Part shown: positions 1-64,000 of the stretch, in pieces
Layout: each line of letters opens with the position of its first letter
Position numbering within the stretch: position 1 is the first letter of the stretch
Virus record (IMG/VR): IMGVR_UViG_3300042398_001385
Coordinates: 1 to 64,000 of that record
Length of the DNA: 64,000 bases
Reading direction: 5' to 3' (one strand)
Source: a virus
Made by a program: the position numbers and the translations under genes
The notes under the pieces: model-generated
The model's input: the letters and a program-made list of their open reading frames with translations, nothing else
Told to the model about the DNA's origin: nothing
Database searches by the model: none

Positions 1-3000
1 TTCAAATTCATCTCTATAGAATTTTTCCTCCTTCCAAGACCATGCGTGAGATCCAAGCCAAGATTGTACTGATCCTATCTTATTACCCTCTTTAAATCTT
101 TCCTTTGGTATTTTTCCCAAGAAAGCATCTAGATTTCCTCCAGGCGGGGATAAAATAACATAAGGTGAAAATTCAGATTCACCTTCAAAATAACCAGTTA
201 TATAAATATTTTCTTCTTTATCCAAAACTAGATCAGCTCCTGAATCATTGTTAATACCTCCAGCTGTTACTATATCTACTAATAATCCATCCTTATTGAA
301 TTTAGTTAGATATATGTCCGTTCCTCCTCTTGATTCTATTTCCTCCGGAGAAAAATACGCTGGTGAAGTGTATGATCCCGTTATATAAACATTTTCATCG
401 GAATCACTTTCTATATCGTGAGCAGTATCACCTCCCGATCCACCGCACATTTTCATCCAAATTAATTTTCCAGTGGACAACAGTTTTATTACAAATATAT
501 CAGTTGTTCCAGGGAATGAAGATAATGTCTGGTTCTCTATTTTTATAGTTCCTTCATATGAACCACTAATTAATACATGCCCATTAGGATCTAAACATAT
601 TGATGAAGAACCAAAAGATGTGGAAGAATCGTATCCAATACTATTAGCCCATAAGCATTCCCCGTCTCCTGTATAGAATTTAGCTATAAACATATCAGGA
701 TTACCCACACCGGTTAATTGTATAGGTCCTAAATCTATCTGAGAATCAAATACTCCAGTTAAATAAAGGTATTCTTCTTTTAGTATTCCTATCTCATATG
801 CTTTAGAATACGTGGTATTCGTAAATTGCTTAGCCCAAACAAAAGTCATAGAAGGATCTAATTTAGCTAAGAATCCAGAATCTTGTCCGGTTGATATTAA
901 AGATGACGAGCCAAGGATTAGATTTCCTTGGAATCCTCCACATATATAAATATTTTCATACTTATCTACTTTAATATCACCTATGTATTGATCTGGTGTA
1001 ATAGGTATATTCAAAGAATTTAATAAAACCCCATCAAAATTAAACTTATCTATTTGTATAAATCCAGTAAGATTATTATCACTAACTACATATATGTTTC
1101 CATTCGTATCTGTTATAACAGATCTAGCATAGATAGGACCTTGAGGTGATGTTGATGCTATAGATCTAGCCCATTGTATAACTCCACCTTTATTATATTT
1201 AGCTATATAAACTCCTTGATCTAATGATGTTAGATATAGATCCTGAGTACCTATATTATTAACCTCACCCATGAATATAGTACCAGTAAAGTCTCCAATA
1301 GCTATTATGTCACCCTCGTTGTCTACTGTAACCTTGACACCTTGATCAGGATTGCTATTACCTAGTGTTATAACCCATTCGAAATTATCAAAAAGATCTC
1401 TAGATTTTTTCTTAGCTATTCTTTCTATTTGTGAGTTTTTCCAGTAAGGTTCTTTATTGGCTTTGTCGTTCAAAATATCTCTTAGGGGAGCGTATAAGAA
1501 GACATCGTCTATATTCAAAGATGGAAATTGGTATTTCAATCGATCGATGCTGTAACGCTGCCAAATAGGCTTATACCAAGAATATCTATCAACATTAGGC
1601 ATGATAGGCCTGGTGTAATCGGAGTTTAAAGTTATATTATCATAATAAGGACCAACTATAAAGTTAAAACCTAATTGTGATGTGCCTATACCAGAATCAA
1701 AAATATATTCTACTGACGGAAGAGGACTAGAAGTATTGTGATAAATAAAATCCCATCCATTAGTACCAGGATCCTTAGATGTCGCCTGTATATGAGGTAT
1801 TATATAATCAATTTTACCTATCTCTCCATCCTTTGTTAGAATTAAAAGATTTTTAGGGAAAGTTGTTTCTCCATTTTTAATAGTTTTCCATGGTGCGGAT
1901 AATGATATCTTACCAAAATTACAATCAACAGGATTTATAAGAGTAGTTCCATCATTTCTATATAAAACTTTAGTAAAATAGTATCCATCAAAATAATAAA
2001 GTTCTGTACTAGAAGGTGAAGAACTAGAATCTATAGTAAACCATATGTTACTGTTTCCTGTTTCTATTATGCTTTTTACGGAGCCTAAATTTAGTTCAGG
2101 ATTAGTAGCATTGTTCCAAACCGCCCATCTTATATCATCCCAATAAACTAAACCATCGGAAGTTCCTATCCATTTATGATTTAGCTTATCTAATTCAATA
2201 GAATAAACATTATTTGACGGAATACCTGAGTTACCCGTATTATAATTTTTGAAATTAACTCCATCAAATCTAGAAATTCCGTTATCTGTTGCTATCCATA
2301 AGTACCACTTGTTTATCGAGTAATATTGTAATTTAAGATCTCTTATATTATCGGAAGGTATATCAGAATTAGAAGTTGTATAAAGATTCCAAGATTTTGC
2401 ACTAGAATCATAGAAAAGTAATCCGTCATAAGAAGGCGAAGAGTTGCAAGTAAATCCTGCAAATATGTCTCCTCTCTGCGGATTTATTTCTATACAATTT
2501 ATACTAGAAGGTGTTATAGGAGATATTGGATTTCCTCCATTATCTACAAAATCATTAACAGAATATGCAAAACTATCTGATGGATCTTTCTCGTTTATTT
2601 TAACTAGAGGTACAAGATTGTTTTCTAATCCTATCCATTTTATATCATTTCTATCTATTTTTATACAATTAGTAAGAAGAGATACTCCAGGCATTACACT
2701 GTTACTTGAATCATAATTTGTGTAATTAACACCATCGAATTTTATGACATCCTCACCGGTTACCCATATATCACCATCAGCATCCCAAGCTATTCCTGTA
2801 GGTTCAAATAGTACAGGCGAATAAGTAGGAACTTTATAAAATTTAGATTGTATATTTTTAGGTCCTGGATTTGTACTAAGATCTGGAGATATGGGATTAG
2901 CGTTAGGATAAAAATTATTAGGAAGCTCTGAAAATCCTCTTACAACATAATCAAACCTTTTTATATTTTCGTCTATAGAATTGTTTAACTGATCCGCAGC

Positions 3001-6000
3001 TTCCTTAAGATCTAAATAATTATTTCCGGGAGAATCAGTCTCACCAAATACTAATCCATTAGAATCTTCAGTAACCTTAACCCTATCTCCATATTGTAAT
3101 GAATATAGATTAAACCCTCCTAGCCAATCATTATGATAATCGTACATATCCCAAGTATGGGCATAAGCTTTTTCGAAAGAAAAATCTTCAAAAGTTTCCC
3201 ACGATAAGCTTTTAGTTCCCCAATACCTCATTTCCTTCTTAGGTAATAAATTGAAGTCATAATAAACATACTCCTCCCTTTCATTTAATCCGCCAGAGAA
3301 GGTGTTAATTGGAGTAGTTATTAAAAGAGACCCAGTTGTCTGAACTATAAATTGTTTACCGTTCCAAAGACTTCCAGAATTATTAGGTGCTTGAACTGTA
3401 AAAGTTTTATAATTAGTAGTAACAGAATCCACTAAATTTATAACCTTATACTTAGGATCTAGCGGAGACGAATTAATTATACTATATGCTAAGCTAGTAG
3501 TTGAGTTTAAATCTCCTTGGAAATTACAGTCTGCTATTAAAACAGCATCAGCATAAAATTTAATATTACCTGTTCCATAAACATATCCTCCAGTTATTGC
3601 TGTTATAATAATCTCCGGTATTTGGAATGTGTTAGCTCCTGTTACTGTAATAGGATATTGACCTAATGAAGATCCTAAAGAATCATATATCCAAACAGTA
3701 TCCCCTGATGAATATCCATGAGGAGTTATTGTTGTAACTTCAGCTAAATCATATCCTCCACCAATATAGTTACTAACTATTGTTGATATGTCAATTTGTT
3801 GAACTCCGACATCAAACGTAACGGTAGATTTTACCTCTGGTAATTTGGTTAATACCTCACATTGCTGTCCCTCATTAAAATTATTAGAATACTCTGGGTA
3901 ATTCTGTATAAAATCAGATATGCTTAGTATTTTATTTGTGTTTTCTACTGGGAATATCCATTGTGAAGGATAGCTTTCCCATTTCAAAGGCATATTATTC
4001 CAATCATAACTTTCAGATTCCCTGAATCTAGTTAATGTATTTAATTCTATTCCTCTCTTATCTACTTTTACTACGCCCCTTTTTATACCTAATGATATAG
4101 AATTCAATGTATCCCAAACCCTACATTTTATATTATATTCACCAGAGTAAGGTAAGAAATGAACTATAGTTTCCAATTCTGGTAATCCTCCTCTTGTTTG
4201 ATAGTAGTAAGGCTTATCGTCATCGTCTTTATAAATAGTCCATTCTATCTCATAAAAATCTAAATAAGGTAATCTATTCCATGAATAGAATCCATTACTC
4301 TGTATAAAGTTCTCATAATAATCAAATACGTATGAACTGAATCCTAAATTAGTAGGACTCACTTTCCAATTTGAATATTCCCCGGATCCTCTAGTATAAA
4401 TCATTTGTATATAGAGGTTTCCTGTTAATGTATTATAGTCTCCAGCACTACAATATCCAAGAACTAAATTTCCTGGCGAATCTACTGACTCAACCCTTAC
4501 AAAAATAACATCTGGAAAAGTTGTGTCGAACCAATTATTTCCTGCGCCTATATTAATATTAATTCCCACAGGGAATGTGGTTGGCAAAGTAAATAATGAA
4601 GTGCTATAAACTGTTTGTAAGCTACCCCCAGGATTAGGAGATGTAGTGCTTGAATAGCTAGCTATTTGTAAGTCTGTTCTAGTTATTGTTGGATCTAAAG
4701 AGTTCCAGCTTCCACTCAATTCTTCCCAAGATAGATTAAAGGTATCATTTTTTATAATAACTGGACATCCAGCGGGAAAAACATAATCACTACCATCAGA
4801 GAAAAGTTTATATCCAGGAGGATCATAATCTCCGTCACCTAAAAATTTAGGCATTTCTCCATTTGTAATGTCCTGATAGAAAAGATTTACTGCATTTTCT
4901 AATGATGGTATAGTGGAGATAGGATATTCTTGAAAATATGAATAAGGATCTACTGTGTTTCCGTAATAGCTTATTCCCTCTTCTACTCCATTTATATTTG
5001 GATATAAAAGACCGCTCTGATTTGGTTTTGTATAGAAAGGTCTAAGATCTTCTACGTATCCTCTTTCGGGATAAACATTAAAACCTACTTTTATACCTCC
5101 TTTTATTTCAGTGATATCTACAACATCAGTCCATCCTCTTGTTTTATATAAATTAAAATATACACCCTCCCCTGTAATATCTATTATCCTAGCATTTAAG
5201 GGAAGGTAGTCTCTTTTAAGTCTTTGCTTTAATCCAAAAAGTTTTATTAGTACCTCTTCTGGACTAAAAGCAAAAGCATCTTCAACTATTGGATATCCGT
5301 ACTGATCCTCCTCCTGATCTTCTACTACTCTATTTATATCATAGAATAATCCAAATAAAGCAGTTTTCTTATAAGACTTGGACGGGAAAAGACTTTCGAA
5401 TTGTTTTTTTAAACCAAACGTACCGTCTTTTTTCTTACCGTATATTTCTACCTGCTTAAACTTTCCCTGGTTCTCATCCTTTATTAAACTACTTATTAGT
5501 TCCAATTTATTAAGTCCCTCTATATTAGGCTGACTTAATTGATTTAATATTTTTTGGTTTTGTTGTAGTGGGGTAAGGGTATCTGCTTCGTCAGTTTTTA
5601 TATTAAGCCAATATTCTTTAACTCTTAGATCATAATAACCAAAGAATTTTATAGCATTAAAAAGAGATTTATATGATCCTAAATAAGGGAAAATACTCTC
5701 TCCTGCTAATAAAAGCTCCTTTCTTTTTTTGTTTATTATTTCATAGTCAGGAAACTCTTCTTTTATATCACTTTCTCTTACTATTAAAGCATCATCTGGA
5801 TTAAAAGATCTTCCGAAATTGGAGAGAGTAACAGACAATCTGCTATCTTCTCCTTCAACCTCACCATGTAGTTCTACTTTTAATATAGTTACTGGATTAT
5901 TAGGATCTGTATAATCCTCTATTATTAATCTCCTATCATATATTCCTTCGCTATCAGAATTTAAAGCTATGTTTATCTGCATAGAAGATGGACTGATATC

Positions 6001-6408
6001 ACTACTAACAACCAATCCGCTAGGAGATGCTACAACGTCACCAGGAACTATCTCTGGGTAAAATTCTACGTTATTCGCTTTAACTAATACAGGAGCATCA
6101 AGATTTCCATCCACTCCCAATTCATATGTGTATATGATAGAAGAAACATTAGTACTTCCATCATAATCTGATTCCCATCTTGTTCTCCATACAGAAGGAC
6201 CCGGACTAACACCGTATGAGTGTGGAAAACCATATTTTATTTCAGATAGAGGGTTTAGAAATTTTTCTATTATAAATATATGTTGGACCTCAAAAAGCTT
6301 TTCAGAAACAATAGGGAAAAGTATTGCACCCTCCCAATAATTACCATTCCATACAAAATTATATTGATCACCTTTTTTATCAAAAAATAAAAGATTTTGA
6401 AAATTCAT
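1..6408 (-). CDS. Giant beta-propeller baseplate/tail protein (gp7 position), C-terminus cut by window edge
   Basis: One minus-strand frame is open from the ATG at 6408 to base 1, giving 2,136 codons with no stop; the C-terminus lies outside the window. Residues 1 to about 1190 resemble no family I can name. Residues about 1195-1445 hold Reg_prop-type propeller repeats, recognisable from W-I-A/G-T-x-N/D-G-L/I-x-x-x-D units such as KWIGTSDGLVYWDD. Residues about 1680-2136 hold SBBP-type propeller repeats, with units such as DKEENIYITGYFEG. The gene follows the gp6-like and gp25-like wedge genes, which is the place of gp7 in T4. A role in the outer baseplate, possibly in receptor or glycan contact through the propellers, is inference. 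The domain calls are firm; the gp7 equivalence rests on position only. Confidence 0.88.
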   Translation of the reverse strand, partial: MNFQNLLFFDKKGDQYNFVWNGNYWEGAILFPIVSEKLFEVQHIFIIEKFLNPLSEIKYGFPHSYGVSPGPSVWRTRWESDYDGSTNVSSIIYTYELGVDGNLDAPVLVKANNVEFYPEIVPGDVVASPSGLVVSSDISPSSMQINIALNSDSEGIYDRRLIIEDYTDPNNPVTILKVELHGEVEGEDSRLSVTLSNFGRSFNPDDALIVRESDIKEEFPDYEIINKKRKELLLAGESIFPYLGSYKSLFNAIKFFGYYDLRVKEYWLNIKTDEADTLTPLQQNQKILNQLSQPNIEGLNKLELISSLIKDENQGKFKQVEIYGKKKDGTFGLKKQFESLFPSKSYKKTALFGLFYDINRVVEDQEEDQYGYPIVEDAFAFSPEEVLIKLFGLKQRLKRDYLPLNARIIDITGEGVYFNLYKTRGWTDVVDITEIKGGIKVGFNVYPERGYVEDLRPFYTKPNQSGLLYPNINGVEEGISYYGNTVDPYSYFQEYPISTIPSLENAVNLFYQDITNGEMPKFLGDGDYDPPGYKLFSDGSDYVFPAGCPVIIKNDTFNLSWEELSGSWNSLDPTITRTDLQIASYSSTTSPNPGGSLQTVYSTSLFTLPTTFPVGININIGAGNNWFDTTFPDVIFVRVESVDSPGNLVLGYCSAGDYNTLTGNLYIQMIYTRGSGEYSNWKVSPTNLGFSSYVFDYYENFIQSNGFYSWNRLPYLDFYEIEWTIYKDDDDKPYYYQTRGGLPELETIVHFLPYSGEYNIKCRVWDTLNSISLGIKRGVVKVDKRGIELNTLTRFRESESYDWNNMPLKWESYPSQWIFPVENTNKILSISDFIQNYPEYSNNFNEGQQCEVLTKLPEVKSTVTFDVGVQQIDISTIVSNYIGGGYDLAEVTTITPHGYSSGDTVWIYDSLGSSLGQYPITVTGANTFQIPEIIITAITGGYVYGTGNIKFYADAVLIADCNFQGDLNSTTSLAYSIINSSPLDPKYKVINLVDSVTTNYKTFTVQAPNNSGSLWNGKQFIVQTTGSLLITTPINTFSGGLNEREEYVYYDFNLLPKKEMRYWGTKSLSWETFEDFSFEKAYAHTWDMYDYHNDWLGGFNLYSLQYGDRVKVTEDSNGLVFGETDSPGNNYLDLKEAADQLNNSIDENIKRFDYVVRGFSELPNNFYPNANPISPDLSTNPGPKNIQSKFYKVPTYSPVLFEPTGIAWDADGDIWVTGEDVIKFDGVNYTNYDSSNSVMPGVSLLTNCIKIDRNDIKWIGLENNLVPLVKINEKDPSDSFAYSVNDFVDNGGNPISPITPSSINCIEINPQRGDIFAGFTCNSSPSYDGLLFYDSSAKSWNLYTTSNSDIPSDNIRDLKLQYYSINKWYLWIATDNGISRFDGVNFKNYNTGNSGIPSNNVYSIELDKLNHKWIGTSDGLVYWDDIRWAVWNNATNPELNLGSVKSIIETGNSNIWFTIDSSSSPSSTELYYFDGYYFTKVLYRNDGTTLINPVDCNFGKISLSAPWKTIKNGETTFPKNLLILTKDGEIGKIDYIIPHIQATSKDPGTNGWDFIYHNTSSPLPSVEYIFDSGIGTSQLGFNFIVGPYYDNITLNSDYTRPIMPNVDRYSWYKPIWQRYSIDRLKYQFPSLNIDDVFLYAPLRDILNDKANKEPYWKNSQIERIAKKKSRDLFDNFEWVITLGNSNPDQGVKVTVDNEGDIIAIGDFTGTIFMGEVNNIGTQDLYLTSLDQGVYIAKYNKGGVIQWARSIASTSPQGPIYARSVITDTNGNIYVVSDNNLTGFIQIDKFNFDGVLLNSLNIPITPDQYIGDIKVDKYENIYICGGFQGNLILGSSSLISTGQDSGFLAKLDPSMTFVWAKQFTNTTYSKAYEIGILKEEYLYLTGVFDSQIDLGPIQLTGVGNPDMFIAKFYTGDGECLWANSIGYDSSTSFGSSSICLDPNGHVLISGSYEGTIKIENQTLSSFPGTTDIFVIKLLSTGKLIWMKMCGGSGGDTAHDIESDSDENVYITGSYTSPAYFSPEEIESRGGTDIYLTKFNKDGLLVDIVTAGGINNDSGADLVLDKEENIYITGYFEGESEFSPYVILSPPGGNLDAFLGKIPKERFKEGNKIGSVQSWLGSHAWSWKEEKFYRDEFE

Positions 6409-6409
6409 C

Positions 6410-6655
6410 TTATCTTACGTATTTATTATCTTTTGGAACGGTATAATTAAAATAGTTCTTTATATACTTAGCTGCTTCGAACCAGTTATAAACAACTTTT
6501 TCCATACTAGCTAAAATATCCATCCTATTAGAATCTCCGTCTAATACAGGATTAGAAAGCGTTTTTTCGAATATTTTACCCTCATAATCAAATCCCAAAT
6601 TAGATCTATCGTCGTTTTGGGTATTTATAAATTCGTACCAGCTTTTTTTATCCAT
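6410..6655 (-). CDS. Small baseplate-operon protein, unknown
   Basis: This 81-residue protein has a W-Y-E-F-I start and a Trp/Tyr-rich C-terminal half (NWFEAAKYIKNYF) that could form an amphipathic helix. It sits between the gp6-like gene (1 bp gap) and the giant propeller gene (1 bp gap), so it is almost certainly cotranslated with baseplate genes. I recognise no family. A small wedge or chaperone component is the contextual guess. Confidence 0.75.
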   Translation of the reverse strand: MDKKSWYEFINTQNDDRSNLGFDYEGKIFEKTLSNPVLDGDSNRMDILASMEKVVYNWFEAAKYIKNYFNYTVPKDNKYVR

Positions 6656-6656
6656 T

Positions 6657-8354
6657 TTAATTTCCTGTATTTAAAGAACTTTTTAATATGCTATTTACTT
6701 TTGAGTTATAAGTATTAGGTACTATAGATCTAATATCTATGTTTATAGAAGAAAGGGTTGTCATACCAGCTCCTAGATCATAATAGATTCCATTCCTATC
6801 TTCCCATCCCCCTGATATTATAACTATCTCATCTTTTCCTATAACTATATCGCCAAATTCATCAAATCCTATCTCTGGTGAATTTGGACTTTGTGCTTTA
6901 GCTGCTTCGTTTTCTTCTCCTACAAAATATAAAGAAACAGAATCCACTCCTTTTATCTCCTCCACTGCTGCAATTAAATCAGATCTAGGTATCTTATCCC
7001 TTCTTCTTATATTTAAGAAATAGTCACTCATAGTATTTACTATCTGTGATTTTATGGTATCGGGATCATTACCTTCAAATATAGTAATAGCTATGTTTAT
7101 TACATATTTTTTTATTACCGGATCTAGTATTTTAACCTCAGTTGTAACTATTTTCTGTCCGCTCTCGTCTAACAAAGCATAAATACTATTTCTTTGTGCA
7201 TTAGTTAATTTAAATCTTGATACTGGTATATCAAAATATGTTTCATTACTTTTTAGTGTTATCTGTATATCAGGAACTAAGATAAGGTATATTATATTGT
7301 CGTCATCTATGTATTGATCATCAAAAGTCGTAAATGCTTCTATTATAGAAAACTGTCCAAATTTTTCAAAATAAGTTATGTAATTAGTTGGATTGGCCAA
7401 GACAAAACTTCTTGAAGTTTTAGGTGCTATTAATCTAGTTAAATCTATAGATTCTTGATTAGCTCCTAATTGTGGAATAACTGTACAGCTAACACTTAAA
7501 ACTTCAGAAAGAGTTACACCATTACCAAAAAGATCTGTACCCTCCGAATCGAAATTAAATATTATCTGTGAAGAATCCTCTACTATAATATTTCCACTAG
7601 ATCCAGCAGATTCTAAATAATTTACTTGTATAATAGAACCAGGTGCTGGAGGAAGACCAAAATTTGTATTACCGAAGAAAATGTCTATACCAGATATTAT
7701 AGAGCTTCTGACCATATATCCTCTACCATTTCTAGGTATGTCGTATAAAGATTCGTATCTTTTCCACTCCACCCCGTTTATTTTTACATCAACCTCAAAG
7801 TTTTCTATCCCAGAAGTACCTCTGGAAGATATATTAAAGCTCTGTAAAATATCTCCAGATCCAGTATATTGATTAGTACTTATCGTTCCTTCTATTATAG
7901 AACAAAGTAAATTGGAAGACCCATCTAAATTTAATCTAGTATATTCTTGTGGAAATTTCAATAGATATGTTTTTCCATTATTGACACATTTTATTTCAGA
8001 GTTTTTTGGAATTAAAACCGCTCCACCTCCTATATTTTCTGCACCCCTTCCATTCCATTTTATAAGTACCTCACCTTTTGCTGATATACTCCTCGTTGGA
8101 TTATGCCCAGCAAGAGTAGCAAGACCGTATACAGATGATTCTCTAGTTGCTGTATTAATATTTAATTCCGTTATGGAATCTTCAATAAAAAATAAAACAA
8201 ATTGTGAGAGATTGTCAAGTACAAATATTATCTGACCCCATACAGAAGCTACAGTAAATAATTGGTTAGACATCCCATATCTTGCCTGTATTAACTCAAA
8301 AGTTTGAGTTAGAAGGTCGGATATTTTAGCGTTACTTTTCGATAATAAATCCAT
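6657..8354 (-). CDS. Baseplate wedge protein, gp6 / baseplate J-like
   Basis: The 565-residue protein has the features of baseplate J/gp6 wedge proteins. A middle part carries short beta-strands and a VNYLESAGSSGNI segment. A C-terminal domain reads VNIAITIFEGNDPDTIKSQI, then DKIPRSDLIAAVEEIKGVDS, the usual J-protein ending in which strand-helix units end in a V-D-S-V strand. In T4, gp6 dimers link neighbouring wedges into the baseplate ring. It lies directly downstream of a gp25-like gene, the same pairing seen in contractile injection systems. The ATG start leaves 2 bp after the gp25-like stop. Assignment by family resemblance and context is good; the exact T4 equivalence is less certain. 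Confidence 0.82.
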   Translation of the reverse strand: MDLLSKSNAKISDLLTQTFELIQARYGMSNQLFTVASVWGQIIFVLDNLSQFVLFFIEDSITELNINTATRESSVYGLATLAGHNPTRSISAKGEVLIKWNGRGAENIGGGAVLIPKNSEIKCVNNGKTYLLKFPQEYTRLNLDGSSNLLCSIIEGTISTNQYTGSGDILQSFNISSRGTSGIENFEVDVKINGVEWKRYESLYDIPRNGRGYMVRSSIISGIDIFFGNTNFGLPPAPGSIIQVNYLESAGSSGNIIVEDSSQIIFNFDSEGTDLFGNGVTLSEVLSVSCTVIPQLGANQESIDLTRLIAPKTSRSFVLANPTNYITYFEKFGQFSIIEAFTTFDDQYIDDDNIIYLILVPDIQITLKSNETYFDIPVSRFKLTNAQRNSIYALLDESGQKIVTTEVKILDPVIKKYVINIAITIFEGNDPDTIKSQIVNTMSDYFLNIRRRDKIPRSDLIAAVEEIKGVDSVSLYFVGEENEAAKAQSPNSPEIGFDEFGDIVIGKDEIVIISGGWEDRNGIYYDLGAGMTTLSSINIDIRSIVPNTYNSKVNSILKSSLNTGN

Positions 8355-8356
8355 AT

Positions 8357-8728
8357 TTATAATATTTTAATTCCTAATATAGGATTACCCTTTATTGCAA
8401 AATCTATTACACAGGCATCTCTTGTTTCTCCTCTTAAAAATCCTATTGTGTATTTCACGTCGAAAATACTAAAGGCCATAGGAACATATGTGGCTAAGTG
8501 AATATCTATTGCTCTTGATAGAGTTGATTCATCAACCTCAAGATCAAATATTAATCCTTCTAGATCTATACCAAAATAAGGATCTCCTAAAACCTCCCCC
8601 GGCCTCGACAGCATACAATTTTTAATCATCCCTATCAAGATTTCCACATCATCATTAGTGTGAAGAAACCCTTCCTTATAATTAGGATCTTGAGGTCCCC
8701 TTGGATAAATTTCACTTAATCTTCCCAT
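8357..8728 (-). CDS. Baseplate wedge protein, gp25-like
   Basis: At 123 residues this matches the usual size of gp25/GpW-like wedge proteins. The order is typical: an N-terminal segment with TNDDVEILIGMIKNCMLSRPGEVLGDPYFG (quoted in parts: DDVEILIGMI, then RPGEVLGDPYFG), then a helix and a C-terminal beta hairpin. The motif R-P-G-E-x-x-x-x-P-x-x-G is the family signature. gp25 initiates sheath attachment at the baseplate. It is followed by the gp6-like gene with 2 bp between. Confidence 0.88.
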   Translation of the reverse strand: MGRLSEIYPRGPQDPNYKEGFLHTNDDVEILIGMIKNCMLSRPGEVLGDPYFGIDLEGLIFDLEVDESTLSRAIDIHLATYVPMAFSIFDVKYTIGFLRGETRDACVIDFAIKGNPILGIKIL

Positions 8729-8836
8729 GTTGATCTATATATTCCAATAAAAAAATACCCACTTATTTTACCGGATTTTATTATTTAATATTATAGACTG
8801 AAAATGGAAAATATATTCTACAGAATATTATTTTTT
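8729..8836. promoter_or_regulatory. Intergenic gap with short palindrome upstream of gp25-like gene
   Basis: This 108 bp gap is the largest untranslated break in the tail block. It contains a small inverted repeat at 8813-8828 (7 bp arms, 2 nt between) just after the upstream stop, and GGAATATATAG close before the gp25-like ATG, resembling the promoter-like element described at 44187 and 54420. I read it as a possible promoter region with a weak hairpin. Nothing coding is visible. Confidence 0.3.
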
Positions 8837-9616
8837 TTAATTCCACTGTAAGAAGTATGAAGGGGTGTTCTCGTCTTTTATCATCTGAATTATTTCAGTT
8901 TTTTCAGTTGATCCTATAGTTTGGATATTATTATAGTTAACTCTAACACCACCAGGAAGATTATATTCAAAAGTACCTAACAATCTACCTATATTTATTT
9001 TAGCTTCAGCTAAGCAGAACCTTACAAATAATTCATCATCATATAAGCTTTCTTCTGGTATATCTATATAAGCCCTTATTCCCACATCAGTTCCGCTGTA
9101 TAATGAGCTTGAGCTACCGCCATCTGTTTGATATGTTCTATTAGGATCTCTACCGTTTATAGTTAGTTTTTTTGTGTTTTTGTTATAGTTAAAAGCATAA
9201 GTTTCTAATAAATATGCCTTTGCTAAATCGAAGAAAGAATATAAAACAGTTCTATACACTAAATTATCCCCTGCAAAAGGAGATAACATAAGTTCCGACC
9301 CTAGTAGTTTAGAATCACCAAAATCTTTATCAGGGGTTCCTATCAATCCAGCTCCGTTTACTTCTCTAACCTCGTAAATGGATCTAACACATTGAGGAAG
9401 CTGTATTTGTCTAGTAGCTCTAAATGATGGCGTTGAGAATAATTCTCTTCCTAATACAAATATTCTATCCTCTACAGCATATTGATAATTATCATAAAAA
9501 TAAGCCCTAGCTCTTTTTATTATCCTCTTAATTTCCTGCTCGTTTAGATTATAAGGCAAAGCACAAGAATGAGATATGTCATCCTTTATTTCTTGGATTA
9601 AGTCTGCTTCGGTCAT
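8837..9616 (-). CDS. Virion structural protein, possibly neck or tail completion
   Basis: The 259-residue protein starts with a helical domain (MTEADLIQEIKDDI, then EIKRIIKRARAYFYDNYQ), followed by beta-rich sequence with YRTVLYSFFDLAKAYLLET and a C-terminal IGRLLGTFEYNLPGGVRVN. This layout resembles small head-neck or tail-completion proteins of myophages, but I cannot name the family. Its place among baseplate genes supports a virion role. It is separated from the gp25-like gene by a 108 bp gap and from the amidoligase-like gene by 5 bp. Confidence 0.6.
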   Translation of the reverse strand: MTEADLIQEIKDDISHSCALPYNLNEQEIKRIIKRARAYFYDNYQYAVEDRIFVLGRELFSTPSFRATRQIQLPQCVRSIYEVREVNGAGLIGTPDKDFGDSKLLGSELMLSPFAGDNLVYRTVLYSFFDLAKAYLLETYAFNYNKNTKKLTINGRDPNRTYQTDGGSSSSLYSGTDVGIRAYIDIPEESLYDDELFVRFCLAEAKINIGRLLGTFEYNLPGGVRVNYNNIQTIGSTEKTEIIQMIKDENTPSYFLQWN

Positions 9617-9621
9617 ATCTA

Positions 9622-11064
9622 TTAATTATTTGATTTAAAGTTTACCCCAGGTATTCCTGAAGGTTTAGAATTATTATCAGAAAATCTAGCTGGAGTAGAA
9701 GGTGAATCCCCTTCGTTTCTATTAGGGAAAGGTCTTTTCTTAGAACTTCCTTTTAATTTTTTATCGTCGTCTCCATCTTTAACTATTTCTGTCTCAGGGG
9801 ATATAGTAGCAAGCTTACCTATAAATCCTGATCTAATTATTCCACCGAAAACCTCACAATTAATTTCCTTGTCTTTATTATCTATATAGCTATCATGGAC
9901 AGTATTAGTAAAATAAAGATCCGAAGTCATAATCTTAGATCTACTTATTTCATTATTGGTTATTAAATCGCAATCTTCTAGAGTTGAATCGTTTATTTTG
10001 CAAGTAAACAATCTACAATTAAATATATTTCCTGCTATTTCTCCTTCTAATATATCATAATCCTTTAAAAGGTAGGCTCTAGTTGTTTTTATATCTTTTA
10101 GCTGGAATTTACCTAAAGAACTATCATAATTAATTATTCCTTCTTTTATGCTATTCTCAACTATTAGATCGTAAAGTACTTCCCTTATATTTAGGAAAAA
10201 AGATCTAAGTATTTGTGGATCAGATCTTAAATCCACCATTATATTCATGTGTGGATAATTCTTCTGGAAAGCGTCCGGATCTATAAATGTAGATGAGTTT
10301 TTGTATATCTCATTAAGGAACATTTTAAGAGTCTTAAGATCGTTATCAGTAAATCCTGTATTGAATTGTAGTACTCCAACAGTATAGGTAATTATATAGT
10401 CTATTATTTCCTTAATAGCAGAATATCTTTTCTGGTAATCTTTTCCACCAAGATATCTAACCTCGAAATATCCTTCAGGAAGTTTTAAGAAATTTATCCC
10501 CATATTTTTTTCAAGAGGAACTTCAAATAGATTCTTATCAATAAATCCAATATTACTAGGATCTACGAACTTATTTGATGGAATAATTCTTTTTATAGAT
10601 TTAGCATATAAAGATCCCATTCTATCAGGGAATCTTTTATAGATAACATTCTCATCAAATCCAAGAATAAATTTAAGAATATTTAGTTCCGTCATTTTAG
10701 GAACTTCAGGATATATTGATGTGTCTATGCTAACACCAAACTGAAAAGCACACTTCTTATCCGTATACCCATTCTCATCTATCCATTTTAAGGTTTTTAT
10801 TAAAATAACTATAGCCTCGAAATAAGGAAGAGGACCCGTGATGAATTCTACCATCTTGGATCCTCCTGAATAATCCGGCTCTAATTTAAAAATATCCTTG
10901 TTTGGTTTAAAATTAGAATGATACTTATTAAAAAGAAGTATTTTCTTTCCTAATACCTTTCCTAGGCCCTCGCATATTTCATTCCTATTTAAGTTACTAT
11001 AAAACTCAAATTCGAAACCAAGCTTAACTGAGTAGAAAAAATCATTAGTAAGTAGATTAGCCAA
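9622..11064 (-). CDS. Putative amidoligase with pentapeptide-like C-terminal segment
   Basis: Near the N-terminus is LGFEFEFYSNLN, then an acidic D-Y-S-G-G-S segment followed by MVEFITGPLPYFEAI. This pattern (G-x-E-x-E-F, D-x-S, E-F/L-x-T/S-x-P-L) is typical of the Amidoligase_2 branch of the carboxylate-amine ligase superfamily, which forms amide bonds with ATP. Residues about 340-390 (GNIFNCRLFTCKINDSTLED and following) look like a pentapeptide-type right-handed helix. The last 60 residues are polar and disordered-looking. Lying among baseplate genes, it may modify or be part of the virion. The histidine that should follow the second strand is not obvious, so activity is uncertain. Confidence 0.55.
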   Translation of the reverse strand: MANLLTNDFFYSVKLGFEFEFYSNLNRNEICEGLGKVLGKKILLFNKYHSNFKPNKDIFKLEPDYSGGSKMVEFITGPLPYFEAIVILIKTLKWIDENGYTDKKCAFQFGVSIDTSIYPEVPKMTELNILKFILGFDENVIYKRFPDRMGSLYAKSIKRIIPSNKFVDPSNIGFIDKNLFEVPLEKNMGINFLKLPEGYFEVRYLGGKDYQKRYSAIKEIIDYIITYTVGVLQFNTGFTDNDLKTLKMFLNEIYKNSSTFIDPDAFQKNYPHMNIMVDLRSDPQILRSFFLNIREVLYDLIVENSIKEGIINYDSSLGKFQLKDIKTTRAYLLKDYDILEGEIAGNIFNCRLFTCKINDSTLEDCDLITNNEISRSKIMTSDLYFTNTVHDSYIDNKDKEINCEVFGGIIRSGFIGKLATISPETEIVKDGDDDKKLKGSSKKRPFPNRNEGDSPSTPARFSDNNSKPSGIPGVNFKSNN

Positions 11065-11067
11065 TTT

Positions 11068-12177
11068 TTATTTCTCTATTAATTGTATTTTAAGTGTGGA
11101 AATATCCACGCTTAAGATCGAAAAATCAACCGATTCTCCAACCTCGTATTCTTTAATAGAGTTTACTAATTTTTCTTTTTCGATAAGACCACTTAGACCA
11201 TTTTCCATCTTTATGAAAATACCGAAAGTTTTAATTTTAGTAACCTCTCCTTTATATATTTTCAAATCGGTATTTTCCCCCAAAACTTCAGAAGAAGTAT
11301 CCTTCATTTCTTGGATATTTTTCATCTTCTCGTTTGGTTGGGTAACTGATAAATTTATTCTTTGTGGATTTTTAATATCCATTACATAAAATTCGATGCT
11401 ATCACCAGCTTTATATTTTTCTAGATTTCCTCTGCTTGTATCGTCCATAGGTATGATTCCTGTATAGATATCATCCCATTCTACAAATACTCCATTACCT
11501 GATAGTCCTGTAACATTACCTTGATATTTATTAGAGAAGGAAAGATCTTGAACTGCACGATCTATAATTTTTCTTAAATATTTCTTAAATGATACAACAA
11601 AAATATCTCTTTTCTGATCGTAGACTTCAACCATTACGTTTAGTTCTTTACCTACATAATCTGCAAAATTCATAATTCTGTTTGCTGCAGCTAGACTTCC
11701 AGGAAGGAAACATTCAATTCCAGATAGATCAACCATGAATCCTCCGTTACAAACATTCTTAACTTTAACCTTGAAAGCGCAGTCCTCTTCTTTTATTGAT
11801 CTATGTAATTCTCTTTTAAGTGCTTTTTCATATCCAGCAGAAACAGATCCATTGAAAGATCCAGAAGAATCCTTAGTTATCACAACATCTAATACGTGAC
11901 CTGGATTCATCTCTATAGAAGGATATCCAAGCTTTCTCATATTCTTTTCTTCCTTCTTCGTGTCTATTACAATAGTTTGACCAAAAGTGGTCTCTCCTAA
12001 AGCTATTCCTTTATCAGGATCAACAGATGTTACTGTAATTTTTTCTACTGAATTGTTTTGTAAATCTTTACCCGATATTTTCGCTGAGTCGTCAGGAAAT
12101 GTATTTCCGTAAAGTGAAGCTAGTTTTTCCCTTTCTTCTGTGTCATATTCGAAAAAACTAAAATTTTTATTTTTCAT
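11068..12177 (-). CDS. Ribosomal protein S1-like protein with multiple S1 domains
   Basis: The 369-residue protein has at least three clear S1 (OB-fold RNA-binding) domains. One spans about 133-200 (VKVKNVCNGGFMVDLSGIEC, then FLPGSL), one about 215-280 (YQGNVTGLSGNGVFVEWDD), and one about 305-369 (YKGEVTKIKTFGIFIKMENG, then LSGLIE). A fourth, degenerate one may precede them. S1 helps ribosomes bind mRNA with weak or no Shine-Dalgarno. A phage copy could favour phage messages, which here mostly lack such sites; that is inference. It is about two thirds the length of Escherichia coli S1. It is flanked by virion genes, so a structural RNA-binding role is an alternative. Confidence 0.85.
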   Translation of the reverse strand: MKNKNFSFFEYDTEEREKLASLYGNTFPDDSAKISGKDLQNNSVEKITVTSVDPDKGIALGETTFGQTIVIDTKKEEKNMRKLGYPSIEMNPGHVLDVVITKDSSGSFNGSVSAGYEKALKRELHRSIKEEDCAFKVKVKNVCNGGFMVDLSGIECFLPGSLAAANRIMNFADYVGKELNVMVEVYDQKRDIFVVSFKKYLRKIIDRAVQDLSFSNKYQGNVTGLSGNGVFVEWDDIYTGIIPMDDTSRGNLEKYKAGDSIEFYVMDIKNPQRINLSVTQPNEKMKNIQEMKDTSSEVLGENTDLKIYKGEVTKIKTFGIFIKMENGLSGLIEKEKLVNSIKEYEVGESVDFSILSVDISTLKIQLIEK

Positions 12178-12233
12178 GTTATTTGGGTTTGTATTGGTTT
12201 ATACTATAAAATTGGATTAAAATTTCCAAGAAA
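12178..12233 (-). promoter_or_regulatory. Promoter-like gap upstream of S1-like gene
   Basis: The 56 bp between the 1,696-residue gene and the S1-like gene contains, on the minus strand, TTATAGTATAAACC about 27 nt before the ATG. Its core ATAGTATAAA is identical to the core of the element at 44187-44202, and it makes a candidate phage promoter. No hairpin terminator is evident. Confidence 0.3.
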
Positions 12234-15200
12234 TTAATATTTTTTCAAATTAAAAGCTTTTTTTAATTCGGATGGCAATTCGGGGATAGGATACACAGGA
12301 TCTGCAGAGCCTAAGAAAAATTTAAACAATCCTGAAACATCAGCTGCGCTTCTTAAGAATTCATCTATATAAACAACATAATAAGTGTTTCTTAAGCTCA
12401 TTCTTCTCCAAGCAGGATGATCGTCGCTCATTATTATAGGATTTAAAATGTTTAATAAGTTTCTTCCTAATAGTACAGCTAATGGCCAAGGTATTTTTGA
12501 AAGTAGTTCTGCAGAAGCAGAAACCTTAGGGAATACTAATTTATCTCCTAGTGGAGTTTTAGGTAAACTTTTATAATATTCCCAGAATAAGCTATATACT
12601 ATTCTAGCAGGAGGAGGAGCACCTAACCCTATTAGAGCCTGCTCTATCATATCAGTTGGTCTAGCAGGGGGAAATACTGGAATGTTTAAAATATTTAAGA
12701 ATGCTGGAACTTCAGGAGATTCTGGATTTACTAGATCCAATACTAAATTTTTAGACATCTTTTGAATATCCTCAGGATTAAGATTTAAAAATTTAGGTGA
12801 ATCAACATCTTTTATTTCAGGCATAGCTGCTTCCAATGAACCATTATCTAGACTTTTTATTAAAGCCTCTATTAGAAACGATTTTATTTTAGATCCTGGT
12901 ATAGTTACTTGTATAATTCCGCCAAGGCCTGGGGTTTGTGTTAGTTGATCTTGCTTAAGTGGAAAAACCGTAGGCATTTCAAAAGCAGCAACAGCATTAC
13001 CAAATCCTCCGTTAAGAGCGCTTAAACATGAAAGTGGTCCTTTAGGATACGGAAAATTAGAAATTAAAGGATCTTCCTCATCTAGTGGTCTAACTGGATC
13101 AAAAGGACCTATTCTGCTAAGTCCAAGTTTTTTAGAAACCAATTTCTTTAAATCTTTTACTCTTATAACCAATATAGGATTTTCTCCTTCATATCTAACA
13201 TATCTAGAAAAATCTTCTTTCCTATATTCTATTGTAGAAAGACCCTCCATTATTCTAAATTTAATAGCCTCTATAATAGGATTTTTCTTTCTTAAAAATT
13301 TTAATGTTCTAGGTGCAGAATTCGTTATCTTTATCTCTGGAAATTTAAAAATTCCTTCAAATTCACTACTTTCAACTATTGAAAATGCACCATCCCTTAC
13401 TTTTTTAATAACAGAGAATCTATTACCCCATAAAATTATCTTGGTTATTATTAAAGACGCACCTCTTATCAGTTTAACAAGATCATTAAATTCGTCATCT
13501 GACATAAGTCTAGGATCCTTATCTCTTCTTAGGAATATCTTACTTGAATTAGCAACTTCAAAATTTTCTAAGAAATATTTAGGAGGACAAACTATTTTCA
13601 TAAGTTTAAGTACCTCTCTCATCTCATCTTTAAAGTTTATAAAGTTGGGGCAGTCTATAGGAACTAAACTTGCTTTCATCTCCTTTAATATTCTAAGAGA
13701 TCTTATTATACCAGGTATATCAATTTTTAATTTATCCTTATCCTTAGGAAAGTATATAGATTTAGGATCTGGTATACTTTTATCTAGATAGTTTTTTATT
13801 ACAGTTTTTAATGATTCCTTCCTTTGATTTACTAAAAGATCTAGCTGTTTTTTTTCTTCCGTTAAATCCGGCTTAGGAATATCAAGCAATGCGCTCTTGT
13901 TTTTATAATCCCTCTCTTTATCTCTTATTGATTTTTTAAGTTCTCTTTCCTTTTGTTGTTGTTCTCTAATTTTCTGTATATCTCCAGGAGGAGGAACGCT
14001 ATCAAATATTTTTGATAAATTAGTCCTTATCCCTTCTAAAACCCTTTGTTTAGAATCCTGATTATCTAATCCAAATCCAGGAAGAGGTATCAATTTATCA
14101 GGTATACCAAAAGATATAGCTTGCTTAATTTTTTCAAAAGGATCTTTTATAACAGGATCAGATTTTCTAGGAATAAATCTAGGTCCTCTTAATCCTGTAA
14201 GGAAAAGAGAACTCCCTGTTAAAAACTCTTTTATATAGACAAGCGGGGTTGGCATAAACCCTCCTATAAAAGGAATGAATATAACCAGCAATCCCAAATT
14301 AAAAGGAAGGGGTATTAATATAGGAGGTACTATAGTCCATATCATAGGAAGCGGTATCCTTATATAAGGATTTCCGTCTATAGGATTAGGAAAAGGTATA
14401 GGTATAAAAGATGGCGGAAGATATCCCACGGGCCAATATTTTAATCCCAATCTTACTGAAGGACCCTGGGATAAAAAGTATTTAGTATCTTCAATTGGAG
14501 GCAGACCGTTAGGGTATGGCAAAAGACCAACTTTTGTTACATCCTTACAAAATTGTTTCCACCAACACCTTTGAAAAATGGTTGGACAATCAGAGCTAGG
14601 AGGGGATGATAATAAATAATTTTTTGTTTTAAAATCAGAACCAGGCTCGCCACAACAAATAGGGGGACAATTCTCAGGATCATCCTCGTCTGGCTCATTA
14701 TTTACTCCTGCACATTTAACATCCGAAAATCTTTTTTTAACATTCTCAGGGCTTACAGAATCGTTTATCTCACTAACCTTTTGTGAAGCAAGAAGCATAG
14801 TATCCCTTATCTGCTCGTACTTATTTTTTACATCTAAATAATTTTCATATATTCTAATACCTATTACATCAGAAGCAGGTAGTGTTTTTGCTAATCCCTC
14901 TCCAGCCTTTATTGCTTTATCTCTTATATCTTTTATAGCAGGGTCTATATACTTCGATTTGCTTTGTCTATATTTTTCATCCCATTTAGGTTTAAAATTA
15001 CTATAGAAATCTGTAAAAACTGGTGTTGGCTCTCCGTCTTGTGTGAAACTTGAGGGTCTGTTTTTTGAAGGATCCCTAGCATCATTATCTCCTCTTTCTT
15101 CTGCAGTAAAGAAAAGCCAATTAGAAGAAGATTTTTCTATGAGTTGCCCGTATAATATTCCTCTATCATCTACTATTTTATCTATTATAGATTGCTTAGA

Positions 15201-17324
15201 GTCATTTGTTTTAATTATTTTTTCTATAAAATCATAGAACTTAGCAACATCAGGAAATCCTGTCTTTATATTGTTTATCTTTATATACTGATATGATGTT
15301 AAATAGTCAGCTTTAGTACCTCCTAATATTCCTCCATTGCCAGAATACTCATTTCCTATTTTTATTTTTTCAGCATCAGGTTCATCTACCTCGGATAAAG
15401 GTTCAGCAGATGATCCAGAGAAAGTAATCTTTCCCGGTTTTTTAACTTTTTTATAAGGTAAAGGAAAGCCGTAATCAGATACGAACGATAGCTCAAATTG
15501 TAATTCACTTAGTGACTTTACGAATTTAGTTTGGTATCTTATTGAGAATTTTTTTAATGCTTCTAAAAAATCGTACCCATAGGAATCGTATGCGTAAGAA
15601 AGACCAGTAGCTAGATTTTGTGCACTGCTTTTAAATACTCTTTCGTTTATATCTAGTGATGAATTTCCTTGACCATATAAATCAGTTGTTGCTGTATTGG
15701 TTGGAATAAAAGATTTTTCAACATCTCCTATAGTAACAGGAGCTTGCTTTCTTTCTTCTAGAGTAGAAATAGAGGCATTTAATAAATCCTCAGTTTCTTT
15801 TATTTTATTTTCTAATATTCCTATAAAATTCCTTTCTATAATTATTATTCTTATATCCTCTACATTTTCCTTAAATTTTATTATCCCTTCGGAAACTGGC
15901 CAAGATGCAGTTGACTCTTCGTAAGTTATAGGAGATTTGTTGGCATTTATTTGATTATTAAAAAGAATCTCTAAATCTGGATCGCTTAATTCTGTATCAT
16001 AAACGTTCAATAAAAAAAGATCTTCAGTAAATATATTGTTGTTCTCTAAGAAGATCTTTTTGTCGTTACTATATTTAGTATTCTGATCTATTAATTCTTT
16101 CTTATACGCTTTTATTTGATCGTTATAAGTTAATATTTCGATCCCTAAACCAAAATCGCTAGGATCGCCACCATCATTTTTAGGAACTCTAGCAATCCAA
16201 TTCTCATATAAAGATTTCTGATATTCGTATATCCCCTCATAATGATATAAAATTTCCTCTAGGCCTCTTTCTAAATTTTGCCATCTAGCTAATAATTTTA
16301 TGTCCTCCTCAAGCTTTTTACTTTTATCTAGAGCTGATGATATACAAGAATCTATTGCATTAACATCTACAGGGGATGGTACTGGATCTGGTAAAGTTTC
16401 TCTATTGAATTCGTATGTTGGTGGATCACAAAATTCGTCTAATATATCTTCGAATGAAGACTTAGTTAATATAGGATCTCCAGTTATAGGATCTTCTGGC
16501 ACTCCGGGTAAACAATCATCATCTATAATTGGATCATCACCATCAGGAAAAAAATTAGCATCAAATCCGTCTATTCTTTCAGAGCTTGAATTTTCAACTC
16601 CATCACAAGGATTAGTATTTGCATTCTGGTCTTTTAATAACCCGTTTATTTTTTCTAATGCTCCATCTATGCTTAGATCGTCTCCTCCTATCTTTACATG
16701 GACTATTTGCGTTTTATTCATTATAAATTCTAGGGGTATATCAAAACCTAGAACTTTCATTTTTCTTTTCTTTCTTGAACCGGAGTTAGAAGGTTTTCCT
16801 AAGATTAGAGGATCTATATTATCAAATATTTTTTCATTTATTTTTTCTAATAAATCCTGGTTTTTTCCTTTCAGATATTTAGTTATTCCTGATGAAGGTA
16901 TTTTTTTAGAAAAACCGAGATCCCTATTTCCTACACTTACTCCTAGATCCTTTTCTGTTACAGATATATTTTTCTTATACTCATCAGAATTTACAAGCTC
17001 ATCGTATAATTTTTTATCCTCTTTTTTTATAGATTCTAAAATGATTCTACTATATAAATCGTCTCCCTCATATTTACAAGATAGGTCCTCTATTTTTTTT
17101 AATGATATAGGAGGACCTTGAGGTTTTAAGCTATCTATTATGTTATCTACTTCCTTTTGGCTTTTTTCTAATTCCTTATTAAATCCCTCTTTAGATTGTA
17201 AATCCTCATAAGGTATATTAAAATCTTGTCCACCTGATATTATATTTAATATCTCATCAGTAGACATTTGAGAAAAATCCTTCCCTAATAATTCATCTAT
17301 TCTAGATCCTATTTCCTCTGCCAT
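12234..17324 (-). CDS. 1,696-residue putative virion protein, unknown
   Basis: This very long protein lies between the gp5-like hub gene and the S1-like gene. The N-terminal third is acidic and helical. Around residues 885-925 it is Cys-rich (NCPPICCGEPGSD; CPTIFQRCWWKQFC). Residues about 945-1050 form an unusual Pro/Ile/Leu/Phe-rich hydrophobic stretch (IPLPMIWTIVPPILIPLPFN). Then comes a coiled coil (REQQQKERELKKSIRDKERD) and a further alpha/beta region. I recognise no domain. A tail or baseplate component is suggested by position, and the hydrophobic part could interact with membrane. It overlaps nothing and follows the hub gene after 1 bp. Confidence 0.7.
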   Translation of the reverse strand: MAEEIGSRIDELLGKDFSQMSTDEILNIISGGQDFNIPYEDLQSKEGFNKELEKSQKEVDNIIDSLKPQGPPISLKKIEDLSCKYEGDDLYSRIILESIKKEDKKLYDELVNSDEYKKNISVTEKDLGVSVGNRDLGFSKKIPSSGITKYLKGKNQDLLEKINEKIFDNIDPLILGKPSNSGSRKKRKMKVLGFDIPLEFIMNKTQIVHVKIGGDDLSIDGALEKINGLLKDQNANTNPCDGVENSSSERIDGFDANFFPDGDDPIIDDDCLPGVPEDPITGDPILTKSSFEDILDEFCDPPTYEFNRETLPDPVPSPVDVNAIDSCISSALDKSKKLEEDIKLLARWQNLERGLEEILYHYEGIYEYQKSLYENWIARVPKNDGGDPSDFGLGIEILTYNDQIKAYKKELIDQNTKYSNDKKIFLENNNIFTEDLFLLNVYDTELSDPDLEILFNNQINANKSPITYEESTASWPVSEGIIKFKENVEDIRIIIIERNFIGILENKIKETEDLLNASISTLEERKQAPVTIGDVEKSFIPTNTATTDLYGQGNSSLDINERVFKSSAQNLATGLSYAYDSYGYDFLEALKKFSIRYQTKFVKSLSELQFELSFVSDYGFPLPYKKVKKPGKITFSGSSAEPLSEVDEPDAEKIKIGNEYSGNGGILGGTKADYLTSYQYIKINNIKTGFPDVAKFYDFIEKIIKTNDSKQSIIDKIVDDRGILYGQLIEKSSSNWLFFTAEERGDNDARDPSKNRPSSFTQDGEPTPVFTDFYSNFKPKWDEKYRQSKSKYIDPAIKDIRDKAIKAGEGLAKTLPASDVIGIRIYENYLDVKNKYEQIRDTMLLASQKVSEINDSVSPENVKKRFSDVKCAGVNNEPDEDDPENCPPICCGEPGSDFKTKNYLLSSPPSSDCPTIFQRCWWKQFCKDVTKVGLLPYPNGLPPIEDTKYFLSQGPSVRLGLKYWPVGYLPPSFIPIPFPNPIDGNPYIRIPLPMIWTIVPPILIPLPFNLGLLVIFIPFIGGFMPTPLVYIKEFLTGSSLFLTGLRGPRFIPRKSDPVIKDPFEKIKQAISFGIPDKLIPLPGFGLDNQDSKQRVLEGIRTNLSKIFDSVPPPGDIQKIREQQQKERELKKSIRDKERDYKNKSALLDIPKPDLTEEKKQLDLLVNQRKESLKTVIKNYLDKSIPDPKSIYFPKDKDKLKIDIPGIIRSLRILKEMKASLVPIDCPNFINFKDEMREVLKLMKIVCPPKYFLENFEVANSSKIFLRRDKDPRLMSDDEFNDLVKLIRGASLIITKIILWGNRFSVIKKVRDGAFSIVESSEFEGIFKFPEIKITNSAPRTLKFLRKKNPIIEAIKFRIMEGLSTIEYRKEDFSRYVRYEGENPILVIRVKDLKKLVSKKLGLSRIGPFDPVRPLDEEDPLISNFPYPKGPLSCLSALNGGFGNAVAAFEMPTVFPLKQDQLTQTPGLGGIIQVTIPGSKIKSFLIEALIKSLDNGSLEAAMPEIKDVDSPKFLNLNPEDIQKMSKNLVLDLVNPESPEVPAFLNILNIPVFPPARPTDMIEQALIGLGAPPPARIVYSLFWEYYKSLPKTPLGDKLVFPKVSASAELLSKIPWPLAVLLGRNLLNILNPIIMSDDHPAWRRMSLRNTYYVVYIDEFLRSAADVSGLFKFFLGSADPVYPIPELPSELKKAFNLKKY

Positions 17325-17325
17325 A

Positions 17326-18252
17326 CTAAACTCCTGTTATTCCTGTAGCTCCAGTAGGTCCTGTAGCAGATCCTGTTACACCTGCTCCTGTTACACCCGC
17401 TCCTGTCGGATTAGGTATACCTACCGGAGAATCATTATTTATTGGAACAACAGGAAAATCTGGGGAATTTTCTCTTGTTACTCTAACAGTCTGACTTGTA
17501 GCAAGCTGTTCAAAGCTAGATGCTAAAGTTGAATTAACCCCTGGGGTAGCTGGAAGTTTACTGTCTATAGATATTGCTAATTTTTTAAGGAAGTCCCAAA
17601 GAGGTTCTGCACATACAGCAGAGAACAAAGGAGAATGGCCCAAGTTGGTTGTTTTTCCGTCCATCCAAACTTCTTCAGAACTATGTTTAATTCTTGTTAT
17701 AGCAGTATTCTCTATTTCTTGATCAGCATACTTAGTTATCTTTCCACCTTTTAATTCTATAGATGATGTGTCATCAGCATGAGATATTAGTATAGAGTTA
17801 TCATTTCTTATTATAATTTTAGATTCTTTTAAATCTATTACAAGACCTTTCTCTACGGTATAATACATTTTAAGTCTCTCTATCCCATCATAAATAATAG
17901 AATGAGCTCCATCATAACTAGCACTTATCTCTTCAATTAAATCTGGAGCAAGTTCCTGTACAGCTTTGTATTCTGGACTATAATAATTACCATTATTAAA
18001 TTGAACGTGAACTACCGATCCTAATTTAGGAACAGACATTCTACCAGATCCTCCTCCTAATCCATAACTCTGTTCAAATCTTTGATGTGCCCAAGGAAGA
18101 TCCTCGTCTAGTATATCTGGATCAAAAACACCAAAGACTCTAATCTTAGCTCTACCTTTGAATTCCGGATCCTTGTTATCTACAACAACACCTAAATAAT
18201 GAGAGATCTCAATATTAGGTCTTTCTAATTTATTTCTGTCTACTAATCCCAT
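17326..18252 (-). CDS. Baseplate hub/spike OB-fold protein, gp5 N-domain-like, collagen-like tail
   Basis: Residues about 15-110 match the gp5/phage baseplate assembly protein V OB-fold (YLGVVVDNKDPEFKGRAKIR; DEDLPWAHQR; VPKLGSVVHVQFNNGN). A beta-rich segment with repeating short strands (GLVIDLKESKIIIRNDNSIL) follows, as in spike stems. Unlike T4 gp5 there is no lysozyme domain. The last 30 residues are a Gly-x-Thr-type collagen-like tail (GAGVTGAGVTGSATGPTGAT). It lies just downstream of two genes from the gp27-like hub gene, consistent with a central spike. Confidence 0.8.
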   Translation of the reverse strand: MGLVDRNKLERPNIEISHYLGVVVDNKDPEFKGRAKIRVFGVFDPDILDEDLPWAHQRFEQSYGLGGGSGRMSVPKLGSVVHVQFNNGNYYSPEYKAVQELAPDLIEEISASYDGAHSIIYDGIERLKMYYTVEKGLVIDLKESKIIIRNDNSILISHADDTSSIELKGGKITKYADQEIENTAITRIKHSSEEVWMDGKTTNLGHSPLFSAVCAEPLWDFLKKLAISIDSKLPATPGVNSTLASSFEQLATSQTVRVTRENSPDFPVVPINNDSPVGIPNPTGAGVTGAGVTGSATGPTGATGITGV

Positions 18253-18274
18253 TTTTAATTATATAAGGATTACC

Positions 18275-20830
18275 TTAATTGTTTTCATTATTAGCTGAAG
18301 GATAAATTCTACCTATTCTAGAAACATTAACTGGCGAGTTTTCTGTTTTATATTCGTCGCTATTTAAAGAATTGTAATTTCTCCCAGGAGCTCCTAGATC
18401 TCTACCAGGTACAGTTTTATAAACATCCTCATTTAATCCCTCTTTAAAAGAGCCAGAATCTTTGTATTCATCATCATTTATCTGTCCGTAAACAGCTTTA
18501 TTCTTATCATATACTTCTCCTAAAGGCGCACTTTCTAGATTAATCCTGTCCCCGTACACCTTCTCGTTTATTTGTGAGTATTTATTTTTATCCTCTTCAT
18601 AAACATCACCTATATTATTGACTTCAGTAGAAGATGGTATCTCATATTGATTTTCAGTAACTTCTGGATATTGATTGTCTTCTTCCGAATAAACATCGCC
18701 TATATTCTGTGTATCTGTCTGTGGTGGAGTTGTATAAACATCATCCGATATTGTTGGGTATTCTGGATTATTTTCAGGATAAACGTCATCGTTAAGTTCA
18801 GGATAAACCCTATCAGGAACACCCAAGCTTGATCCTGGATTAGTTGTGTATTCATCTCCTCCGGGTTCTGGATATTGTCGGTCGGGTAATCCTAGTGATG
18901 TCCCAGGATTAGTAGGATATACATCTCCTTTAATTAAAGGATAAACCCTTCCAGGAACACCTAGATCGGATCCTGGTACATTCTTATATTCGTCACCCCC
19001 AGGCTTAGGATATTCCCTATCAGGAAGTCCTAAAGAAGTTCCAGGATTTGTTGGATAAACATCCTCGTCTAATCCTGGAGGGGTAGCGCTAGATCCATTA
19101 TATGCAGTACCTAAGTTTTGTATGACAGTTACACTACCTTTATATTCATTTATATCTTCTGTTATGTTTCTATAAAGTCCCTTCTCTTCCCTTTCAATAG
19201 GACCTCCTAGTCCTCTAGCTTGTGGACTATTATCAGCAAAAGGGTTTGGTATTCCGTTTTCCCTAAAATTTTGTATATTACTTACTACTGAATACGCACT
19301 CCTTAATGCAGAAGCTGGGCTAATTCCACCGAATCCATAAATATTTCCAAGTAAAGCTCCTTGTAATGAAGTAGCACTTAGATTAACACCATTTATAGTA
19401 ACACCCTGTTCTTTAAGATCTGCAACACTATTAGTTATAAAATTAGATGCAAGTTGTGTAAAATATTCCTTAGGATCCGCTTTGTCGTCAAATGTTGCCT
19501 TTTCTATACCAGCTGATCCAGCATAATCATAATCATCATAAGGACTTTTTCTTGATCCCCAGACATCCGAAAGAACCATATTCTTTACATTGTCATCCTT
19601 TTGCATTACATCAGCTAAAGCATTAAATTGAATTTTATAATCTTTAACCCTACCTACGTGAATTTTAAATTTACTGTTAACTGCCGATCCTCCTTTATTA
19701 TCTAGGGTACCATAAGACGGATAAGAATCATCAAAATCAAATTCACATTGATCAAATTGATAAATGAAAGCGTATGGTCCTAATGTATATGATCCAAATT
19801 TATCTGATGGATATAAATTAGAATCTTTCGAAGTACTTTTTTGTAAAAGTCCCTCCGTATTATTTAAAAGACCAGTTTGTGAATTGAAACTATCTAAAAA
19901 ATTAGCCCCTTGCGCTACAGACGGAATAGAGAAAGGATTTAATATATCATTAATTCCATAAGATAGCTGTATATTTCTTATCTCAGATACTACAAGCCAC
20001 ATTCTAAACTTCCTTAAATTTTCAGGTAGCATTACTCTATGGTAAGTATAATCATATATAGCTTTCCTATAAAGTTCTGAAAGAGAAAACATTCTCATGT
20101 CTATGGACTCTAAGCAATCTATTGTTAAAGTCCCCATTCTATAAGGCTTTCCTGCCTCCTTATGTAAATTTTTTATATCTATTTTAAGTAGAGTATCTAA
20201 TCCGGTTACAGATTGAAAATAATATGGACATTTCTCGTTAACAAACTTTAGGCCTTTTTTAAATGCTTTTAGCATTTGTTTTCTTTTTACTGATCTCTGT
20301 CCAAGAAATTCTTGAGCTCCCATATAACCTACTCCACCACCGTTCATATTAAAAGCTCCTTGCTCTGCCCTACTTTTTATAAAAAATTTACTACCATAAA
20401 AGAAATCTGTACCTGTATAAAAATTACCCCTATTAGCAGCATCTATCATTAATAAAGATTGCTGGTATGCAGGATCCGTTATAATATTATAAGATTTTTC
20501 CTTGTCTCCTGGTTTCTCTCCTCTTATTCTTCCAGCTATATCAGTTATTTCTTGATTGTTTGATCCCCCCGGTTCGTCCTGAGCATTTCTAAAAAGAGGA
20601 GAAGGTGCTAAAAAAGTTTCCTCATCCAAAAATGATGTTTCACCAAAGTCGAATATAAATCTAAAATGCAGATATGTTGGATCTTCTTTTTTACCGTGCT
20701 TAGTAGTTGATATACCCTTTAACCAAGTTTCTCTCTGCGCGTCTATTTTTCTTTTTAAGGCATCACCATCAGGAAGAACTTGGTTACCTAATGCTCCTCC
20801 AAAACTATCGCCACTAAAATAATCTGCCAT
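18275..20830 (-). CDS. Tail-tube/baseplate junction-like protein with long Tyr-Pro repeat tail
   Basis: The 851-residue protein has an N-terminal domain of about 580 residues and a repetitive C-terminal tail. The N-domain contains YAFIYQFDQCEFDFDDSYP and KIHVGRVKDYKIQFNALADV, which look like tail-tube-fold strands as in T4 gp48/gp54 junction proteins; this is an inference from strand pattern and from its place beside the hub gene. The tail (about residues 585-845) repeats units such as DVYPTNPGTSLGLPDREYP and is rich in Tyr, Pro, Asp and Gly, suggesting an extended surface-exposed region. It ends 22 bp before the gp5-like start. Confidence 0.65.
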   Translation of the reverse strand: MADYFSGDSFGGALGNQVLPDGDALKRKIDAQRETWLKGISTTKHGKKEDPTYLHFRFIFDFGETSFLDEETFLAPSPLFRNAQDEPGGSNNQEITDIAGRIRGEKPGDKEKSYNIITDPAYQQSLLMIDAANRGNFYTGTDFFYGSKFFIKSRAEQGAFNMNGGGVGYMGAQEFLGQRSVKRKQMLKAFKKGLKFVNEKCPYYFQSVTGLDTLLKIDIKNLHKEAGKPYRMGTLTIDCLESIDMRMFSLSELYRKAIYDYTYHRVMLPENLRKFRMWLVVSEIRNIQLSYGINDILNPFSIPSVAQGANFLDSFNSQTGLLNNTEGLLQKSTSKDSNLYPSDKFGSYTLGPYAFIYQFDQCEFDFDDSYPSYGTLDNKGGSAVNSKFKIHVGRVKDYKIQFNALADVMQKDDNVKNMVLSDVWGSRKSPYDDYDYAGSAGIEKATFDDKADPKEYFTQLASNFITNSVADLKEQGVTINGVNLSATSLQGALLGNIYGFGGISPASALRSAYSVVSNIQNFRENGIPNPFADNSPQARGLGGPIEREEKGLYRNITEDINEYKGSVTVIQNLGTAYNGSSATPPGLDEDVYPTNPGTSLGLPDREYPKPGGDEYKNVPGSDLGVPGRVYPLIKGDVYPTNPGTSLGLPDRQYPEPGGDEYTTNPGSSLGVPDRVYPELNDDVYPENNPEYPTISDDVYTTPPQTDTQNIGDVYSEEDNQYPEVTENQYEIPSSTEVNNIGDVYEEDKNKYSQINEKVYGDRINLESAPLGEVYDKNKAVYGQINDDEYKDSGSFKEGLNEDVYKTVPGRDLGAPGRNYNSLNSDEYKTENSPVNVSRIGRIYPSANNENN
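18290..19075 (-). repeat. Degenerate tandem repeats encoding Asp-x-Tyr-Pro / Leu-Gly-x-Pro-x-Arg-x-Tyr units
   Basis: The 3' part of the 851-residue gene encodes about a dozen related units of roughly 20 residues. The best preserved are DVYPTNPGTSLGLPDREYP and GDEYKNVPGSDLGVPGRVYP. Two copies of the first unit differ by few bases. Later units lose the Leu-Gly-x-Pro part but keep the D-V-Y / x-Y spacing. Confidence 0.85.
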
Positions 20831-20839
20831 TTTGTTTAA

Positions 20840-22456
20840 TTATTTACTATAGATATCATTTTTAATTATCTGGGTATTTTCTTGAACTATACTAGACACA
20901 TTATCAACGAAATCATCAAATTCTGCCTCAAATTCTTTTGTATTTAATGATAATGGTTCTGAAGCTAATCCTGGGTTTAATGCCCATTGTTTTTTACCAA
21001 GCATCATAGTTTGATATATTCCACTCTCATCATATTCTATTGTAAATCCTAAAACAACATAATTACCCGAGAGAAACATATTTATATTTCTTTTCTCGCC
21101 TTTATTACCAAGCATAGATTGCTCTCCTACTTTAGTGCTATAACTGGTGGATGCTCCAATACTAGGAGCACCTTCTGTTACAATATATACAGGAAAAGTT
21201 TGTCCTCTGTATAGAAATGGTGTCCATGCCCTATTTTTTACGTTCAATACTATTTTATAACTATCATTTCTGTTTAGTATATTCTGAACAGAAGCTTGTT
21301 GAAAATTACCATGTACATTCTCAAAATACATAGTACCAACATAAGTCTTTTTTATCTCCTCTTTGTAAGAATTTTCACCAAGTCTACCTTTGTTTATTAC
21401 GTCTCTAGAACCTAAATTTTTATTAGTAATAGATTCTATATCATATTCAACAAATTTGTTTTTAGGCTTATCTGAAACAAGTTTAGAATCGTAGAACTGG
21501 ACCTTTTGAAAATATCCAAGATCTTTATTTATACTACCAGCATTTTGCTCTATTGATATATCTTTTATAAAAAGAGGGGATTTACTAAACTGAGTTGAGT
21601 TTGTTAGCATTAAAGGGAATTCAACCTCAACTGGTTTTGTCCCCCCAGGAAAAATGTCACCAAATGAATCTGATCCATAAGCAACCCTCATATTCTCTAT
21701 TTTGGGATTGTTTTCGTCGAATTGTTTTTTTAAATTAACTAGATTTATGTTATAATATTGATCTATCCAACAATCAAAATAATCTTCTTCACCAAGCCAA
21801 GAGCTATTTACTATGTGTCTTATTAATGTTTCATAATCAAGATTGGGAGAAACCCAATTCATTGAATCATTCATTTTTACCTCATTAGAAGCATATCCTA
21901 ATCCAAGGTCCTCAGCAACTTTTAATAAAGCGTCCGCGCTGCTTCCTTTGAATGTTTTAGAAACATGTTTATATAATTTAGGAATTCTAACCTCTGCCAT
22001 TATAGTGTATGATTGATACTTACCACTAGATGGTGTGTAATCGATATAAGGTCCATTATTAAAAGGTGATATCACCTCATTTATTATAAAATCCATCCTA
22101 ATTGGTTTAAACATTTCACCAAATGGTCTTATATAAACGGAAACTATATCTCCGTCTTTAGGAAAAGAAGTGAAAATAAACTTCTCATCTATTGTTTCAA
22201 ATCTAAGTATAAGTGTTGGTTTAAATCCTGTTAGATCTAATTTAAAATATTTTATTCCATTTATTATCTCGGTGTTTATTCTTACTAAAGGTTTAACAGT
22301 ACCAAAATATTTTTTCTGGACATTATCTGCCTTCTGGTCATTTAGTTCTAGATCACCTTTTTGTGTAGAAGTATCGACCACAGCTAATTCATCCAAAAAT
22401 ATATTAGGGTCCCTATATTGAAGTATGGCTTTCCTTACGTTTATTTCTGCTGGCAT
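20840..22456 (-). CDS. Baseplate hub protein, gp27-like
   Basis: The 538-residue protein has the signature of gp27/late-control-type hub proteins in its middle. A helix (SSADALLKVAEDLGLGY) precedes MNDSMNWVSPNLDYETLIRH, i.e. the W-x-x-x-x-x-T/D-x-x-x-L/F-I motif, then an aromatic-rich strand region (YFDCWIDQYYNINLVNL). Such proteins form the ring joining the tail tube to the spike. The neighbours are a gp53-like wedge protein upstream (5 bp gap) and the tube-junction-like and gp5-like genes downstream. The ending is helical and acidic. The fold assignment is by motif and context. Confidence 0.75.
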   Translation of the reverse strand: MPAEINVRKAILQYRDPNIFLDELAVVDTSTQKGDLELNDQKADNVQKKYFGTVKPLVRINTEIINGIKYFKLDLTGFKPTLILRFETIDEKFIFTSFPKDGDIVSVYIRPFGEMFKPIRMDFIINEVISPFNNGPYIDYTPSSGKYQSYTIMAEVRIPKLYKHVSKTFKGSSADALLKVAEDLGLGYASNEVKMNDSMNWVSPNLDYETLIRHIVNSSWLGEEDYFDCWIDQYYNINLVNLKKQFDENNPKIENMRVAYGSDSFGDIFPGGTKPVEVEFPLMLTNSTQFSKSPLFIKDISIEQNAGSINKDLGYFQKVQFYDSKLVSDKPKNKFVEYDIESITNKNLGSRDVINKGRLGENSYKEEIKKTYVGTMYFENVHGNFQQASVQNILNRNDSYKIVLNVKNRAWTPFLYRGQTFPVYIVTEGAPSIGASTSYSTKVGEQSMLGNKGEKRNINMFLSGNYVVLGFTIEYDESGIYQTMMLGKKQWALNPGLASEPLSLNTKEFEAEFDDFVDNVSSIVQENTQIIKNDIYSK

Positions 22457-22461
22457 TTATC

Positions 22462-23067
22462 TTATCTTTTAAAAATATTTTTCTGTGCAAGTTTAGTTTT
22501 TATATCAGTAACAGATACATTCTTTTTTGATCTAGATTTACATTGCCCTATGTCAGGACCAAATATTAATTTCCCCTCAGTTACTAATATTTGTTGTTGT
22601 CCTTCTCTTAGAAGATTAGGAGGGAGAGGTGTTTCTGCAAGATTTGATATGTTTTTAGAATTTAAATATTCGAGTCTATCCTTGCTTACTTGTGAGATCT
22701 TTTCCTGAAGTTCTTTTCTAAAAGATCTGGCTTTTTGCTTTTGGTTTGTTATACTCTTACCACTATCAAATAGATCATTAATCATTTGTTCCCCTGGTAT
22801 AAAGAGTATCTCTCCTAATTTAAGACTTAATGGATTAGATATATTATTCAATTTAAGCATAGTTCCCATACTAGATTGATCATAAAGATATAGCATAGAT
22901 AATAAGTCAGCTCTAGCCTCAGTCTCTTCGTCTACAACTGCTATAGATTTTAGGGTATATCGTATATTTTTAGGAGACCAAGATGGAACTAAAAGATCTA
23001 CAGATCTCTCCTGCGTATTAGGATTAGTAAAAAATGGTTTGCGTTCTATTACATCTATTCCTAACAT
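22462..23067 (-). CDS. Baseplate wedge protein, gp53-like with LysM-type domain
   Basis: Residues about 50-95 match a LysM-like fold (D-L-L-S-M-L-Y-L-Y ... LKLNNISNPLSLKLGEILFIP), the fold found in T4 gp53, which locks wedges to the hub. The rest is a helical, basic C-terminal part. The 201-residue length is close to gp53 (196). It is translated with the hub gene (5 bp apart). Confidence 0.75.
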   Translation of the reverse strand: MLGIDVIERKPFFTNPNTQERSVDLLVPSWSPKNIRYTLKSIAVVDEETEARADLLSMLYLYDQSSMGTMLKLNNISNPLSLKLGEILFIPGEQMINDLFDSGKSITNQKQKARSFRKELQEKISQVSKDRLEYLNSKNISNLAETPLPPNLLREGQQQILVTEGKLIFGPDIGQCKSRSKKNVSVTDIKTKLAQKNIFKR

Positions 23068-23081
23068 ATCTTATTTTTATT

Positions 23082-24968
23082 TTATTGTATTGTACCTTCA
23101 GTACTTCTTCTTCCTGTTAAAGGATCTATATTATCGTTAACAATATCGTATATATTTTTACCATCTGTGTCGTTAGGGAATACCCCTTGAGTATTAACCC
23201 AAGCATTGGTACTTTCTTTACTAGAAACAAGCTGACCTAAATACAATCTTCCATTACCTCTGTTAAACATAGATTCCCAATCACCCCTGTGTCTCTGTCT
23301 TCCAGGCTCTAAAGTTACACTAGCTTTCATTTCTGTTGGAAAATCGTCAGGTCCTAATGTGTCGTTAAATTCTATCTTTACGTTTTTACACACCAAATTT
23401 CCCATCATCGCAATAGGATTCAAAGGATTTCCTATTGTAACATGCCACTCTCCAGTTGGATAACCGCTTAGCATTAAAGGACTATAGTATATTTTTTTGA
23501 GAAATAAATCCGAGATCATTACTGACAAAGATTTATATAGCTTAGAATCTGCAGCAACACCTTTAGTTGGATCATTACCAAACTTTTTAAGATCGTTTAC
23601 TACCTGCTCCATCTCTTCTTTTACGCTTTTTTCAGCATCTAGTCTTTTATTTACTTCACCCTCAGAAAGAAGCTGTCCTATTGCTTCCCTTATGTATTGC
23701 ATAGGATCTGTTATAGATTGAGCATATTTTTTTGGTCCTCCAGGGAATCCTAGACCTAAAGATGTCTGCTCTATTCTAATCTCCGGAGTTAAAAATTGTC
23801 CATAGTCCGCTCCCACAGATAATATATTAGACATTAAATCTAAAAACAAAAGCTTAGAATTTACTTGTCCTGCAGAATTTAATGTATAATGAAAATACAG
23901 AGTGAAGCCATTCGTTCCACCATTAAATCCTTGCTTTCTCGTATTTACCTGATTTACAGTATTTACATTAACAAATATTTTTTTAGATAATGGACCTTCC
24001 GCAGTTACTGCTTCGTCTAGAAGAGCTCTTTCTAATTTATTTAATTGTTTATCTGGATTTAAAAGTGTTTGTACAAATTTATCATAAGATTCAATCTCAG
24101 CGTCATTTATTTCGTTTCTTGATCCGCTTGTTATAGCGGATTTTATTAAGTCACCATAAGGTGTGTTCATTAACCCTGGATCGCCAGTTTGTTCATTCTT
24201 AAGAGCCTCTTGAGTCTCCATGGTAAAATTTAAACCAGTATCTATTCCTAATATAGAATTAAGGGAATTTCCTGTTTCCCCACCAAAAAAAGTTACAATC
24301 TGAGCAACAGGTAATGAAGTATTCAATCTTGCCTCGGAATCTTGTAATTTTCCTAAAGTTGGTATGTCTTGGGATACGTATTTTACAGACTTTTGGTCTT
24401 TTTTTCCTTCTACTACAAAATCACCTCTTTTTGTCCCATTTGCTAAAATTTTAAGGGAATCTAAAACAGGATGTGCAAATCTTCTGAGTGTTATCATTCT
24501 ATTATTTGGAATGATTCCATAGTATTTACAAAATATAAAATCCTTAACATTATATATTTGTCCTCTGTAAGGACTACTAGGATCAAGGTAAGCAGGTCCT
24601 TTAGTTCCCCTAGTAACAGCATCAATTATTTGTTTTGCTGTGGGGTTTCTAGACTCCTGCGGAGTTATTTTAGCTAATCCTGCACTTAGCTCAGAAGTAG
24701 CATAATTAACTCTTCCATTATTTACTCCTAATACATAATAAGCAAAAAGACCTCTATAAACACCATCAGAAGTTGCTGCATCATAAAATAAACTCTTAGG
24801 AAGATACTTTAACTCAGAAAGTTCATATGTAGCAAACGTTTTATCAGCTGCATTGGAATATATGAATGCACTTCCTTTAAAAGTTTGTACCGCACTAACA
24901 GTTTTTCCTCCCTCCGTAAAGGTTCTCATGGAATTAACAGCCTTTCCTACATCAGATACTCCAGTCAT
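23082..24968 (-). CDS. Virion structural protein, probable tail-tube/baseplate component
   Basis: The 628-residue protein ends in a domain with TGEWHVTIGNPLNPIAMMGN, then KNVKIEFNDTLGPDDFPTEM and VTLEPGRQRHRGDWESMFN. This resembles the tube-like domain found in baseplate/tail junction proteins. The middle contains a helical part (KRLDAEKSVKEEMEQVVNDL). I cannot name the T4 counterpart. It opens the hub block, 14 bp before the gp53-like gene, so a baseplate role is likely. Confidence 0.6.
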   Translation of the reverse strand: MTGVSDVGKAVNSMRTFTEGGKTVSAVQTFKGSAFIYSNAADKTFATYELSELKYLPKSLFYDAATSDGVYRGLFAYYVLGVNNGRVNYATSELSAGLAKITPQESRNPTAKQIIDAVTRGTKGPAYLDPSSPYRGQIYNVKDFIFCKYYGIIPNNRMITLRRFAHPVLDSLKILANGTKRGDFVVEGKKDQKSVKYVSQDIPTLGKLQDSEARLNTSLPVAQIVTFFGGETGNSLNSILGIDTGLNFTMETQEALKNEQTGDPGLMNTPYGDLIKSAITSGSRNEINDAEIESYDKFVQTLLNPDKQLNKLERALLDEAVTAEGPLSKKIFVNVNTVNQVNTRKQGFNGGTNGFTLYFHYTLNSAGQVNSKLLFLDLMSNILSVGADYGQFLTPEIRIEQTSLGLGFPGGPKKYAQSITDPMQYIREAIGQLLSEGEVNKRLDAEKSVKEEMEQVVNDLKKFGNDPTKGVAADSKLYKSLSVMISDLFLKKIYYSPLMLSGYPTGEWHVTIGNPLNPIAMMGNLVCKNVKIEFNDTLGPDDFPTEMKASVTLEPGRQRHRGDWESMFNRGNGRLYLGQLVSSKESTNAWVNTQGVFPNDTDGKNIYDIVNDNIDPLTGRRSTEGTIQ

Positions 24969-24989
24969 ATAATATATACCTATTTTTTA

Positions 24990-25313
24990 TTAGTCAACTA
25001 AAATAACGTCACAAAATTCGTATTCTAATATTTCTAATATTTTACCTCTTAAAAGATCTATAAAAGGGTCAGTAGGGTTATCATATACTATGACTAAATT
25101 AAATCCAGATGTTAATTTTGTTTTAGAACTGCATATTTTTTTATGTAGCCACTCCTCGAAAATATATTGTCTTATTTCGTTCATAGAGGAAGGAGTTAAA
25201 CTATTAGATTTAAACCACATATTAACATCTATTGTATGTAGTCCAGAACAATCCCCATAATCGAAATTTTTTAACTTATCAGCTTTTGAGATTATAAATG
25301 ATTTAACCGACAC
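24990..25313 (-). CDS. Small tail-operon protein, GTG start, unknown
   Basis: This 107-residue protein with GTG start (no in-frame ATG nearby upstream) has the pattern strand-helix-helix-strand: HTIDVNMWFKSNSLTPSS, then a helix, FNLVIVYDNPTDPFIDLLRG and a final strand. The family is not recognised. It lies between the 55-codon gene and the 628-residue virion gene, so a tail assembly factor is possible. Confidence 0.65.
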   Translation of the reverse strand: MSVKSFIISKADKLKNFDYGDCSGLHTIDVNMWFKSNSLTPSSMNEIRQYIFEEWLHKKICSSKTKLTSGFNLVIVYDNPTDPFIDLLRGKILEILEYEFCDVILVD

Positions 25314-25319
25314 TATAAA

Positions 25320-25487
25320 TCAATTATCTTTTTTTCTATTTCTTTGCTCTGTAAGATTTCTTAAATGAATAAGATTTCCCATAGCTTTAGATCTTTCTCT
25401 AACTTCTTCTGCATTTGAAGATTTCTTTCCCAGAAGACCATTTTGTTTAGCGATCTTTCTTCTTTCTTTTCTATTCGGTAGATTCAT
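25320..25487 (-). CDS. Short basic protein (55 residues)
   Basis: Reading the minus strand from the ATG at 25487 gives 55 codons and a TGA at 25320-25322. The product is strongly basic (NLPNRKERRKIAKQNGLLG at the start, EQRNRKKDN at the end) and should be largely helical. The ATG overlaps the last 17 bases of the Nudix gene in another frame, and the stop lies 6 bp before the next GTG start, filling what would otherwise be a 157 bp gap in a tightly packed operon. Function is unknown; a nucleic-acid or scaffold-binding peptide is possible. Confidence 0.7.
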   Translation of the reverse strand: MNLPNRKERRKIAKQNGLLGKKSSNAEEVRERSKAMGNLIHLRNLTEQRNRKKDN

Positions 25488-26034
25488 TCTCTTCTTCTTT
25501 TTGGTTAAAAATATCTTTAAATGTTTTTATAAATAAAGTACTAACTAAGCTATCCTCTAGATTTAGAGCTTCATCTACGCTAACTAATTCAAATTTACTG
25601 TCTTTCTCTGACTTAGATCCATCAGTTTCTTTATCTCCTGATACCATACCTGTTATATTAACAGCAAAACATGGATTAGAGTTTAATACCATTTTAGATG
25701 TGTAAAGACTTCCTAAGAATTTCCATCTTTTAAGATCCTCTACTAAAAATCCAGACTCCTCACTCATTTCTCTAACTGCAGTTTGATATATGTTGTCGTC
25801 TTTATCTTCCTGTGATCCAGTTATTAAAGTTTTTGCCATCCCTCCAGGTCTTTGATCTAATACCTCTGATATTATACCTATCTTATTAGGAAGGCCTTCA
25901 TCATTAAGAGTATAAGGCATTATAATAACGCCCGGATTTATTTGTCTGACAAAAAGGTGTCCGTCTATTTCAACGACCTCTCTATTCTTCGTCTTTTGTA
26001 TTACTACTTGTTCCGCTTTTTCGTAAAGTTCCAT
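25471..26034 (-). CDS. Nudix hydrolase-like protein
   Basis: The Nudix box is present at about residues 75-98. It ends in AVREMSEESGF (R-E-x-x-E-E-x-G), preceded by an acidic GSQEDKDD segment with one residue more than the canonical spacing and Asp for the first Glu. A substrate-side strand and FAVNITGMVSG follow. The family hydrolyses nucleoside diphosphate-linked compounds; the substrate is unknown here. The 187-residue length is normal. The gene overlaps its upstream neighbour by 53 bp and is embedded in the tail operon, whereas such enzymes usually lie with metabolism genes. Confidence 0.8.
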   Translation of the reverse strand: MELYEKAEQVVIQKTKNREVVEIDGHLFVRQINPGVIIMPYTLNDEGLPNKIGIISEVLDQRPGGMAKTLITGSQEDKDDNIYQTAVREMSEESGFLVEDLKRWKFLGSLYTSKMVLNSNPCFAVNITGMVSGDKETDGSKSEKDSKFELVSVDEALNLEDSLVSTLFIKTFKDIFNQKEEENESTE

Positions 26035-26560
26035 TCGATTTATATATATCTTTTATATTTATCCTTAGACTTTCTTTTATTATTTCAATATCCAAATCCC
26101 TAACAACAAATTCTATTATTTCATCTTCCGCATCTTCAAATGAAGAGTTAAGAACATTGTATAGATTTTTTGTTGGTAAATTGAGTTTTAAATTTATACC
26201 AACCTCAACCCAATTAGGTTTTTGTTTTTCTAAAAGAGAAACTATAGGATTATCAGAAACTTTGATCTTTGTCTTTCCTTCAGATAGCATAACATTTTTA
26301 ACAGGGACCTGATGTTCTATTACTGGAGCAGATTGCACAATAGGAGAAGAATCTATCTGCATCATATATTCATTCACCAATGAGTAATTTATTCTAGTAC
26401 CACCTTTAAAATTTATCCAAACTATACCGGTCGTAGGGTCCTTAAAAATACTCTCATATTCACAAACGTTTCCAGCATTATCGCCCTTTGTCCATTTATA
26501 AAGAAAAGGCTTGAGTTCTCTATCAAGGATTTCTACATCAATTTCTTCAATGTTTTCCAT
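25982..26560 (-). CDS. Conserved-looking tail-operon protein, unknown
   Basis: I take the ATG at 26560 (MENIEEIDVEILDRELKPF), 4 bp after the upstream stop; an in-frame ATG at 26605 would overlap that gene by 41 bp. The protein of about 192 residues has an N-terminal beta domain (VCEYESIFKDPTTGIVWINF) and a C-terminal alpha/beta part (EDEIIEFVVRDLDIEIIKES). No family is recognised. Confidence 0.65.
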   Translation of the reverse strand: MENIEEIDVEILDRELKPFLYKWTKGDNAGNVCEYESIFKDPTTGIVWINFKGGTRINYSLVNEYMMQIDSSPIVQSAPVIEHQVPVKNVMLSEGKTKIKVSDNPIVSLLEKQKPNWVEVGINLKLNLPTKNLYNVLNSSFEDAEDEIIEFVVRDLDIEIIKESLRINIKDIYKSNGTLRKSGTSSNTKDEE

Positions 26561-26564
26561 GTTG

Positions 26565-26825
26565 TTATTTTTTCTTTTGATTAGTTTTTTTAGGAGATTC
26601 CACATCTTCCACTATTTTTATATTTATAAATCCTTCCTTTTTTATGGAAGAGATCCAGGCTTCTAGGTCTTTCTCAATTATCCATGTGTCTTCGTATCTT
26701 GTACTCCCTGTGCTATTTACTATGAGTATATTATCCATATGAGAGGCTTTATGTCTTGTTATTTCTACTAAAGCTTTACCTTTTTCTTTAGAAAATACCA
26801 TCTTATAGCCTTTCTCTATGCTCAT
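26565..26825 (-). CDS. Small hypothetical protein with Lys-rich tail
   Basis: The 86-residue protein has alternating strands and one amphipathic helix (KDLEAWISSIKKEGF), ending in KKTNQKKK. It is the first gene of the tail operon after the sugar island (38 bp gap from the methyltransferase gene). No function is assigned. Confidence 0.6.
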   Translation of the reverse strand: MSIEKGYKMVFSKEKGKALVEITRHKASHMDNILIVNSTGSTRYEDTWIIEKDLEAWISSIKKEGFINIKIVEDVESPKKTNQKKK

Positions 26826-26863
26826 AATATTTTATAGGATTTTTATCATAAATAATTTCAAAA

Positions 26864-27484
26864 TTAAACTGTTTTATAAATAGGGTAATTTTTTTCAAAT
26901 TCTTCAGGGGTTACTAGATCTAATATCTCATTTCTGTTTTCGTGAAAAAATTCCCAAGAAATTGCATCATTAGGAAAGGCATTTATTGTTTCACTTAACT
27001 CTCTAGTTAATATACCAACTCCCCAATCAGTGTTAACTGTTACTAATTTTAAATCGTTTTTATAAAGTCTTAGCTTTATTAAAGAAAGATATACTGTACC
27101 GTTCCATTCCCCGTTAGCAGGAGCAGTAAAAACTGGCGATTCCGCAGCGTGATATCTAGTAGGTGGATTACAGTCATGTAAAAGTATAGTACCTCCCTCT
27201 GCTAAATGATTTAAAGAATTCTCAATATCTTTATCTACCTGGTGATCTAAATGAAGTCCATCTATAAAAATAATATCAAATTTATGGTCAGAATCTAATG
27301 ATCCAAAGAAAGAATCGGAAGTCATTATATGCGTTGTGTGAAAAGAAACTGGAGCAGGATCAACTCCTATTTTGTTTTCACAACATATTTCTTTGAAGCA
27401 TTGTCCATCTCTTACCCCTATTTCGAGATAATTCTTATATCCCTTATTTTCTATAATTCTGTTTATTATATCGTATCTAGTCAT
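26864..27484 (-). CDS. Class I SAM-dependent methyltransferase
   Basis: The start at 27484 (MTRYDIINRIIENKGYKNYL) is preferred because this family usually begins just before motif I; an ATG at 27508 adds 8 residues and overlaps the upstream gene. Motif I is YLEIGVRDGQCF, the acidic residue is in KIGVDPAP, and motif II/IV is KFDIIFIDGLHLDHQ followed by GGTILLHDCNPP. This is the Methyltransf_24 pattern seen in surface-polysaccharide clusters. The acceptor is unknown. It is the last gene of the sugar island. Confidence 0.85.
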   Translation of the reverse strand: MTRYDIINRIIENKGYKNYLEIGVRDGQCFKEICCENKIGVDPAPVSFHTTHIMTSDSFFGSLDSDHKFDIIFIDGLHLDHQVDKDIENSLNHLAEGGTILLHDCNPPTRYHAAESPVFTAPANGEWNGTVYLSLIKLRLYKNDLKLVTVNTDWGVGILTRELSETINAFPNDAISWEFFHENRNEILDLVTPEEFEKNYPIYKTV

Positions 27485-27495
27485 AATTAAATTTT

Positions 27496-28206
27496 TTATA
27501 AGTTCCATTTTTCTTTAAATAGTGGATAAGATCCGCTAGTCATCTTATACATCTGATCATAATCTTTAACTACCCTTTCTGTTGTTTTACCTATGTTGTT
27601 ATCGTGGTGTATAACAATAGAATTAGTAACTAATACGTGTTTTATCTTATTCGTAAACAACTCCATAGAATAATCATTGTCACAATACCAGTGCTGAAAT
27701 CTTTCATCCAAATCTCCTATTCTTTCATAAATTTCTCTTTTCTGTATTATACACCATCCAGAAATTTGTTTCCTTATTTCATATCCTTCAATAAGACCCA
27801 TGTTTTCATTTATTCCATAAAGAGTCTGTGTCATAGGACATAAGGGAGAAAAAGAAAGAGCTTCAGGTACTGTTGAAGATGCTTCAAGTATTCTAGTAAA
27901 CCAGTCTTTTGTAAATTCAAGATCATTATTACAAAGAGCAACCCATGGTGAATTTCCTTTCTTTCTACCAAAGTTTAAAAACTTATGATATCCGTAAGGA
28001 AGAGGAGATTCATATGTTTTTACATTTATTGACATCCAGTCCCAGCTAACACCTTGCTCGGATTCAACTACTATTATATTAAAATCGTCTACTGCATTCT
28101 CTTCAGAATATAATAAGGAAAAAATACAATTCTTTGTTAGCTCCTTACAATAATCGTCTTTTGCGTAGCTAACTATAACTATATCTAATAATTTATCTTG
28201 CATCAT
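27496..28206 (-). CDS. Family 2-like glycosyltransferase (GT-A)
   Basis: The N-terminal strand LLDIVIVSYAKDD, the donor-site region WVALCNNDLEFTKDWF (N-N-D in place of D-x-D), and the later DNDYSMEL and HHDNN match GT2 enzymes, as in rhamnosyl- or fucosyl-transfer clusters. The 236-residue length is near a minimal GT-A domain. The gene overlaps kdsA by 14 bp. Donor and acceptor cannot be read from sequence. Confidence 0.85.
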   Translation of the reverse strand: MMQDKLLDIVIVSYAKDDYCKELTKNCIFSLLYSEENAVDDFNIIVVESEQGVSWDWMSINVKTYESPLPYGYHKFLNFGRKKGNSPWVALCNNDLEFTKDWFTRILEASSTVPEALSFSPLCPMTQTLYGINENMGLIEGYEIRKQISGWCIIQKREIYERIGDLDERFQHWYCDNDYSMELFTNKIKHVLVTNSIVIHHDNNIGKTTERVVKDYDQMYKMTSGSYPLFKEKWNL

Positions 28207-28996
28207 AAATCTTTCTAGCTTTACCTATTATACTTTCTAGATTTGAAAGTTCTAGCATATTTTCAGAGTCAGATGGAGAAAGATGTGGATAGGGATGTGT
28301 TTCTATAAACAATCCATCTGCATCCATCACTGCACCAAATCTAACCATATCTTCTATCAGATCTCCTCTACCCTCAGTTTTTCCACTAATCCCATTAGGT
28401 CTCTGTAAACTGTGTGTACAATCCATTATTATTTTAGATCTGGTACATGATTTCTTTAATCTTGATATAGAAGTGGCATCTACTATTAAATCATTGTAAC
28501 CAAAGCTATTACCTCTTTCTCCTATTAATAGCTCCTTCCCTCCTGATTTATAAAATTTATCTTCTATAAATTTACACGATTCAGGGGAAAGAAATTGTCC
28601 CTTTTTAATAAGTACAGGTAGACCTGTTTTAGCACACTCTTCTATTAGATCAGTTTGTCTACAAAGGAAAGCAGGTATCTGTAAATAATCAACAACAGAA
28701 GCTACTTTTTCAACTTGATGTGTCTCGTGTACATCTGTTATTATCTGCATATTTAATCTAGAATTTATTTTTTTTAAAATTTCTAGACCTTTATCTATAC
28801 CAATTCCTCTAAATCCCCCTGATGATGTTCTATTGGCTTTATCAAAACTCGCTTTAAATATAGTATGATAGTTATGTAGTAATCCACATCTCCTAACTTC
28901 AGTAGCAATCTCAAAGCAAGTGTCCCAGCTTTGTATAACACAAGGACCTCCTATAAGAATTCTAGTTTTTTGATCTTTGACCGAGATATCCTCCAT
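28193..28996 (-). CDS. kdsA: 3-deoxy-8-phosphooctulonate (Kdo-8-P) synthase
   Basis: The 267-residue protein carries the family marks: GGPCVIQSWD, FKASFDKANRTS, then RGIGIDKGLEIL, IITDVHE, LQIPAFLCRQTDL, and GQFLSPESC, GERGNSFGYNDL and IMDCTHSLQRP. It condenses arabinose-5-phosphate with phosphoenolpyruvate. The Cys in IMDCTHS and the Cys in GPCV resemble sequence features around the active site; whether it is metal-dependent is not certain from sequence alone. It overlaps kdsD by 35 bp, giving two consecutive Kdo-pathway steps. Kdo-8-P phosphatase and CMP-Kdo synthetase are not in the window. Confidence 0.92.
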   Translation of the reverse strand: MEDISVKDQKTRILIGGPCVIQSWDTCFEIATEVRRCGLLHNYHTIFKASFDKANRTSSGGFRGIGIDKGLEILKKINSRLNMQIITDVHETHQVEKVASVVDYLQIPAFLCRQTDLIEECAKTGLPVLIKKGQFLSPESCKFIEDKFYKSGGKELLIGERGNSFGYNDLIVDATSISRLKKSCTRSKIIMDCTHSLQRPNGISGKTEGRGDLIEDMVRFGAVMDADGLFIETHPYPHLSPSDSENMLELSNLESIIGKARKIYDAR

Positions 28997-29537
28997 GGTG
29001 TAATTTTGAGTATTCTTTTTTGGTAAAATTCTTATCCATTAATCCAATAACTATTAAATCAGATATCACAGACATACAAGTTGTAGAAGTTGTTGGAGTT
29101 AATCCCATGGGACATATCTCCTCAACAGGACCAAATTCAATATAGTCTGCACATTTTATAGAGATATCTTCGGTTTTGGTTCCGACTATAGCATATATGT
29201 AATTACCATACTCTAAATTATGTACAAGATCAATAAGTTCTAAAACCTCTCTAGTTTTACCGGAATTACTAAAAACTATAATTACGTCACCCGGTTGAAC
29301 TATTCCCAAATCACCGTGCTGGGCTTCAGATGGGTGTAAGAAAAAAGAAGGTGTTCCTGTTGAGGATAAAGTAGTGGCAAAGGTATGTGCGATATGTCCA
29401 GCTTTTCCCATACCAGAAGTTATTACTCTTCCATGTCCGATATACCTTCTTATCTGAGAAACTAAATTACTTACTCTCTGTATTGGTATTTTTTTTAGAG
29501 CTTCTATCTCTTTCTCTATTAATAATTTATAATCCAT
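28962..29537 (-). CDS. kdsD: Arabinose-5-phosphate isomerase (SIS domain only)
   Basis: The SIS domain is clear: VITSGMGKAGHIAHTFATTL, FFLHPSEAQHGDLGIVQPGD, VFSNSGKTREVLELI, then EICPMGLTPTTSTTCM and a final LHHGGYLG. These are hallmarks of KdsD/KpsF/GutQ, which convert ribulose-5-phosphate to arabinose-5-phosphate. The protein is 191 residues and lacks the C-terminal CBS pair of the bacterial enzyme of about 325 residues. Its coupling to kdsA supports the Kdo role. Confidence 0.9.
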   Translation of the reverse strand: MDYKLLIEKEIEALKKIPIQRVSNLVSQIRRYIGHGRVITSGMGKAGHIAHTFATTLSSTGTPSFFLHPSEAQHGDLGIVQPGDVIIVFSNSGKTREVLELIDLVHNLEYGNYIYAIVGTKTEDISIKCADYIEFGPVEEICPMGLTPTTSTTCMSVISDLIVIGLMDKNFTKKEYSKLHHGGYLGQRSKN

Positions 29538-30549
29538 AGGATTTTATTTTATCTTCTATCATTTCATCTATTATATGAGAAAGAGAAAGTTTTGGTTCCC
29601 ATCCTAATACTTTTTTAGCATCGCTAGCATCTCCTATTAATAAATCAACCTCAGATGGTCTAAAATATTTGCTATCTACTTCTATTATTTTTTTACCAGT
29701 TTCTTTTACTACACCAATTTCTTCAACGCCTTCTCCAAGGAATTCAATTTCCATATCTAATTTAATTGATGTCATTTCTACAATTTCTCTTATTGTATAA
29801 GAAACCCCGGTAGCTAAAACAAAATCCCTAGGCGTTTCTTGTTGTAGCATACTCCACATACCCTCAACATATTCTTTGGCGTGTCCTATGTCTCTTGAAG
29901 AATTTAGATTACCTAATTTTAAAATATCAGATTTACCAAGTTTAATATCTACTAATCCATCAACTATTTTCTTCTCTACAAAATTTTCACCTCTTCTAGG
30001 AGATGTATGATTGAAAAGAATACCATTACAAGCAAATATGTCGTATGCTTCCCTATAGTTTTTTATTATCCAAAATCCATAAAGCTTAGCAACTCCATAG
30101 GGGCTTCTTGGATAAAATGGGGTTCTTTCTGTTTGTGGCGTTTCTTGAACCATTCCATATAGTTCAGAAGTTGAAGCCTGATAGAGTTTAGTATTCGGAG
30201 AATGAGTTCTTATAGATTCTAATACATTCAAAGTACCTATTGCATCTACTTGACCAGTATAATAAGGAATTTCAAAAGAAATCTTAACGTGGCTCTGTGC
30301 AGCTAGATTATAAAACTCGTCTGGCTTAATACTAGAAATTAAATTACTAATAGAAACTGGATCTGTTACGTCAGCATAATACCAATTAAACATAGGATTA
30401 TTTCTAATGTGATCTATTCTCCTTGTATTAAACGATGATGATCTTCTAATTGTTCCATGAACCTCGTATCCCTTATTGAGAAGAAGCTCCGCTAAATAAG
30501 ACCCGTCTTGCCCATTAACACCAGTTATAATCGCTTTTCTAATCGACAT
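29527..30549 (-). CDS. gmd: GDP-mannose 4,6-dehydratase
   Basis: This extended short-chain dehydrogenase of 340 residues has the NADP-binding G-x-x-G-x-x-G in ITGVNGQDGSYLAELLL, the family motif TIRRSSSFNTRRIDHI, YNLAAQSHVKISFE, catalytic Ser/Tyr/Lys in QASTSELYG and RSPYGVAKLYGFW, and LFNHTSPRRGENFV. It converts GDP-mannose to GDP-4-keto-6-deoxymannose in the cytoplasm. It overlaps kdsD by 11 bp and follows fcl with a 25 bp overlap, so the GDP-fucose steps are coupled. GDP-mannose must come from the host. Confidence 0.96.
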   Translation of the reverse strand: MSIRKAIITGVNGQDGSYLAELLLNKGYEVHGTIRRSSSFNTRRIDHIRNNPMFNWYYADVTDPVSISNLISSIKPDEFYNLAAQSHVKISFEIPYYTGQVDAIGTLNVLESIRTHSPNTKLYQASTSELYGMVQETPQTERTPFYPRSPYGVAKLYGFWIIKNYREAYDIFACNGILFNHTSPRRGENFVEKKIVDGLVDIKLGKSDILKLGNLNSSRDIGHAKEYVEGMWSMLQQETPRDFVLATGVSYTIREIVEMTSIKLDMEIEFLGEGVEEIGVVKETGKKIIEVDSKYFRPSEVDLLIGDASDAKKVLGWEPKLSLSHIIDEMIEDKIKSYGL

Positions 30550-31469
30550 ATTGTATTTTTATAATATTCGTAAGTTTTTTTAATCCCCTCTTCTATTGTA
30601 TGAGAAGGTCTCCATCCTGTTTCAAAAATTTTAGAAACATCCATAACTTTTCTGTATGTACCATCAGGATATTTGTAATTAAATTTTATTTTTCCCTTGT
30701 ACCCTATCACTTCAGATATTAATAAAGAAAGATCAGATATTGAAATATCATTTCCTGATCCTACATTTATAATATCTTCAGATGAATAATTCTCAGATAA
30801 ATGAATTAATGCTTCTGCTAAATCGTCAACATATAAAAATTCTCTCATAGGTTTTCCTGTTCCCCATACCTCGACATAACTTGAATCTGCTTCTTTTGCT
30901 TCGTGAAATTTTCTAATTAGAGCAGGGAGAACATGACTTGTGTCTAGATTAAAATTATCCCCAGGTCCGTAAAGATTACAAGGCATAACAGATATGTAAT
31001 CTCTTCCGTATTGTTGTCTATAAGACTGACACATCTTAATCCCAGCAATCTTGGCTATTGCATAGGAATCATTGGTTGTCTCTAAATGGCCAGTCATTAA
31101 ATATTCTTCCTTTATAGGAATTGGTGAATCTTTAGGATATATGCAGGAAGATCCAAGAAAAACTAATTTGCTAACATTGGACAAGTGACAAGCTTCTATA
31201 ACATTTATCTGTATTTTAAGATTGGTAGTTATAAAATCAGCTTTATAATCATTGTTTGCTTTTATTCCCCCAACCTTGGCTGCACACATAAAAACTAAGT
31301 CTGGTTTATTTTTTATAAAATATCCGATAACCTGGGATCTATCTTCAAGATCTAAGCTATATCTTTTTGGAGTAAGTATGTTTGAATTTGGATATTTATC
31401 CCTATATTTTTTATAAAGATTAGAGCCAACTAACCCAGTAGATCCCAATATTAATATTTTTTTATCCAT
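30525..31469 (-). CDS. fcl: GDP-L-fucose synthase
   Basis: The 314-residue SDR epimerase/reductase has ILGSTGLVGSNLYKKY, then CAAKVGGIKANN, FLGSSCIYPKDSPIPIKEE, the active-site DSYAIAKIAGIKMCQSYRQQ, MPCNLYGPGDNFNLDTSHVL and VWGTGKPMREFLYVDDLA. Each is diagnostic for Fcl/WcaG, which makes GDP-L-fucose from the Gmd product. It sits between the GT11 gene (1 bp) and gmd, making a continuous fucose supply and transfer unit. Confidence 0.96.
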   Translation of the reverse strand: MDKKILILGSTGLVGSNLYKKYRDKYPNSNILTPKRYSLDLEDRSQVIGYFIKNKPDLVFMCAAKVGGIKANNDYKADFITTNLKIQINVIEACHLSNVSKLVFLGSSCIYPKDSPIPIKEEYLMTGHLETTNDSYAIAKIAGIKMCQSYRQQYGRDYISVMPCNLYGPGDNFNLDTSHVLPALIRKFHEAKEADSSYVEVWGTGKPMREFLYVDDLAEALIHLSENYSSEDIINVGSGNDISISDLSLLISEVIGYKGKIKFNYKYPDGTYRKVMDVSKIFETGWRPSHTIEEGIKKTYEYYKNTICRLEKRL

Positions 31470-31470
31470 T

Positions 31471-32217
31471 TTAGATTATTATCCAATTTTTACAATATAA
31501 ATCATCCGTTATTACTCCTTTTTTTGCTGGACCAAACCACTTAGAAGGAGATATTACTTTCTTATTATTATTTTTATTTAACCAAGCTCCCCACCAAGAA
31601 AAACTAGAATTTGCTATAATATTATTTTTACAAGAAGACATTAAACATAAATCTTTTATATCAGAATTTTCTGAAATATATTCAATATCATTAAAAGCTG
31701 TAAAAAATTCTCTGCACCAACTAATGTCATCAGAAAAAACATAAAACTTTTTAACGCCCGAGTTCCTCATATATTCTATAGATTTATTATAGTAATCAAT
31801 CCCAGGAAATGGATGATAATCGCTAAGATTAACATAATCTCCTCTTCTTATATGAATAGAACAGGTCTCTTCATTATTGTCTATAGAATCATCATATAAT
31901 GAATCAACAAAATCAAAATGATATAATATCTTATCCTCACAGTGAGAAAAATACTTATAAGACTGAAAATATCCAATTAAGTCCACATTATCCATATTAG
32001 GAATAGGATCATAATTAAAATTTTTCTCCCGGTAGATATTTTTTATTTCCGATGAATTTAAACTCTGGTCTATAGGATTTTTAAAAAAATCAGAATAATC
32101 CCACGAATAGAATTTAGCTTCTTTTGAGTATAAATTTGCTGTTCCTATACATGAAGCTATTTGGAATAACTGATTTCCTAATCTTCCGAAAGAACCGATT
32201 TTAGAGAATGTTATCAT
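31471..32217 (-). CDS. GT11-family fucosyltransferase (alpha-1,2-fucosyltransferase-like)
   Basis: The N-terminus SFGRLGNQLFQIA and the donor-binding CSIHIRRGDYVN and NIIANSSFSWWGAWLN are the conserved GT11 motifs, and the order and 248-residue length fit short bacterial members. GT11 enzymes transfer fucose from GDP-fucose, usually in alpha-1,2 linkage to galactose. The next two genes in transcription order make GDP-fucose, so donor supply and transferase are together. Confidence 0.93.
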   Translation of the reverse strand: MITFSKIGSFGRLGNQLFQIASCIGTANLYSKEAKFYSWDYSDFFKNPIDQSLNSSEIKNIYREKNFNYDPIPNMDNVDLIGYFQSYKYFSHCEDKILYHFDFVDSLYDDSIDNNEETCSIHIRRGDYVNLSDYHPFPGIDYYNKSIEYMRNSGVKKFYVFSDDISWCREFFTAFNDIEYISENSDIKDLCLMSSCKNNIIANSSFSWWGAWLNKNNNKKVISPSKWFGPAKKGVITDDLYCKNWIII

Positions 32218-33185
32218 TTTTCAATTACTGCTTTCCATTGGGAGATACATTTCTCCTCATGAATTTTACTGAAATTTATAACATTGTTTCTTTTTTCTTT
32301 AATTAATTCTTCATTTTTAGTTAATTCCAAAAGATGATCAAATGAATTAAAATAAATAAATAGATCTTTATGATCAGGTAAATACCATTCTGACGATTCT
32401 ATAAAACTCCTATCAAAAGGAGGACTCCAGAAAAAATTAGGTTTAAATGAGAGGTCTAATAAAAAATTTTTAGAAGGTATAAAATAAACGTTCCCTATTG
32501 ACCAGTTTTCAAAAATAGCTAAATTAGACCAAGCATAAGGAATGTGTATTATTCCTTTTATGCCTATAAGATCCGAGGGTCCATTGTATTCACCTCTATA
32601 CGTTTCTATTCCTAATTCATCACACTTATTTTTAAGATCCATATAGATATTATCATTGTGATATCTTGTTATTAAAAACGTATTACTTTTTAATTGACCA
32701 CTAGGAAAAAGATCGTATTTATCTTCTTTATCTACTATGCTAACAGGTCTAAAAACATCCGTATCCCATTCTATTTCTCTATATTTTTTAGCATACTCGT
32801 GTTCAAACTTAGTATAGGATCTAACAAAAGTATTATCTCTTTTTATAGCAGATTTAAATAAATCATAATAATTATTATCAGGAAAGTTTACGCTATTTGT
32901 TGCTGAATCACTATAGTCAAACCTATTACACACCCATATTATTAATTTACCTATAAATTGATCTCTAAGAAATATTCTAGAAAGTGGTGCAGTATCTGAT
33001 GTAATTACACAATCAAAAGAATTATAATAATCGCAGTTTTCTTTCCATATACTATCAGCAAGATCTTGAGATATATTATAATTCCAATTAGCCCTTTGAG
33101 TTTCTAATTGATATCCTAGTTTTTTACAAATATAATCTACGGAGATAACACACCCCGAATGATATGTTACGTGTAATATTCTCAT
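32214..33185 (-). CDS. Putative GT-B-like glycosyltransferase
   Basis: The 323-residue protein begins MRILHVTYHSGCVISVDYIC and later contains LIIWVCNRFDYSD, FLITRYHN and IHIPYAWSNLAIFENWSIGN. The strand-helix pattern and a conserved-looking P-Y-A-W-S-N-L-A-x-x-E acidic site resemble GT-B transferases of virus surface clusters. No close family can be named. It overlaps both neighbours by 4 bp. Confidence 0.55.
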   Translation of the reverse strand: MRILHVTYHSGCVISVDYICKKLGYQLETQRANWNYNISQDLADSIWKENCDYYNSFDCVITSDTAPLSRIFLRDQFIGKLIIWVCNRFDYSDSATNSVNFPDNNYYDLFKSAIKRDNTFVRSYTKFEHEYAKKYREIEWDTDVFRPVSIVDKEDKYDLFPSGQLKSNTFLITRYHNDNIYMDLKNKCDELGIETYRGEYNGPSDLIGIKGIIHIPYAWSNLAIFENWSIGNVYFIPSKNFLLDLSFKPNFFWSPPFDRSFIESSEWYLPDHKDLFIYFNSFDHLLELTKNEELIKEKRNNVINFSKIHEEKCISQWKAVIEK

Positions 33186-33814
33186 CTATTTACCTTATAG
33201 TTTCTTAACACGTCTATAAGAGGTTCCTTATCTTTTTTAATCCAAATTGTAGTTCCCATGTAGGTATCCTCAAAATGTATTTCTACGTAATTTGAAGGAA
33301 CTTGCACGATGTTATATCCATATATGTTTTTTAAAACCCTATTATGATCTCTACTTGTATCATGAGCGGCAATTATATCAGCTTTATCAAAAGAAAGATT
33401 AACTAGATCTCCCCTGAGATGTATACCAGCGTCTACGAAAATAAAATCGTATGCGCTATTGCTAATAAATGGATCCGTTATTTTTTTAAGGACTTTAAGA
33501 TATTTAGTATCTTCTAGAGGAAATCTTAATTTTTGTGCTCTTTGATCAGCATTAGATATTTCCTCAGGAACGTTTACGTAATGCGATTCCCAATTATCGT
33601 AATCTTTTAATTTTTCCTTAGTTTTCTCATACCACTCCAAATTATATGATCCTAGTGATAACTCCACTGATGTTACCTTTTCACAATTTTCAAGTAGGAA
33701 TTCAGTTCCTACGCCTAATCCAAACTCTAAAAAATTATTTATTTTTTCATGCGAGAATATTTCTCTAAAATAATAATTCCAATCTTGAGGAGGACCTAAT
33801 TCATATTTTTTCAT
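33182..33814 (-). CDS. SAM-dependent methyltransferase-like protein
   Basis: A Rossmann core is visible: NNFLEFGLGVGTEFLLENC (motif I), VTSVELS (acidic motif II), SAYDFIFVDAGIHLRGDLVN and ADIIAAHDTSRDHN, where the His-Asp end resembles Methyltransf_24. The protein has 210 residues. It probably acts on the glycan or its carrier, judged only by context. Confidence 0.7.
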   Translation of the reverse strand: MKKYELGPPQDWNYYFREIFSHEKINNFLEFGLGVGTEFLLENCEKVTSVELSLGSYNLEWYEKTKEKLKDYDNWESHYVNVPEEISNADQRAQKLRFPLEDTKYLKVLKKITDPFISNSAYDFIFVDAGIHLRGDLVNLSFDKADIIAAHDTSRDHNRVLKNIYGYNIVQVPSNYVEIHFEDTYMGTTIWIKKDKEPLIDVLRNYKVNR

Positions 33815-35106
33815 ATTTCTATTTTTATTTCATAAGCACCATAGATAGTATCTATTTCATTATAATATATCCAAACCTTCTTCGGTTCTTTTATATTTAA
33901 TATTTCTATTAATTTTTTAAACTGATTGTTGTATAATGTATTAGCCCTTTTTATATTTTTTTTTAGATTATCTCTTTTTAATTCATATTCCCTTTCTAGT
34001 TTAATAAATTTACCCACCAAATTCTTCAAGTTTAATTTAGAGTTTGTGGGTATTATTAAATCATGAGATTCTATACTCATCATATAATTTAGTGACTTGA
34101 TATTATAAGCTAGACATATAGAGGGTATGTTGAACGAATTTAATAATATATTAGCATGTAACCTAGTAGCGATACAAAATTTTAGATCTGAGCAAAATTC
34201 AACTAATGATTCAATTTCTCCGTAGTTAAAGGATTTACATAAAATATTAATATCCTTATATTTATCAATATCATTTATCATTCTAATGAGTTCTTCGTGT
34301 ATTCCTCTTTCACCTTCGCCCATAGAATAAAATATTATATTATACCCCCTATCTAATATCCAAATACAGTGATTAAATATAGAATCGACCAATCTTTTTC
34401 TATAATCATCATAACTCTCATTTTTAATTCCTATTCTCCCTTCCCCGGTAACCTCAGCTAAATTTATTCCTATATTTTTAGAATCTAAATTATTCTTATG
34501 AGTAAATAATCCGGACAATAATATACCGGGATCATAAATAAATGGCTTTGAAAATTTTTTATTTATAGATTTAGCTATATTTATATCTAAAGGTCCTCTC
34601 ACTCCTCCAATATTGCAACAGGAAATAGAATCTATATTAATTTTCATTAAATCGTTAACAGGAAAATCAACCTCTTTAGTTTTTCCTGTTAATAATTCAT
34701 TTCTATTCTTATCTGGTATTTTAAAATTAGATGTATCGCTTATTCCTGTACCAAAGCAAAATTTAGCTAATAGTTTTTTTTCATTTTTTAATACCCCTAT
34801 AGTGTAAGATATTTCCTCTGGATGTATTAAAGAACCTCCTCCTATAACACCTATATTACAACCGCTAACCCAATTGTTACCGGAAGCCCACTTTAATAAC
34901 GATTTCTCTAAGAAACAATTAACATTATATTTTTTATCTATAGCTTTTTTTAAAAATCCCATAAATATTTCAAAAAGTACATCGTCCCCAAGATTTCCAC
35001 TGTTTAAGCATCCAGTATAAAACCCTCTAAATACAAGATCCCCATTCCTATTAATATTACTTCTTCTATTAATCCTATTTAGATAAAATGTATTGATATC
35101 CATCAA
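33811..35106 (-). CDS. Polysaccharide pyruvyl transferase-like protein
   Basis: The features of the family are present: GNLGDDVLFEIFM near the N-terminus, IGVIGGGSLIHPEE, CFGTG, GVRGPLDINIAKS, INLAE, and late CIATRLHANILLNSFNIPSI, then SLNYM. Such enzymes add ketal-linked pyruvate to sugars or act as related transferases. The 431-residue protein has a Lys-rich helical end. It overlaps the next methyltransferase by 32 bp. Confidence 0.85.
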   Translation of the reverse strand: MMDINTFYLNRINRRSNINRNGDLVFRGFYTGCLNSGNLGDDVLFEIFMGFLKKAIDKKYNVNCFLEKSLLKWASGNNWVSGCNIGVIGGGSLIHPEEISYTIGVLKNEKKLLAKFCFGTGISDTSNFKIPDKNRNELLTGKTKEVDFPVNDLMKINIDSISCCNIGGVRGPLDINIAKSINKKFSKPFIYDPGILLSGLFTHKNNLDSKNIGINLAEVTGEGRIGIKNESYDDYRKRLVDSIFNHCIWILDRGYNIIFYSMGEGERGIHEELIRMINDIDKYKDINILCKSFNYGEIESLVEFCSDLKFCIATRLHANILLNSFNIPSICLAYNIKSLNYMMSIESHDLIIPTNSKLNLKNLVGKFIKLEREYELKRDNLKKNIKRANTLYNNQFKKLIEILNIKEPKKVWIYYNEIDTIYGAYEIKIEI

Positions 35107-35773
35107 ATATTATTTTAAATCCTGATTCTAATAGGTATGGTATAGCATTTTCAGATTTACCTAATTTATTGTTAAAATCTCCCATATCTCTAGGTGTACC
35201 GTTTAATACATCATCAATTAAAATAATACCTCCTTCTTTTAAAAGATTCCTACGAACTATAATCTCTGCTTCTTTTAGTTGTAGATTACATGTGTATTCT
35301 ATAGGCCACATATCACCAGTATCTAAATATATAAGATCGTATCTTTTATCGGTATTTTCTAAATATATTGTAGAATCCGATGTAATATGATTGCACTTAA
35401 TATTTAAAGAATCAGTCATTATTTTACATCTTTTTAAATGAGCTTCTATTAAATCCACTGTGGTAAATGAATTGTAATTACCGATCATACCAAAAATTAA
35501 AGTAAAACATCCCGCTCCCCAATCCCATTTAGAAAAATCATCCTTATTCCAGTAATTAGGATCGTCCATATTACATCCCTCAAATTTCCCGTCTACAAAA
35601 CTTCTAGATGTTCCTAATTCTAATATATCACTAGAATTTCTTTTATCGAGAAATTCTAAACAATATTTAAAAGATTTATATCTAGACTTATCAGGATCAT
35701 TATATCTTAATCCCTCATTAGATCCTATGTCCAATAGTTCTTTGTATTTGTTGAGTGATTCTATTTTATTCAT
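35075..35773 (-). CDS. SAM-dependent methyltransferase-like protein
   Basis: SSDILELGTSRSFVDGKF forms motif I, TVDLIEAHLKRC supplies the acidic residue, and YDLIYLDTGDMWP with GGIILIDDVLNG gives the later motifs. An inserted Trp/Asp-rich loop (DPNYWNKDDFSKWDWGAGC) is unusual. 232 residues. The substrate is unknown; the position in the sugar island suggests a glycan. Confidence 0.75.
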   Translation of the reverse strand: MNKIESLNKYKELLDIGSNEGLRYNDPDKSRYKSFKYCLEFLDKRNSSDILELGTSRSFVDGKFEGCNMDDPNYWNKDDFSKWDWGAGCFTLIFGMIGNYNSFTTVDLIEAHLKRCKIMTDSLNIKCNHITSDSTIYLENTDKRYDLIYLDTGDMWPIEYTCNLQLKEAEIIVRRNLLKEGGIILIDDVLNGTPRDMGDFNNKLGKSENAIPYLLESGFKIIFDGYQYILSK

Positions 35774-35775
35774 AA

Positions 35776-36537
35776 TTATCTATATTTTGAAATATTTATA
35801 CTGGTAAAATCATTATCTATTAATGGATTTCTAGCTACTATCAATCCGTCGTGTGAATATGACTCATTCATATCATGCTCACATAATATTTTAAATTCTT
35901 TATTTATTAAAAAAGATAGACATTCCTCATGTAAGAATTCTTTAGGAGCTCCCCAGGATTCGCCTTTATTGTTTTTATCTGTATGTGTAGATATAAAAAT
36001 ATAGCCAACATTTTTTATAAAATCTCCTAGCTGCTCTAATAAATGATACTCCCATCCTTGTATATCCACATGAAGTATATCTATAAAACTAATTGATTGA
36101 TCAGTTATAAAATCTAGAATATTCAATTCAGGGATTTTTCCTATATGAAAACTTCCCTCCATGTTATTAATATTAAAATTCTCCACACCTAAATTAAGAT
36201 TAATCGAATCGACATCAATCATAAAATTTTTAGCATCCTTTATTTTTTGATTAAACCACATAGAATAATAAGCCCATGAAGATCCAACCTCAATCATTAA
36301 TCCCCCTTCCTTTATTTTCTCAAGAACTTTATAAAAAGCAAACTCCTCCTGTGGTTCGTGGTGGCCTTTACATTTTAATATTAATTCTGTCATCCATTCT
36401 CCACAATAACAATCCCTTATTATTTTTATCCCATTGTGCATTATTTGGAAATTATCCAATATATTTCCGCTATTTAAATCTCTATCTAGAGAATCACAAT
36501 CTTTACATAATAAGGCTTTATCTATTCTGGTAAGCAT
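35776..36537 (-). CDS. FkbM-like methyltransferase
   Basis: The core reads GGLMIEVGSSWAYYSMWF, then FMIDVDSINLNLGVENF, and SFIDILHVDIQGWEYHLLEQ, the typical FkbM D-x-x-H/K-x-D-x-Q/E-G-x-E motif, followed by ISTHTDKN. The N-terminal 30 residues have a C-x-x-C (LLCKDC) that may bind metal. 253 residues. FkbM enzymes O-methylate sugars. Confidence 0.8.
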   Translation of the reverse strand: MLTRIDKALLCKDCDSLDRDLNSGNILDNFQIMHNGIKIIRDCYCGEWMTELILKCKGHHEPQEEFAFYKVLEKIKEGGLMIEVGSSWAYYSMWFNQKIKDAKNFMIDVDSINLNLGVENFNINNMEGSFHIGKIPELNILDFITDQSISFIDILHVDIQGWEYHLLEQLGDFIKNVGYIFISTHTDKNNKGESWGAPKEFLHEECLSFLINKEFKILCEHDMNESYSHDGLIVARNPLIDNDFTSINISKYR

Positions 36538-37427
36538 TCTATTATCTGTTTTATTCTATTTACGTATGTATGTTTTTCTTTGACCTCATTCATCAAATAC
36601 CTTAATTTTTCAATATGATCCGGAGAATTTTTAAATTCTATGGATTTATTAAAAAGCTCTATTGTATCCCTACTATAGATAAGCTCTTCATTAAATAATG
36701 AATTTACACTTGGTGAATTAACGTAACCCATATGCCCATAAGATATATTTTTAAATATCCTGCAAGGAATATATTCATTTTCTATTTGCCAAGGTCCTTG
36801 TATAGTAGGGGAAATATATGAAGAATTTACCATGTTCCTATTTTGTTCAAAAGAAACAGGAGATGACCATGGATTTATCTTAATAACATCTATTCCGTTT
36901 TCATTACAAGAATTAAAAAAAGGATCCAATTCAGTACCGTTTTGATAGATACCAGTAGAATCTCCGAATGTTCCTATCCAAAGGCAGCTCTTTGGATTTT
37001 GTATATTTTTTGCAAGATCTAGATCTATTTCAGATGGTAGGAGATCTGTTGCCCAACAAGTATATAATGTATCAATAGTATCTTTCTTTATAAAAGTATA
37101 ATCGTTTATTATCTCGCTTTTAAAAAATTCATCGGTTTTAGTATTAACCTGTAAAACTAATATCTTACATTCCTTATCAATATATTTTTTACCATCAACA
37201 TTATGTAAAACATAATACGAGTTTTTATTTAAGGGTATATTTTTTTCCTGCTCTCCTGCAGTAATAAACAAACATTCATCAAAACCTATATCATCATAGT
37301 TTTCGTCGCTAAACCAATATGTATCGTATCCCATACTTTTAAAAGCTTTATAAAAAGAAGCATGGATATATGAGTGTGTATGGGTATTTAATGGATAACC
37401 CCATATTATTACTTTTTTAAATTTCAT
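36522..37427 (-). CDS. Putative glycosyltransferase
   Basis: I use the ATG at 37427 (MKFKKVIIWGYPLNTHTHSY), 2 bp after the upstream stop; the longer frame starts at a TTG. Features are VIIWGYPLNTHTHSYIHASF, CLWIGTFGDSTGIYQNGTEL, ISPTIQGPWQIENEYIPCRI, SYGHMGYVNSP. The last segment, with an E-x-x-I-P-x-R and a Gly-rich loop, resembles the C-terminal nucleotide-binding half of GT-B enzymes. Specificity is unknown. Confidence 0.6.
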   Translation of the reverse strand: MKFKKVIIWGYPLNTHTHSYIHASFYKAFKSMGYDTYWFSDENYDDIGFDECLFITAGEQEKNIPLNKNSYYVLHNVDGKKYIDKECKILVLQVNTKTDEFFKSEIINDYTFIKKDTIDTLYTCWATDLLPSEIDLDLAKNIQNPKSCLWIGTFGDSTGIYQNGTELDPFFNSCNENGIDVIKINPWSSPVSFEQNRNMVNSSYISPTIQGPWQIENEYIPCRIFKNISYGHMGYVNSPSVNSLFNEELIYSRDTIELFNKSIEFKNSPDHIEKLRYLMNEVKEKHTYVNRIKQIIECLPE

Positions 37428-37429
37428 TT

Positions 37430-38017
37430 TTATTCTTTGATAATATACCAATCTTCAAAAGGAAAACCGTTATGTGTTACGTTTTCTCTTTCAATAATAT
37501 AACCATTTTTATTAAGTATTTTTTGTATCTCTTTTTTTCTATATTCACCGTCTGAATATAAATTATGCTCTATAGTAATAGCTCCAAATTTCCAATCACT
37601 AAAAGGAAAGTTTTCTATTATAGCTATCTCGTTACCCTCTACGTCTATTGATAAATAATCTATAAACCGGGGTGCATTATTTTTAATTAATATATTTTCT
37701 AGAGTATCACATTCTATAAAATAATCATAGGAATCATTTATTTTGCTACCCATTTCAGAACTGCTAAAAGGTACTTTTCCTTTAAAATTATTAACTGCAA
37801 CATTTTCACATATACAGTCTCTATTTTTAACAAGTGATTGATAATTTTTTAGATCTGGCTCTATACATATGCCATTCCATTTTAGGTTTTTTTCAAAATA
37901 TAAGGTATTACTATAGTTAACACCATCGTAAGCACCTATATCTAAAAAATATCCATTTTTTTTAGAATTTGTTTTTTCTAAAACCCATTGGTCCTGTCCT
38001 GCTTGTGAATAAAACAT
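37430..38017 (-). CDS. FkbM family methyltransferase
   Basis: The start at 38017 gives the classic opening MFYSQAGQDQWVLEKTNSKK and spares a TTG-started extension that would overlap the upstream gene. Then come GYFLDIGAYDGVNYSNTLYF (motif I), NGICIEPDLKNYQSL and PRFIDYLSIDVEGNEIAIIE. All are diagnostic of the FkbM family; 195 residues. It probably O-methylates a sugar in the glycan. Confidence 0.88.
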   Translation of the reverse strand: MFYSQAGQDQWVLEKTNSKKNGYFLDIGAYDGVNYSNTLYFEKNLKWNGICIEPDLKNYQSLVKNRDCICENVAVNNFKGKVPFSSSEMGSKINDSYDYFIECDTLENILIKNNAPRFIDYLSIDVEGNEIAIIENFPFSDWKFGAITIEHNLYSDGEYRKKEIQKILNKNGYIIERENVTHNGFPFEDWYIIKE

Positions 38018-38019
38018 TT

Positions 38020-38640
38020 TTATTTTAATTTCCAGTTCTCCCAAACCCAATCATAGCACCATGTGCATTCATGAGTATTTTTTAATAATTCGTTTATTCT
38101 TTCTCTTCTTTCCTCTGCACCAGGAATAAAAGTGTGATATTGTACCTGTATATTTTTTACTCTACATATTAGTTCAGAATCAGATACTAGCCTTTCTAAT
38201 AAATTATATTCTTCTCCCTCTATGTTTATTTTAATCAGATCTATTGAATCTATATTTAGCTCTTTTATTACCTCAGATATGTTTCTTAATATTATAGCCT
38301 CTCTATTAGCATCGTCTATAGGAGTTATAGAGCTAGCATCTTCAGAAATATAGATGCTGGAGATTATATTATCCTTAGATAATCCATATTTAAGATTTCT
38401 TATTTTAGAAATGTGGCCAAATTTGAAATCGCAAGCTTTGTGAAATTCATCAACAGGTTCAAATAAATAAATATTAGATCCATATCTAGTATAAATAGAT
38501 TCAGTAAATGTTCCTAAATAACCACCGACATCAAAGACTACAGATTTCTCGTTTAATTCAGGATAATCTAGTCTTTTATAAACATCACCCTTATCTATAA
38601 ACCATCTTTTTACATTCTCCTTAAATATATCGTTTATCAT
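38020..38640 (-). CDS. FkbM family methyltransferase
   Basis: VVFDVGGYLGTFTESIYTRY is motif I, NIYLFEPVDEFHKAC supplies the ribose-binding acidic residue, and IDLIKINIEGEEYNLLERL is the FkbM D-x-x-K-x-x-x-E-G-x-E motif. 206 residues. It is the second of three FkbM-type genes in 2.9 kb but is quite diverged from its neighbours, arguing against recent duplication. Confidence 0.88.
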   Translation of the reverse strand: MINDIFKENVKRWFIDKGDVYKRLDYPELNEKSVVFDVGGYLGTFTESIYTRYGSNIYLFEPVDEFHKACDFKFGHISKIRNLKYGLSKDNIISSIYISEDASSITPIDDANREAIILRNISEVIKELNIDSIDLIKINIEGEEYNLLERLVSDSELICRVKNIQVQYHTFIPGAEERRERINELLKNTHECTWCYDWVWENWKLK

Positions 38641-38643
38641 ATT

Positions 38644-39261
38644 TTATGCTTTGGTTTTTAATTCACTTATTCTGTAATATAAAAGAACATCAGGAAGTAT
38701 TTTAAATTTAGCTCCTTTAGTGAGAAGTCTTTTCCACATGCAAAAATCATCAGATGCAATTTCCTCCGATATTAGATTTTCGTTATAATCTAGTATTTTT
38801 CTACTATAAGCACATGCAGGATGTGCAATTATATTGTGATTATTTGAAAATTCTTTAAAAATATCAAGTTCTTCAAATTTTGTACGATGTATATTTTCCC
38901 TTGTCTCGCTAAAAGAAATATAGTTTCCTGACATAACAGAAATCTCAGGATCAAAATTATCTATTTGTAATTTTACCCTGTCTAGTGGATATCTGTCATC
39001 AACGTTTGTATTTAATATTAAATCATAACCTAATGAAAAGCATCTTTCCAATAGATAATTGTGAGCCTGCGCATGATCATTAAGATTTAATGATATAAAT
39101 TCACTATTTTCAAATATTCTTTCCTCGCCGCCTCCATAATTTAATTCAAATATATCGAAGTCTTTATTTGTTTGATTTATTATACTATCCCTATATTTTT
39201 CTATCCATTCAATCGGATATCTACCTATATTTTTATGAAATGATATTAATGCTGTTCTCAT
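38644..39261 (-). CDS. Family 2-like glycosyltransferase
   Basis: The opening TALISFHKNIGRYPIEWIEK, the donor region YDLILNTNVDDRYPLDRVKL, then VMSGNYISFS, NIIAHPACAYS and SDDFCMWKRLLTKGAKFKIL follow the GT2 order (strand, D-D motif, acceptor loop, E/D-D base). 205 residues. It overlaps the GT6 gene by 4 bp. Confidence 0.85.
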   Translation of the reverse strand: MRTALISFHKNIGRYPIEWIEKYRDSIINQTNKDFDIFELNYGGGEERIFENSEFISLNLNDHAQAHNYLLERCFSLGYDLILNTNVDDRYPLDRVKLQIDNFDPEISVMSGNYISFSETRENIHRTKFEELDIFKEFSNNHNIIAHPACAYSRKILDYNENLISEEIASDDFCMWKRLLTKGAKFKILPDVLLYYRISELKTKA

Positions 39262-40163
39262 GATCTTATTTCTTTATGGTCTTTGTCTAATAGTAGTATT
39301 TTACATATGAATTTTTCTCTCCCTCCCCATGATTCATATATTTTATGATTGTTCTCCGGATAATGATACGAAGGACTTAAAACTTTAGTAGGAACTAATG
39401 TAGTGAGATATTTATTTATAGCTGATTCATCGTGCCATATAGGAATTATTCCCATACTTTCGTCAAGATTTATAATAGTCATACAAAAACTAGACATCTT
39501 AAAAAATTCGTCTCTATTAAAAGAATAAAATCCACCTCCATAATAATTTTTAGCCTCCCTTACAGGAACGTAGCATTTAGATAATTGTCTTTTCTCAAAT
39601 GATCCCAATTTATTAACAAACCCGCAGTGCTGTGTTACTGTTATAGGATATAGTATTTCTGTTCCTATATTTTCTTTAATTAAAGTATCAGCGTCTATGT
39701 ATATTAATTGTTCACCTATTATCTTATCTGAATAAGTATTAAAAAAATGAAATCTCTTGAGCGTAGGATAAGGAAAAGGCCTATGTTCTATTGGTAATAT
39801 TTGATAATTTACTCCTTTTATTTTAATATCCTTATCTGTAAATATATTATAGTATTTTTTATTTTTTGGAAGTACAAATTTTTCTATAGATTCTATCAAG
39901 GGCTCAACAAAAACGTCGTATTTACCAGTTGCTACTATTAAAAATCCAACCTCCGTAGAATATTTACTCTCGTCGTTTTCATACTCACTGTGCAAAGGGT
40001 AATGGTTATTCATAAAATCATTTTCTTTAATTTCTTTATCTTTTTTATCCCCATTGGATTCACCTTCCTCAGAATTTATTTTTTTATTCTCTGAATTTTT
40101 AAATCTTATTGGTGGGCCAAATCTATTAACTAGCTGCCTACCGATGTTTTTTTTACCACTCAT
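39258..40163 (-). CDS. GT6-family glycosyltransferase (ABO blood-group transferase family)
   Basis: The start at 40163 (MSGKKNIGRQLVN) follows the upstream stop by 7 bp; a longer form would need TTG. After about 70 polar residues the catalytic domain begins at VGFLIVATGKYDVFVEPLIE. It has the metal-binding D-A-D (LIYIDADTLI), the acceptor/donor loop NYYGGGFYSF, IPIWHDESAINKYL with the W-H-D-E-S signature containing the proposed catalytic Glu, and PTKVLSPSYHYPE. This matches vertebrate and bacterial GT6 enzymes, which add alpha-1,3 Gal or GalNAc, usually to fucosylated Gal. D-x-D is retained, whereas bacterial GT6 proteins have N-x-N. The Gly at the A/B-deciding position hints at GalNAc, weakly. 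Confidence 0.92.
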   Translation of the reverse strand: MSGKKNIGRQLVNRFGPPIRFKNSENKKINSEEGESNGDKKDKEIKENDFMNNHYPLHSEYENDESKYSTEVGFLIVATGKYDVFVEPLIESIEKFVLPKNKKYYNIFTDKDIKIKGVNYQILPIEHRPFPYPTLKRFHFFNTYSDKIIGEQLIYIDADTLIKENIGTEILYPITVTQHCGFVNKLGSFEKRQLSKCYVPVREAKNYYGGGFYSFNRDEFFKMSSFCMTIINLDESMGIIPIWHDESAINKYLTTLVPTKVLSPSYHYPENNHKIYESWGGREKFICKILLLDKDHKEIRS

Positions 40164-40170
40164 ACAATAT

Positions 40171-40974
40171 TTATATAATGCTAGGACAATCTTTTTTACC
40201 AACTTCTGCTTCTTTTATTATTTTAACTAGTTTATTTTGGTCCATAGAAACAAACTCATTAAAAAGCTTTTCATTTAAATTAAGATTTTTAGTGTCCTTT
40301 GATCTATGATTTAAATGAGCAGCTTCATAAGGAATTCTGTACATTGTCTCATCATTTCTATTCAATAAAAACTTTATAGTTTCCGTTGCTGCTTTATCTT
40401 CCCATCCATATCTGAAAAAATTTTCGTTATATCCTCCGAACGTATTCCAAAACCAATTTTTATTATAAACCAATATAGCTCCATATCCACAACCCCTTGT
40501 CATAGATCTAAATTTAAAAACCTCATCTCTTGGCTCTCCCCCTTTGTTTCTTAAATTGCTAAAATTCCTAGTCCTTATCCATTCGGTAGTTGGATTTTCA
40601 TGATTACACCAATAATAAGTTTCTGCTCCGGCAGCAAATTCTCCTTTAAATTCACTTATTTTAGTAAAATATTCCTTTTCGAAAACAAAATCCGAATCCA
40701 TTAGAACTATTATCTCCCCTTCAGCCTCTCTTGCACCTACGTTTCTGCACCAGCTTAGATTAAAACCTCTATTCCCGGGGTCCTTTATTCCGATATGTTT
40801 ATATTGAATTATATTATTATTCTGTTTATAAAATCTTCCGTCTAGTGACTGCTCTATTACTATTACTTCAAAATCTCTAAATGTCTGTTCGTTTATACAT
40901 TTAAGGCATTCATTAAAATTTCTATTTCTCTGCGGATCATTTCCTGCTGTTGGTAAAATGATAGATAATCTCAT
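40171..40974 (-). CDS. GT2-type glycosyltransferase with galactosyltransferase-like C-terminal part
   Basis: The N-terminus has GT2 features (LSIILPTAGNDPQRN; EIIVLMDSDFVFEKEYF with D-x-D). The second half contains SMTRGCGYGAILVYNKNWFW and GGYNENFFRYGWEDKAATE, the G-G-x-N-E-x-F-x-x-x-G-W-E-D pattern of the GT7 C-terminal/galactosyl- and GalNAc-transferase fold. The 267-residue protein could transfer Gal or GalNAc in beta linkage, the acceptor normally used before GT11 and GT6; this is inference. Confidence 0.85.
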   Translation of the reverse strand: MRLSIILPTAGNDPQRNRNFNECLKCINEQTFRDFEVIVIEQSLDGRFYKQNNNIIQYKHIGIKDPGNRGFNLSWCRNVGAREAEGEIIVLMDSDFVFEKEYFTKISEFKGEFAAGAETYYWCNHENPTTEWIRTRNFSNLRNKGGEPRDEVFKFRSMTRGCGYGAILVYNKNWFWNTFGGYNENFFRYGWEDKAATETIKFLLNRNDETMYRIPYEAAHLNHRSKDTKNLNLNEKLFNEFVSMDQNKLVKIIKEAEVGKKDCPSII

Positions 40975-41711
40975 TAATATATTTTAAGTTTATTAAACAA
41001 TACGTCACATATATTTTTATTACTGATATATGGTCTTGGTAGATGACAATCTATATATTCATTTGCATTATAGTCGTTTTTAGGCCATATTACCTTATCT
41101 AATCTTCCTGTAGCATATTTTTCTTCTATCCAGCCTCTTTCAAGATGTCTAATATAGTATCCAGATTTTTTCAAAGTCTGATTATAAAAAAACTTCTGAT
41201 CAGTGCCACTTCGCAGATTCATTCTTTTTAATCTTAGAAGAAAATCTAAATGGTTTTCTTCATTTAAATCTAGCAGATCTGAAAAACTTTTTGGATCTCC
41301 CGCAAGATAACACATTGGATATTGTGGATTTGTCCTATACCATCTATATTTAATGATATCTGAACTATAGGATATTAATCCAGTATCTCCTATGTACTCA
41401 GCGTGATTTATATAGTAATCTTTTGAGATAGGAAGCATATCCATATCGGATATGATGAATGGCTTATCAAGAATGTTTGCTGCCCAAAATCTAATACATT
41501 GTGCCTGTTGTGCAATATCCCAATCATTCCTTGATTCTAAATAAAAAACCTTCCCATGTTCATAAACCCAAGCAGGTGGTTCCGCATTATCTATATAAAG
41601 AAGAACAGGTTCTAATCCTATTAAATTCTTCCATGCTCTAGCTACATAAGGCCAAAAATCAAGGTATTCCTGATTTGAGTTAGAGCTAACTACTGCATAT
41701 TCTAATTTCAT
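40974..41711 (-). CDS. Putative GT-A glycosyltransferase
   Basis: Strands and helices of a GT-A domain are visible: KLEYAVVSSNSNQEYLDF, then DKPFIISDMDMLPISKDY with a D-M-D metal motif, MCYLAGDPKSFSDLL, and LRSGTDQKFFYNQTL. The end has CHLPRPYISN. 245 residues. The family is unclear. It overlaps the next gene's start by 1 bp and the GT upstream is immediately adjacent. Confidence 0.7.
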   Translation of the reverse strand: MKLEYAVVSSNSNQEYLDFWPYVARAWKNLIGLEPVLLYIDNAEPPAWVYEHGKVFYLESRNDWDIAQQAQCIRFWAANILDKPFIISDMDMLPISKDYYINHAEYIGDTGLISYSSDIIKYRWYRTNPQYPMCYLAGDPKSFSDLLDLNEENHLDFLLRLKRMNLRSGTDQKFFYNQTLKKSGYYIRHLERGWIEEKYATGRLDKVIWPKNDYNANEYIDCHLPRPYISNKNICDVLFNKLKIY

Positions 41712-42335
41712 CTATCTTCTTATTCTGAAATTAGGATTTGAATTCATTTTACGATGAACGTTTCTAGATTCCTGATAATGTTCTATAACAGGAGATACAC
41801 CAGGATACATCATCTTCATATGATCATAAATGAATGTGTATTCAGGTGGAAGATTATAATAATTCAGATCTGTCATTTCTCTTTGCGCTCTCTGCATATT
41901 TTTTTGCTCCCATGTTTCAGGTTTCATTCTTTCTGCCGGTGTTGCTTCGTTTAATTGTATCCATCTGTCTACAAATCTTTTTACCTTGTCGTTATTTTTT
42001 AAGAATAGTGTACCTGATAATGCTTCATCAGCTCTCCATCTAAAGTCCTGGGTTCTATATGCTATGTCACAATCTAGGGATGGAATAAGTTCTGGATACT
42101 GTTTAAATTTAGCATCTACATCTACATAAAGAATATCCTGATTTCTAGATTCTAATATGCCCTTAATAAAATATGCCTTATGATGTGTGTTTTTTTCCCA
42201 TGATCCTAAATCGTTTATTGCTTCTATATAATGGGGGATTGAAAATTGATTTAAAGACTGCCTAAGACTTTCTGCTAGAACTTCGTAAGAGGTGCTTTCT
42301 GTGTAATATGCTATAACTAAAAACTGGGGGCTCAT
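41712..42335 (-). CDS. Putative nucleotide-diphospho-sugar transferase
   Basis: The first gene of the sugar operon. FLVIAYYTESTSYEVLAESL, HHKAYFIKGILESRNQDILY, YVDVDAKFKQYPEL (D-V-D), ALSGTLFLKNND and YNLPPEYTFIYDHMK follow the order of small GT-A transferases (nucleotid-trans type). 207 residues. It reads from the 154 bp divergent region toward twenty sugar genes. Confidence 0.7.
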   Translation of the reverse strand: MSPQFLVIAYYTESTSYEVLAESLRQSLNQFSIPHYIEAINDLGSWEKNTHHKAYFIKGILESRNQDILYVDVDAKFKQYPELIPSLDCDIAYRTQDFRWRADEALSGTLFLKNNDKVKRFVDRWIQLNEATPAERMKPETWEQKNMQRAQREMTDLNYYNLPPEYTFIYDHMKMMYPGVSPVIEHYQESRNVHRKMNSNPNFRIRR

Positions 42336-42489
42336 AGAATTAAGATAAGATAGTATTCATAACCTGGGATTTACAGAGTAAAAATTTTAGTCCCTGTATG
42401 CAGGATAGTTTCAGTATTTAAGAAATATTTTTTTATAGTGGGATATTTTAATTGTTTTCTATATATAATAAAGAACATAAAATGATTTT
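42336..42489. promoter_or_regulatory. Divergent intergenic region heading the sugar operon
   Basis: The gap lies between the first minus-strand sugar gene and a plus-strand gene, so it should carry promoters in both directions. Toward the plus gene is CTATATATAATAAAG; toward the minus genes CACTATAAAAAAATATT. A small hairpin (CCTG-TATG-CAGG) lies at about 42394-42405. No tRNA-like fold or terminator is convincing. The promoter calls are by position and AT-rich motif only. Confidence 0.45.
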
Positions 42490-43203
42490 ATGGCAGAAAT
42501 GAAGCCTTATTGGTTTATAGAATCCCCTATAGATTTTGAATATAAGTATTACGTGCTTATGGCATATCTAATGAAGGTTAAAGGAAGCTTTGGTGAAAAT
42601 GGATTTGAAAAAAATTTCAAGCATCTATTGACGATTAAAAAAGATTTAGAGAGCTTTGTTAAAAATACAGAGCTTAGCCAAAAATCCAGAGCTAAAATGA
42701 CCGAAGACGAGAATGATAATTTTTATAATATATTAGATAGAAATTTAGATTCTATAGGAGAGATAGAGGAGATTGCTAAGAATTCTATAAGCGTTATAGA
42801 TAAATTCATAGAGGAGAATAGTAATTTTTACGAGAAATACAATTCCTTAGTAGATGTGGAAAGTTATTGTTCTAAATATAATCTGTGGGACCAGGGATTT
42901 TTAGTTATAAGAAAAAAAGAGGAAAGGACCATGAGAATATTTAATTGGTTTTTTTCTATAGTTAAAATAGCAAACAAAGAAAACGTAGCTTTATTAATGA
43001 CAGAGTTATTGGATCCTCTATGTGAAACTACTAGTGATATTAAAGGAATAAAAAAATTTCTTAAAGGAAACATAAGAGATTTTTCAGATCAGTATGACTG
43101 TATATTAGTAGCAGACATATCCAATGAGATTGATATGGAAATAGGGACGGAGTTAAGTAAGGAAAAATCTATAGATATTATAATGACTCGATTTAAGCAT
43201 TAG
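42490..43203 (+). CDS. Helical cytoplasmic protein, unknown
   Basis: The 237-residue, Lys/Glu-rich protein begins MAEMKPYWFIESPIDFEYKY and is largely alpha-helical (DNFYNILDRNLDSIGEIEEI). A conserved-looking KYNLWDQGFLVIRKK lies in the middle. No domain is recognised and there is no capsid-targeting-like start. Its last 11 bases overlap the convergent gene at 43193. Confidence 0.7.
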   Translation: MAEMKPYWFIESPIDFEYKYYVLMAYLMKVKGSFGENGFEKNFKHLLTIKKDLESFVKNTELSQKSRAKMTEDENDNFYNILDRNLDSIGEIEEIAKNSISVIDKFIEENSNFYEKYNSLVDVESYCSKYNLWDQGFLVIRKKEERTMRIFNWFFSIVKIANKENVALLMTELLDPLCETTSDIKGIKKFLKGNIRDFSDQYDCILVADISNEIDMEIGTELSKEKSIDIIMTRFKH

Positions 43204-43750
43204 CTTTTAAATCGTCCATCACAGATTTGGTTTCCTCTACTTCTTCATCTGTAAAATCGAATCTATCAAAAGGAAATTTATCTGCCTTAAAAAGATAAAC
43301 TCTTTCTTCTCCAGCTTCATCTTCTGTTACAACTTCTATTTTAGATCCGTGTCTGTTGATATAAAAATCTGCTCCTCTTCCGTTTTTAAGAATCTTGTTT
43401 CTTATAAAAAGAATAGCTCCTCCTGGCATTTTCGTTTCAGGCTCATATTCGCCAGCTTCTATAATTCTTTCTATCTCAGGGATAATCTTAATTATTTCAG
43501 AGAATGTTTTTTTAGCAAGATCATCTAATGATGAAATTTTCATTGTTGATGATATGAATTCGATTATTTCTTTTTTAAGTTCTGGCTTTTCTATAAAAAT
43601 AGATTTTAAGTCATCAACGAATGATTTGCTATTATAGCCATTTTTTGGATCATTGGAAGAATACTTAAATGGTATATTATAAGTTTTATCCATATTTCCG
43701 GCAGCACTGCTTTCATTTACAAATTGGTTAAAATTAAATATCCTTCTCAT
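43193..43750 (-). CDS. Putative internal head protein with T4-like capsid-targeting start
   Basis: The N-terminus MRRIFNFNQFVNESSAAG closely follows the T4 capsid targeting sequence MKTYQEFIAEA: aromatic, two residues, F, hydrophobic, x, E, then a small residue. Cleavage after Glu13 (V-N-E/S) is predicted by the gp21 rule. The remaining 172 residues have a helical half and a C-terminal alpha/beta half ending in acidic helices. No enzyme motif is seen. The ATG overlaps the upstream TGA (ATGA). Confidence 0.7.
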   Translation of the reverse strand: MRRIFNFNQFVNESSAAGNMDKTYNIPFKYSSNDPKNGYNSKSFVDDLKSIFIEKPELKKEIIEFISSTMKISSLDDLAKKTFSEIIKIIPEIERIIEAGEYEPETKMPGGAILFIRNKILKNGRGADFYINRHGSKIEVVTEDEAGEERVYLFKADKFPFDRFDFTDEEVEETKSVMDDLKANA

Positions 43751-44175
43751 ATTCTATTCGTTATAAGTTTTTTTCTTTCCTCAAATGTCATAGGATTAGA
43801 GGATATCATATCTTTTCCTATTTTAGATATACTTTCCTTATCAAATTTATCGAAAGATGGCTCGCCATCCTTAGAAGAAGATTCTGGTCTACATTCTAAA
43901 AATCCCTCAAAATCTTTTAATTCTAAAAAAACCCCTTGTGAAGTTACACTCAGAAGATCATCCTTAATTAATTTTATTCTTGACCATATAGGTTTTAATA
44001 TATTAGGTTCTCCTATTGTTTCTATTTCATATGAAGATATTACCTCCACATAGAGATCTTTTTTTACCACATAAGAAGATCCACCTGCTTCTAATCCATA
44101 TTTAGATTTAAAATCAGATGTAAAATTATCTATCTTGGATATTTTATTCATTTCTACATATATATCAGATTCCAT
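43747..44175 (-). CDS. Hypothetical protein paired with a CTS-like gene
   Basis: I start at the ATG at 44175 (MESDIYVEMNKISKIDNF); a longer reading frame would begin with TTG and consume the divergent promoter gap. The 142-residue protein alternates strands and helices (SYVVKKDLYVEVISSYEIET), ends with FEERKKLITNRI, and is coupled to the next gene by ATGA. No family is known. It is transcribed divergently from the 44213 operon. Confidence 0.6.
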   Translation of the reverse strand: MESDIYVEMNKISKIDNFTSDFKSKYGLEAGGSSYVVKKDLYVEVISSYEIETIGEPNILKPIWSRIKLIKDDLLSVTSQGVFLELKDFEGFLECRPESSSKDGEPSFDKFDKESISKIGKDMISSNPMTFEERKKLITNRI

Positions 44176-44186
44176 AGGATAAAAAG

Positions 44187-44202
44187 ATATATAGTATAAA
44201 AG
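44187..44202 (+). promoter_or_regulatory. Promoter-like element ATATATAGTATAAAAG
   Basis: This 16-mer lies 10 bp before the ATG of the first internal-protein gene of the plus-strand block. It matches the 16-mer at 54420-54435 (minus) at 15 of 16 positions, which lies 7 bp before another core gene. It is AT-rich like T4 late promoters (TATAAATA) but longer. The short leader implies nearly leaderless mRNA if transcription starts just downstream. Confidence 0.4.
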
Positions 44203-44212
44203 TATTAACAAA

Positions 44213-44944
44213 ATGGTGATCAGAAGTTATTCACAATTTATATCAGAATCTAAATCTAACAGAGGGGGATATGATATTAGCCAATATACAGATGAAATGT
44301 ATATGTTAGAAAGCGAATATTTAAGACTTCAATCAGAGGGTTTAAACGAGGAGGAAATTAACGAAAATATATTTACTTCATTTTTTAGCTCTTTAGGAGG
44401 TGGTTTTACTGACACGTTTAAAGATTATATAATAGATTGGGCAGCTCAAAAATTTGGTATCGATCCTTTCGATGAGAGCGGACAACCAACTTTTTTCTAC
44501 CAAGTTATTAGAAACGTAATAGAGCAGGTACATTTTACAGATCTAGGAAAATATTTCGGGTCTGGATCATGTAAAAATTGGGCTACTGCTATTATAGAAG
44601 GTTTATCTGAAACATTACAAGAAAGAGGAATAGAATATTTATTACCTAGATTAGGTATGAAAATAGACATGACCGAAGGAATGGGAGGAACTATAGCAGC
44701 AGGATTAAGAGAGGCTTTAACAAACGCTATAAATAATACTTCTTTCATGAATAACATAGAGAAGATGATAAGCGATAAAATATGTGGATTTAAACTTGGA
44801 GACGTTTTATCTGGTGGTAATGTTACAACTTCAGATAAACAGAAAATTCAAGGACAGATAGAAGCAGCTGGTGAAAAAAATCCAGATATATATACACAAG
44901 CAATGAGATCTGGCTTATCCAGTGTTCTCCAATTTAATAAATAA
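44213..44944 (+). CDS. Putative internal head protein with capsid-targeting start and Gly-rich amphipathic segment
   Basis: MVIRSYSQFISESKSN fits the T4-type targeting motif, with a predicted cut after Glu12 (I-S-E/S). Other possible cuts follow MLE/S and LNE. After the last comes NIFTSFFSSLGGGFTDTFKD, resembling segments that follow predicted cuts in the 297- and 328-residue core proteins. The rest is helical with small-residue-rich parts (GGTIAAGLREALTNAINNTS). 243 residues. It is the first of three tightly spaced plus-strand genes. Confidence 0.7.
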   Translation: MVIRSYSQFISESKSNRGGYDISQYTDEMYMLESEYLRLQSEGLNEEEINENIFTSFFSSLGGGFTDTFKDYIIDWAAQKFGIDPFDESGQPTFFYQVIRNVIEQVHFTDLGKYFGSGSCKNWATAIIEGLSETLQERGIEYLLPRLGMKIDMTEGMGGTIAAGLREALTNAINNTSFMNNIEKMISDKICGFKLGDVLSGGNVTTSDKQKIQGQIEAAGEKNPDIYTQAMRSGLSSVLQFNK

Positions 44945-44949
44945 AAAGG

Positions 44950-45201
44950 ATGAATCAGAAAAACGTAAAAAAAAGAGAGATCCTAAGCTATAAGGATTTT
45001 ATGAAGGTCGTTAGCGATCCTTGGAATCCTGATAATCTTAGTAAGGAAGACAGAACAGGGTTACATAAAATATCACCTGAATCTGCATACGATTATGTGG
45101 GATATAAAGATGCTATTTTTAATAAAACATCTAAAATAGATTACCCAGGATATGGCGCTACTGAATCAGGAAGTGCTGCTTCAATAGGAATAACTGAATA
45201 A
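44950..45201 (+). CDS. Small putative internal head protein
   Basis: The 83-residue protein has EILSYKDFMKVVSDPWNP near its start, similar to the targeting motif (Tyr-x-x-Phe-hydrophobic) but without the usual Glu at the cut position. The rest is Tyr/Gly-rich and probably unstructured (ESAYDYVGYKDAIF; DYPGYGATESGSAAS). It lies 5 bp after the upstream stop and 12 bp before the acidic-repeat gene. Confidence 0.6.
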   Translation: MNQKNVKKREILSYKDFMKVVSDPWNPDNLSKEDRTGLHKISPESAYDYVGYKDAIFNKTSKIDYPGYGATESGSAASIGITE

Positions 45202-45213
45202 AAAACATAAAAA

Positions 45214-46047
45214 ATGGATAAAAAAATATTATCTTTCGAAGAATTTAGCTCAAAAAAACCTCAAGAATTGCCAGAAGAGAATGAATTCTGGAATGATATG
45301 GAAATAGAGGAGGAGGAAGAAGAAGAAGATGAAGAGGACGACATGGACCTAGAAGACGAAGAGGAAGATGACATGGACCTAGAAGACGAGGATGAAGAGG
45401 AAGATGACATGGACATGGAAGACGAGGACGAGGATGAAGACGAGGACGAAGAGGAAGATGACATGGACCTAGAAGACGAGGATGAAGACGAGGATGAAGA
45501 CGAGGATGAAGACGAGGATGAAGACGAAGACGAAGACGAGGATGAAGACGAGGATGAAGACGAGGATGAAGACGAGGATGAAGACGAAGACGAAGACGAG
45601 GATGAAGACGAGGATGAAGACGAGGATGAAGACGAAGACGAGGACGAAGACGAGGACGAAGACGAGGACGAAGACGAGGACGAAGACGAGGATGAAGACG
45701 AGGACGAAGACGAGGATGAAGAGGAAGATGACATGGATCTAGGAGACGAGGATGAAGAGGAAGATGACATGGATCTAGGAGACGAGGATGAAGACGAGGA
45801 TGAAGAGGAAGATGACATGGATCTAGGAGACGAGGATGAAGACGAGGATGAAGAGGAAGATGACATGGATCTAGGAGACGAGGAAGAAGAAGACGATGAA
45901 GAAGATGAAGAGGACGACATGGACCTAGAAGACGAAGAGGAGGAGGAAGAAGAAGAAGACACAGAAGAGGAGGATGAATCCGAATTAGAAGGTGAAGAAA
46001 ATAATGAAGTAGAGGTTATACGATTCGATAACTTCTTCGGTAAATAA
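45214..46047 (+). CDS. Hyperacidic Asp/Glu repeat protein with capsid-targeting-like start
   Basis: The start MDKKILSFEEFSSKKPQEL resembles the capsid-targeting motif. From about residue 29 to 260 the protein is almost only Asp and Glu: a central strictly alternating (Glu-Asp) run of roughly 80 residues, flanked by nine D-D-M-D-L/M motifs (four before, five after). It ends with VEVIRFDNFFGK. In T4 the core protein gp67 also has a long acidic tail, so an enlarged acidic core protein is the best analogy; a DNA-mimic effector is an alternative. A terminator follows 20 bp after the stop. Confidence 0.75.
   Translation: MDKKILSFEEFSSKKPQELPEENEFWNDMEIEEEEEEEDEEDDMDLEDEEEDDMDLEDEDEEEDDMDMEDEDEDEDEDEEEDDMDLEDEDEDEDEDEDEDEDEDEDEDEDEDEDEDEDEDEDEDEDEDEDEDEDEDEDEDEDEDEDEDEDEDEDEDEDEDEDEDEDEDEEEDDMDLGDEDEEEDDMDLGDEDEDEDEEEDDMDLGDEDEDEDEEEDDMDLGDEEEEDDEEDEEDDMDLEDEEEEEEEEDTEEEDESELEGEENNEVEVIRFDNFFGK
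45297..45960 (+). repeat. Acidic codon microsatellite, GAAGACGAGGAT-type units
   Basis: The DNA is a low-complexity array of 6 and 12 bp units (GAAGACGAGGAT, GAGGATGAA) with three longer units containing GATGACATGGATCTAGG near the 3' end. It encodes the Asp/Glu tract. Units are nearly identical, so copy number is likely to vary by slippage or recombination. Confidence 0.9.
45481..45600 (+). repeat. Exact 60-bp tandem duplication inside acidic tract
   Basis: Bases 45481-45540 and 45541-45600 are identical over all 60 positions, and 45601-45630 repeats the first 30. Silent differences (GAT/GAC, GAA/GAG) elsewhere in the tract are not shared so exactly, so this looks like a recent duplication. 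Confidence 0.93.
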
Positions 46048-46067
46048 TTTTTCCATTAAACATATTT

Positions 46068-46096
46068 AAAGCCCAGATTGATTCCGGGCTTTTTCT
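46068..46096 (+). terminator. Rho-independent terminator
   Basis: AAAGCCC (46068-46074) pairs with GGGCTTT (46086-46092) across an 11 nt loop, followed by a T-rich stretch. It lies 20 bp after the acidic-repeat stop and just before the RimK-fusion gene, so it should close the internal-protein operon. Confidence 0.8.
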
Positions 46097-46117
46097 TTGT
46101 TTATCGATATATACATT

Positions 46118-47617
46118 ATGGATTACTCATTACTAGAAAAGTTTGTATTTAAGGGAGTTAAAGGAAAGGAAAGACCCTTAACAGTTGTTATATTAACTAC
46201 TAAACTTGGTAAAAGTCTAAAAAATGCTCCAACAACAGATAAGATAATGAAAATCTGTGAGGAGAAGGGAGTTAGATGTATAATAATAGATACTGAAAAA
46301 GGATCTATACAAAAAACAATAAAAGGAACTTTTCTTATATCAAGCAGAGGGGGAAAACAACAAGAAATACATCTGGATAGAACCATAGTATTAACTAGAA
46401 GATCGTCTATAAAAAACAATGCAGCTAAGGGATTTTTTAAAAAAATGGAGGATCTAGGTTTTCCGTGTGTCAATTCCTATGATTCTGTTATTATATGTGA
46501 AGATAAACTACAGACTACAAGAAAATTACAGTTAGCTAAAATACCTGTTCCTAAAACATCATTAATATCATCTGAAGCTGATATAGATAAAGCAGTAGAA
46601 GAGGTTGGTGGTAATTATCCAGTTGTTTGTAAATTTCTATCAGGAACTAAAGGAATAGGTGTATTTATGATAGACTCTAGACCATCTCTAGTTTCTACCT
46701 TACAGGCTTTGTGGCACTTAGCACCAGGGACTGAAATAGTTTTACAAGAAAAAATAGATGCAGATTACGATCTTAGAATACACGTAGTTGCAGAAAGTGA
46801 TGGTATGGCAAGTAGAGAATACAAAGTCATAGCAGCAATGAAAAGAATAAAAATAGAGGGGGATTTTAGAACTAATTTTTCTTTAGGTGGTGAAACGGAG
46901 AATGTTAAGCTTTCGAAAGAAATAGAAAGGATAGCAATAGAATCTGCTAAAGCTACCGGATGTTTATGGTGTGGTGTAGATATTATAGTAGAAAAAGGAA
47001 AAAGTACATCAGCAGAGGAAAAACCTTATGTTCTAGAGGTTAATGCCTCTCCCGGAACTACTGGTATAGAAAAAACAACTGATATTCCTGTAACAGATAT
47101 GGTAGTAGATTTTCTTTTAGATAAGAAAAACTGGGTTAAACCTAAGAAAACTACCGGATTTAGAGAAATGGTGACTATATCTGGAGTAGGAACTTTTGTA
47201 GGTAAATTAGATACTGGTAACGGAGCAACTTCTTGTAGTTTACATGCAGACAGCATAGAGGAATCCGATGGTAAAGTTTACTGGAAGCTAGGTAATCAAG
47301 AATTTGTAAATAAAATAGTAGGTCAATCAAAAGCTGAGGTTGGTGAAAAAATACACCACAGAGCGGTTGTTAATCTCGATGTAGATTTCAATGGTCTTGT
47401 ATATAAGAAAGTTAAGTTCTCATTAGTAGATAGAACTGAAAAAAGTACCCCATTATTACTAAACAGGGATTTTTTAAGTTCCGCCGGATTAGTTGTAGAC
47501 CCTTCGGAGGATTTTGTTTTAACTGACAGACCTGAGGGATATTCACCAAAAGATGCAAAAGGAGATCCTATAGCTGGGGTTAAGGTAGTTAAATCAAACG
47601 GGAATTCCGAGAAATAA
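46118..47617 (+). CDS. RimK-like ATP-grasp ligase fused to RimB-type retropepsin domain
   Basis: I use the ATG at 46118 (MDYSLLEKFVFKG); a TTG-started extension would overlap the terminator. Residues about 105-330 are an ATP-grasp domain: TRKLQLAKIPVPKTSLI, PVVCKFLSGTKGIGVFMI, QEKIDADYDLRIHVV, AAMKRI, and PYVLEVNASPGTTGIE. This is RimK-type, the family that adds glutamate to ribosomal protein S6 C-termini. Residues about 345-490 match the RimB/retropepsin-like protease domain: GKLDTGNGATSCSLHAD, and LLLNRDFLSSAGLVVDP. 499 residues. Such fusions could add and trim poly-amino-acid tails. The 3' end overlaps the convergent asnB gene by 24 bp. Confidence 0.88.
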   Translation: MDYSLLEKFVFKGVKGKERPLTVVILTTKLGKSLKNAPTTDKIMKICEEKGVRCIIIDTEKGSIQKTIKGTFLISSRGGKQQEIHLDRTIVLTRRSSIKNNAAKGFFKKMEDLGFPCVNSYDSVIICEDKLQTTRKLQLAKIPVPKTSLISSEADIDKAVEEVGGNYPVVCKFLSGTKGIGVFMIDSRPSLVSTLQALWHLAPGTEIVLQEKIDADYDLRIHVVAESDGMASREYKVIAAMKRIKIEGDFRTNFSLGGETENVKLSKEIERIAIESAKATGCLWCGVDIIVEKGKSTSAEEKPYVLEVNASPGTTGIEKTTDIPVTDMVVDFLLDKKNWVKPKKTTGFREMVTISGVGTFVGKLDTGNGATSCSLHADSIEESDGKVYWKLGNQEFVNKIVGQSKAEVGEKIHHRAVVNLDVDFNGLVYKKVKFSLVDRTEKSTPLLLNRDFLSSAGLVVDPSEDFVLTDRPEGYSPKDAKGDPIAGVKVVKSNGNSEK

Positions 47618-49009
47618 TCTTATTACCTCTTTTCTATATTTAATCTGATCATCTATGATCATCTTATTTTTTAAAGCTAGTTTGCTTCTTTCTATTACAG
47701 AATCAGGAACTAATCCCTTAAAAGTATCCTTTAATATCTTTTTATTTTTTCTTTCCTCGAAAGGAAGACTTATAGCAAATCTAATTATATCGTGATTTAA
47801 AAAAGGACTTCTTAATTCTAGTGTATGCGCCATCGATAGCTTATCTAATCGGGGAAGATGATAATAAGTTAATTCGTGAAATATATCAGAATGCTGTGAA
47901 TCATACTCATTTATTCTTCTATATCCACCAAATAATTCATCTGCTCCGTCACCGGATATAACTATTCTTGTATTAGAACCTTTTTTTATTGCATCGAATA
48001 AATGATACTGAGGAACTACACTTCCCATATCAACTGGAGATTCGTTCCATTTTTTGTATATTTCTATGAGATTTTTTTTACCTGAATCGGATTCTATATC
48101 AATATTATAATTTAATCTTTTGGATTCTACATCCCAGTAGTATTCACAAGCTTTTACATATTCTTCATCTTCACCATTAGATATGGAATAAAAATCAACA
48201 TTTCCCCCAAGCTTTAGTAAAAGACCAGCAATTATTGAAGAATCCAATCCCCCTGATAAAAGTAGAGATGTTGGATAATTTTTAGATAATAATCTGGCTT
48301 CTACAGATTTTTCCATCTTATCAAAAAGCCATTCACATCTGTCATCATATGTATTTAGTCCTGCGTCGAAGAAGTTAAAATCGTAGTATTGGTCAGATAC
48401 ATTAATAATATGAGGAGAGTCTAGATTCCATTGATAGAATCTATTAGGTTCAAGCTTTTTTATACCTATAAAAGGAGTTTGTTCTGTAGCTAAATAACCA
48501 AATTTAGTAACGCCTGAAAAGAAAGATCTATCAAAATTGGGTCTTTCATTTTCTTCATATAATCCTTTTATCTCTGAACAGATCTCTCCTTTTTCGTTAC
48601 GATATAAACATTTTTTTCCAAGAGGATCTGTAAAAGCATAAATATCTCTTTTTTTAGTGTCAACCAAAACTATAGCCCAAAATCCATCCCATGAAACTAT
48701 GTGTGAATCATATAAAGCCTGTAGTATACCTATTCCTCCAAATTGGAATGTTGAAAACAATTTTTGTAAATAAGCTGTATCTGATTCGTAATTTCCGTAA
48801 TTAAAAATCTCTCCATTAAACAATAGCCATCTATCTTCACCTATTTGTATAGGCTGTGACCAAGAATCCCCATCTACTGTTTGTATAGGAAGTCTATGAT
48901 GTACTAAACAAAGGTCATCCTTATAAACTACATTATGTTCAATTCCTCTATGAGCAATAGACATTATTCTTTCCTCACTTGCTCTTTTTGCTACTAATAT
49001 ACCACACAT
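47594..49009 (-). CDS. asnB: Asparagine synthetase (glutamine-hydrolysing)
   Basis: Cys2 (MCGILVAKRASEERI) is the glutaminase nucleophile, followed by RGIEH, HHRLPIQTVD and LFNGEIFNYGNYESDT, class II amidotransferase motifs, in residues 1 to about 190. The synthetase domain has the PPi loop LLLSGGLDSSIIAG, ISGDGADELFGGYRR and LELRSPFLNHDIIRFA. It is 471 residues, shorter than AsnB (about 550). It makes amide from glutamine and ATP; in polysaccharide clusters relatives amidate uronic acids, so the substrate may not be aspartate. Confidence 0.93.
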   Translation of the reverse strand: MCGILVAKRASEERIMSIAHRGIEHNVVYKDDLCLVHHRLPIQTVDGDSWSQPIQIGEDRWLLFNGEIFNYGNYESDTAYLQKLFSTFQFGGIGILQALYDSHIVSWDGFWAIVLVDTKKRDIYAFTDPLGKKCLYRNEKGEICSEIKGLYEENERPNFDRSFFSGVTKFGYLATEQTPFIGIKKLEPNRFYQWNLDSPHIINVSDQYYDFNFFDAGLNTYDDRCEWLFDKMEKSVEARLLSKNYPTSLLLSGGLDSSIIAGLLLKLGGNVDFYSISNGEDEEYVKACEYYWDVESKRLNYNIDIESDSGKKNLIEIYKKWNESPVDMGSVVPQYHLFDAIKKGSNTRIVISGDGADELFGGYRRINEYDSQHSDIFHELTYYHLPRLDKLSMAHTLELRSPFLNHDIIRFAISLPFEERKNKKILKDTFKGLVPDSVIERSKLALKNKMIIDDQIKYRKEVIRLFLGIPV

Positions 49010-49011
49010 AT

Positions 49012-49548
49012 TTAAATTCTTCTAATTTCTTGTTTAAACCTCACTACCGACTCCAAATCGAAGTTATTATTGAAAACCTTTACATCCACTCCCAAGTCTC
49101 TTAAAAGCAAAGAAAACTCAGTGAAAAGGGATCTTTCTTCTTCTACTCTAGAATCGTCCTGATCCCATATATCTTTAGTTCTTTTTTCTGACCATTGTCC
49201 TTGAACAACTATTATTTTAGTATTCCTAAAAAGTCCTCTTTTGTTAAAATTTATAAGATCTTTTTCTGCTTGCTTTTTAGTTACTCTTCCTTGAAAAACG
49301 CCCCAAACAGAATTGGTAAGTATTCCTCTGTCGACTACCATTTTATCTAGAAATCCGGATGAATTTAATTCGTGAAGCATTACCTCTTTGCCTAACCCAA
49401 ACCAATGGACCTCTTCGGATTGCTTACCAAAGTCCCAGGTAGAAAAATTGGAATTAAAATCGAATTTAAAAACGGGAAGATCCGTTTGTTTTGATATAAG
49501 ATATGATTTACCGGATTTTCTTGATCCTTCTACAATAATAAGGGGCAT
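49012..49548 (-). CDS. P-loop kinase (nucleotide kinase-like)
   Basis: The 178-residue protein has a Walker A loop IIVEGSRKSGKSYLISKQ, KMVVDRGILTNSVWG with a D-R-G/x like thymidylate kinases, IIVVQGQWSEKRTKD and a lid-like region DIWDQDDSRVEEERSL. This fits the dNMP kinase-like P-loop fold; the substrate cannot be assigned. It is transcribed 2 bp before asnB. Confidence 0.75.
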   Translation of the reverse strand: MPLIIVEGSRKSGKSYLISKQTDLPVFKFDFNSNFSTWDFGKQSEEVHWFGLGKEVMLHELNSSGFLDKMVVDRGILTNSVWGVFQGRVTKKQAEKDLINFNKRGLFRNTKIIVVQGQWSEKRTKDIWDQDDSRVEEERSLFTEFSLLLRDLGVDVKVFNNNFDLESVVRFKQEIRRI

Positions 49549-49607
49549 AACCTTTGTTTATGATTATACCCCTAAAGTAATTAAAAATTTCTATTATTCT
49601 TGTTTTT

Positions 49608-51620
49608 TTATGCTGCACTAACCCCGTCGGCGTATGTCATTTTTCCTCCTGCTGCCTTAAGTACTTTTAATAGAGTAGATTTTAAGTTATCTCCTGTGTA
49701 TGTCTTGCCTTTAAATGTCATGCTCCTACCTCCTTTGTCCCATGTACCTCTTATTGCTGTAGCAATCTTTCCTGTATATGTTCCCGTGTTAAATTGCCCT
49801 TGGTCATCAAAGAATATGAACAATTTACTAAGATCAGTATCCCAGTCTAAACTTACATTAAGATATCCTTCAACCCACCATCTTTTTCCTTCAGCATCCC
49901 ATTTTAGATCTTTACCTAGCCATTCAGCAACCTTAGATATTTCTTTAGCTTGGTTCATTTTTCTTGCTTCTGCAAAATTTAATTTACATTCTATAAAATC
50001 AGATAAGTCTTTTTCTGCGCCCATCAAAGAAAATTTTATCGTCTTAGATGATTTTTTGTAAGTTCCTGGGTAGCTTTTAAATGATGTAAATTTACCAGGT
50101 AAGTAGTATTTATAATCAGTATTTCCTGCCCTGTATATAACTGCTGTTACATATCCTGCAGTTCCGTAGGATATTGTACTTTCTACATAATATCTTTTTT
50201 CCTTATCAGAATCTATAGTAGATTTGCTGTTATATTTTTTAAATTCTGTGAATAGATCCTCCATCTCCTGAATACTTAATTCTCTAGAATCTAATAATTC
50301 GCTATCATATTTAGAACCGTATTCTTTCCATGCTTTTCTTATATAGCTGTTATTATGATCTCCTTCTTTATCCAAATTGTTATTTTTTGCCCAATCTCCT
50401 TGATTTTTAATTACCCATTCTCTAAATTTATTTCCTTCAGTCTCATTTGCAAAAGGGGTTTTAGGTAGTTCATCCATTTTAAATTTTGGAGGAGCGGTAG
50501 AAGAAGATTTAGAGCCGGAAGATTTAGAACCAGAAGATGATCCAGATCCTCCTTTACTCATAGCAGCAATAGCAGCATCAACATCAAAATCGTCCGATTC
50601 ATTAACTCTGTTTCTCATAAAATCAGAGAAAGTTACTATCTTATAATTATTGTCTATAGAAATACTCTCTTTCAGACTTGTTAGAACCTCTACGAATGCT
50701 TTGGTTATATTACCTGTAGTATCTCCGGATAATGTTGTATATTTTTTAACCAATCCTGCTTTAACCCCCCTTATAACGTTTGCAGTATTTGCTCTTAAAG
50801 TAGGACCAGGATTACTAGGATTTTTATATACGATTTTCCAATCTGGCTGTTCCGCTAATTTTGTACTTTTATATTTATTATAAATTAGTAACTTAACTGC
50901 CTTTATTGTCTCTGCTTGTTTTCCAGTATAAGCAGCTTTTCTTTGTACAATTGTTTCTGCTACTTCTATTTTACCCGTTGATCCTGTACCTCCTGTACCT
51001 CCTGTACCTCCTGTAGATCCTTTTACATTTAATTTTGTTAAATATAATTTAGCCTCGTCAAATAGATCTTTAATTTCTTGTATTTTAGTTTCTAACTCTC
51101 TGTTTGATTGATCTACTGGTCTTTCTTCTATATCTTTGTTCTTGTCGTCTGACCATTTTTTAGAAAGTTCCTCGTACTCAGTAGCTATTTCTACGTATTG
51201 ATCTCTAAGTGTTCTTATTATAACATCATCCTTTCCTATTTCGAATTCACCGCCCTCTTTTTTAGCTTTGTCGTACGTACTAACTAAAAGATCTAGAACT
51301 CTATTTTTAAGAGAGTTCATAGAATCTAAATTTGTTTCGTAGTATTTATATCCAGCAGATCCACTTCTAGCAGTATTCATCATCGAGCTAACTTCTGCCA
51401 TTATCTGATCTCTTAATAGCTCAAGAGCATTTATGAAAGCATTCGTTTTAAATTTTCCGCTAGCATCTGAAAATTTATCCTCGTATTTTTTTTTCTTTCT
51501 GTTTACTCTATCAACCTTATCCCCGGATGCTGTTCTATCTTTACCTCTAGCCTCTTCTAGGGGAGATACAGATTTCATGTTTTCTAATAGGGAAGAAAAT
51601 TTATTGCTAAAATATTTCAT
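49608..51620 (-). CDS. Large putative internal head protein with two targeting-like motifs
   Basis: The 670-residue protein starts MKYFSNKFSSLLENMKS (targeting-like, cut after LLE or PLEE). A coiled-coil part of about 190 residues follows, then the Gly-Thr linker GSTGGTGGTGGTGSTG, then a helical part resembling the neighbouring 196-residue protein. A second, internal motif near residue 330, IVTFSDFMRNRVNESDDFD, suggests fusion of two tagged proteins. Then come a Ser-rich stretch and a globular end with FREWVIKNQGDWAKNNN and YIRKAWKEYG, a pattern seen in small cell-wall-type modules, uncertain. It is the last gene of the head operon. Confidence 0.65.
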   Translation of the reverse strand: MKYFSNKFSSLLENMKSVSPLEEARGKDRTASGDKVDRVNRKKKKYEDKFSDASGKFKTNAFINALELLRDQIMAEVSSMMNTARSGSAGYKYYETNLDSMNSLKNRVLDLLVSTYDKAKKEGGEFEIGKDDVIIRTLRDQYVEIATEYEELSKKWSDDKNKDIEERPVDQSNRELETKIQEIKDLFDEAKLYLTKLNVKGSTGGTGGTGGTGSTGKIEVAETIVQRKAAYTGKQAETIKAVKLLIYNKYKSTKLAEQPDWKIVYKNPSNPGPTLRANTANVIRGVKAGLVKKYTTLSGDTTGNITKAFVEVLTSLKESISIDNNYKIVTFSDFMRNRVNESDDFDVDAAIAAMSKGGSGSSSGSKSSGSKSSSTAPPKFKMDELPKTPFANETEGNKFREWVIKNQGDWAKNNNLDKEGDHNNSYIRKAWKEYGSKYDSELLDSRELSIQEMEDLFTEFKKYNSKSTIDSDKEKRYYVESTISYGTAGYVTAVIYRAGNTDYKYYLPGKFTSFKSYPGTYKKSSKTIKFSLMGAEKDLSDFIECKLNFAEARKMNQAKEISKVAEWLGKDLKWDAEGKRWWVEGYLNVSLDWDTDLSKLFIFFDDQGQFNTGTYTGKIATAIRGTWDKGGRSMTFKGKTYTGDNLKSTLLKVLKAAGGKMTYADGVSAA

Positions 51621-51632
51621 CTTTTATTTTTT

Positions 51633-52223
51633 TTATACTTTTTTTGTTTCCTGTTTAGCTTTTTCTAAAGTAGTTAATGCGTTAGTTATAAACTCTTTAA
51701 CCGCTGTAACTAAAGCAGTATTTGTAATTTCTGTCCCATATTTTTGCGAATAAGCTGACAGTAACTGAGATATCTTAGCAACTCCTTTATTTATTGAATC
51801 GTAAGCCTTTTTAAAATCCTCTGAGCTTTCTGCTATCTTTTTTACCTCTGTAGAAGCATTCATTGTCTGCCATTTAGTAATAATATCTTTAGAAATTATG
51901 TCCAAATTTATATCAGCTTTTTGTGAGTTTAATTTAATAAAATCAAACATCTCTGCTGCATATCTAGCTTTAACAGTTTCGTCAGTTATAGAATTCATAA
52001 AATAATTATACTCATCATATATTAACTGAAATATCTTAACAGCATATTCAGTGGCATATTTTATTTTATATTCTGATGTTCCTGGTTTTAAAAAAGCACC
52101 AGTACCTCCAGTAGATCCTTGATCTATAAGTGTTTCTCCCTCCTCATTTATTCTTGAATATTTCTTAGCAGTTTCTGTAATAGATTCAAAAAGAGGGTTA
52201 TATTCTAATCTTTTATTGTACAT
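51633..52223 (-). CDS. Helical putative core protein
   Basis: The 196-residue protein has NPLFESITETAKKYSRINEE near its N-terminus, similar to NPVFESLRSSLNEG in the 866-residue protein, with a possible cut after R-I-N-E. A GSTGGTG linker follows, then a helical domain: YATEYAVKIFQLIYDEY and the end ALVTAVKEFITNALTTLEKA. The last parts resemble the middle of the 670-residue protein (ETIKAVKLLIYNKY; KAFVEVLTSLKES), suggesting paralogy. The upstream sequence contains a TATAAATA. Confidence 0.65.
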   Translation of the reverse strand: MYNKRLEYNPLFESITETAKKYSRINEEGETLIDQGSTGGTGAFLKPGTSEYKIKYATEYAVKIFQLIYDEYNYFMNSITDETVKARYAAEMFDFIKLNSQKADINLDIISKDIITKWQTMNASTEVKKIAESSEDFKKAYDSINKGVAKISQLLSAYSQKYGTEITNTALVTAVKEFITNALTTLEKAKQETKKV

Positions 52224-52251
52224 TTTTTAAGATTTTTATTTATATATCATA

Positions 52252-52539
52252 TTATTTGATGGATTCCATCTTTTTATATGCTACAGATTTTTTTTGAAAT
52301 TCTGCAACTTTCTTTTGTAGTTCTATTGATTGTTGATTAAGAGACTCACTTTTAGTTAGTGTTCCGTCTTTTTCTCTTTTCTGTAAATTAGCAATAGCAA
52401 GATCTATATCAGATATCCTTTTATCTATATCCATTATTTGTTTTTCTGCATCTGTTTTAGCTTGGAGCTCTTTTGTTTTTTGCTGAGTGTTTTCTTGCTC
52501 TAAAACAAATTCGTGTATTTTAAATATTCGATTCTGCAT
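52252..52539 (-). CDS. Small coiled-coil internal protein with targeting-like start
   Basis: The 95-residue protein begins MQNRIFKIHEFVLEQENTQ; F-x-x-x-x-F-V-L-E is targeting-like, with a predicted cut after Glu14. The remainder is one long coiled coil (DIDLAIANLQKREKDGTLTK and flanks) rich in Lys, Glu and Gln. The ATG overlaps the upstream gene by 20 bp. It is a candidate core or scaffold component. Confidence 0.65.
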   Translation of the reverse strand: MQNRIFKIHEFVLEQENTQQKTKELQAKTDAEKQIMDIDKRISDIDLAIANLQKREKDGTLTKSESLNQQSIELQKKVAEFQKKSVAYKKMESIK

Positions 52540-53413
52540 ATCTTCTATTTTTCATTTCCCTTTCAATGGTATTTACTCTGCTTCTTACTCGATCTATATT
52601 TTTTCTTAAATGATATTTTACATTCATTTCCTTTCTATCTAAGGTAGCTAAAGTATCTGATTCCCCTTGTCTTTCTGCTATCTTACGGTCTCTTTTAATA
52701 TTATCTATTGCTCTTGAATAAGTATCCTCCAATTCAAAAAAGAAGTCCCTTATTTGAGTATAATATTTATTAAGATTGTTCTGATCCAGGGATCTAGTTA
52801 ATGCTGAAGCCTCTTTCGGCTGCATGTTTAGAAAATTTAAAACATCCTCGCTCATTTTAGGTGGAATCTCAATTGTAGGCATATAAGAGGGTCTTTCTTT
52901 TATTTCCTCGTAGAAAGAAGCCTTCCTATTAGCATCCCTAACCAAAGCATCAAATTCTGAATTTATTTGATTTAAAAATCCCGAATCTGATATAGATCCT
53001 ATGTTCTTCATTAATTTTTCTTTGGTTTCCACTTCAACTTTAGCAACTTCTGAAGCAAAAAAAGCTTCTAACTTCGGTTCATCGTCTATAATTGATCTAG
53101 CTTCTTTGGTTAGTGCATTTATTTCCTGTCCCTTTAGAGCGGAATAAGTTCTACTTTGTCTTCTTAAATTGGTAACAGTAAATCTATATTCAGGACTATT
53201 ATCTCTATCAAGTCCATTTATTTCTTTTTCTATAGAAATAACATTAGAAACCTCTTCGTTTCTAGCTTCTCTTATTTTTTTGATAATATTTTCTATCTTA
53301 CCTTTTTTTGAGGTAAAAAAGTCCTTAACACCACCAAATAATGAAGATAAAAATCCTTCATCTATCCTATCGAAATCCTCTAGTCTTTGTATGTATTTTT
53401 TATTAAATTCCAT
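52520..53413 (-). CDS. Coiled-coil prohead core protein candidate
   Basis: After MEFNKKYIQRLEDFDRIDEG (cut expected after I-D-E, residue 19) comes FLSSLFGGVKDFFTSKKGK, similar to the post-cut segments in two other core proteins. The rest of the 297 residues is a long, charged coiled coil with many Arg/Glu/Lys (KDRKEIAERQGE-like runs). This layout, an acidic short leader followed by an amphipathic helix and coiled coil, suits a scaffold or core protein. Its place right after the MCP operon supports this. Confidence 0.7.
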   Translation of the reverse strand: MEFNKKYIQRLEDFDRIDEGFLSSLFGGVKDFFTSKKGKIENIIKKIREARNEEVSNVISIEKEINGLDRDNSPEYRFTVTNLRRQSRTYSALKGQEINALTKEARSIIDDEPKLEAFFASEVAKVEVETKEKLMKNIGSISDSGFLNQINSEFDALVRDANRKASFYEEIKERPSYMPTIEIPPKMSEDVLNFLNMQPKEASALTRSLDQNNLNKYYTQIRDFFFELEDTYSRAIDNIKRDRKIAERQGESDTLATLDRKEMNVKYHLRKNIDRVRSRVNTIEREMKNRRYAESNI

Positions 53414-53425
53414 ATTAATAATTTT

Positions 53426-54412
53426 TTAAGACTTAACTTTTTCTTTTTCTCCTAATTCTTCAAGATATTTTTCGATCTCATTATATAGATCATAGAGTTT
53501 AGATCTATTTTCTTCACCAAGATCCCCATGAGGATTTTCCTTAGTTATTGTTGAATTATTTTTCATCATTATATTATAGATCTCGGTTTCTAGATCAAAA
53601 ATTGCTTTTCTTCTTGTTAAATATTTAGCCTCAGTGGATTTAATTAAATCGAATCTTTTTCTGAATTCTTGCTCAGGATCATCTTCAACTCTTGGGTCAC
53701 TTCCAGTAGTTGTTGTTCTTTTAAGTTTTTCAACCTCGTATTCAGCTTTTCTTTTTGCTTCTTCTGATTCTTTTTTAAGATCATCTAAATTAACACTAAA
53801 GAAATCTTCTAAATCTTTTGTTCTATTAACACTTCTTGCAGTTATAGCCTTAGTCTTTTCGTATCTGTCACTTCTTGTTTCTTCTACGTCTACTGCTCTT
53901 TGTGCATTAAAATATTTTTTCTTTCTATTACTATCCTTAGTAAGATCCCTTACTCTCTGTTCGAAAGCACTTAATATTTCATTGTGAGTTTTAGTAAGTT
54001 CTTTAAATCTTAAATTTAAAGCATTTCTACCTTGTTGAATATCTCTACTAAGAGATTGATAGTTTGTATTTTCCCTGTCCTTATCTAGAGCTTTTTGGTC
54101 TTGTAGTAAATTATAGAACTCGTCATATATCTGATATTCTTCTCTGTTGTATTTAAGTTCCTGTTCTTTCATTTGAGTAAGTACAGTTTTTAACTTACTA
54201 ACATCACCACCGAAAGCTCCACTTAAAAAATTCATTATAGTATCGCCTAATCCTTCGTTTAGCTCCACTAGCTGACATATTAATTCACCTTCTGATATTT
54301 CACTAAACATCGGAGATTTTTTCAAAATACGAGCAGTTTTATCAATATCCCTATCGTTTTCTAAAAGAACCTGTTTTGCTTTTTGGAATTGACTTGCATT
54401 TTCAAATAACAT
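53426..54412 (-). CDS. Coiled-coil prohead core protein candidate, long leader
   Basis: The 328-residue protein has a 53-residue leader ending LICQLVELNEGLGDTIMNFL; a cut after L-N-E (residue 53) is predicted. The exposed G-L-G-D-T-I-M-N-F-L-S-G-A-F-G-G-D is like the post-cut segment of the 297-residue protein. Then follows a coiled coil with long Lys/Glu/Arg heptads (DDLKKESEEAKRKAEYEVEK). Opening a transcription unit after the MCP terminator, it has the promoter-like 16-mer 7 bp before its ATG. Confidence 0.7.
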   Translation of the reverse strand: MLFENASQFQKAKQVLLENDRDIDKTARILKKSPMFSEISEGELICQLVELNEGLGDTIMNFLSGAFGGDVSKLKTVLTQMKEQELKYNREEYQIYDEFYNLLQDQKALDKDRENTNYQSLSRDIQQGRNALNLRFKELTKTHNEILSAFEQRVRDLTKDSNRKKKYFNAQRAVDVEETRSDRYEKTKAITARSVNRTKDLEDFFSVNLDDLKKESEEAKRKAEYEVEKLKRTTTTGSDPRVEDDPEQEFRKRFDLIKSTEAKYLTRRKAIFDLETEIYNIMMKNNSTITKENPHGDLGEENRSKLYDLYNEIEKYLEELGEKEKVKS

Positions 54413-54419
54413 AATTTAT

Positions 54420-54435
54420 CTTTTATTCTATATAT
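54420..54435 (-). promoter_or_regulatory. Promoter-like element ATATATAGAATAAAAG
   Basis: On the minus strand this 16-mer differs at one base from that at 44187-44202 and lies 7 bp before the core-protein ATG, between it and the capsid-gene terminator. The position directly after a strong terminator is where a new promoter would be needed. Confidence 0.4.
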
Positions 54436-54449
54436 CCAAAAACCTCCCG

Positions 54450-54483
54450 AAAATAAAAAAGGGTCTCCGTTAAGAGACCCTTT
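54450..54483 (-). terminator. Rho-independent terminator after the major capsid gene
   Basis: A perfect 10 bp inverted repeat AAAGGGTCTC / GAGACCCTTT with a 6 nt loop (54458-54483) follows the capsid stop. On the minus strand it is followed by a T-rich run. Strength and position suggest it ends the protease-capsid transcript. Confidence 0.9.
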
Positions 54484-54509
54484 CGAGTATGTATCTGTTA
54501 CAGTTACTA

Positions 54510-56294
54510 TTAGATGATAGCAGTAGCAGTTCCAGTGTTAACGTGGAAGCAGAAATACATTGTTTCTGGGTGGTGACCAGCCTCAACTAAAGAGTAACGA
54601 GATTTAACCGCGATTTTAGGAGACATAGTACCCTCAGAGATAGTCTGGATTGACTCAGCCATCATGTAAGGCATGAATTTCATACCTGGCTCATCATCAG
54701 CACCTTTTCTACCAACTAATACTCTAGTGTCACCGAATGACATGTTTTGATCAACATATACAGTCATACCAGCAAGTGAACCTACAGGGTATAATGTACC
54801 GTTGTTTTGAGTAAGTGTGTTAGTAAATGGAGCGAATGTGAACTGACTGATGTCTTGTAAAGCAGACGCGATTTGAGAGTTAGTAACGATGAAGTTAGCA
54901 GGACCTCTACGACCTCTGTTAGCAACTACGTTAGCAGCAGCTAAGATACGAGAGTAAAGTCTTCTTTGAACTGTTGATAAGTTCTCGAAAGTACCTGAAG
55001 CAGGACCAGCAACTGCACCTGGTTTAGAACCACCTGTGATAGCAGTACCTTGTTTACCGATGTAGTTAGGAACTGTATAAGTAGCAGCACCACCAATTAC
55101 TAAGTTTAAGTTAAGGTTTGTGTTCTCTGTTACTAAGAACTGAGAGTGGTTAGACCATCCTAGAGCGTATGCTCTTGATAAGATGTGCTTGTTAATAGCT
55201 TGAGAAACCTCGTTAACAAGTGCGTTCTCGATCATAGAAACTACGTCGATACCGAACTGCTTGTTAAGGTCTTGGATTTGCTCAGTAGTAACAGAAGCAG
55301 CAACTTGGAAAGTACCAGCTTCTACGAACTTAGTGAAAGTAGAAAGACCTAATGACTTGTAATAAGTTGTCTCACCTACTCCTCTTAACATAGGATCGTA
55401 GTTTTTAGTACCGTCTACGTATGGACCTTGCCAATCGTTATCGTTTTCAGGACCAGCTCCAGAGAAACCTTGGATATGATCTTCTAACGTTTTAACTAAT
55501 ACAGCGTTACCAGCAGTAGAAGCAGCTAAAGAACCAACGTTAACTGATGTTAAAGCAGTACCAGTAGTCCATGTAGTTGCATAGATATCAGCAGTACCAG
55601 CAGCAGGAATTACCTGAGCGATAGAGTCGCCGTTACCGATAGCAAGGATTCTGAAAATAGGGAAACCGTCGATACGTGAGTTACCGATGAATACACCGAT
55701 TGCAGCGTTACCACCTGTTGCAAGGTTAACTGAAGAAGAAAGACCAACACCGATTACATAATTATCACCTACTACAAGACCAGTTGCTGGAGAAGCAATA
55801 GCCGTAGGGATTTTAATCATGTCAGGAGTGTTAGCTACATAGTTGCTAGTAGAATCAGCTGAACTACCAGCTAATGAACCACCTGCATATACGTAGTCTA
55901 GGTAAGATAATACTCCAGTAGGACCAGCCATAGGAATAACAGGAACGATGTCAAAACCAACGGTTTTAGCAGCTACCTGAATAGCCAATGGAAGTAATGA
56001 TGGGAATTTATCACCAGAACCAACATATGGACGACCAGCGTCATAAGTGTTGTTGTAGTAGAAACCAGCAGGACCCGCACCAGCTGCACCACCTTGGTAG
56101 TTACCAGCAGGAAGTACGTTACCCATACCGTTTAATACGCCTAGAGAGTTATAAGCTCCGGCAGATTCGTTTAATGAATGGAAGTGGCAATATTTAGATA
56201 ACCACTCTACCTTTGAACGATCCGTCATACCGGTCTTACTCTCGATAATTGGAGACCACGTTTCGTAAATCTCGTTTTCGTTTAAGAGTTGCAT
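54510..56294 (-). CDS. Major capsid protein, T4 gp23-like
   Basis: The 594-residue protein matches gp23-type capsid proteins: SKTGMTDRSKVEWLSKYCHF leader; GAGPENDNDWQGPYV, LGLSTFTKFVEAGTFQVAAS, then QIQDLNKQFGIDVVSMIENA, NRGRRGPANFIVTNSQIAS, GSLAGMTVYVDQNMSFG and PYMMAESIQTISEGTMSPKI, VKSRYSLV. The prohead protease should cut after Glu43 (S-L-N-E/S). The gene's codons favour GTT, GCT, GGT, CGT and AAC over the AT-rich codons of its neighbours, as for very highly expressed genes. It lies 9 bp after the protease-scaffold gene, and a terminator follows. Confidence 0.95.
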   Translation of the reverse strand: MQLLNENEIYETWSPIIESKTGMTDRSKVEWLSKYCHFHSLNESAGAYNSLGVLNGMGNVLPAGNYQGGAAGAGPAGFYYNNTYDAGRPYVGSGDKFPSLLPLAIQVAAKTVGFDIVPVIPMAGPTGVLSYLDYVYAGGSLAGSSADSTSNYVANTPDMIKIPTAIASPATGLVVGDNYVIGVGLSSSVNLATGGNAAIGVFIGNSRIDGFPIFRILAIGNGDSIAQVIPAAGTADIYATTWTTGTALTSVNVGSLAASTAGNAVLVKTLEDHIQGFSGAGPENDNDWQGPYVDGTKNYDPMLRGVGETTYYKSLGLSTFTKFVEAGTFQVAASVTTEQIQDLNKQFGIDVVSMIENALVNEVSQAINKHILSRAYALGWSNHSQFLVTENTNLNLNLVIGGAATYTVPNYIGKQGTAITGGSKPGAVAGPASGTFENLSTVQRRLYSRILAAANVVANRGRRGPANFIVTNSQIASALQDISQFTFAPFTNTLTQNNGTLYPVGSLAGMTVYVDQNMSFGDTRVLVGRKGADDEPGMKFMPYMMAESIQTISEGTMSPKIAVKSRYSLVEAGHHPETMYFCFHVNTGTATAII

Positions 56295-56303
56295 TTTGTT
56301 AGA

Positions 56304-58391
56304 TTATTTTTTAAATCTTTTTTCTAACTCTGCTGCGATATTCTGCATGTAAGAATTACTTACTCCCGAATTAGCAGGTTTGTTAGTGTTTAGAGATTCG
56401 CTTAGGAATTCAGTAGATTCCGGTTTTACAGAAACTAATCCTCTAGTTCTCCAAAAGTGATTGATCTGATAAGGAGTATCTAATTTGTAGAATTTACTTT
56501 GAGCTACAATTGCACCTCTTTGAGATTCATTTAGACCTTCCCATGTAGGAACTAAATCACCAGGGATCATGTCAAGGAATTTTTCTCCGGAATTAGCTTG
56601 TTCAGCTAAAGCGGACCCCATAATTTGAACTACATCCGTACCCGAATTATAGTTCTGCTCGTTAAGAGCTTTAGCGACCTTTTGTTTTTCGGCCTCGTTC
56701 AAGGATAAAAATCCTTTCTTCGTTCTGTCATCGACAAGCTTTAAGAAAGAATATTTATTTTCGTTTATGATTTCGTCAGTTTTTACGTTACTAACTGATT
56801 CAATTAATTTATCAACTTTTGAAGAAAGATTTGTATAATCTCCAGAGAATCCTGAAGTTCTTCTACCTTCATTAATAGACTCGTTTACGTTCTTTGCAAG
56901 ATTTGTTCTTGTGTTTCCTCCTCTATTAATAGACTCTGCTAAATATTCAGTATAATCGATACCAGATTTAACTTTTTCAGCGATATAATCTGAATAATTA
57001 ATATTGCCATTTAACTTCTCTCCTAAGTAGTCAGAATAAGTAATATTTTGATCTAATTTCTCTCCTAAATAATCGGAGTAAGTAATGTTCTTGTCTAAGT
57101 TCTCAGCAAGATAATCAGAGTAAGAAATATTCTTGTCTAAGTTTTCAGCTAAATATTCAGAATAAGTAATATTCTTGTCTAAGTTTTCAGCTAAATATTC
57201 AGAATAAGTAATATTATTATCTAAGTTTTCTCCAAGATACTCAGAGTAAGAAATATTCTTGTCTAAGTTTTCAGCTAAGTATTCAGAATAAGTGATATTT
57301 CTATCTAGGTTTTCAGCTAAATATTTACTGTAAGCTATATTGTTATCTAGATTCTCTGCAATATATTCAGAGTAAGAAATATTTCCATCAACATGCTCAG
57401 CAAGATATTTAGCATAAGAAATAGACTTGTCTAAATTTTCTGCTAAGTATTTGTTATAAGAAATAGATCCTTCTAAATTTTCAGCTAAATAATCTCCATA
57501 TTTAATAGCTGTTTCTAAATTTTCAGCTAGATACTCAGAGTATTTTTCTAATCTTTGGATTCTTTCCTCTAAACCAGAATCTGAAAAATCTGATGTTGAT
57601 CTAGTAGAAGGTCCTTTAGAAACAGATCTAAGTTCATTTTTTAATGAATCCATTTCCTTTTTAAGGATTAATGAATATTCGTTTAGCTCTTCTGCAGTGA
57701 CAAAGTTATTGTCCATGTTTCTTGAATTATTTATGTTTTCTTTTAAAAGCCTAGAGATTTTCTCCGTATCTTTTATTCTATATATCTGAGTGTTAGAATT
57801 TTTTCTAAGCCCAAAACTTTCATTTATGTTAGTTAATGAAGAAATAATTGAATCTTTTACTGATTCTGATGGAATATGTGATCCTAAGCTTTCATAAACC
57901 CTTTCTAATTGAGCATTTTCGAATCCAGGATCAGCAACTAGATCATATGTAAAAATTTTCTTAATTTCTACTTTTTTATTCTCCTTAACGTTACCTGCTG
58001 CTCTAGAAGAGATAGAAATAGGAATACCTGCATCAATTAAATTTTTAGCTATTTTACCAGCGGGGGTATCTAAAAGTTTTACTTTTATTTTTACGTTTCT
58101 ATTAGATTTATCGTATGAAAGATCCGTAATAACGTGTGATATATTTTTAAGAGAAACGTCGAACTCCTTAGGGTGATCTAATTCACCAACTAATCTATTC
58201 TGATCAATTTTCTTTCTAAGATAATCCAAATGAGGCAAGTATTCGTTTTCCTCATAAATTCTGTGGTTAGAGTTTTCAACTCCAAAAACAGCAGCAATAC
58301 CTTCAAGAAAATATTCTCCTCCTTGCTTTTTAGTGCTAAGGTTATGAGAAGATTTCTCTAATATCAGTACGTAATCTAGGTTATTTTCCAT
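56304..58391 (-). CDS. Prohead protease (gp21-like) fused to scaffold with fifteen 14-residue repeats
   Basis: Residues 1 to about 175 are a gp21-like serine protease: YFLEGIAAVFGVENSNHRIY, VGELDHPKEFDVSLKNISHV with the catalytic His, GIPISISSRAAGN with the Ser, and YDLVADPGFENAQL. Residues about 284-493 are fifteen tandem repeats of 14 residues (YSEYLAENLDKNIT-type), predicted double-heptad coiled coil. The end (about 500-695) contains several L/I-N-E sites (SLNE/A, GLNE/S, SINE/G), as expected of a self-destroying scaffold. In T4 protease and scaffold (gp22) are separate. Start: ATG at 58391, an A-rich leader. Confidence 0.9.
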   Translation of the reverse strand: MENNLDYVLILEKSSHNLSTKKQGGEYFLEGIAAVFGVENSNHRIYEENEYLPHLDYLRKKIDQNRLVGELDHPKEFDVSLKNISHVITDLSYDKSNRNVKIKVKLLDTPAGKIAKNLIDAGIPISISSRAAGNVKENKKVEIKKIFTYDLVADPGFENAQLERVYESLGSHIPSESVKDSIISSLTNINESFGLRKNSNTQIYRIKDTEKISRLLKENINNSRNMDNNFVTAEELNEYSLILKKEMDSLKNELRSVSKGPSTRSTSDFSDSGLEERIQRLEKYSEYLAENLETAIKYGDYLAENLEGSISYNKYLAENLDKSISYAKYLAEHVDGNISYSEYIAENLDNNIAYSKYLAENLDRNITYSEYLAENLDKNISYSEYLGENLDNNITYSEYLAENLDKNITYSEYLAENLDKNISYSDYLAENLDKNITYSDYLGEKLDQNITYSDYLGEKLNGNINYSDYIAEKVKSGIDYTEYLAESINRGGNTRTNLAKNVNESINEGRRTSGFSGDYTNLSSKVDKLIESVSNVKTDEIINENKYSFLKLVDDRTKKGFLSLNEAEKQKVAKALNEQNYNSGTDVVQIMGSALAEQANSGEKFLDMIPGDLVPTWEGLNESQRGAIVAQSKFYKLDTPYQINHFWRTRGLVSVKPESTEFLSESLNTNKPANSGVSNSYMQNIAAELEKRFKK
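56913..57542 (-). repeat. Fifteen 42-bp tandem repeats encoding scaffold coiled coil
   Basis: From 57542 down to 56913 the gene has fifteen in-frame 42 bp units. Central units (copies 7-11) are nearly identical at the protein level (YSEYLAENLDKNIT/S); the outer ones are diverged (YGDYLAENLEGSIS; YTEYLAESINRGGN), as expected if expansion occurs in the middle. Confidence 0.93.
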
Positions 58392-58413
58392 TTTTCTTTT
58401 TTTATATATCTAA

Positions 58414-61014
58414 TTATGCTTCAGATTCTTCTTCTCCTTCAGCTTTAGCTCCAGAGGATGCTGATACAACTGAATCAGTGATTTCTTCCATAGATTCAGA
58501 TAATTTTTCTAAATCCTCTTCAGTTATGTATTTAAGATTCTCTGAAAGCTTAGGTTCGTTAGCATTTAATTTTCCTACTGCTGCAACACAAGCGTCTTTA
58601 GCATTTTCAAATTCTATTGGTGCTCCATTGATAGGATTTCGGGTTTTAAATGATTTAGGGAATGAAGGAATAGTGTCCATATCAGTAACCATATCTTTAA
58701 AGAATCCTCCAGCTCCACCAGAAGTGATAGAAGCTATATCACCTTCTAAGCTTCCGCCTCCAAATGATGAATATTGTCTTTTAACTAAACTCCATACTGA
58801 AACTGCTTTACCGTCTCCTGTATCAGTAAATGTACCTCTACAAAGAATAAGGGTAGAGTATATTGCTAGTAAGTCTTGCGAAGATACGGTACCACCTAAG
58901 CTGTTGTATAAACCTCTAGCCATTGCTCTAACTGCTATTTCTTCTATGAATCCATTAAATACTAATACAGCGACCGTTTTTCTATCGCTTCCTGCCCATT
59001 TTGCTATAGTGGTTCCTCCGATTATTCCACCTCCCCATAAAATACTAGCACCTACTGCTCCACTACCTAAAGTTGCTGCTGTAGCCATACCTGTACCTAC
59101 TGCACCTGCTGTAAATGTTGTTGTTGCAGCACCTGCTCCTATCGTTGCTGCTGCTGCTGCAGATCCTACTCCCCAAGTAAGTACTCCTGCTCCTATAATA
59201 ATACCAGCAACTAATGCTCCTTTAGCTACATCGCCAAACCATTCTGCCCAGCTTTCGTCGTATAATAATCCATATGTTCCATCGTCTACTGGTTTTAAAC
59301 CTTTCCATTTTATTTCTTCTCCAGTTGCGCCAGTTTCTCCAGTTGTACCAGTTTCTCCAGTTGCACCACCAGTTGCACCAACACAATCAAGAACTTTTCC
59401 TTGTTCTAGAGATTTCTTAACGCAATTATCAACGATTTTTTTCTTTCCTATATTAGGATCTGGAACTACTGCCTTAGCTCCGGGAGTTTCTTCAGATTTA
59501 CCCCTTAATCTATCAAATACGTTTTCTTCGTCTAATTTTCTAAAGCTATATGATTCTTCTATAACTGAATAGAAATCCTCGAAAGATAAAATAGGAGATC
59601 CTTTTATCTCTTCTCTTTCTTGGATCTTTTCGTCGATTTCCATTTCTTCGAAATCGTCAAAATAATATCTACCGTAACTTCCTTCAAAAACTATAGATGT
59701 AGTATCTATATCTGTAGAATTAAGAGCCATTAATTGATCGTACATATCCTGAGTTAAATCAGAAGTTAAAGCTTGACCTGATTGACCTGATAAATATCCC
59801 CATACTATATTTACTACTGCTGCAGTACCTTTACCGTATATTTTGTCTTGACCTCCAAATTTTGCTAAATATGTATTTGCTGAAGGAATTAATTCCATTA
59901 ATTTTTTCTGAAGATCCCCTATTTGTGTACATTTGTTATTAAGTTTAACAGGGAATGTACAATCTTTAACTGGTAGAGGTGTAACTTTCTTTTTCTTCTT
60001 AACAACTTCTTCTTCACCTGTTGCAACATCTACACATTTTCCTAATGATTTGTCGTAAACCTGTCCTGGAGGACAAACAGGATCTGCAGTTACTGGTTGT
60101 TCTATATTAGTAAGAGATGCTTTTAATCTTTCGTATTCTTTTTTCTGTCTAATAATTTCATTTACTAGATCGTCTTGCTTTCTCTTATATTCCCCAGCTT
60201 TAAATTCTCCTGAAGGAGTAACAATTTTTCCTCCTAAAGCACCTGCTCTGTCTACCATTTGTAGTTCTTGTGCTTTTTTATAAAGAGAATCTGCAATTTC
60301 TTTGTATCTTTTTATATCTGAATTATCCTTCAAATTTGGTAAGTATTTGTCTCTGTCTACCATACCAACAAAAGAATTTGCTGCATCTAACGATTCTTTA
60401 GATTTGTTAAAAGCCTGTCCTCTAAATTCTCCATCTGTAGCATCAGCTTCGTCTCCAGTTTTTCTTTTTTCAGATAAACCTTCTTTAACTACCAATCCCT
60501 TTTTAATTACTTCTCCGAAAAGTTTAGGATTAGTTTTTCTCATCTGATTTTCTCTGTCTTTTAAATCGTTAGAGAAGTTTTCAAGAACTTTAGCTATAGT
60601 ATCGTTTTTAATACTCTTATACATTTTAGGATCTCCTAGAACAGCTTCTACTTCACCGCTTAGTATACTAGTAATCATTTTTAGGTTTGAATCGTAAGCT
60701 TGTTTTTGACCTGGGTCCAATACTGCTAATGATTCTATAAAAGAAATAAGATACTGTCTAAAAGATCCAAAATTATCTGTTGACAGAATTTTATTTTTTA
60801 TAGATTCAAATCCTCTAACAGTTTTAGCATCCTCCATTTTGGAAGATAGTATTAAACTAAAAAGAGTATTTAAAGCAGTAACAACAGCTGTCATTGTGTC
60901 GATAGCTTTTGTTTTTCTTGATGTTCTTTCTCCTTCGTTAAGTGAGCTTCTTAAACTCTCGAAAACTGGGTTAATTCCGCCGTAGATGTCTTTTTTCATA
61001 TTATTATTATTCAT
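58414..61014 (-). CDS. Large head-associated protein with hydrophobic Gly/Ala segment and collagen-like linker
   Basis: The 866-residue protein starts MNNNNMKKDIYGGINPVFES with SSLNEG soon after, a predicted cut at residue 27. The N-terminal half is helical. Around 330 is CPPGQVYDKSLGKC, and IGDLQKKLMELIPSANTYL to YGKGTAAVVNIVWGYLSG resembles a peptidoglycan-binding-type fold, uncertain. Near 500 comes ILSFEDFYSVIEESYS, an internal targeting-like motif. Then a Gly-Ala-Thr collagen-like linker, then about 90 residues rich in Ala/Gly/Ile (AGIIIGAGVLTWGVGSAAAA), likely membrane-active. The gene lies 22 bp before the protease gene. A pilot or ejection protein is possible. Confidence 0.65.
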   Translation of the reverse strand: MNNNNMKKDIYGGINPVFESLRSSLNEGERTSRKTKAIDTMTAVVTALNTLFSLILSSKMEDAKTVRGFESIKNKILSTDNFGSFRQYLISFIESLAVLDPGQKQAYDSNLKMITSILSGEVEAVLGDPKMYKSIKNDTIAKVLENFSNDLKDRENQMRKTNPKLFGEVIKKGLVVKEGLSEKRKTGDEADATDGEFRGQAFNKSKESLDAANSFVGMVDRDKYLPNLKDNSDIKRYKEIADSLYKKAQELQMVDRAGALGGKIVTPSGEFKAGEYKRKQDDLVNEIIRQKKEYERLKASLTNIEQPVTADPVCPPGQVYDKSLGKCVDVATGEEEVVKKKKKVTPLPVKDCTFPVKLNNKCTQIGDLQKKLMELIPSANTYLAKFGGQDKIYGKGTAAVVNIVWGYLSGQSGQALTSDLTQDMYDQLMALNSTDIDTTSIVFEGSYGRYYFDDFEEMEIDEKIQEREEIKGSPILSFEDFYSVIEESYSFRKLDEENVFDRLRGKSEETPGAKAVVPDPNIGKKKIVDNCVKKSLEQGKVLDCVGATGGATGETGTTGETGATGEEIKWKGLKPVDDGTYGLLYDESWAEWFGDVAKGALVAGIIIGAGVLTWGVGSAAAAATIGAGAATTTFTAGAVGTGMATAATLGSGAVGASILWGGGIIGGTTIAKWAGSDRKTVAVLVFNGFIEEIAVRAMARGLYNSLGGTVSSQDLLAIYSTLILCRGTFTDTGDGKAVSVWSLVKRQYSSFGGGSLEGDIASITSGGAGGFFKDMVTDMDTIPSFPKSFKTRNPINGAPIEFENAKDACVAAVGKLNANEPKLSENLKYITEEDLEKLSESMEEITDSVVSASSGAKAEGEEESEA

Positions 61015-61801
61015 TGTATATATTTGAATATGCTTTAGAGATTAACTCTATTATCTTTTCTATATATCCTTCATTTCTTAATTTTTTAAATGCTAGATTT
61101 TCAACGGAAAATTCCCCTTCCCTCTCCAATCCTTCCTTTCGCATTTTCATTATTTTTTTCTTTATTTCTAAAGAATGATTATAGAGTTCAACCTCAGTAG
61201 CGGTTGAAAAATCGGATGCTGCCATTAGATTTTCCATCTTTAGTATATCTGAAACGATACCTTGAAATTTTAAATCTACGTCTTTGTAGTCAATCTCTGG
61301 TGGATTATACTTAGGAACTCTGATCCATTCGTTATTTAATAAAGAATATAAACCAGATGCAGTATGTGGCTCGTTGATGCCCTGTACGTATAATTCTACG
61401 TCGAATCCTCTTATTTTTATTTTGTGTCTAAGATTCCATATAAATCTTACACCATCAACTGCTTTTTTAACAAGGGTAAAGTTGTCATCAATCTCATTGA
61501 AGTCTATTAGAACATGTACGTCTAAATCAGATTTGTCTGTCCAGTTATAATTGGCTAAGGAACCAGTTAGTTGGATATCTCTTATTTCTGGATCGAATCC
61601 TAGTGATGAATAAAAATCGTTAGCTAACTCAATAAGTTTTTTTCTTAGTTTCTGGTCAAATTCATAATTTTCTGCTCCAGCACTTTCGGGAAGATCCTCA
61701 CTAATTTTTTTCCAGAATGACGGATTTAATTCTTTTTTATAAAAATCACTCCTTTCCTCGTTTTCTAGAACCCAAGAATAAAAATTTAAAATGTTTTTCA
61801 A
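61007..61801 (-). CDS. Nucleotidyltransferase with capsid-targeting-like start
   Basis: The start is a TTG at 61801 (an in-frame stop lies just upstream and no suitable ATG follows), giving (M)KNILNFYSWVLENEERSD, a targeting-like motif with a cut expected after V-L-E. The domain that follows has IQLTGSLANYNWTDKSDLDV, the G-S-x(9-10)-D-x-D signature of the pol beta/MNT nucleotidyltransferase fold, then HVLIDFNE and the third acidic residue in IKIRGFDVELYV. A helical C-terminal half follows. 264 residues. By analogy to T4 Alt it could be a packaged enzyme. Substrate unknown. Confidence 0.78.
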   Translation of the reverse strand: MKNILNFYSWVLENEERSDFYKKELNPSFWKKISEDLPESAGAENYEFDQKLRKKLIELANDFYSSLGFDPEIRDIQLTGSLANYNWTDKSDLDVHVLIDFNEIDDNFTLVKKAVDGVRFIWNLRHKIKIRGFDVELYVQGINEPHTASGLYSLLNNEWIRVPKYNPPEIDYKDVDLKFQGIVSDILKMENLMAASDFSTATEVELYNHSLEIKKKIMKMRKEGLEREGEFSVENLAFKKLRNEGYIEKIIELISKAYSNIYNE

Positions 61802-61802
61802 A

Positions 61803-61833
61803 TCTGGATATTACTTTAACGTATATATCCAGA
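61803..61833 (-). promoter_or_regulatory. 9-bp perfect inverted repeat abutting the TTG start
   Basis: TCTGGATAT (61803-61811) and ATATCCAGA (61825-61833) form a 9 bp stem with a 13 nt loop. On the minus-strand mRNA its end touches the TTG start of the nucleotidyltransferase. It could hide the start and control translation, or act as a weak terminator after the exonuclease; the T-run is too short for a firm terminator call. Confidence 0.5.
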
Positions 61834-61843
61834 CCTAGAATCT

Positions 61844-62539
61844 TTATGCTGTCATTCTCTTAAAACAATTCATTGTACAAACAACATCTTGTTCACAGTA
61901 TGATTTTATCTCTTCTGATTTTCCACTCCAGTAAAATTCATGTACCTGGGATCCTTCCATATTATCTTTAGATGTAGGTACTCCTAAAACATGTGATATT
62001 AGATCCAGTGAAGAAAAAGTTTGTCCCCATGCACCAAATGCAAATATTTCAGCAAGATCTAAAAAAGAAGTCTCCCATGGTTTTTTATTCCATGTTTGTA
62101 TAATAGGATCAGGAGTTATATTGTTTATTAACATTCTTTTACCCATATACGGAACATCGAAATTTTTTATATTTTGACCAGCTAATTTATACGATTTGGA
62201 TCTTGAATTAGCCAATACTTTATTTGTTTTTTCTAGTATGTCTTTTTCATCCTCCCCGTAAAAGCTTGTTAATCTCTCAACTCCTTCAGGAGTAAAGACA
62301 CCAAATGTAACACATACTATTCTACCAAATTCTGGGTGTAATGATGATCTGTTTATCCATAAATCGCTAGGATCTGTAGATTCTCCAGGCTCTACTTGCT
62401 TTTGTAGCCATTTACATCTTTTAACCCATAGTTCTGCCAAATGAGGGTCATTGGATTTTAGTTCTTCTAGTGTTGGATATAATCCTGCGGTTTCAATATC
62501 GAAAAAAATTGAACCATCTATTATTCCTTGGTGTAGCAT
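61844..62539 (-). CDS. 3'-5' exonuclease, DnaQ/PolB-exo2-like
   Basis: The three DEDD motifs are visible: IFFDIETAGLYPTLE (Exo I), YKLAGQNIKNFDVPYMGKRM (Exo II) and EIKSYCEQDVVCTMNC (Exo III). The LDLISHVLGVPTSKDNMEG segment between them is typical of PolB-type (exo2) exonucleases. 231 residues. A stand-alone proofreading or DNA-processing exonuclease is likely; the catalytic set D-E, D, D is complete. Divergent from the gene at 62554. Confidence 0.88.
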   Translation of the reverse strand: MLHQGIIDGSIFFDIETAGLYPTLEELKSNDPHLAELWVKRCKWLQKQVEPGESTDPSDLWINRSSLHPEFGRIVCVTFGVFTPEGVERLTSFYGEDEKDILEKTNKVLANSRSKSYKLAGQNIKNFDVPYMGKRMLINNITPDPIIQTWNKKPWETSFLDLAEIFAFGAWGQTFSSLDLISHVLGVPTSKDNMEGSQVHEFYWSGKSEEIKSYCEQDVVCTMNCFKRMTA

Positions 62540-62553
62540 GATATATAGTTTAT

Positions 62554-62820
62554 ATGGAAAAATACGGGTATAAAAACATAAGCTCTAGAAACGAATTCGA
62601 AAAAGCATCTAAGAGAGACGGACGTGTTGATCACGGACCTGTAGTAGGAGACGAGCTTACCACATATGACTTCGTAGATCTTAAGAAAAAGGGAGACTGG
62701 GGAATGCCAGGACAGACTAGATATTATGTAAAAACTATCGAAGATCTTATAAAGGCCAACGACAAGATGAGTAAGTCTATTACAAATGAAAGAAAGCCTA
62801 AAGGATACGTTGCCTGGTAA
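62554..62820 (+). CDS. Small Lys/Gly-rich protein, unknown
   Basis: The 88-residue protein is basic and polar: YKNISSRNEFEKASKRDGRV, VVGDELTTYDFVDLKKKGDW and KPKGYVAW. It has better codon quality than the competing minus-strand frame at 62521-62868. The ATG is 14 bp from the divergent exonuclease start, with ATATATAG before it. It resembles no family I know; a small nucleic-acid-binding protein fits the composition. Confidence 0.7.
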   Translation: MEKYGYKNISSRNEFEKASKRDGRVDHGPVVGDELTTYDFVDLKKKGDWGMPGQTRYYVKTIEDLIKANDKMSKSITNERKPKGYVAW

Positions 62821-62830
62821 AAATCCTTTC

Positions 62831-63583
62831 CTAGTTAGGCTCTGGCAAATTATTATCAAAAGCAACATCTATTATTAAATTATAAGGATTTAAATCTTGT
62901 ATTGTTATTGTTTCCTCTTGACTGGAAGGACAGTAGAACATTATAGGATTAGATCTTTCTGCCCAAGTGGAAGCAGCCAAAAATAAGCTTTCTTTATATG
63001 TTAGTCCTCCTTGGTTGGTTCTGTGTGATCCTGTTCTAAATATTATTGGTATTTTTTTCTCTATGTAGGTTACAGATAATAGATCTTTTACGGAAAATAA
63101 ACTAGGCTTTTCGTCGTTTATTATTGCTATCTGCTTTTGTACTCTCCAAGGAAGTGTATCAAAGAACTTACAAAAGTCCATCATACTTTTTCTTCGGTTC
63201 CCATTAGCTCCTCCGATATGACATATTAATGGTATATCAAATCTTCCAGCATCTATTTCATTTATAAAATTACCTATCTTTAATATTTCTGATTTAGATT
63301 TTTTCTTTGAATCCGCATCTGTTGATATGACATGGTTTTTACTTTTTATATAAAAAGCTATTCTTATTTCTAAATCATCAATATAATGAAAAAATCTTTC
63401 CTTCTCAAATTCTGTAACGTCTGTTGATAAATCTATATCTTTTTCAGATAACTCAACTATAAACAATTTATATCCTATAGACAGATACATTTTTATCTGG
63501 TCACAAACTATACGGGACAAAGAATTGTCCCTGTGTTTTCCCTCTGGAATTCTTATTACAATACCATTTCTTATTGATTCCAT
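62831..63583 (-). CDS. UvdE-like (UV damage endonuclease family) TIM-barrel protein with altered active site
   Basis: The ATG at 63583 is preferred; a TTG at 63628 would add 15 residues. FDIPLICHIGGANGNRRKSM aligns with the H-I-G-G-x-x-G segment of UvdE, FFDTLPWRVQKQIAIINDEK with the strand that normally ends in E-N-D, SLFSVKDLLSVTYIEKKIPI with the following helix, and IIFRTGSHRTNQGG with the F-D-x-H-H motif. MFYCPSSQEE matches the late S-S-Q. The metal-binding Glu of E-N-D and the Asp and His of F-D-x-H-H are replaced, so catalysis may be lost or changed. 250 residues, near family size. Confidence 0.7.
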   Translation of the reverse strand: MESIRNGIVIRIPEGKHRDNSLSRIVCDQIKMYLSIGYKLFIVELSEKDIDLSTDVTEFEKERFFHYIDDLEIRIAFYIKSKNHVISTDADSKKKSKSEILKIGNFINEIDAGRFDIPLICHIGGANGNRRKSMMDFCKFFDTLPWRVQKQIAIINDEKPSLFSVKDLLSVTYIEKKIPIIFRTGSHRTNQGGLTYKESLFLAASTWAERSNPIMFYCPSSQEETITIQDLNPYNLIIDVAFDNNLPEPN

Positions 63584-63614
63584 AACTTTTTTAGTGTGAA
63601 AAGAAAATAAGTTT

Positions 63615-64000
63615 CTATAGGGAATCAAATTGATCCAAATCCATTTTGGGCCAGGATTCTAGTAAACTTATGGGCGAAAGGTTAGCAACCTTTACTCCTC
63701 TTTTTTCTAAATTATTTCTTAATACTGAATATTCTAAATCTATATTCCTTATGTGCTTAGATAATTTGTGAGATCCTGTATTTGAAAAGAAGTGATCGTT
63801 GGTAAAATCAACTCCAACCATTCCTATTTTTTTAGCTCCTAATTGATAAGCTATTATTATAGCCATATAAGGAGAGTTCATTGTATAATCTACTAGGCTT
63901 AAATTATCTAAATTTGGATTGTTTCTTGAGCCTATTTTAATTTTAGATATATTAGAAGATCTTGTTATAGGTCCAGGATTTTCTAAATGAGTAAATATTA
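63615..64000 (-). CDS. Partial gene, DUF115/glycosyltransferase-like, start beyond window
   Basis: The minus-strand frame is open from the right edge (first full codon at 63998) to the stop at 63615, 127 residues. The protein reads SLVDYTMNSPYMAIIIAYQL and GAKKIGMVGVDFTNDHFFSN, a strand-loop pattern of MptE/DUF115-like or surface-sugar proteins. An internal ATG at 63881 is not the true start because coding sequence continues upstream. Its stop overlaps the extended (TTG) form of the UvdE-like gene. Identification is tentative. Confidence 0.55.
   Translation of the reverse strand, partial: IFTHLENPGPITRSSNISKIKIGSRNNPNLDNLSLVDYTMNSPYMAIIIAYQLGAKKIGMVGVDFTNDHFFSNTGSHKLSKHIRNIDLEYSVLRNNLEKRGVKVANLSPISLLESWPKMDLDQFDSL

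Follow-up and report, generated by a model that had tools for sequence, protein, structure and literature searches.

In family GT6 glycosyltransferases the DXD motif ties with metal dependence, which has been published for an enzyme of this form from Parachlamydia acanthamoebae; GT6 had been counted in two cyanophages by 2014 (PMC3961637). In E. coli O86, the GT11 enzyme WbwK and then the GT6 enzyme WbnI build a B-like branch on the O-antigen (PMC4202792). Here we describe a GT6 gene in a stretch of 64,000 nucleotides (the window) taken from a virus record of 153,314 bases. Its likeness to the O86 pair lies in the pairing of a GT11 with a GT6, the E. coli genes being bacterial O-antigen genes whereas ours belong to a phage cassette.

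Three other described systems can be compared with the window gene directly. The GT6 of cyanophage P-SSM2 (AAX44645.1; PHROG 3317) is, like ours, a phage DxD enzyme encoded in a glycan cassette with a GT11, and its existence, which the original prediction had mentioned, was verified, the motif there being DVD. The two proteins are 34% identical and have the Arg/His tail in common, but P-SSM2 has AGG where the window protein has GGG, and the window protein lacks the Gly-Gly that follows. BoGT6a of Bacteroides ovatus (4AYJ), a metal-independent A-antigen synthase, is also 34% identical and shares family, fold and the acceptor residues except Thr245; however, it has NAN in place of DAD and no C-terminal Arg. 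Human GTA and GTB share the DxD, the WHDE, the C-terminal Lys and Arg and the fold at 29% identity, whereas the window protein has no membrane anchor and has Pro for Asp326. It is thus already known that phages carry DxD GT6 genes in glycan cassettes; judged by the literature, the novel elements are the counts of DxD enzymes in phages, a GT6–GT11 link assessed against a control, the fusions, and the presence of GT6 in probable non-cyanophages.

Identification of the GT6 gene and its virus

The membership of the open reading frame in family GT6 is near certain. The original prediction of an ABO-family GT6 in a phage was borne out by the PF03414 match (E 2.9e-28, 99 bits against a curated Pfam cut-off of 25 bits), by the match of human ABO chains in PDB (E 2.1e-28, with BoGT6a, 4ayj, at E 1.1e-27) and by the head genes of the same record; PHROG 3317, annotated as glycosyltransferase, matched with an E of 1.3e-36. 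The catalytic domain occupies approximately residues 67–301 and the N-terminal tail (residues 1–54) is disordered; an alternative TTG start is possible at 40202. In the AlphaFold2 model, pLDDT was 91–98 in most blocks of residues 71–270 and below 50 in the tail, and a Foldseek search with this model returned GTA/GTB as the best solved matches (E 2e-23), with BoGT6a at a TM-score (target) of 0.85. The modeled fold is that of GT-A enzymes, like GTA/GTB and BoGT6a. The best viral structure match was BFVD A0A5J6VM96, a 958-aa GT6 protein labelled as a Megaviridae environmental sample, whose length resembles that of multi-domain phage GT6 proteins.

The motifs quoted in the original prediction (WHDESAINKYL, PTKVLSP and IDADT) were found letter for letter, and the D-x-D is indeed intact, as DAD at residues 157–159. 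These residues correspond to D211/D213 of GTA, and W243, H244, D245 and E246 to W300–E303, so that the WHDE holds the equivalent of the catalytic Glu303. Towards the C-terminus, where the Lys is kept, Lys294, His296 and Arg300 correspond to K346, H348 and R352 of GTA. For these columns, the last residues of the human ABO reference, beyond the end of the PDB match, were supplied separately; the Lys and Arg positions were also taken straight from the bovine alpha3GT chain, in which the equivalent of Arg300 is Arg365. With these residues in place, metal dependence of the window enzyme is very likely.

Because the record encodes a major head protein and a head maturation protease (at 54–58 kb of the window), the label of phage is correct. 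The major head protein was nearest (39–42% identity) to those of uncultured huge phages and Prevotella (Lak) phages, with further matches to phages of Tenacibaculum, Flavobacterium, Chryseobacterium and Sphingomonas, whereas P-SSM2 is a cyanophage. On this basis a host in the Bacteroidota can reasonably be guessed at, though not stated with more confidence.

The glycan cassette

The GT6 gene belongs to an operon-like series of minus-strand genes at ~26.9–42.3 kb that overlap or are tightly packed, flanked by tail and head genes (Table 1). A source of fucosylated acceptor is present in this run, as genes for Gmd, a GDP-fucose synthase-like protein and a GT11 share the cassette with GT6. The HIRRGD of the GT11 conforms to HxRRxD, and its H122, R124, R125 and D127 were invariant in comparison with the GT11 proteins of P-SSM2 and ACG-2014f; this GT11 is likely the maker of a Fuc-alpha1,2-Gal acceptor. 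No gene for making UDP-GalNAc was identified within the window.

Table 1. Features of the minus-strand glycan cassette in the window.
Feature	Coordinates	Strand	Evidence and remarks
Kdo-8-phosphate synthase	28193..28996	(-)	NF003543 308.7 bits (above the cut-off of 242)
KdsD-like arabinose-5-phosphate isomerase	28962..29537	(-)	SIS domain and kpsF family, below cut-off
GDP-mannose 4,6-dehydratase (Gmd)	29527..30549	(-)	TIGR01472 484 bits (above the 415-bit cut-off); PF16363 E 2.4e-134
GDP-L-fucose synthase-like	30525..31469	(-)	NCBIfam NF047922 E 6.1e-130, 433 bits (below the strict 500-bit cut-off); PF01370 E 2.9e-62
GT11 alpha-1,2-fucosyltransferase-like	31471..32217	(-)	PF01531 E 1.8e-29; PHROG 2644 E 6.1e-57
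Polysaccharide pyruvyl transferase-like	33811..35106	(-)	PF04230 E 1e-6; missing at the same place in L254
Three FkbM-type methyltransferases and a 309-aa protein	35776..38640	(-)	PF05050 E 2.4e-16, 1.6e-9 and 2.9e-6
GT2-like g205	38644..39261	(-)	Overlaps the stop codon of GT6; counterparts in L002 and L015 are joined to GT6 in one ORF
GT6 glycosyltransferase	39258..40163	(-)	301 aa from ATG; PF03414, PDB matches, AlphaFold2 model, Foldseek
GT2 family glycosyltransferase	40171..40974	(-)	Directly upstream of GT6; PF00535 E 1.5e-10
Two genes with products of 245 aa and 207 aa	40974..42335	(-)	No Pfam match; 94% and 84% identity to sibling L254

We considered what the cassette might decorate. 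With tail genes on one side, head genes on the other and a gene order of lytic type, it might serve to decorate the virion itself, or some other molecule made by the phage, instead of the host envelope, and FkbM methyltransferases and glycosyltransferases have many possible targets. The run also includes genes for a Kdo-8-phosphate synthase and an arabinose-5-phosphate isomerase, which point to LPS or capsule chemistry, and similar cyanophage genes have been read in print as serving host surface change (PMC9602691); we therefore regard decoration of the virion as quite unlikely, and a target on the host surface as likely. That the phage carries both Kdo genes suggests an extra supply of Kdo for LPS or capsule. 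The KdsD-like isomerase is a protein of 191 aa without the usual second half.

Conservation in a sibling contig

A sibling contig (L254) retains nearly the whole cassette run in the same order, including the DAD of its GT6. The pyruvyl transferase-like gene, which differs in presence between the two contigs, marks a gain or loss in the cassette. Among the 19 genes common to the window and L254, the least conserved were GT11 (59% identity) and GT6 (60%), most others being at 78–94%. The dN/dS of GT6 was 0.26 for the gene, the highest in the cassette, and 0.23 for the catalytic domain, and the gene is under purifying selection. For GT11, dS was saturated, and as such the gene was possibly exchanged rather than fast-evolving.

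One feature of the window protein departs from its relatives. Directly after the donor loop, 90 of 91 other or related phage rows of the alignment have Gly-Gly, as do 80 of the 83 rows from bacteria, and its place is taken by Ser-Phe in the window, Leu-Phe in the sister L015 and Ser-Leu in L254. This substitution could mean that the activity of the window enzyme is changed or lowered. Taken together with the second-fastest divergence among the shared genes and the top dN/dS, the loss of Gly-Gly could even be read as a sign of a decayed or non-catalytic protein, retained for a binding role if for any. We hold this to be very improbable, given the open frame, the purifying selection and the retention of all known catalytic and metal residues in both the window and the sibling.

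Distribution of DxD and NxN enzymes

Viral GT6 relatives were gathered with an alignment query. The DxD form was found in 79 of the 80 best viral contigs and NxN in one, and all 11 annotated or deposited phage GT6 loci were DxD. The possibility that this dominance was an artefact of a DxD query was ruled out by a query headed by NxN sequences, with which 74 of 80 viral contigs (a set overlapping with the first) were still DxD. DxD is thus the normal form of GT6 in phages, spread well beyond cyanophages.

The picture in bacteria was mixed. The GT6 copies of the 80 best-matching bacterial loci divided into 37 DxD, 41 NxN and four others, a ratio biased to relatives of phage enzymes and not that of bacteria at large, since the loci were picked by likeness to the phage query. 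The bacterial DxD copies belonged mostly to Chlamydiota, Dependentiae, Verrucomicrobiota and Polynucleobacter. The original prediction had taken N-x-N to be the bacterial form; this describes the 41 NxN copies but fails for the 37 DxD copies and for the Parachlamydia enzyme (PMC3961637). It had further proposed that phages are a separate reservoir of the metal-dependent form, which we do not uphold: because DxD is common in bacteria and phage GT6 has long been known, phages are neither a separate nor the sole reservoir of DxD enzymes. Further variation of the metal motif was seen in three bacterial GT6 proteins (L145, L154 and L120), which have NGT or NGD instead of NxN.

The C-terminal Arg was kept in 77 of 79 DxD copies of the viral contigs, in 34 of 37 bacterial DxD copies and in no NxN copy. 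A lineage of Synechococcus phages is DxD but has His or Gln at this position in all seven of its rows.

Phylogeny

In a 131-row GT6 tree, computed with the DxD columns left out, the window protein grouped with phage sequences in a clade of seven rows (SH-aLRT 99) inside a nearly all-phage group of 41 rows (95). A single change between DxD and NxN suffices on this tree, which implies that, in the sampled tree, NxN arose by one change rather than being a property of bacteria as such. In a 50-row tree, in which the bootstrap is not fully settled, the window paired with L015 (100/91) within a phage clade (99/97). Forcing the window protein to group with the NxN rows cost 57 log units and was rejected (p-AU 0.00035); the placement inside bacterial N-x-N enzymes that would have contradicted the original prediction is accordingly not where the protein belongs. 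Grouping it with vertebrate GT6, represented in the same tree by two rows, cost 23 log units and was likewise rejected (p-AU 0.007). The GT6 of Synechococcus phages forms a second, separate phage lineage, which groups with DxD rows of Polynucleobacter and Omnitrophota.

Linkage and fusion of GT6 and GT11

Of the 80 viral loci with a GT6, 67 had a GT11 gene within the fetched flanks; so had 10 of the 11 annotated phage loci and, in bacteria, 51 of 80, and in phages GT11 and GT6 were always on the same strand. Both genes are rare, GT11 occurring in 103 and GT6 in 70 of 50,697 phage records. To distinguish this link from a general effect of glycan cassettes, viral FkbM methyltransferase loci were used as a control: GT11 was present in only 3 of 30 such loci without GT6, as against 10 of 11 with GT6, and the general effect was rejected as the explanation. 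When loci of at least 12 kb were compared, GT11 was present in 65 of 73 with GT6 and in 3 of 22 without (Fisher p 5.5e-11, uncorrected for kinship). The linkage counts include related phages and hence are not independent; when GT6 loci were restricted to those with less than 75% likeness to one another, GT11 was present at 31 of 38.

In two cases the enzymes are joined in one reading frame. A viral ORF of 990 aa (L015:9356-12325) consists of GT2, GT6, GT11 and GT7C-type domains, and is possibly a whole assembly line for an H-plus-A/B branch in one polypeptide. A second ORF (L171:2008-3738), on a contig binned as Kuenenia stuttgartiensis (MAG), joins an NxN GT6 to a GT11, apparently independently of the phage fusion. 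In the rest of the window's clade (IMG/VR contigs L014, L016, L022, L023 and L062), GT6 is the last domain of proteins of 744–928 aa that also contain a methyltransferase and/or a GT2, with GT11 as the next gene. GT6 is thus one domain of a 744–990 aa protein in all six relatives, whereas the window encodes it separately, as a protein with a disordered tail of 54 residues. The N-terminus of the L015 fusion, which matches PF00535 (E 5e-5), is homologous to the neighboring g205 of the window (38% identity over 210 columns, E 3e-39). In the window g205 directly follows GT6; the corresponding domain precedes GT6 in both L002 and L015. Correspondence of the GT2 gene at 40171-40974 to the GT7C-like domain of the fusion was not supported (BLASTP E 0.017).

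Predicted specificity and function

The donor loop of the window enzyme has Gly-Gly-Gly at ABO positions 266–268. An alpha3-GalNAc transferase has been proposed to need Gly at 266 or 268 (PMC4692239). As both positions are Gly in the window enzyme, its donor is more probably GalNAc than Gal, though the preference is slight. In the acceptor site, the residues at GTA positions H233, W300, H301, D302 and E303, and the Pro at 326, are the same in the window protein and BoGT6a; GTA Thr245 is replaced by Ser in the window, and GTA Asp326 by Pro in both. BoGT6a acts on fucosyl-lactose. A fucosylated acceptor is likely for the window enzyme as well.

It is important to note that GT6 and GT11 are 7 kb apart in the window, in a large cassette with many other transferases, and for this reason they need not share one glycan. 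Vertebrate alpha3GT works on unfucosylated acceptors, and a metal-dependent GT6 of that kind might act on galactose that carries no fucose, or on a different sugar in the cassette glycan, while GT11 acts elsewhere; the cassette has at least five other transferase-like genes, and 13 of 80 viral GT6 loci have no GT11 in the fetched flanks. Against this, GT6 is linked specifically to GT11 and the GDP-fucose genes, two GT6–GT11 fusions exist, and at GTA positions 233 and 326 the window shares His and Pro, respectively, with BoGT6a, which uses a fucosylated acceptor, where alpha3GT has Gln at 233. We consider a non-fucosylated acceptor rather unlikely.

The gene product is therefore, in our judgment, probably a metal-dependent, retaining alpha-1,3-glycosyltransferase of family GT6 that caps a fucosylated surface glycan by way of a phage cassette, its biochemistry being predicted from its relatives. 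In the pathway that we envisage, Gmd and the GDP-fucose synthase would provide GDP-fucose, GT11 would add fucose in alpha-1,2 linkage to a terminal galactose, giving an H-like structure, and GT6 would add GalNAc (or, less surely, Gal) in alpha-1,3 linkage to the same galactose. The resulting A- or B-like branch would be placed on the LPS, capsule or similar glycan of the infected host. The most likely benefit would be an altered host surface during infection, for example against superinfecting phages. That GT6 travels with its probable partner GT11 yields a direct, assayable prediction for many phage GT6 genes.

A broader reading can be put forward only tentatively, as possible but doubtful, namely that GDP-fucose synthesis, GT11 and GT6 (sometimes fused into one polypeptide) form a self-contained phage module that makes an ABO-like branch, and that the two enzymes building the branch diversify more quickly than the other cassette genes. 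The faster divergence of GT6 and GT11, if true, would fit a branch that serves as an antigen and is pressed by rivals that bind receptors.

Two further genes of the window were noted. At 45214-46047 it encodes a 277-aa protein that is a nearly pure Asp/Glu repeat and has 214 aa in the sibling contig, indicating that the length of the repeat varies. A glutamine-dependent asparagine synthetase-like gene, assigned by eye, lies at 47594-49009 and is also present in the sibling contig.

Follow-up and report, generated by a model that had tools for sequence, protein, structure and literature searches.

Are similar protein starts in a viral genome an address for packaging into the virus head? The window considered here, 64,000 nucleotides (positions 1 to 64,000) of the IMG/VR virus record IMGVR_UViG_3300042398_001385, lies on a 153-kb contig. 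The original prediction singled out seven genes between 43193 and 61801 whose N-termini resemble the capsid targeting sequence (CTS) of phage T4, and suggested that they encode a packaged and injected protein cargo. We find that large, mostly uncultured phages, kin of Bacteroidota jumbo phages, appear from their sequences to encode dozens of unrelated proteins with such a T4-like tag. The tag is probably a list of what these viruses carry into the cell with their DNA.

Tagged genes in the window

All seven predicted strings are the N-terminal starts of the open reading frames for which they were quoted (for minus-strand genes, the quoted coordinate is the 3' end). The spacing that they were said to share holds for most of them. 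Full T4-type spacing, defined as aromatic or Ile-x-x-aromatic-hydrophobic-x-E, is found in four of the seven, the targeting half in two others, and neither at 49608. Likewise, the hydrophobic-x-E expected in most starts is in register in four of the seven (43193, 44213, 61007 and 52252) and not in 45214 or 44950.

The first gene with full spacing, at 43193..43750 (minus strand, tag ~43709-43750, FNQFVNE), encodes a 185-aa orphan protein with the start MRRIFNFNQFVNE/SSAAG, for which profile searches gave nothing in PHROG and nothing above cut-off in Pfam. The 243-aa protein at 44213..44944 (plus strand, tag 44213-44251, YSQFISE) starts MVIRSYSQFISE/S and has LNE and INE sites after the tag, then a Gly-rich stretch. 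Y6, F9 and E12, as well as I3, S7 and S13, are identical in 7/7 relatives (65-100% identity, two of them the same as the query); residues 15-20, the linker after the tag, are variable, unlike the aromatic pair and the Glu. A 95-aa protein at 52252..52539 (minus strand, tag ~52498-52539) starts MQNRIFKIHEFVLE and has the spacing as IHEFVLE, its first residue being Ile. Finally, the nucleotidyltransferase-like protein at 61007..61801 (minus strand, tag ~61763-61801) begins ILNFYSWVLE, spaced as FYSWVLE. Its TTG start is credible because TTG stands at the aligned position in 11/15 relatives in IMG/VR, and the tag is kept in most of the 15. The protein matches phrog_36119 (unknown function) at E 1.2e-33, and its Pfam nucleotidyltransferase matches are weak, below cut-off.

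The targeting half, with no E in register, occurs in an 83-aa protein at 44950..45201 (plus strand, ILSYKDF at residues 11-17) and in a 277-aa Asp/Glu-repeat protein at 45214..46047 (plus strand), which starts MDKKILSFEEF and has five N-terminal neighbours in the motif-free similarity test described below. The seventh gene, 49608..51620 (minus strand), encodes a 670-aa protein whose N-terminal FxxLLE (FSNKFSSLLE) has a spacing unlike that of T4. It also contains an internal tag-like IVTFSDFMRNRVNE (~50598-50639), and the N-terminal LLE/LIE and the internal motif are both kept in three distinct relatives at 31-41% identity; IMG/VR relatives of this protein and of the one at 43193 are few or very close. 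A second internal tag-like sequence, PILSFEDFYSVIEE (~59554-59592), lies in an 866-aa protein at 58414..61014 (minus strand) and is near-identical in two relatives of 54-56% overall identity. The weak members 44950 and 49608 may be due to chance.

The tag residues appear to correspond to T4 residues 4, 7, 8 and 10, and the aromatics three apart (T4 residues 4 and 7) are present in tags of the contig and of three other phages, LR756500, G010 and G017. In T4, cleavage of the CTS takes place at the Glu. Among the ~23 tagged starts on the contig, 8 have the hydrophobic-x-E in register, 7 have it a few residues later, and 8 have none up to 7 residues past the second aromatic. This last group, given the cut at Glu in T4, would suit a reading in which only proteins with the hydrophobic-x-E in reach are packaged, and those with MKHIKxFExF only are former cargo or chance. 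We consider this unlikely, though worth weighing, as the targeting half by itself is strongly enriched. Moreover, according to a review of T4 mutagenesis, targeting relies chiefly on residues 4 and 7, whereas processing involves 8 and 10, and Asp at 10 stops processing but still allows targeting (PMC9026906).

Enrichment across phages

We counted pattern C, [ILV]..[FYW][polar].[FYW] within the first 20 residues, with expectations from internal 20-mers. In the window, 5/57 complete genes have it against 1.2 expected (p 0.006), an excess that by itself is marginal; at 43-62 kb it is found in 5/18 genes (p 2.5e-5). Tagged genes lie mostly outside the window, at 120-147 kb of the same contig (15/35 genes versus 0.7 expected, p 1e-16). 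The contig outside the window has 16/103 (p 4e-10), and the whole contig 21/161 genes versus 42/2049 internal 20-mers. The predicted set of seven was therefore real but understated: the tagged set is far larger, and 49608 does not match it. A spot check of nine large contig genes, the capsid protein, the protease and seven others, found no tag.

Because pattern C was chosen after looking at the contig itself, independent testing comes from LR756500, G010 and G017. The unchanged pattern occurs in 54/668 genes of LR756500 versus 135/5985 internal 20-mers (p 3e-13), 89/710 versus 112/6364 in G010 (p 1e-37) and 49/406 versus 72/3912 in G017 (p 1e-20). Pattern CE, which includes the hydrophobic-x-Glu, is also enriched (12/161 on our contig, 28/668 in LR756500, 50/710 in G010 and 32/406 in G017). 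A strict 7-residue profile including Glu matched only 5/163 N-termini of the contig versus 0.5 expected, and 34/669 in LR756500 versus 4.5 expected, a yield that counts against capsid targeting. Across IMG/VR, at least 120 stretches contain MKHIKLFEQFINE-type starts versus 0 with a codon-permuted control, and a scan of prokaryote genomes for the tag pattern gave 3 in ~85,000. A tblastn search of cultured phages with the tag peptide gave nothing at E 10 and is uninformative, because it also missed LR756500, the bearer of a similar tag.

Could a loose pattern, chosen post hoc, have produced such counts by chance? The modest excess in the window (5 versus 1.2) would allow it. For the tagged set as a whole, chance is not tenable, and we give it almost no credence: the three phages not used for setting the pattern are enriched, the permuted pattern found nothing, and seven control or distant phages show no enrichment at N-termini (T4, phiKZ, PTm1, PAU, MaF61, MA9V-1 and Lak-B5, the last with 14/583 genes versus 155/7187 internal). 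One pattern for all relatives is ruled out, pattern C being unenriched in PAU, PTm1, MaF61, MA9V-1 and Lak-B5.

The motif-free test of N-terminal similarity found 17/154 on our contig (controls 0, 1), 43/618 in LR756500 (control 2), 100/683 in G010 (control 1) and 50/391 in G017 (control 0). PAU gave 21/285 (controls 6, 0; under a stricter setting, 20 versus 0, 0) and Lak-B5 30/545 (control 1), a count that takes in ordinary paralogues, the main Lak-B5 tag by expression comprising 7 genes. In PAU and in Lak-B5, the shared starts are specific to the phage and differ from pattern C. The test found little in PTm1 (5/280), MaF61 (1/175), MA9V-1 (2/249), T4 (4/247) and phiKZ (2/336).

Bodies, protease and head proteins

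With the first 25 residues left out, the 23 tagged bodies of the contig form 22 clusters at E 1e-3, and the 18 of PAU form 18. The corresponding figures are 30 and 19 in LR756500 and 107 and 74 in IMG/VR, and most of the bodies are thus unrelated. Recent gene duplication, which would make the like starts a relic of common descent, does occur: 12/30 tagged LR756500 bodies fall in a single cluster, 10 paralogues stand in a row in G017, and 126677 and 128354 on the contig are alike. A leucine CTA frequency of 0.39 in the tag versus 0.15 in the bodies further hints at copying of tag DNA. However, the cluster numbers for the contig, PAU and IMG/VR stand against duplication, which is not supported as the general cause and which we judge very improbable.

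The gp21-like protease predicted near the tagged genes is borne out. A fusion at 56304..58391 (minus strand) joins a gp21-type prohead protease domain (~57927-58346) to a C-terminal repeat region. It matches Pfam Peptidase_S77 (PF03420; E 1e-9, 38.6 bits versus a cut-off of 27) and phrog_207 (E 1.1e-38), and the predicted model of the domain, aligned with T4 gp21 (5jbl_B; Z 15.2, rmsd 2.5, 134 aligned), indicates the T4 gp21 fold of peptidase family S77. Among large tagged contigs, the only ones surveyed and some of them near-duplicates, 17/18 have phrog_207.

The repeat region holds 15 tandem 14-aa repeats YSEYLAENLDKNIT (~56913-57542). Beyond the protease domain, AlphaFold modelled the fusion poorly (mean pLDDT 53) and drew the repeats mostly as one long helix (pLDDT ~33). 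That the tag imitates these repeats (YSEYLAENL) is no more than suggestive: six other internal segments outrank them under the tag profile, where their scores are 11.1 and 10.8, and their presence tracks ancestry. By a loose expression, repeats were found in our contig, LR756500 and 16/17 IMG/VR fusions (the remaining one was not extracted; among the 16, one pair looks alike, and one fusion has the same length and hits as LR756500). PTm1, MA9V-1 and MaF61, where the tag is absent or on few genes, have 0-2 hits; the PAU and Lak-B5 proteases were left out of this count.

A major capsid protein at 54510..56294 (minus strand) was identified by tblastn matches to PTm1 and PAU genes annotated as major capsid, to Lak and to LR756500. 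We take it to be kin to T4 gp23, as the PAU entry of a table also has it. Scored with each phage's own tag, the first 80 residues of the capsid protein and the rest give 15.0/10.2 in PAU, 13.5/3.5 in MA9V-1, 8.6/3.7 in Lak, 7.5/5.3 in T4, 4.7/3.0 in our contig and 5.4/5.7 in LR756500. The apparent agreement of tag and propeptide is not clean: good in PAU and MA9V-1, partial in T4 and Lak, weak in our contig and absent in LR756500. Co-evolution of the two was not borne out, as tag profiles of other phages at times score higher. A table in the accessible part of one source gives 520 of 585 aa for the PAU capsid protein (PMC5646251), which would place the cut within one residue of L-M-E64/N65, not exactly there.

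In cultured phage PAU the tag is MKTLSKLYESKLNEA, MKx[LI]xxL[YF]E, which differs from that of the contig; 20/290 genes have it (2 may be chance), with [KR]LNE next in 7/20. By labels that are notes in the PAU record, their basis unstated there, 4/5 'internal capsid protein' entries are tagged (p 8e-5), or 4/7 (p 5e-4) when two untagged 'internal capsid vertex protein' entries are included. PAU gp1, gp10 and gp70 are noted as inside the capsid and have no tag.

That gp1 and gp10 are noted as internal and lack the tag weighs slightly against capsid targeting and in favour of an alternative: that the tag sorts proteins to a site other than the head, such as a phage-made compartment or a membrane, its likeness to T4 being convergence on a short amphipathic helix. 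The very many tagged proteins (100/683 in G010), the many tags without an in-register Glu, the tagged genes outside the head gene region and the three untagged PAU proteins would fit. We still think such sorting improbable, given that the match falls on residue positions important in T4, that none of the nine large contig genes spot-checked is tagged, that four of five PAU internal capsid proteins are, and that a gp21-type protease accompanies the tag in 17 of the 18 large tagged contigs.

Capsid targeting, as originally proposed, is supported by the residue match, the three-phage enrichment, the unrelated bodies, the gp21 fold and the PAU internal proteins, and we consider it likely that the shared N-termini are CTSs with a T4-like mode of action. 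Our preferred reading is that a T4-like system for capsid targeting has undergone enormous expansion, with a separate recoding in each lineage. The amphipathic tag, MK-x-h-x-x-aromatic-x-x-aromatic-h-x-E in this clade, would dock unrelated proteins onto the prohead core, where the partner is probably the protease-scaffold fusion. Docked proteins would be enclosed while the gp23-like shell forms, and the gp21-type protease would cut after Glu where one is in reach. Tagged proteins would then remain beside the DNA inside the head until their delivery into a new host cell. Each lineage would have its own tag version on tens of proteins, ~23 on the 153-kb fragment and ~100 on a 482-kb contig. Against this explanation count the ~100 tagged proteins in one phage, far more than the handful of T4, the many starts without an in-register Glu, and the lack of pattern C enrichment in the cultured relatives and Lak-B5.

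Cargo and known systems

More tentatively, and somewhat short of an even chance, the observations may combine into a picture of Bacteroidota-related huge phages with a lineage-coded head address, in which each tag is matched to the scaffold repeats or capsid propeptide of its own lineage and ~5-15% of genes are tagged. Internal copies in large proteins would let a single chain yield several packaged fragments after cutting, and the particle would deliver tens of effectors, including candidates for counter-defence, for instance a tagged 2H (Acb1-like) phosphodiesterase, nucleotidyltransferases and acetyltransferases. The tagged 2H phosphoesterase family (L146 and L187, outside the window) has two HxT motifs in 3/3 members, and its model (mean pLDDT 73) matches many 2H structures at Z 9-11, which indicates a 2H fold. 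The Acb1 profile (cut-off 27) gives 28.3 bits for L146 and 23.7 for L187. Acb1 itself (7t26, Z 9.6) is level with or below other 2H enzymes, with LigT, CPDase and Usb1 as alternative types, and a sequence search of the PDB with the family gave no match at E 0.1. For G010, a loose expression gave 69 starts; two of them lay across piece ends, and the scan took in 64 of the other 67. Several named Pfam matches were to proteins without a tag by eye, and among 10 clearly tagged proteins 0/10 matched at the Pfam cut-off.

A review names, among the internal proteins of T4, one that inhibits a host restriction nuclease with high specificity. We found no list in the literature of proteins injected by huge phages of this clade. 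A readable tag would provide a cargo list from sequence alone, searchable for new counter-defence proteins, and lineage-specific tags could serve as a means of loading large phage heads with proteins of choice. We found no description of tags of this kind, for huge phages or those of Bacteroidota, in a literature search that included few subscription papers and no preprint server, and 'N-terminal' does not occur in the accessible part of the Jug phage paper.

How does this arrangement compare with known systems? DarA and Hdf of phage P1 are said, in the accessible part of the source, to be tied to head morphogenesis and to act against host defence, a comparison by description only; the P1 proteome paper reportedly uses the term CTS. 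SPN3US and phiKZ, in the parts of the sources available, likewise package and eject many head proteins and have a prohead protease that cuts after Glu, but their propeptides are long and their sites are A-x-E or S-x-E, and phiKZ has no shared short tag by pattern C or the motif-free test. PAU is closer, with a related capsid protein (31%) and internal capsid proteins that share one tag, although its scaffold and protease are separate genes and gp152, noted as scaffolding, is itself tagged. T4 IPI-IPIII and Alt offer the nearest parallel: a short N-terminal tag with an aromatic at i and i+3, a hydrophobic residue at i+4 and Glu at i+6, unrelated hypervariable bodies, and a gp21-type protease in the genome. 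Unlike T4, with its handful of tagged genes, the phages described here have tens each in lineage-specific versions, a longer MKHIK lead-in, many tags without an in-register Glu, and copies of the tag inside two large proteins (49608 and 58414).

Tagged starts along the contig

The record is a linear IMG/VR virus sequence of 153,314 bases, with the window at 1-64,000, and a simple dicodon caller gave 163 genes on the whole contig, so some called starts may be off. Its capsid protein is nearest to that of the uncultured 462-kb phage LR756500 (42%), then to those of Lak phages (38-40%), other huge uncultured phages (29-32%), and cultured Tenacibaculum, Flavobacterium and Chryseobacterium phages and PAU (27-31%). 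We infer a Bacteroidota host because most of these relatives have hosts that we take to be Bacteroidota.

The original prediction held that seven window starts (43193, 44213, 61007, 52252, 49608, 45214 and 44950) share a tag resembling the T4 capsid targeting sequence (CTS). All seven strings are present: the spacing is complete in four, the Glu is missing from two, and 49608 does not fit. A fixed pattern, [ILV]..[FYW][polar].[FYW] within the first 20 residues, was set on this contig, where it matches 21/161 N-termini and 42/2049 internal 20-mers. The excess is modest in the window (5/57 genes vs 1.2 expected from internal protein segments) and large beyond it (16/103), with matches in 15 of the 35 genes at 120-147 kb. 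Starts outside the window include 124884 (MKNISKFDHFLSEA), 134377 (MKNILTFDLFLSEN), 136027 (MKKYIKLFEEFVFE), 135220 (MKHLKIFEDF) and 146327 (MKHIRLYENF). Counted by eye, ~23 genes are tagged, 6 of them in the window, and a hydrophobic-x-Glu lies at the T4 spacing in 8, a few residues later in 7 and nowhere within 7 residues of the second aromatic in 8.

In relatives of 44213, Y6, F9 and E12 are identical in 7/7 (two wholly identical to the query), and the stretch directly after the tag is the most variable. Among 15 relatives of 61007, F7 (0.80), W10 (0.67) and E13 (0.73) are among the better-kept tag positions; the distant relatives L296, L297, L300 and L301 have no Glu in register, and L298 reads FSDFLFE. 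Outside the window, two plus-strand paralogues (126677-128338 and 128354-129997) have tags unlike each other, and their sequences rejoin directly after the Glu (INE/DVATAKVWLLK and VNE/SVAPAKAWLLK), as cutting there would predict.

Several other window genes were recorded. A 196-residue protein in the head gene block (51633-52223, minus strand) has a spectrin-repeat-like Pfam match (27.8 bits, cut-off 27) and starts MYNKRLEYNPLFESI, by the pattern no tag. The tagged protein at 45214-46047 (plus) is nearly all Asp/Glu repeats; an adjoining RimK-type ATP-grasp ligase (46118-47617, plus), which also has a sub-threshold zinc-protease-like match at its C-terminus, may modify it. Flanked by tail/baseplate genes and head genes, a series of sugar and methyltransferase genes (26864-42335, minus) has computed matches to a DAHP/KDO8P synthase-like protein, SIS isomerase, GDP-mannose 4,6-dehydratase, epimerase and glycosyltransferase family 11, and by eye several FkbM-like and other genes. 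Amid baseplate and tail genes lies an S1 RNA-binding domain protein (11068-12177, minus; Pfam S1 1.2e-20 over two stretches; start MKNKNFSFFEYDTEE).

Tags in other phages

Used unchanged, the pattern is enriched in LR756500 (54/668 N-termini vs 135/5985 internal segments, p 3e-13). The IMG/VR phage contigs G010 (482 kb; 89/710, p 1e-37) and G017 (49/406, p 1e-20) are also enriched; these were obtained later as tag-scan matches, a choice biased toward some tag, and the matches listed held 3 scan sites in G010 (L144, L152) and 1 in G017 (L169), against the 89 and 49 found. There was no enrichment in PTm1 (6/306), T4 (5/262), PAU (3/290), MaF61 (2/181), phiKZ (6/357), MA9V-1 (2/256) or Lak-B5 (14/583).

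A motif-free comparison scored how alike proteins are over the 16 residues that follow Met, against a control of one random internal segment from each, and counted proteins with at least 3 look-alikes, some of them paralogues. At threshold 24 it gave 17/154 in our contig (controls 0 and 1), 21/285 in PAU (6 and 0), 5/280 in PTm1, 1/175 in MaF61, 2/249 in MA9V-1, 4/247 in T4 (1 and 0) and 2/336 in phiKZ. At threshold 28 our contig kept 8, PAU 20 and PTm1 2; MaF61, MA9V-1, T4 and phiKZ had 0; and LR756500 reached 43/618 (control 2), Lak-B5 30/545 (1), G010 100/683 (1) and G017 50/391 (0). The wording differs by lineage: MKHIKLFEQFINEA in IMG/VR and G010, MKYIKEYEEFILEA in LR756500, MKTLSKLYESKLNEA in PAU, and KKxLYESIMKSVSKTVKKKLNE on 7 Lak-B5 genes. 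Another common Lak-B5 (MK250024) start, MNKxIKKLVESLFDDD on ~6 genes, is perhaps a second tag. MA9V-1 has three starts of the MKNFFSFINEA kind.

A strict DNA pattern encoding MK[HYND]hKx[FY]Ex[FY]hxE found at least 120 stretches in IMG/VR (codon-permuted version, 0) and 3 matches in ~85,000 prokaryote genomes. Among the matches listed, 80 loci held 111 tagged reading frames, 3 of them under 40 residues. The bodies are mostly unrelated: 107 IMG/VR proteins from the matches listed form 74 clusters, 23 of our contig 22, 18 of PAU 18, and 30 of LR756500 19. In codon use, tags and bodies diverge chiefly at leucine, with slight differences at Lys, Tyr and Asn; for Ile, Phe, Glu and Gln they agree. 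With tagged genes chosen by a loose expression, adjacent pairs exceed expectation in G010 (22 vs 6.6), G017 (16 vs 3.4), LR756500 (13 vs 1.9), PAU (7 vs 1.0) and our contig (6 vs 1.7). At L145:6261-12107 (minus) ten tagged genes occupy at most 6 kb, 9 with distinct bodies by the filter used; at G017:39510-47427 (plus; loci L349-L350) is a series of ten paralogues that begin MKRIINYKTFINESSG.

Probable links to the head

The PAU record notes five genes (gp70, gp142, gp154, gp199 and gp270) as 'internal capsid protein', the basis for the annotation being unstated in the record. Four of the five are tagged, compared with 20 of 290 called genes, two of the 20 probably by chance (Fisher p 8e-5); counting the untagged gp1 and gp10, 'internal capsid vertex protein', gives 4/7 (p 5e-4). 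Tagged gp199 and gp270 are distant from the PAU head genes, and gp152, noted as scaffolding, is likewise tagged. Because gp70 is noted as internal yet untagged, and many tagged genes are not so annotated, the annotation is not merely a reading of the tag, and it provides independent support for a head tag. The PAU structure paper (PMC5646251) reserves the inner vertex structures for a subsequent publication.

A gp21-like protease was correctly predicted nearby: it adjoins the capsid gene (Pfam Peptidase_S77 1e-9, phrog_207 1e-38), and residues 16-155 of its model superpose on T4 gp21 (5jbl_B, Z 15.2). Counting tagged contigs alone, some of them close copies (G008, G014), phrog_207 occurs in 17 of the 18 that reach 100 kb; G003, a linear record and perhaps a fragment, lacks it. 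The protease holds fifteen 14-residue repeats, YSEYLAENLDKNIT, in the tag's order aromatic-x-x-aromatic-hydrophobic-x-E. An attractive idea, not an established one, is that they act as scaffold cut sites, with tags docking through likeness. The T4 capsid protein, which we take to be gp23, has FGSFLTE at 59-65, with tag spacing, at the end of its 65-residue propeptide, and close to the beginning of the MA9V-1 capsid protein is WSEFINEA, which resembles MA9V-1 tags; the match between tag and capsid propeptide is weak in our contig and absent in LR756500. Two large window proteins contain internal tag-like copies, PILSFEDFYSVIEE in 58414-61014 and IVTFSDFMRNRVNE in 49608-51620, conserved among relatives with 54-56% and 31-41% identity, respectively; packaged polyproteins might be cut there.

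Putative cargo and the T4 parallel

The 61007 product is nucleotidyltransferase-like; among 20 contig proteins outside the window (17 from the tagged list and 3 doubtful), none had a Pfam match at cut-off. Across 83 distinct IMG/VR tagged proteins from the matches listed, 23 Pfam families appear at E 0.001, mostly as single matches, including cytidylyltransferase-like (2), 2'-5' RNA ligase and Acb1 (2), acetyltransferase, pol beta thumb and leucine-rich repeats. Two HxT motifs occur in the Acb1-like proteins, and their predicted fold is that of a 2H phosphoesterase: model comparison gives Z 9-11 for Usb1, LigT, Acb1 and others. A G010 protein from the loose start expression weakly matches a metallopeptidase domain family named for a bacterial toxin (E 7e-5).

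We consider it probable that these tags carry proteins into the head. Confidence is lower that every weak example does so, and 44950 and 49608 may not. The tags set aromatic, aromatic, hydrophobic and Glu at the same spacing as the T4 CTS (MKTYQEFIAE). For the T4 IPIII propeptide, the parts of PMC9026906 and PMC3012670 that treat it assign targeting mainly to residues 4 and 7 and processing to 8 and 10, find ten residues enough and foreign proteins bearing the CTS packaged and delivered, and describe internal protein bodies as highly diverse. IPIII expressed without its CTS is, in the corresponding part of PMC9391042, functional in the cytoplasm of a host requiring it. Probably this clade has a T4-like capsid targeting system, recoded and on a much larger scale.
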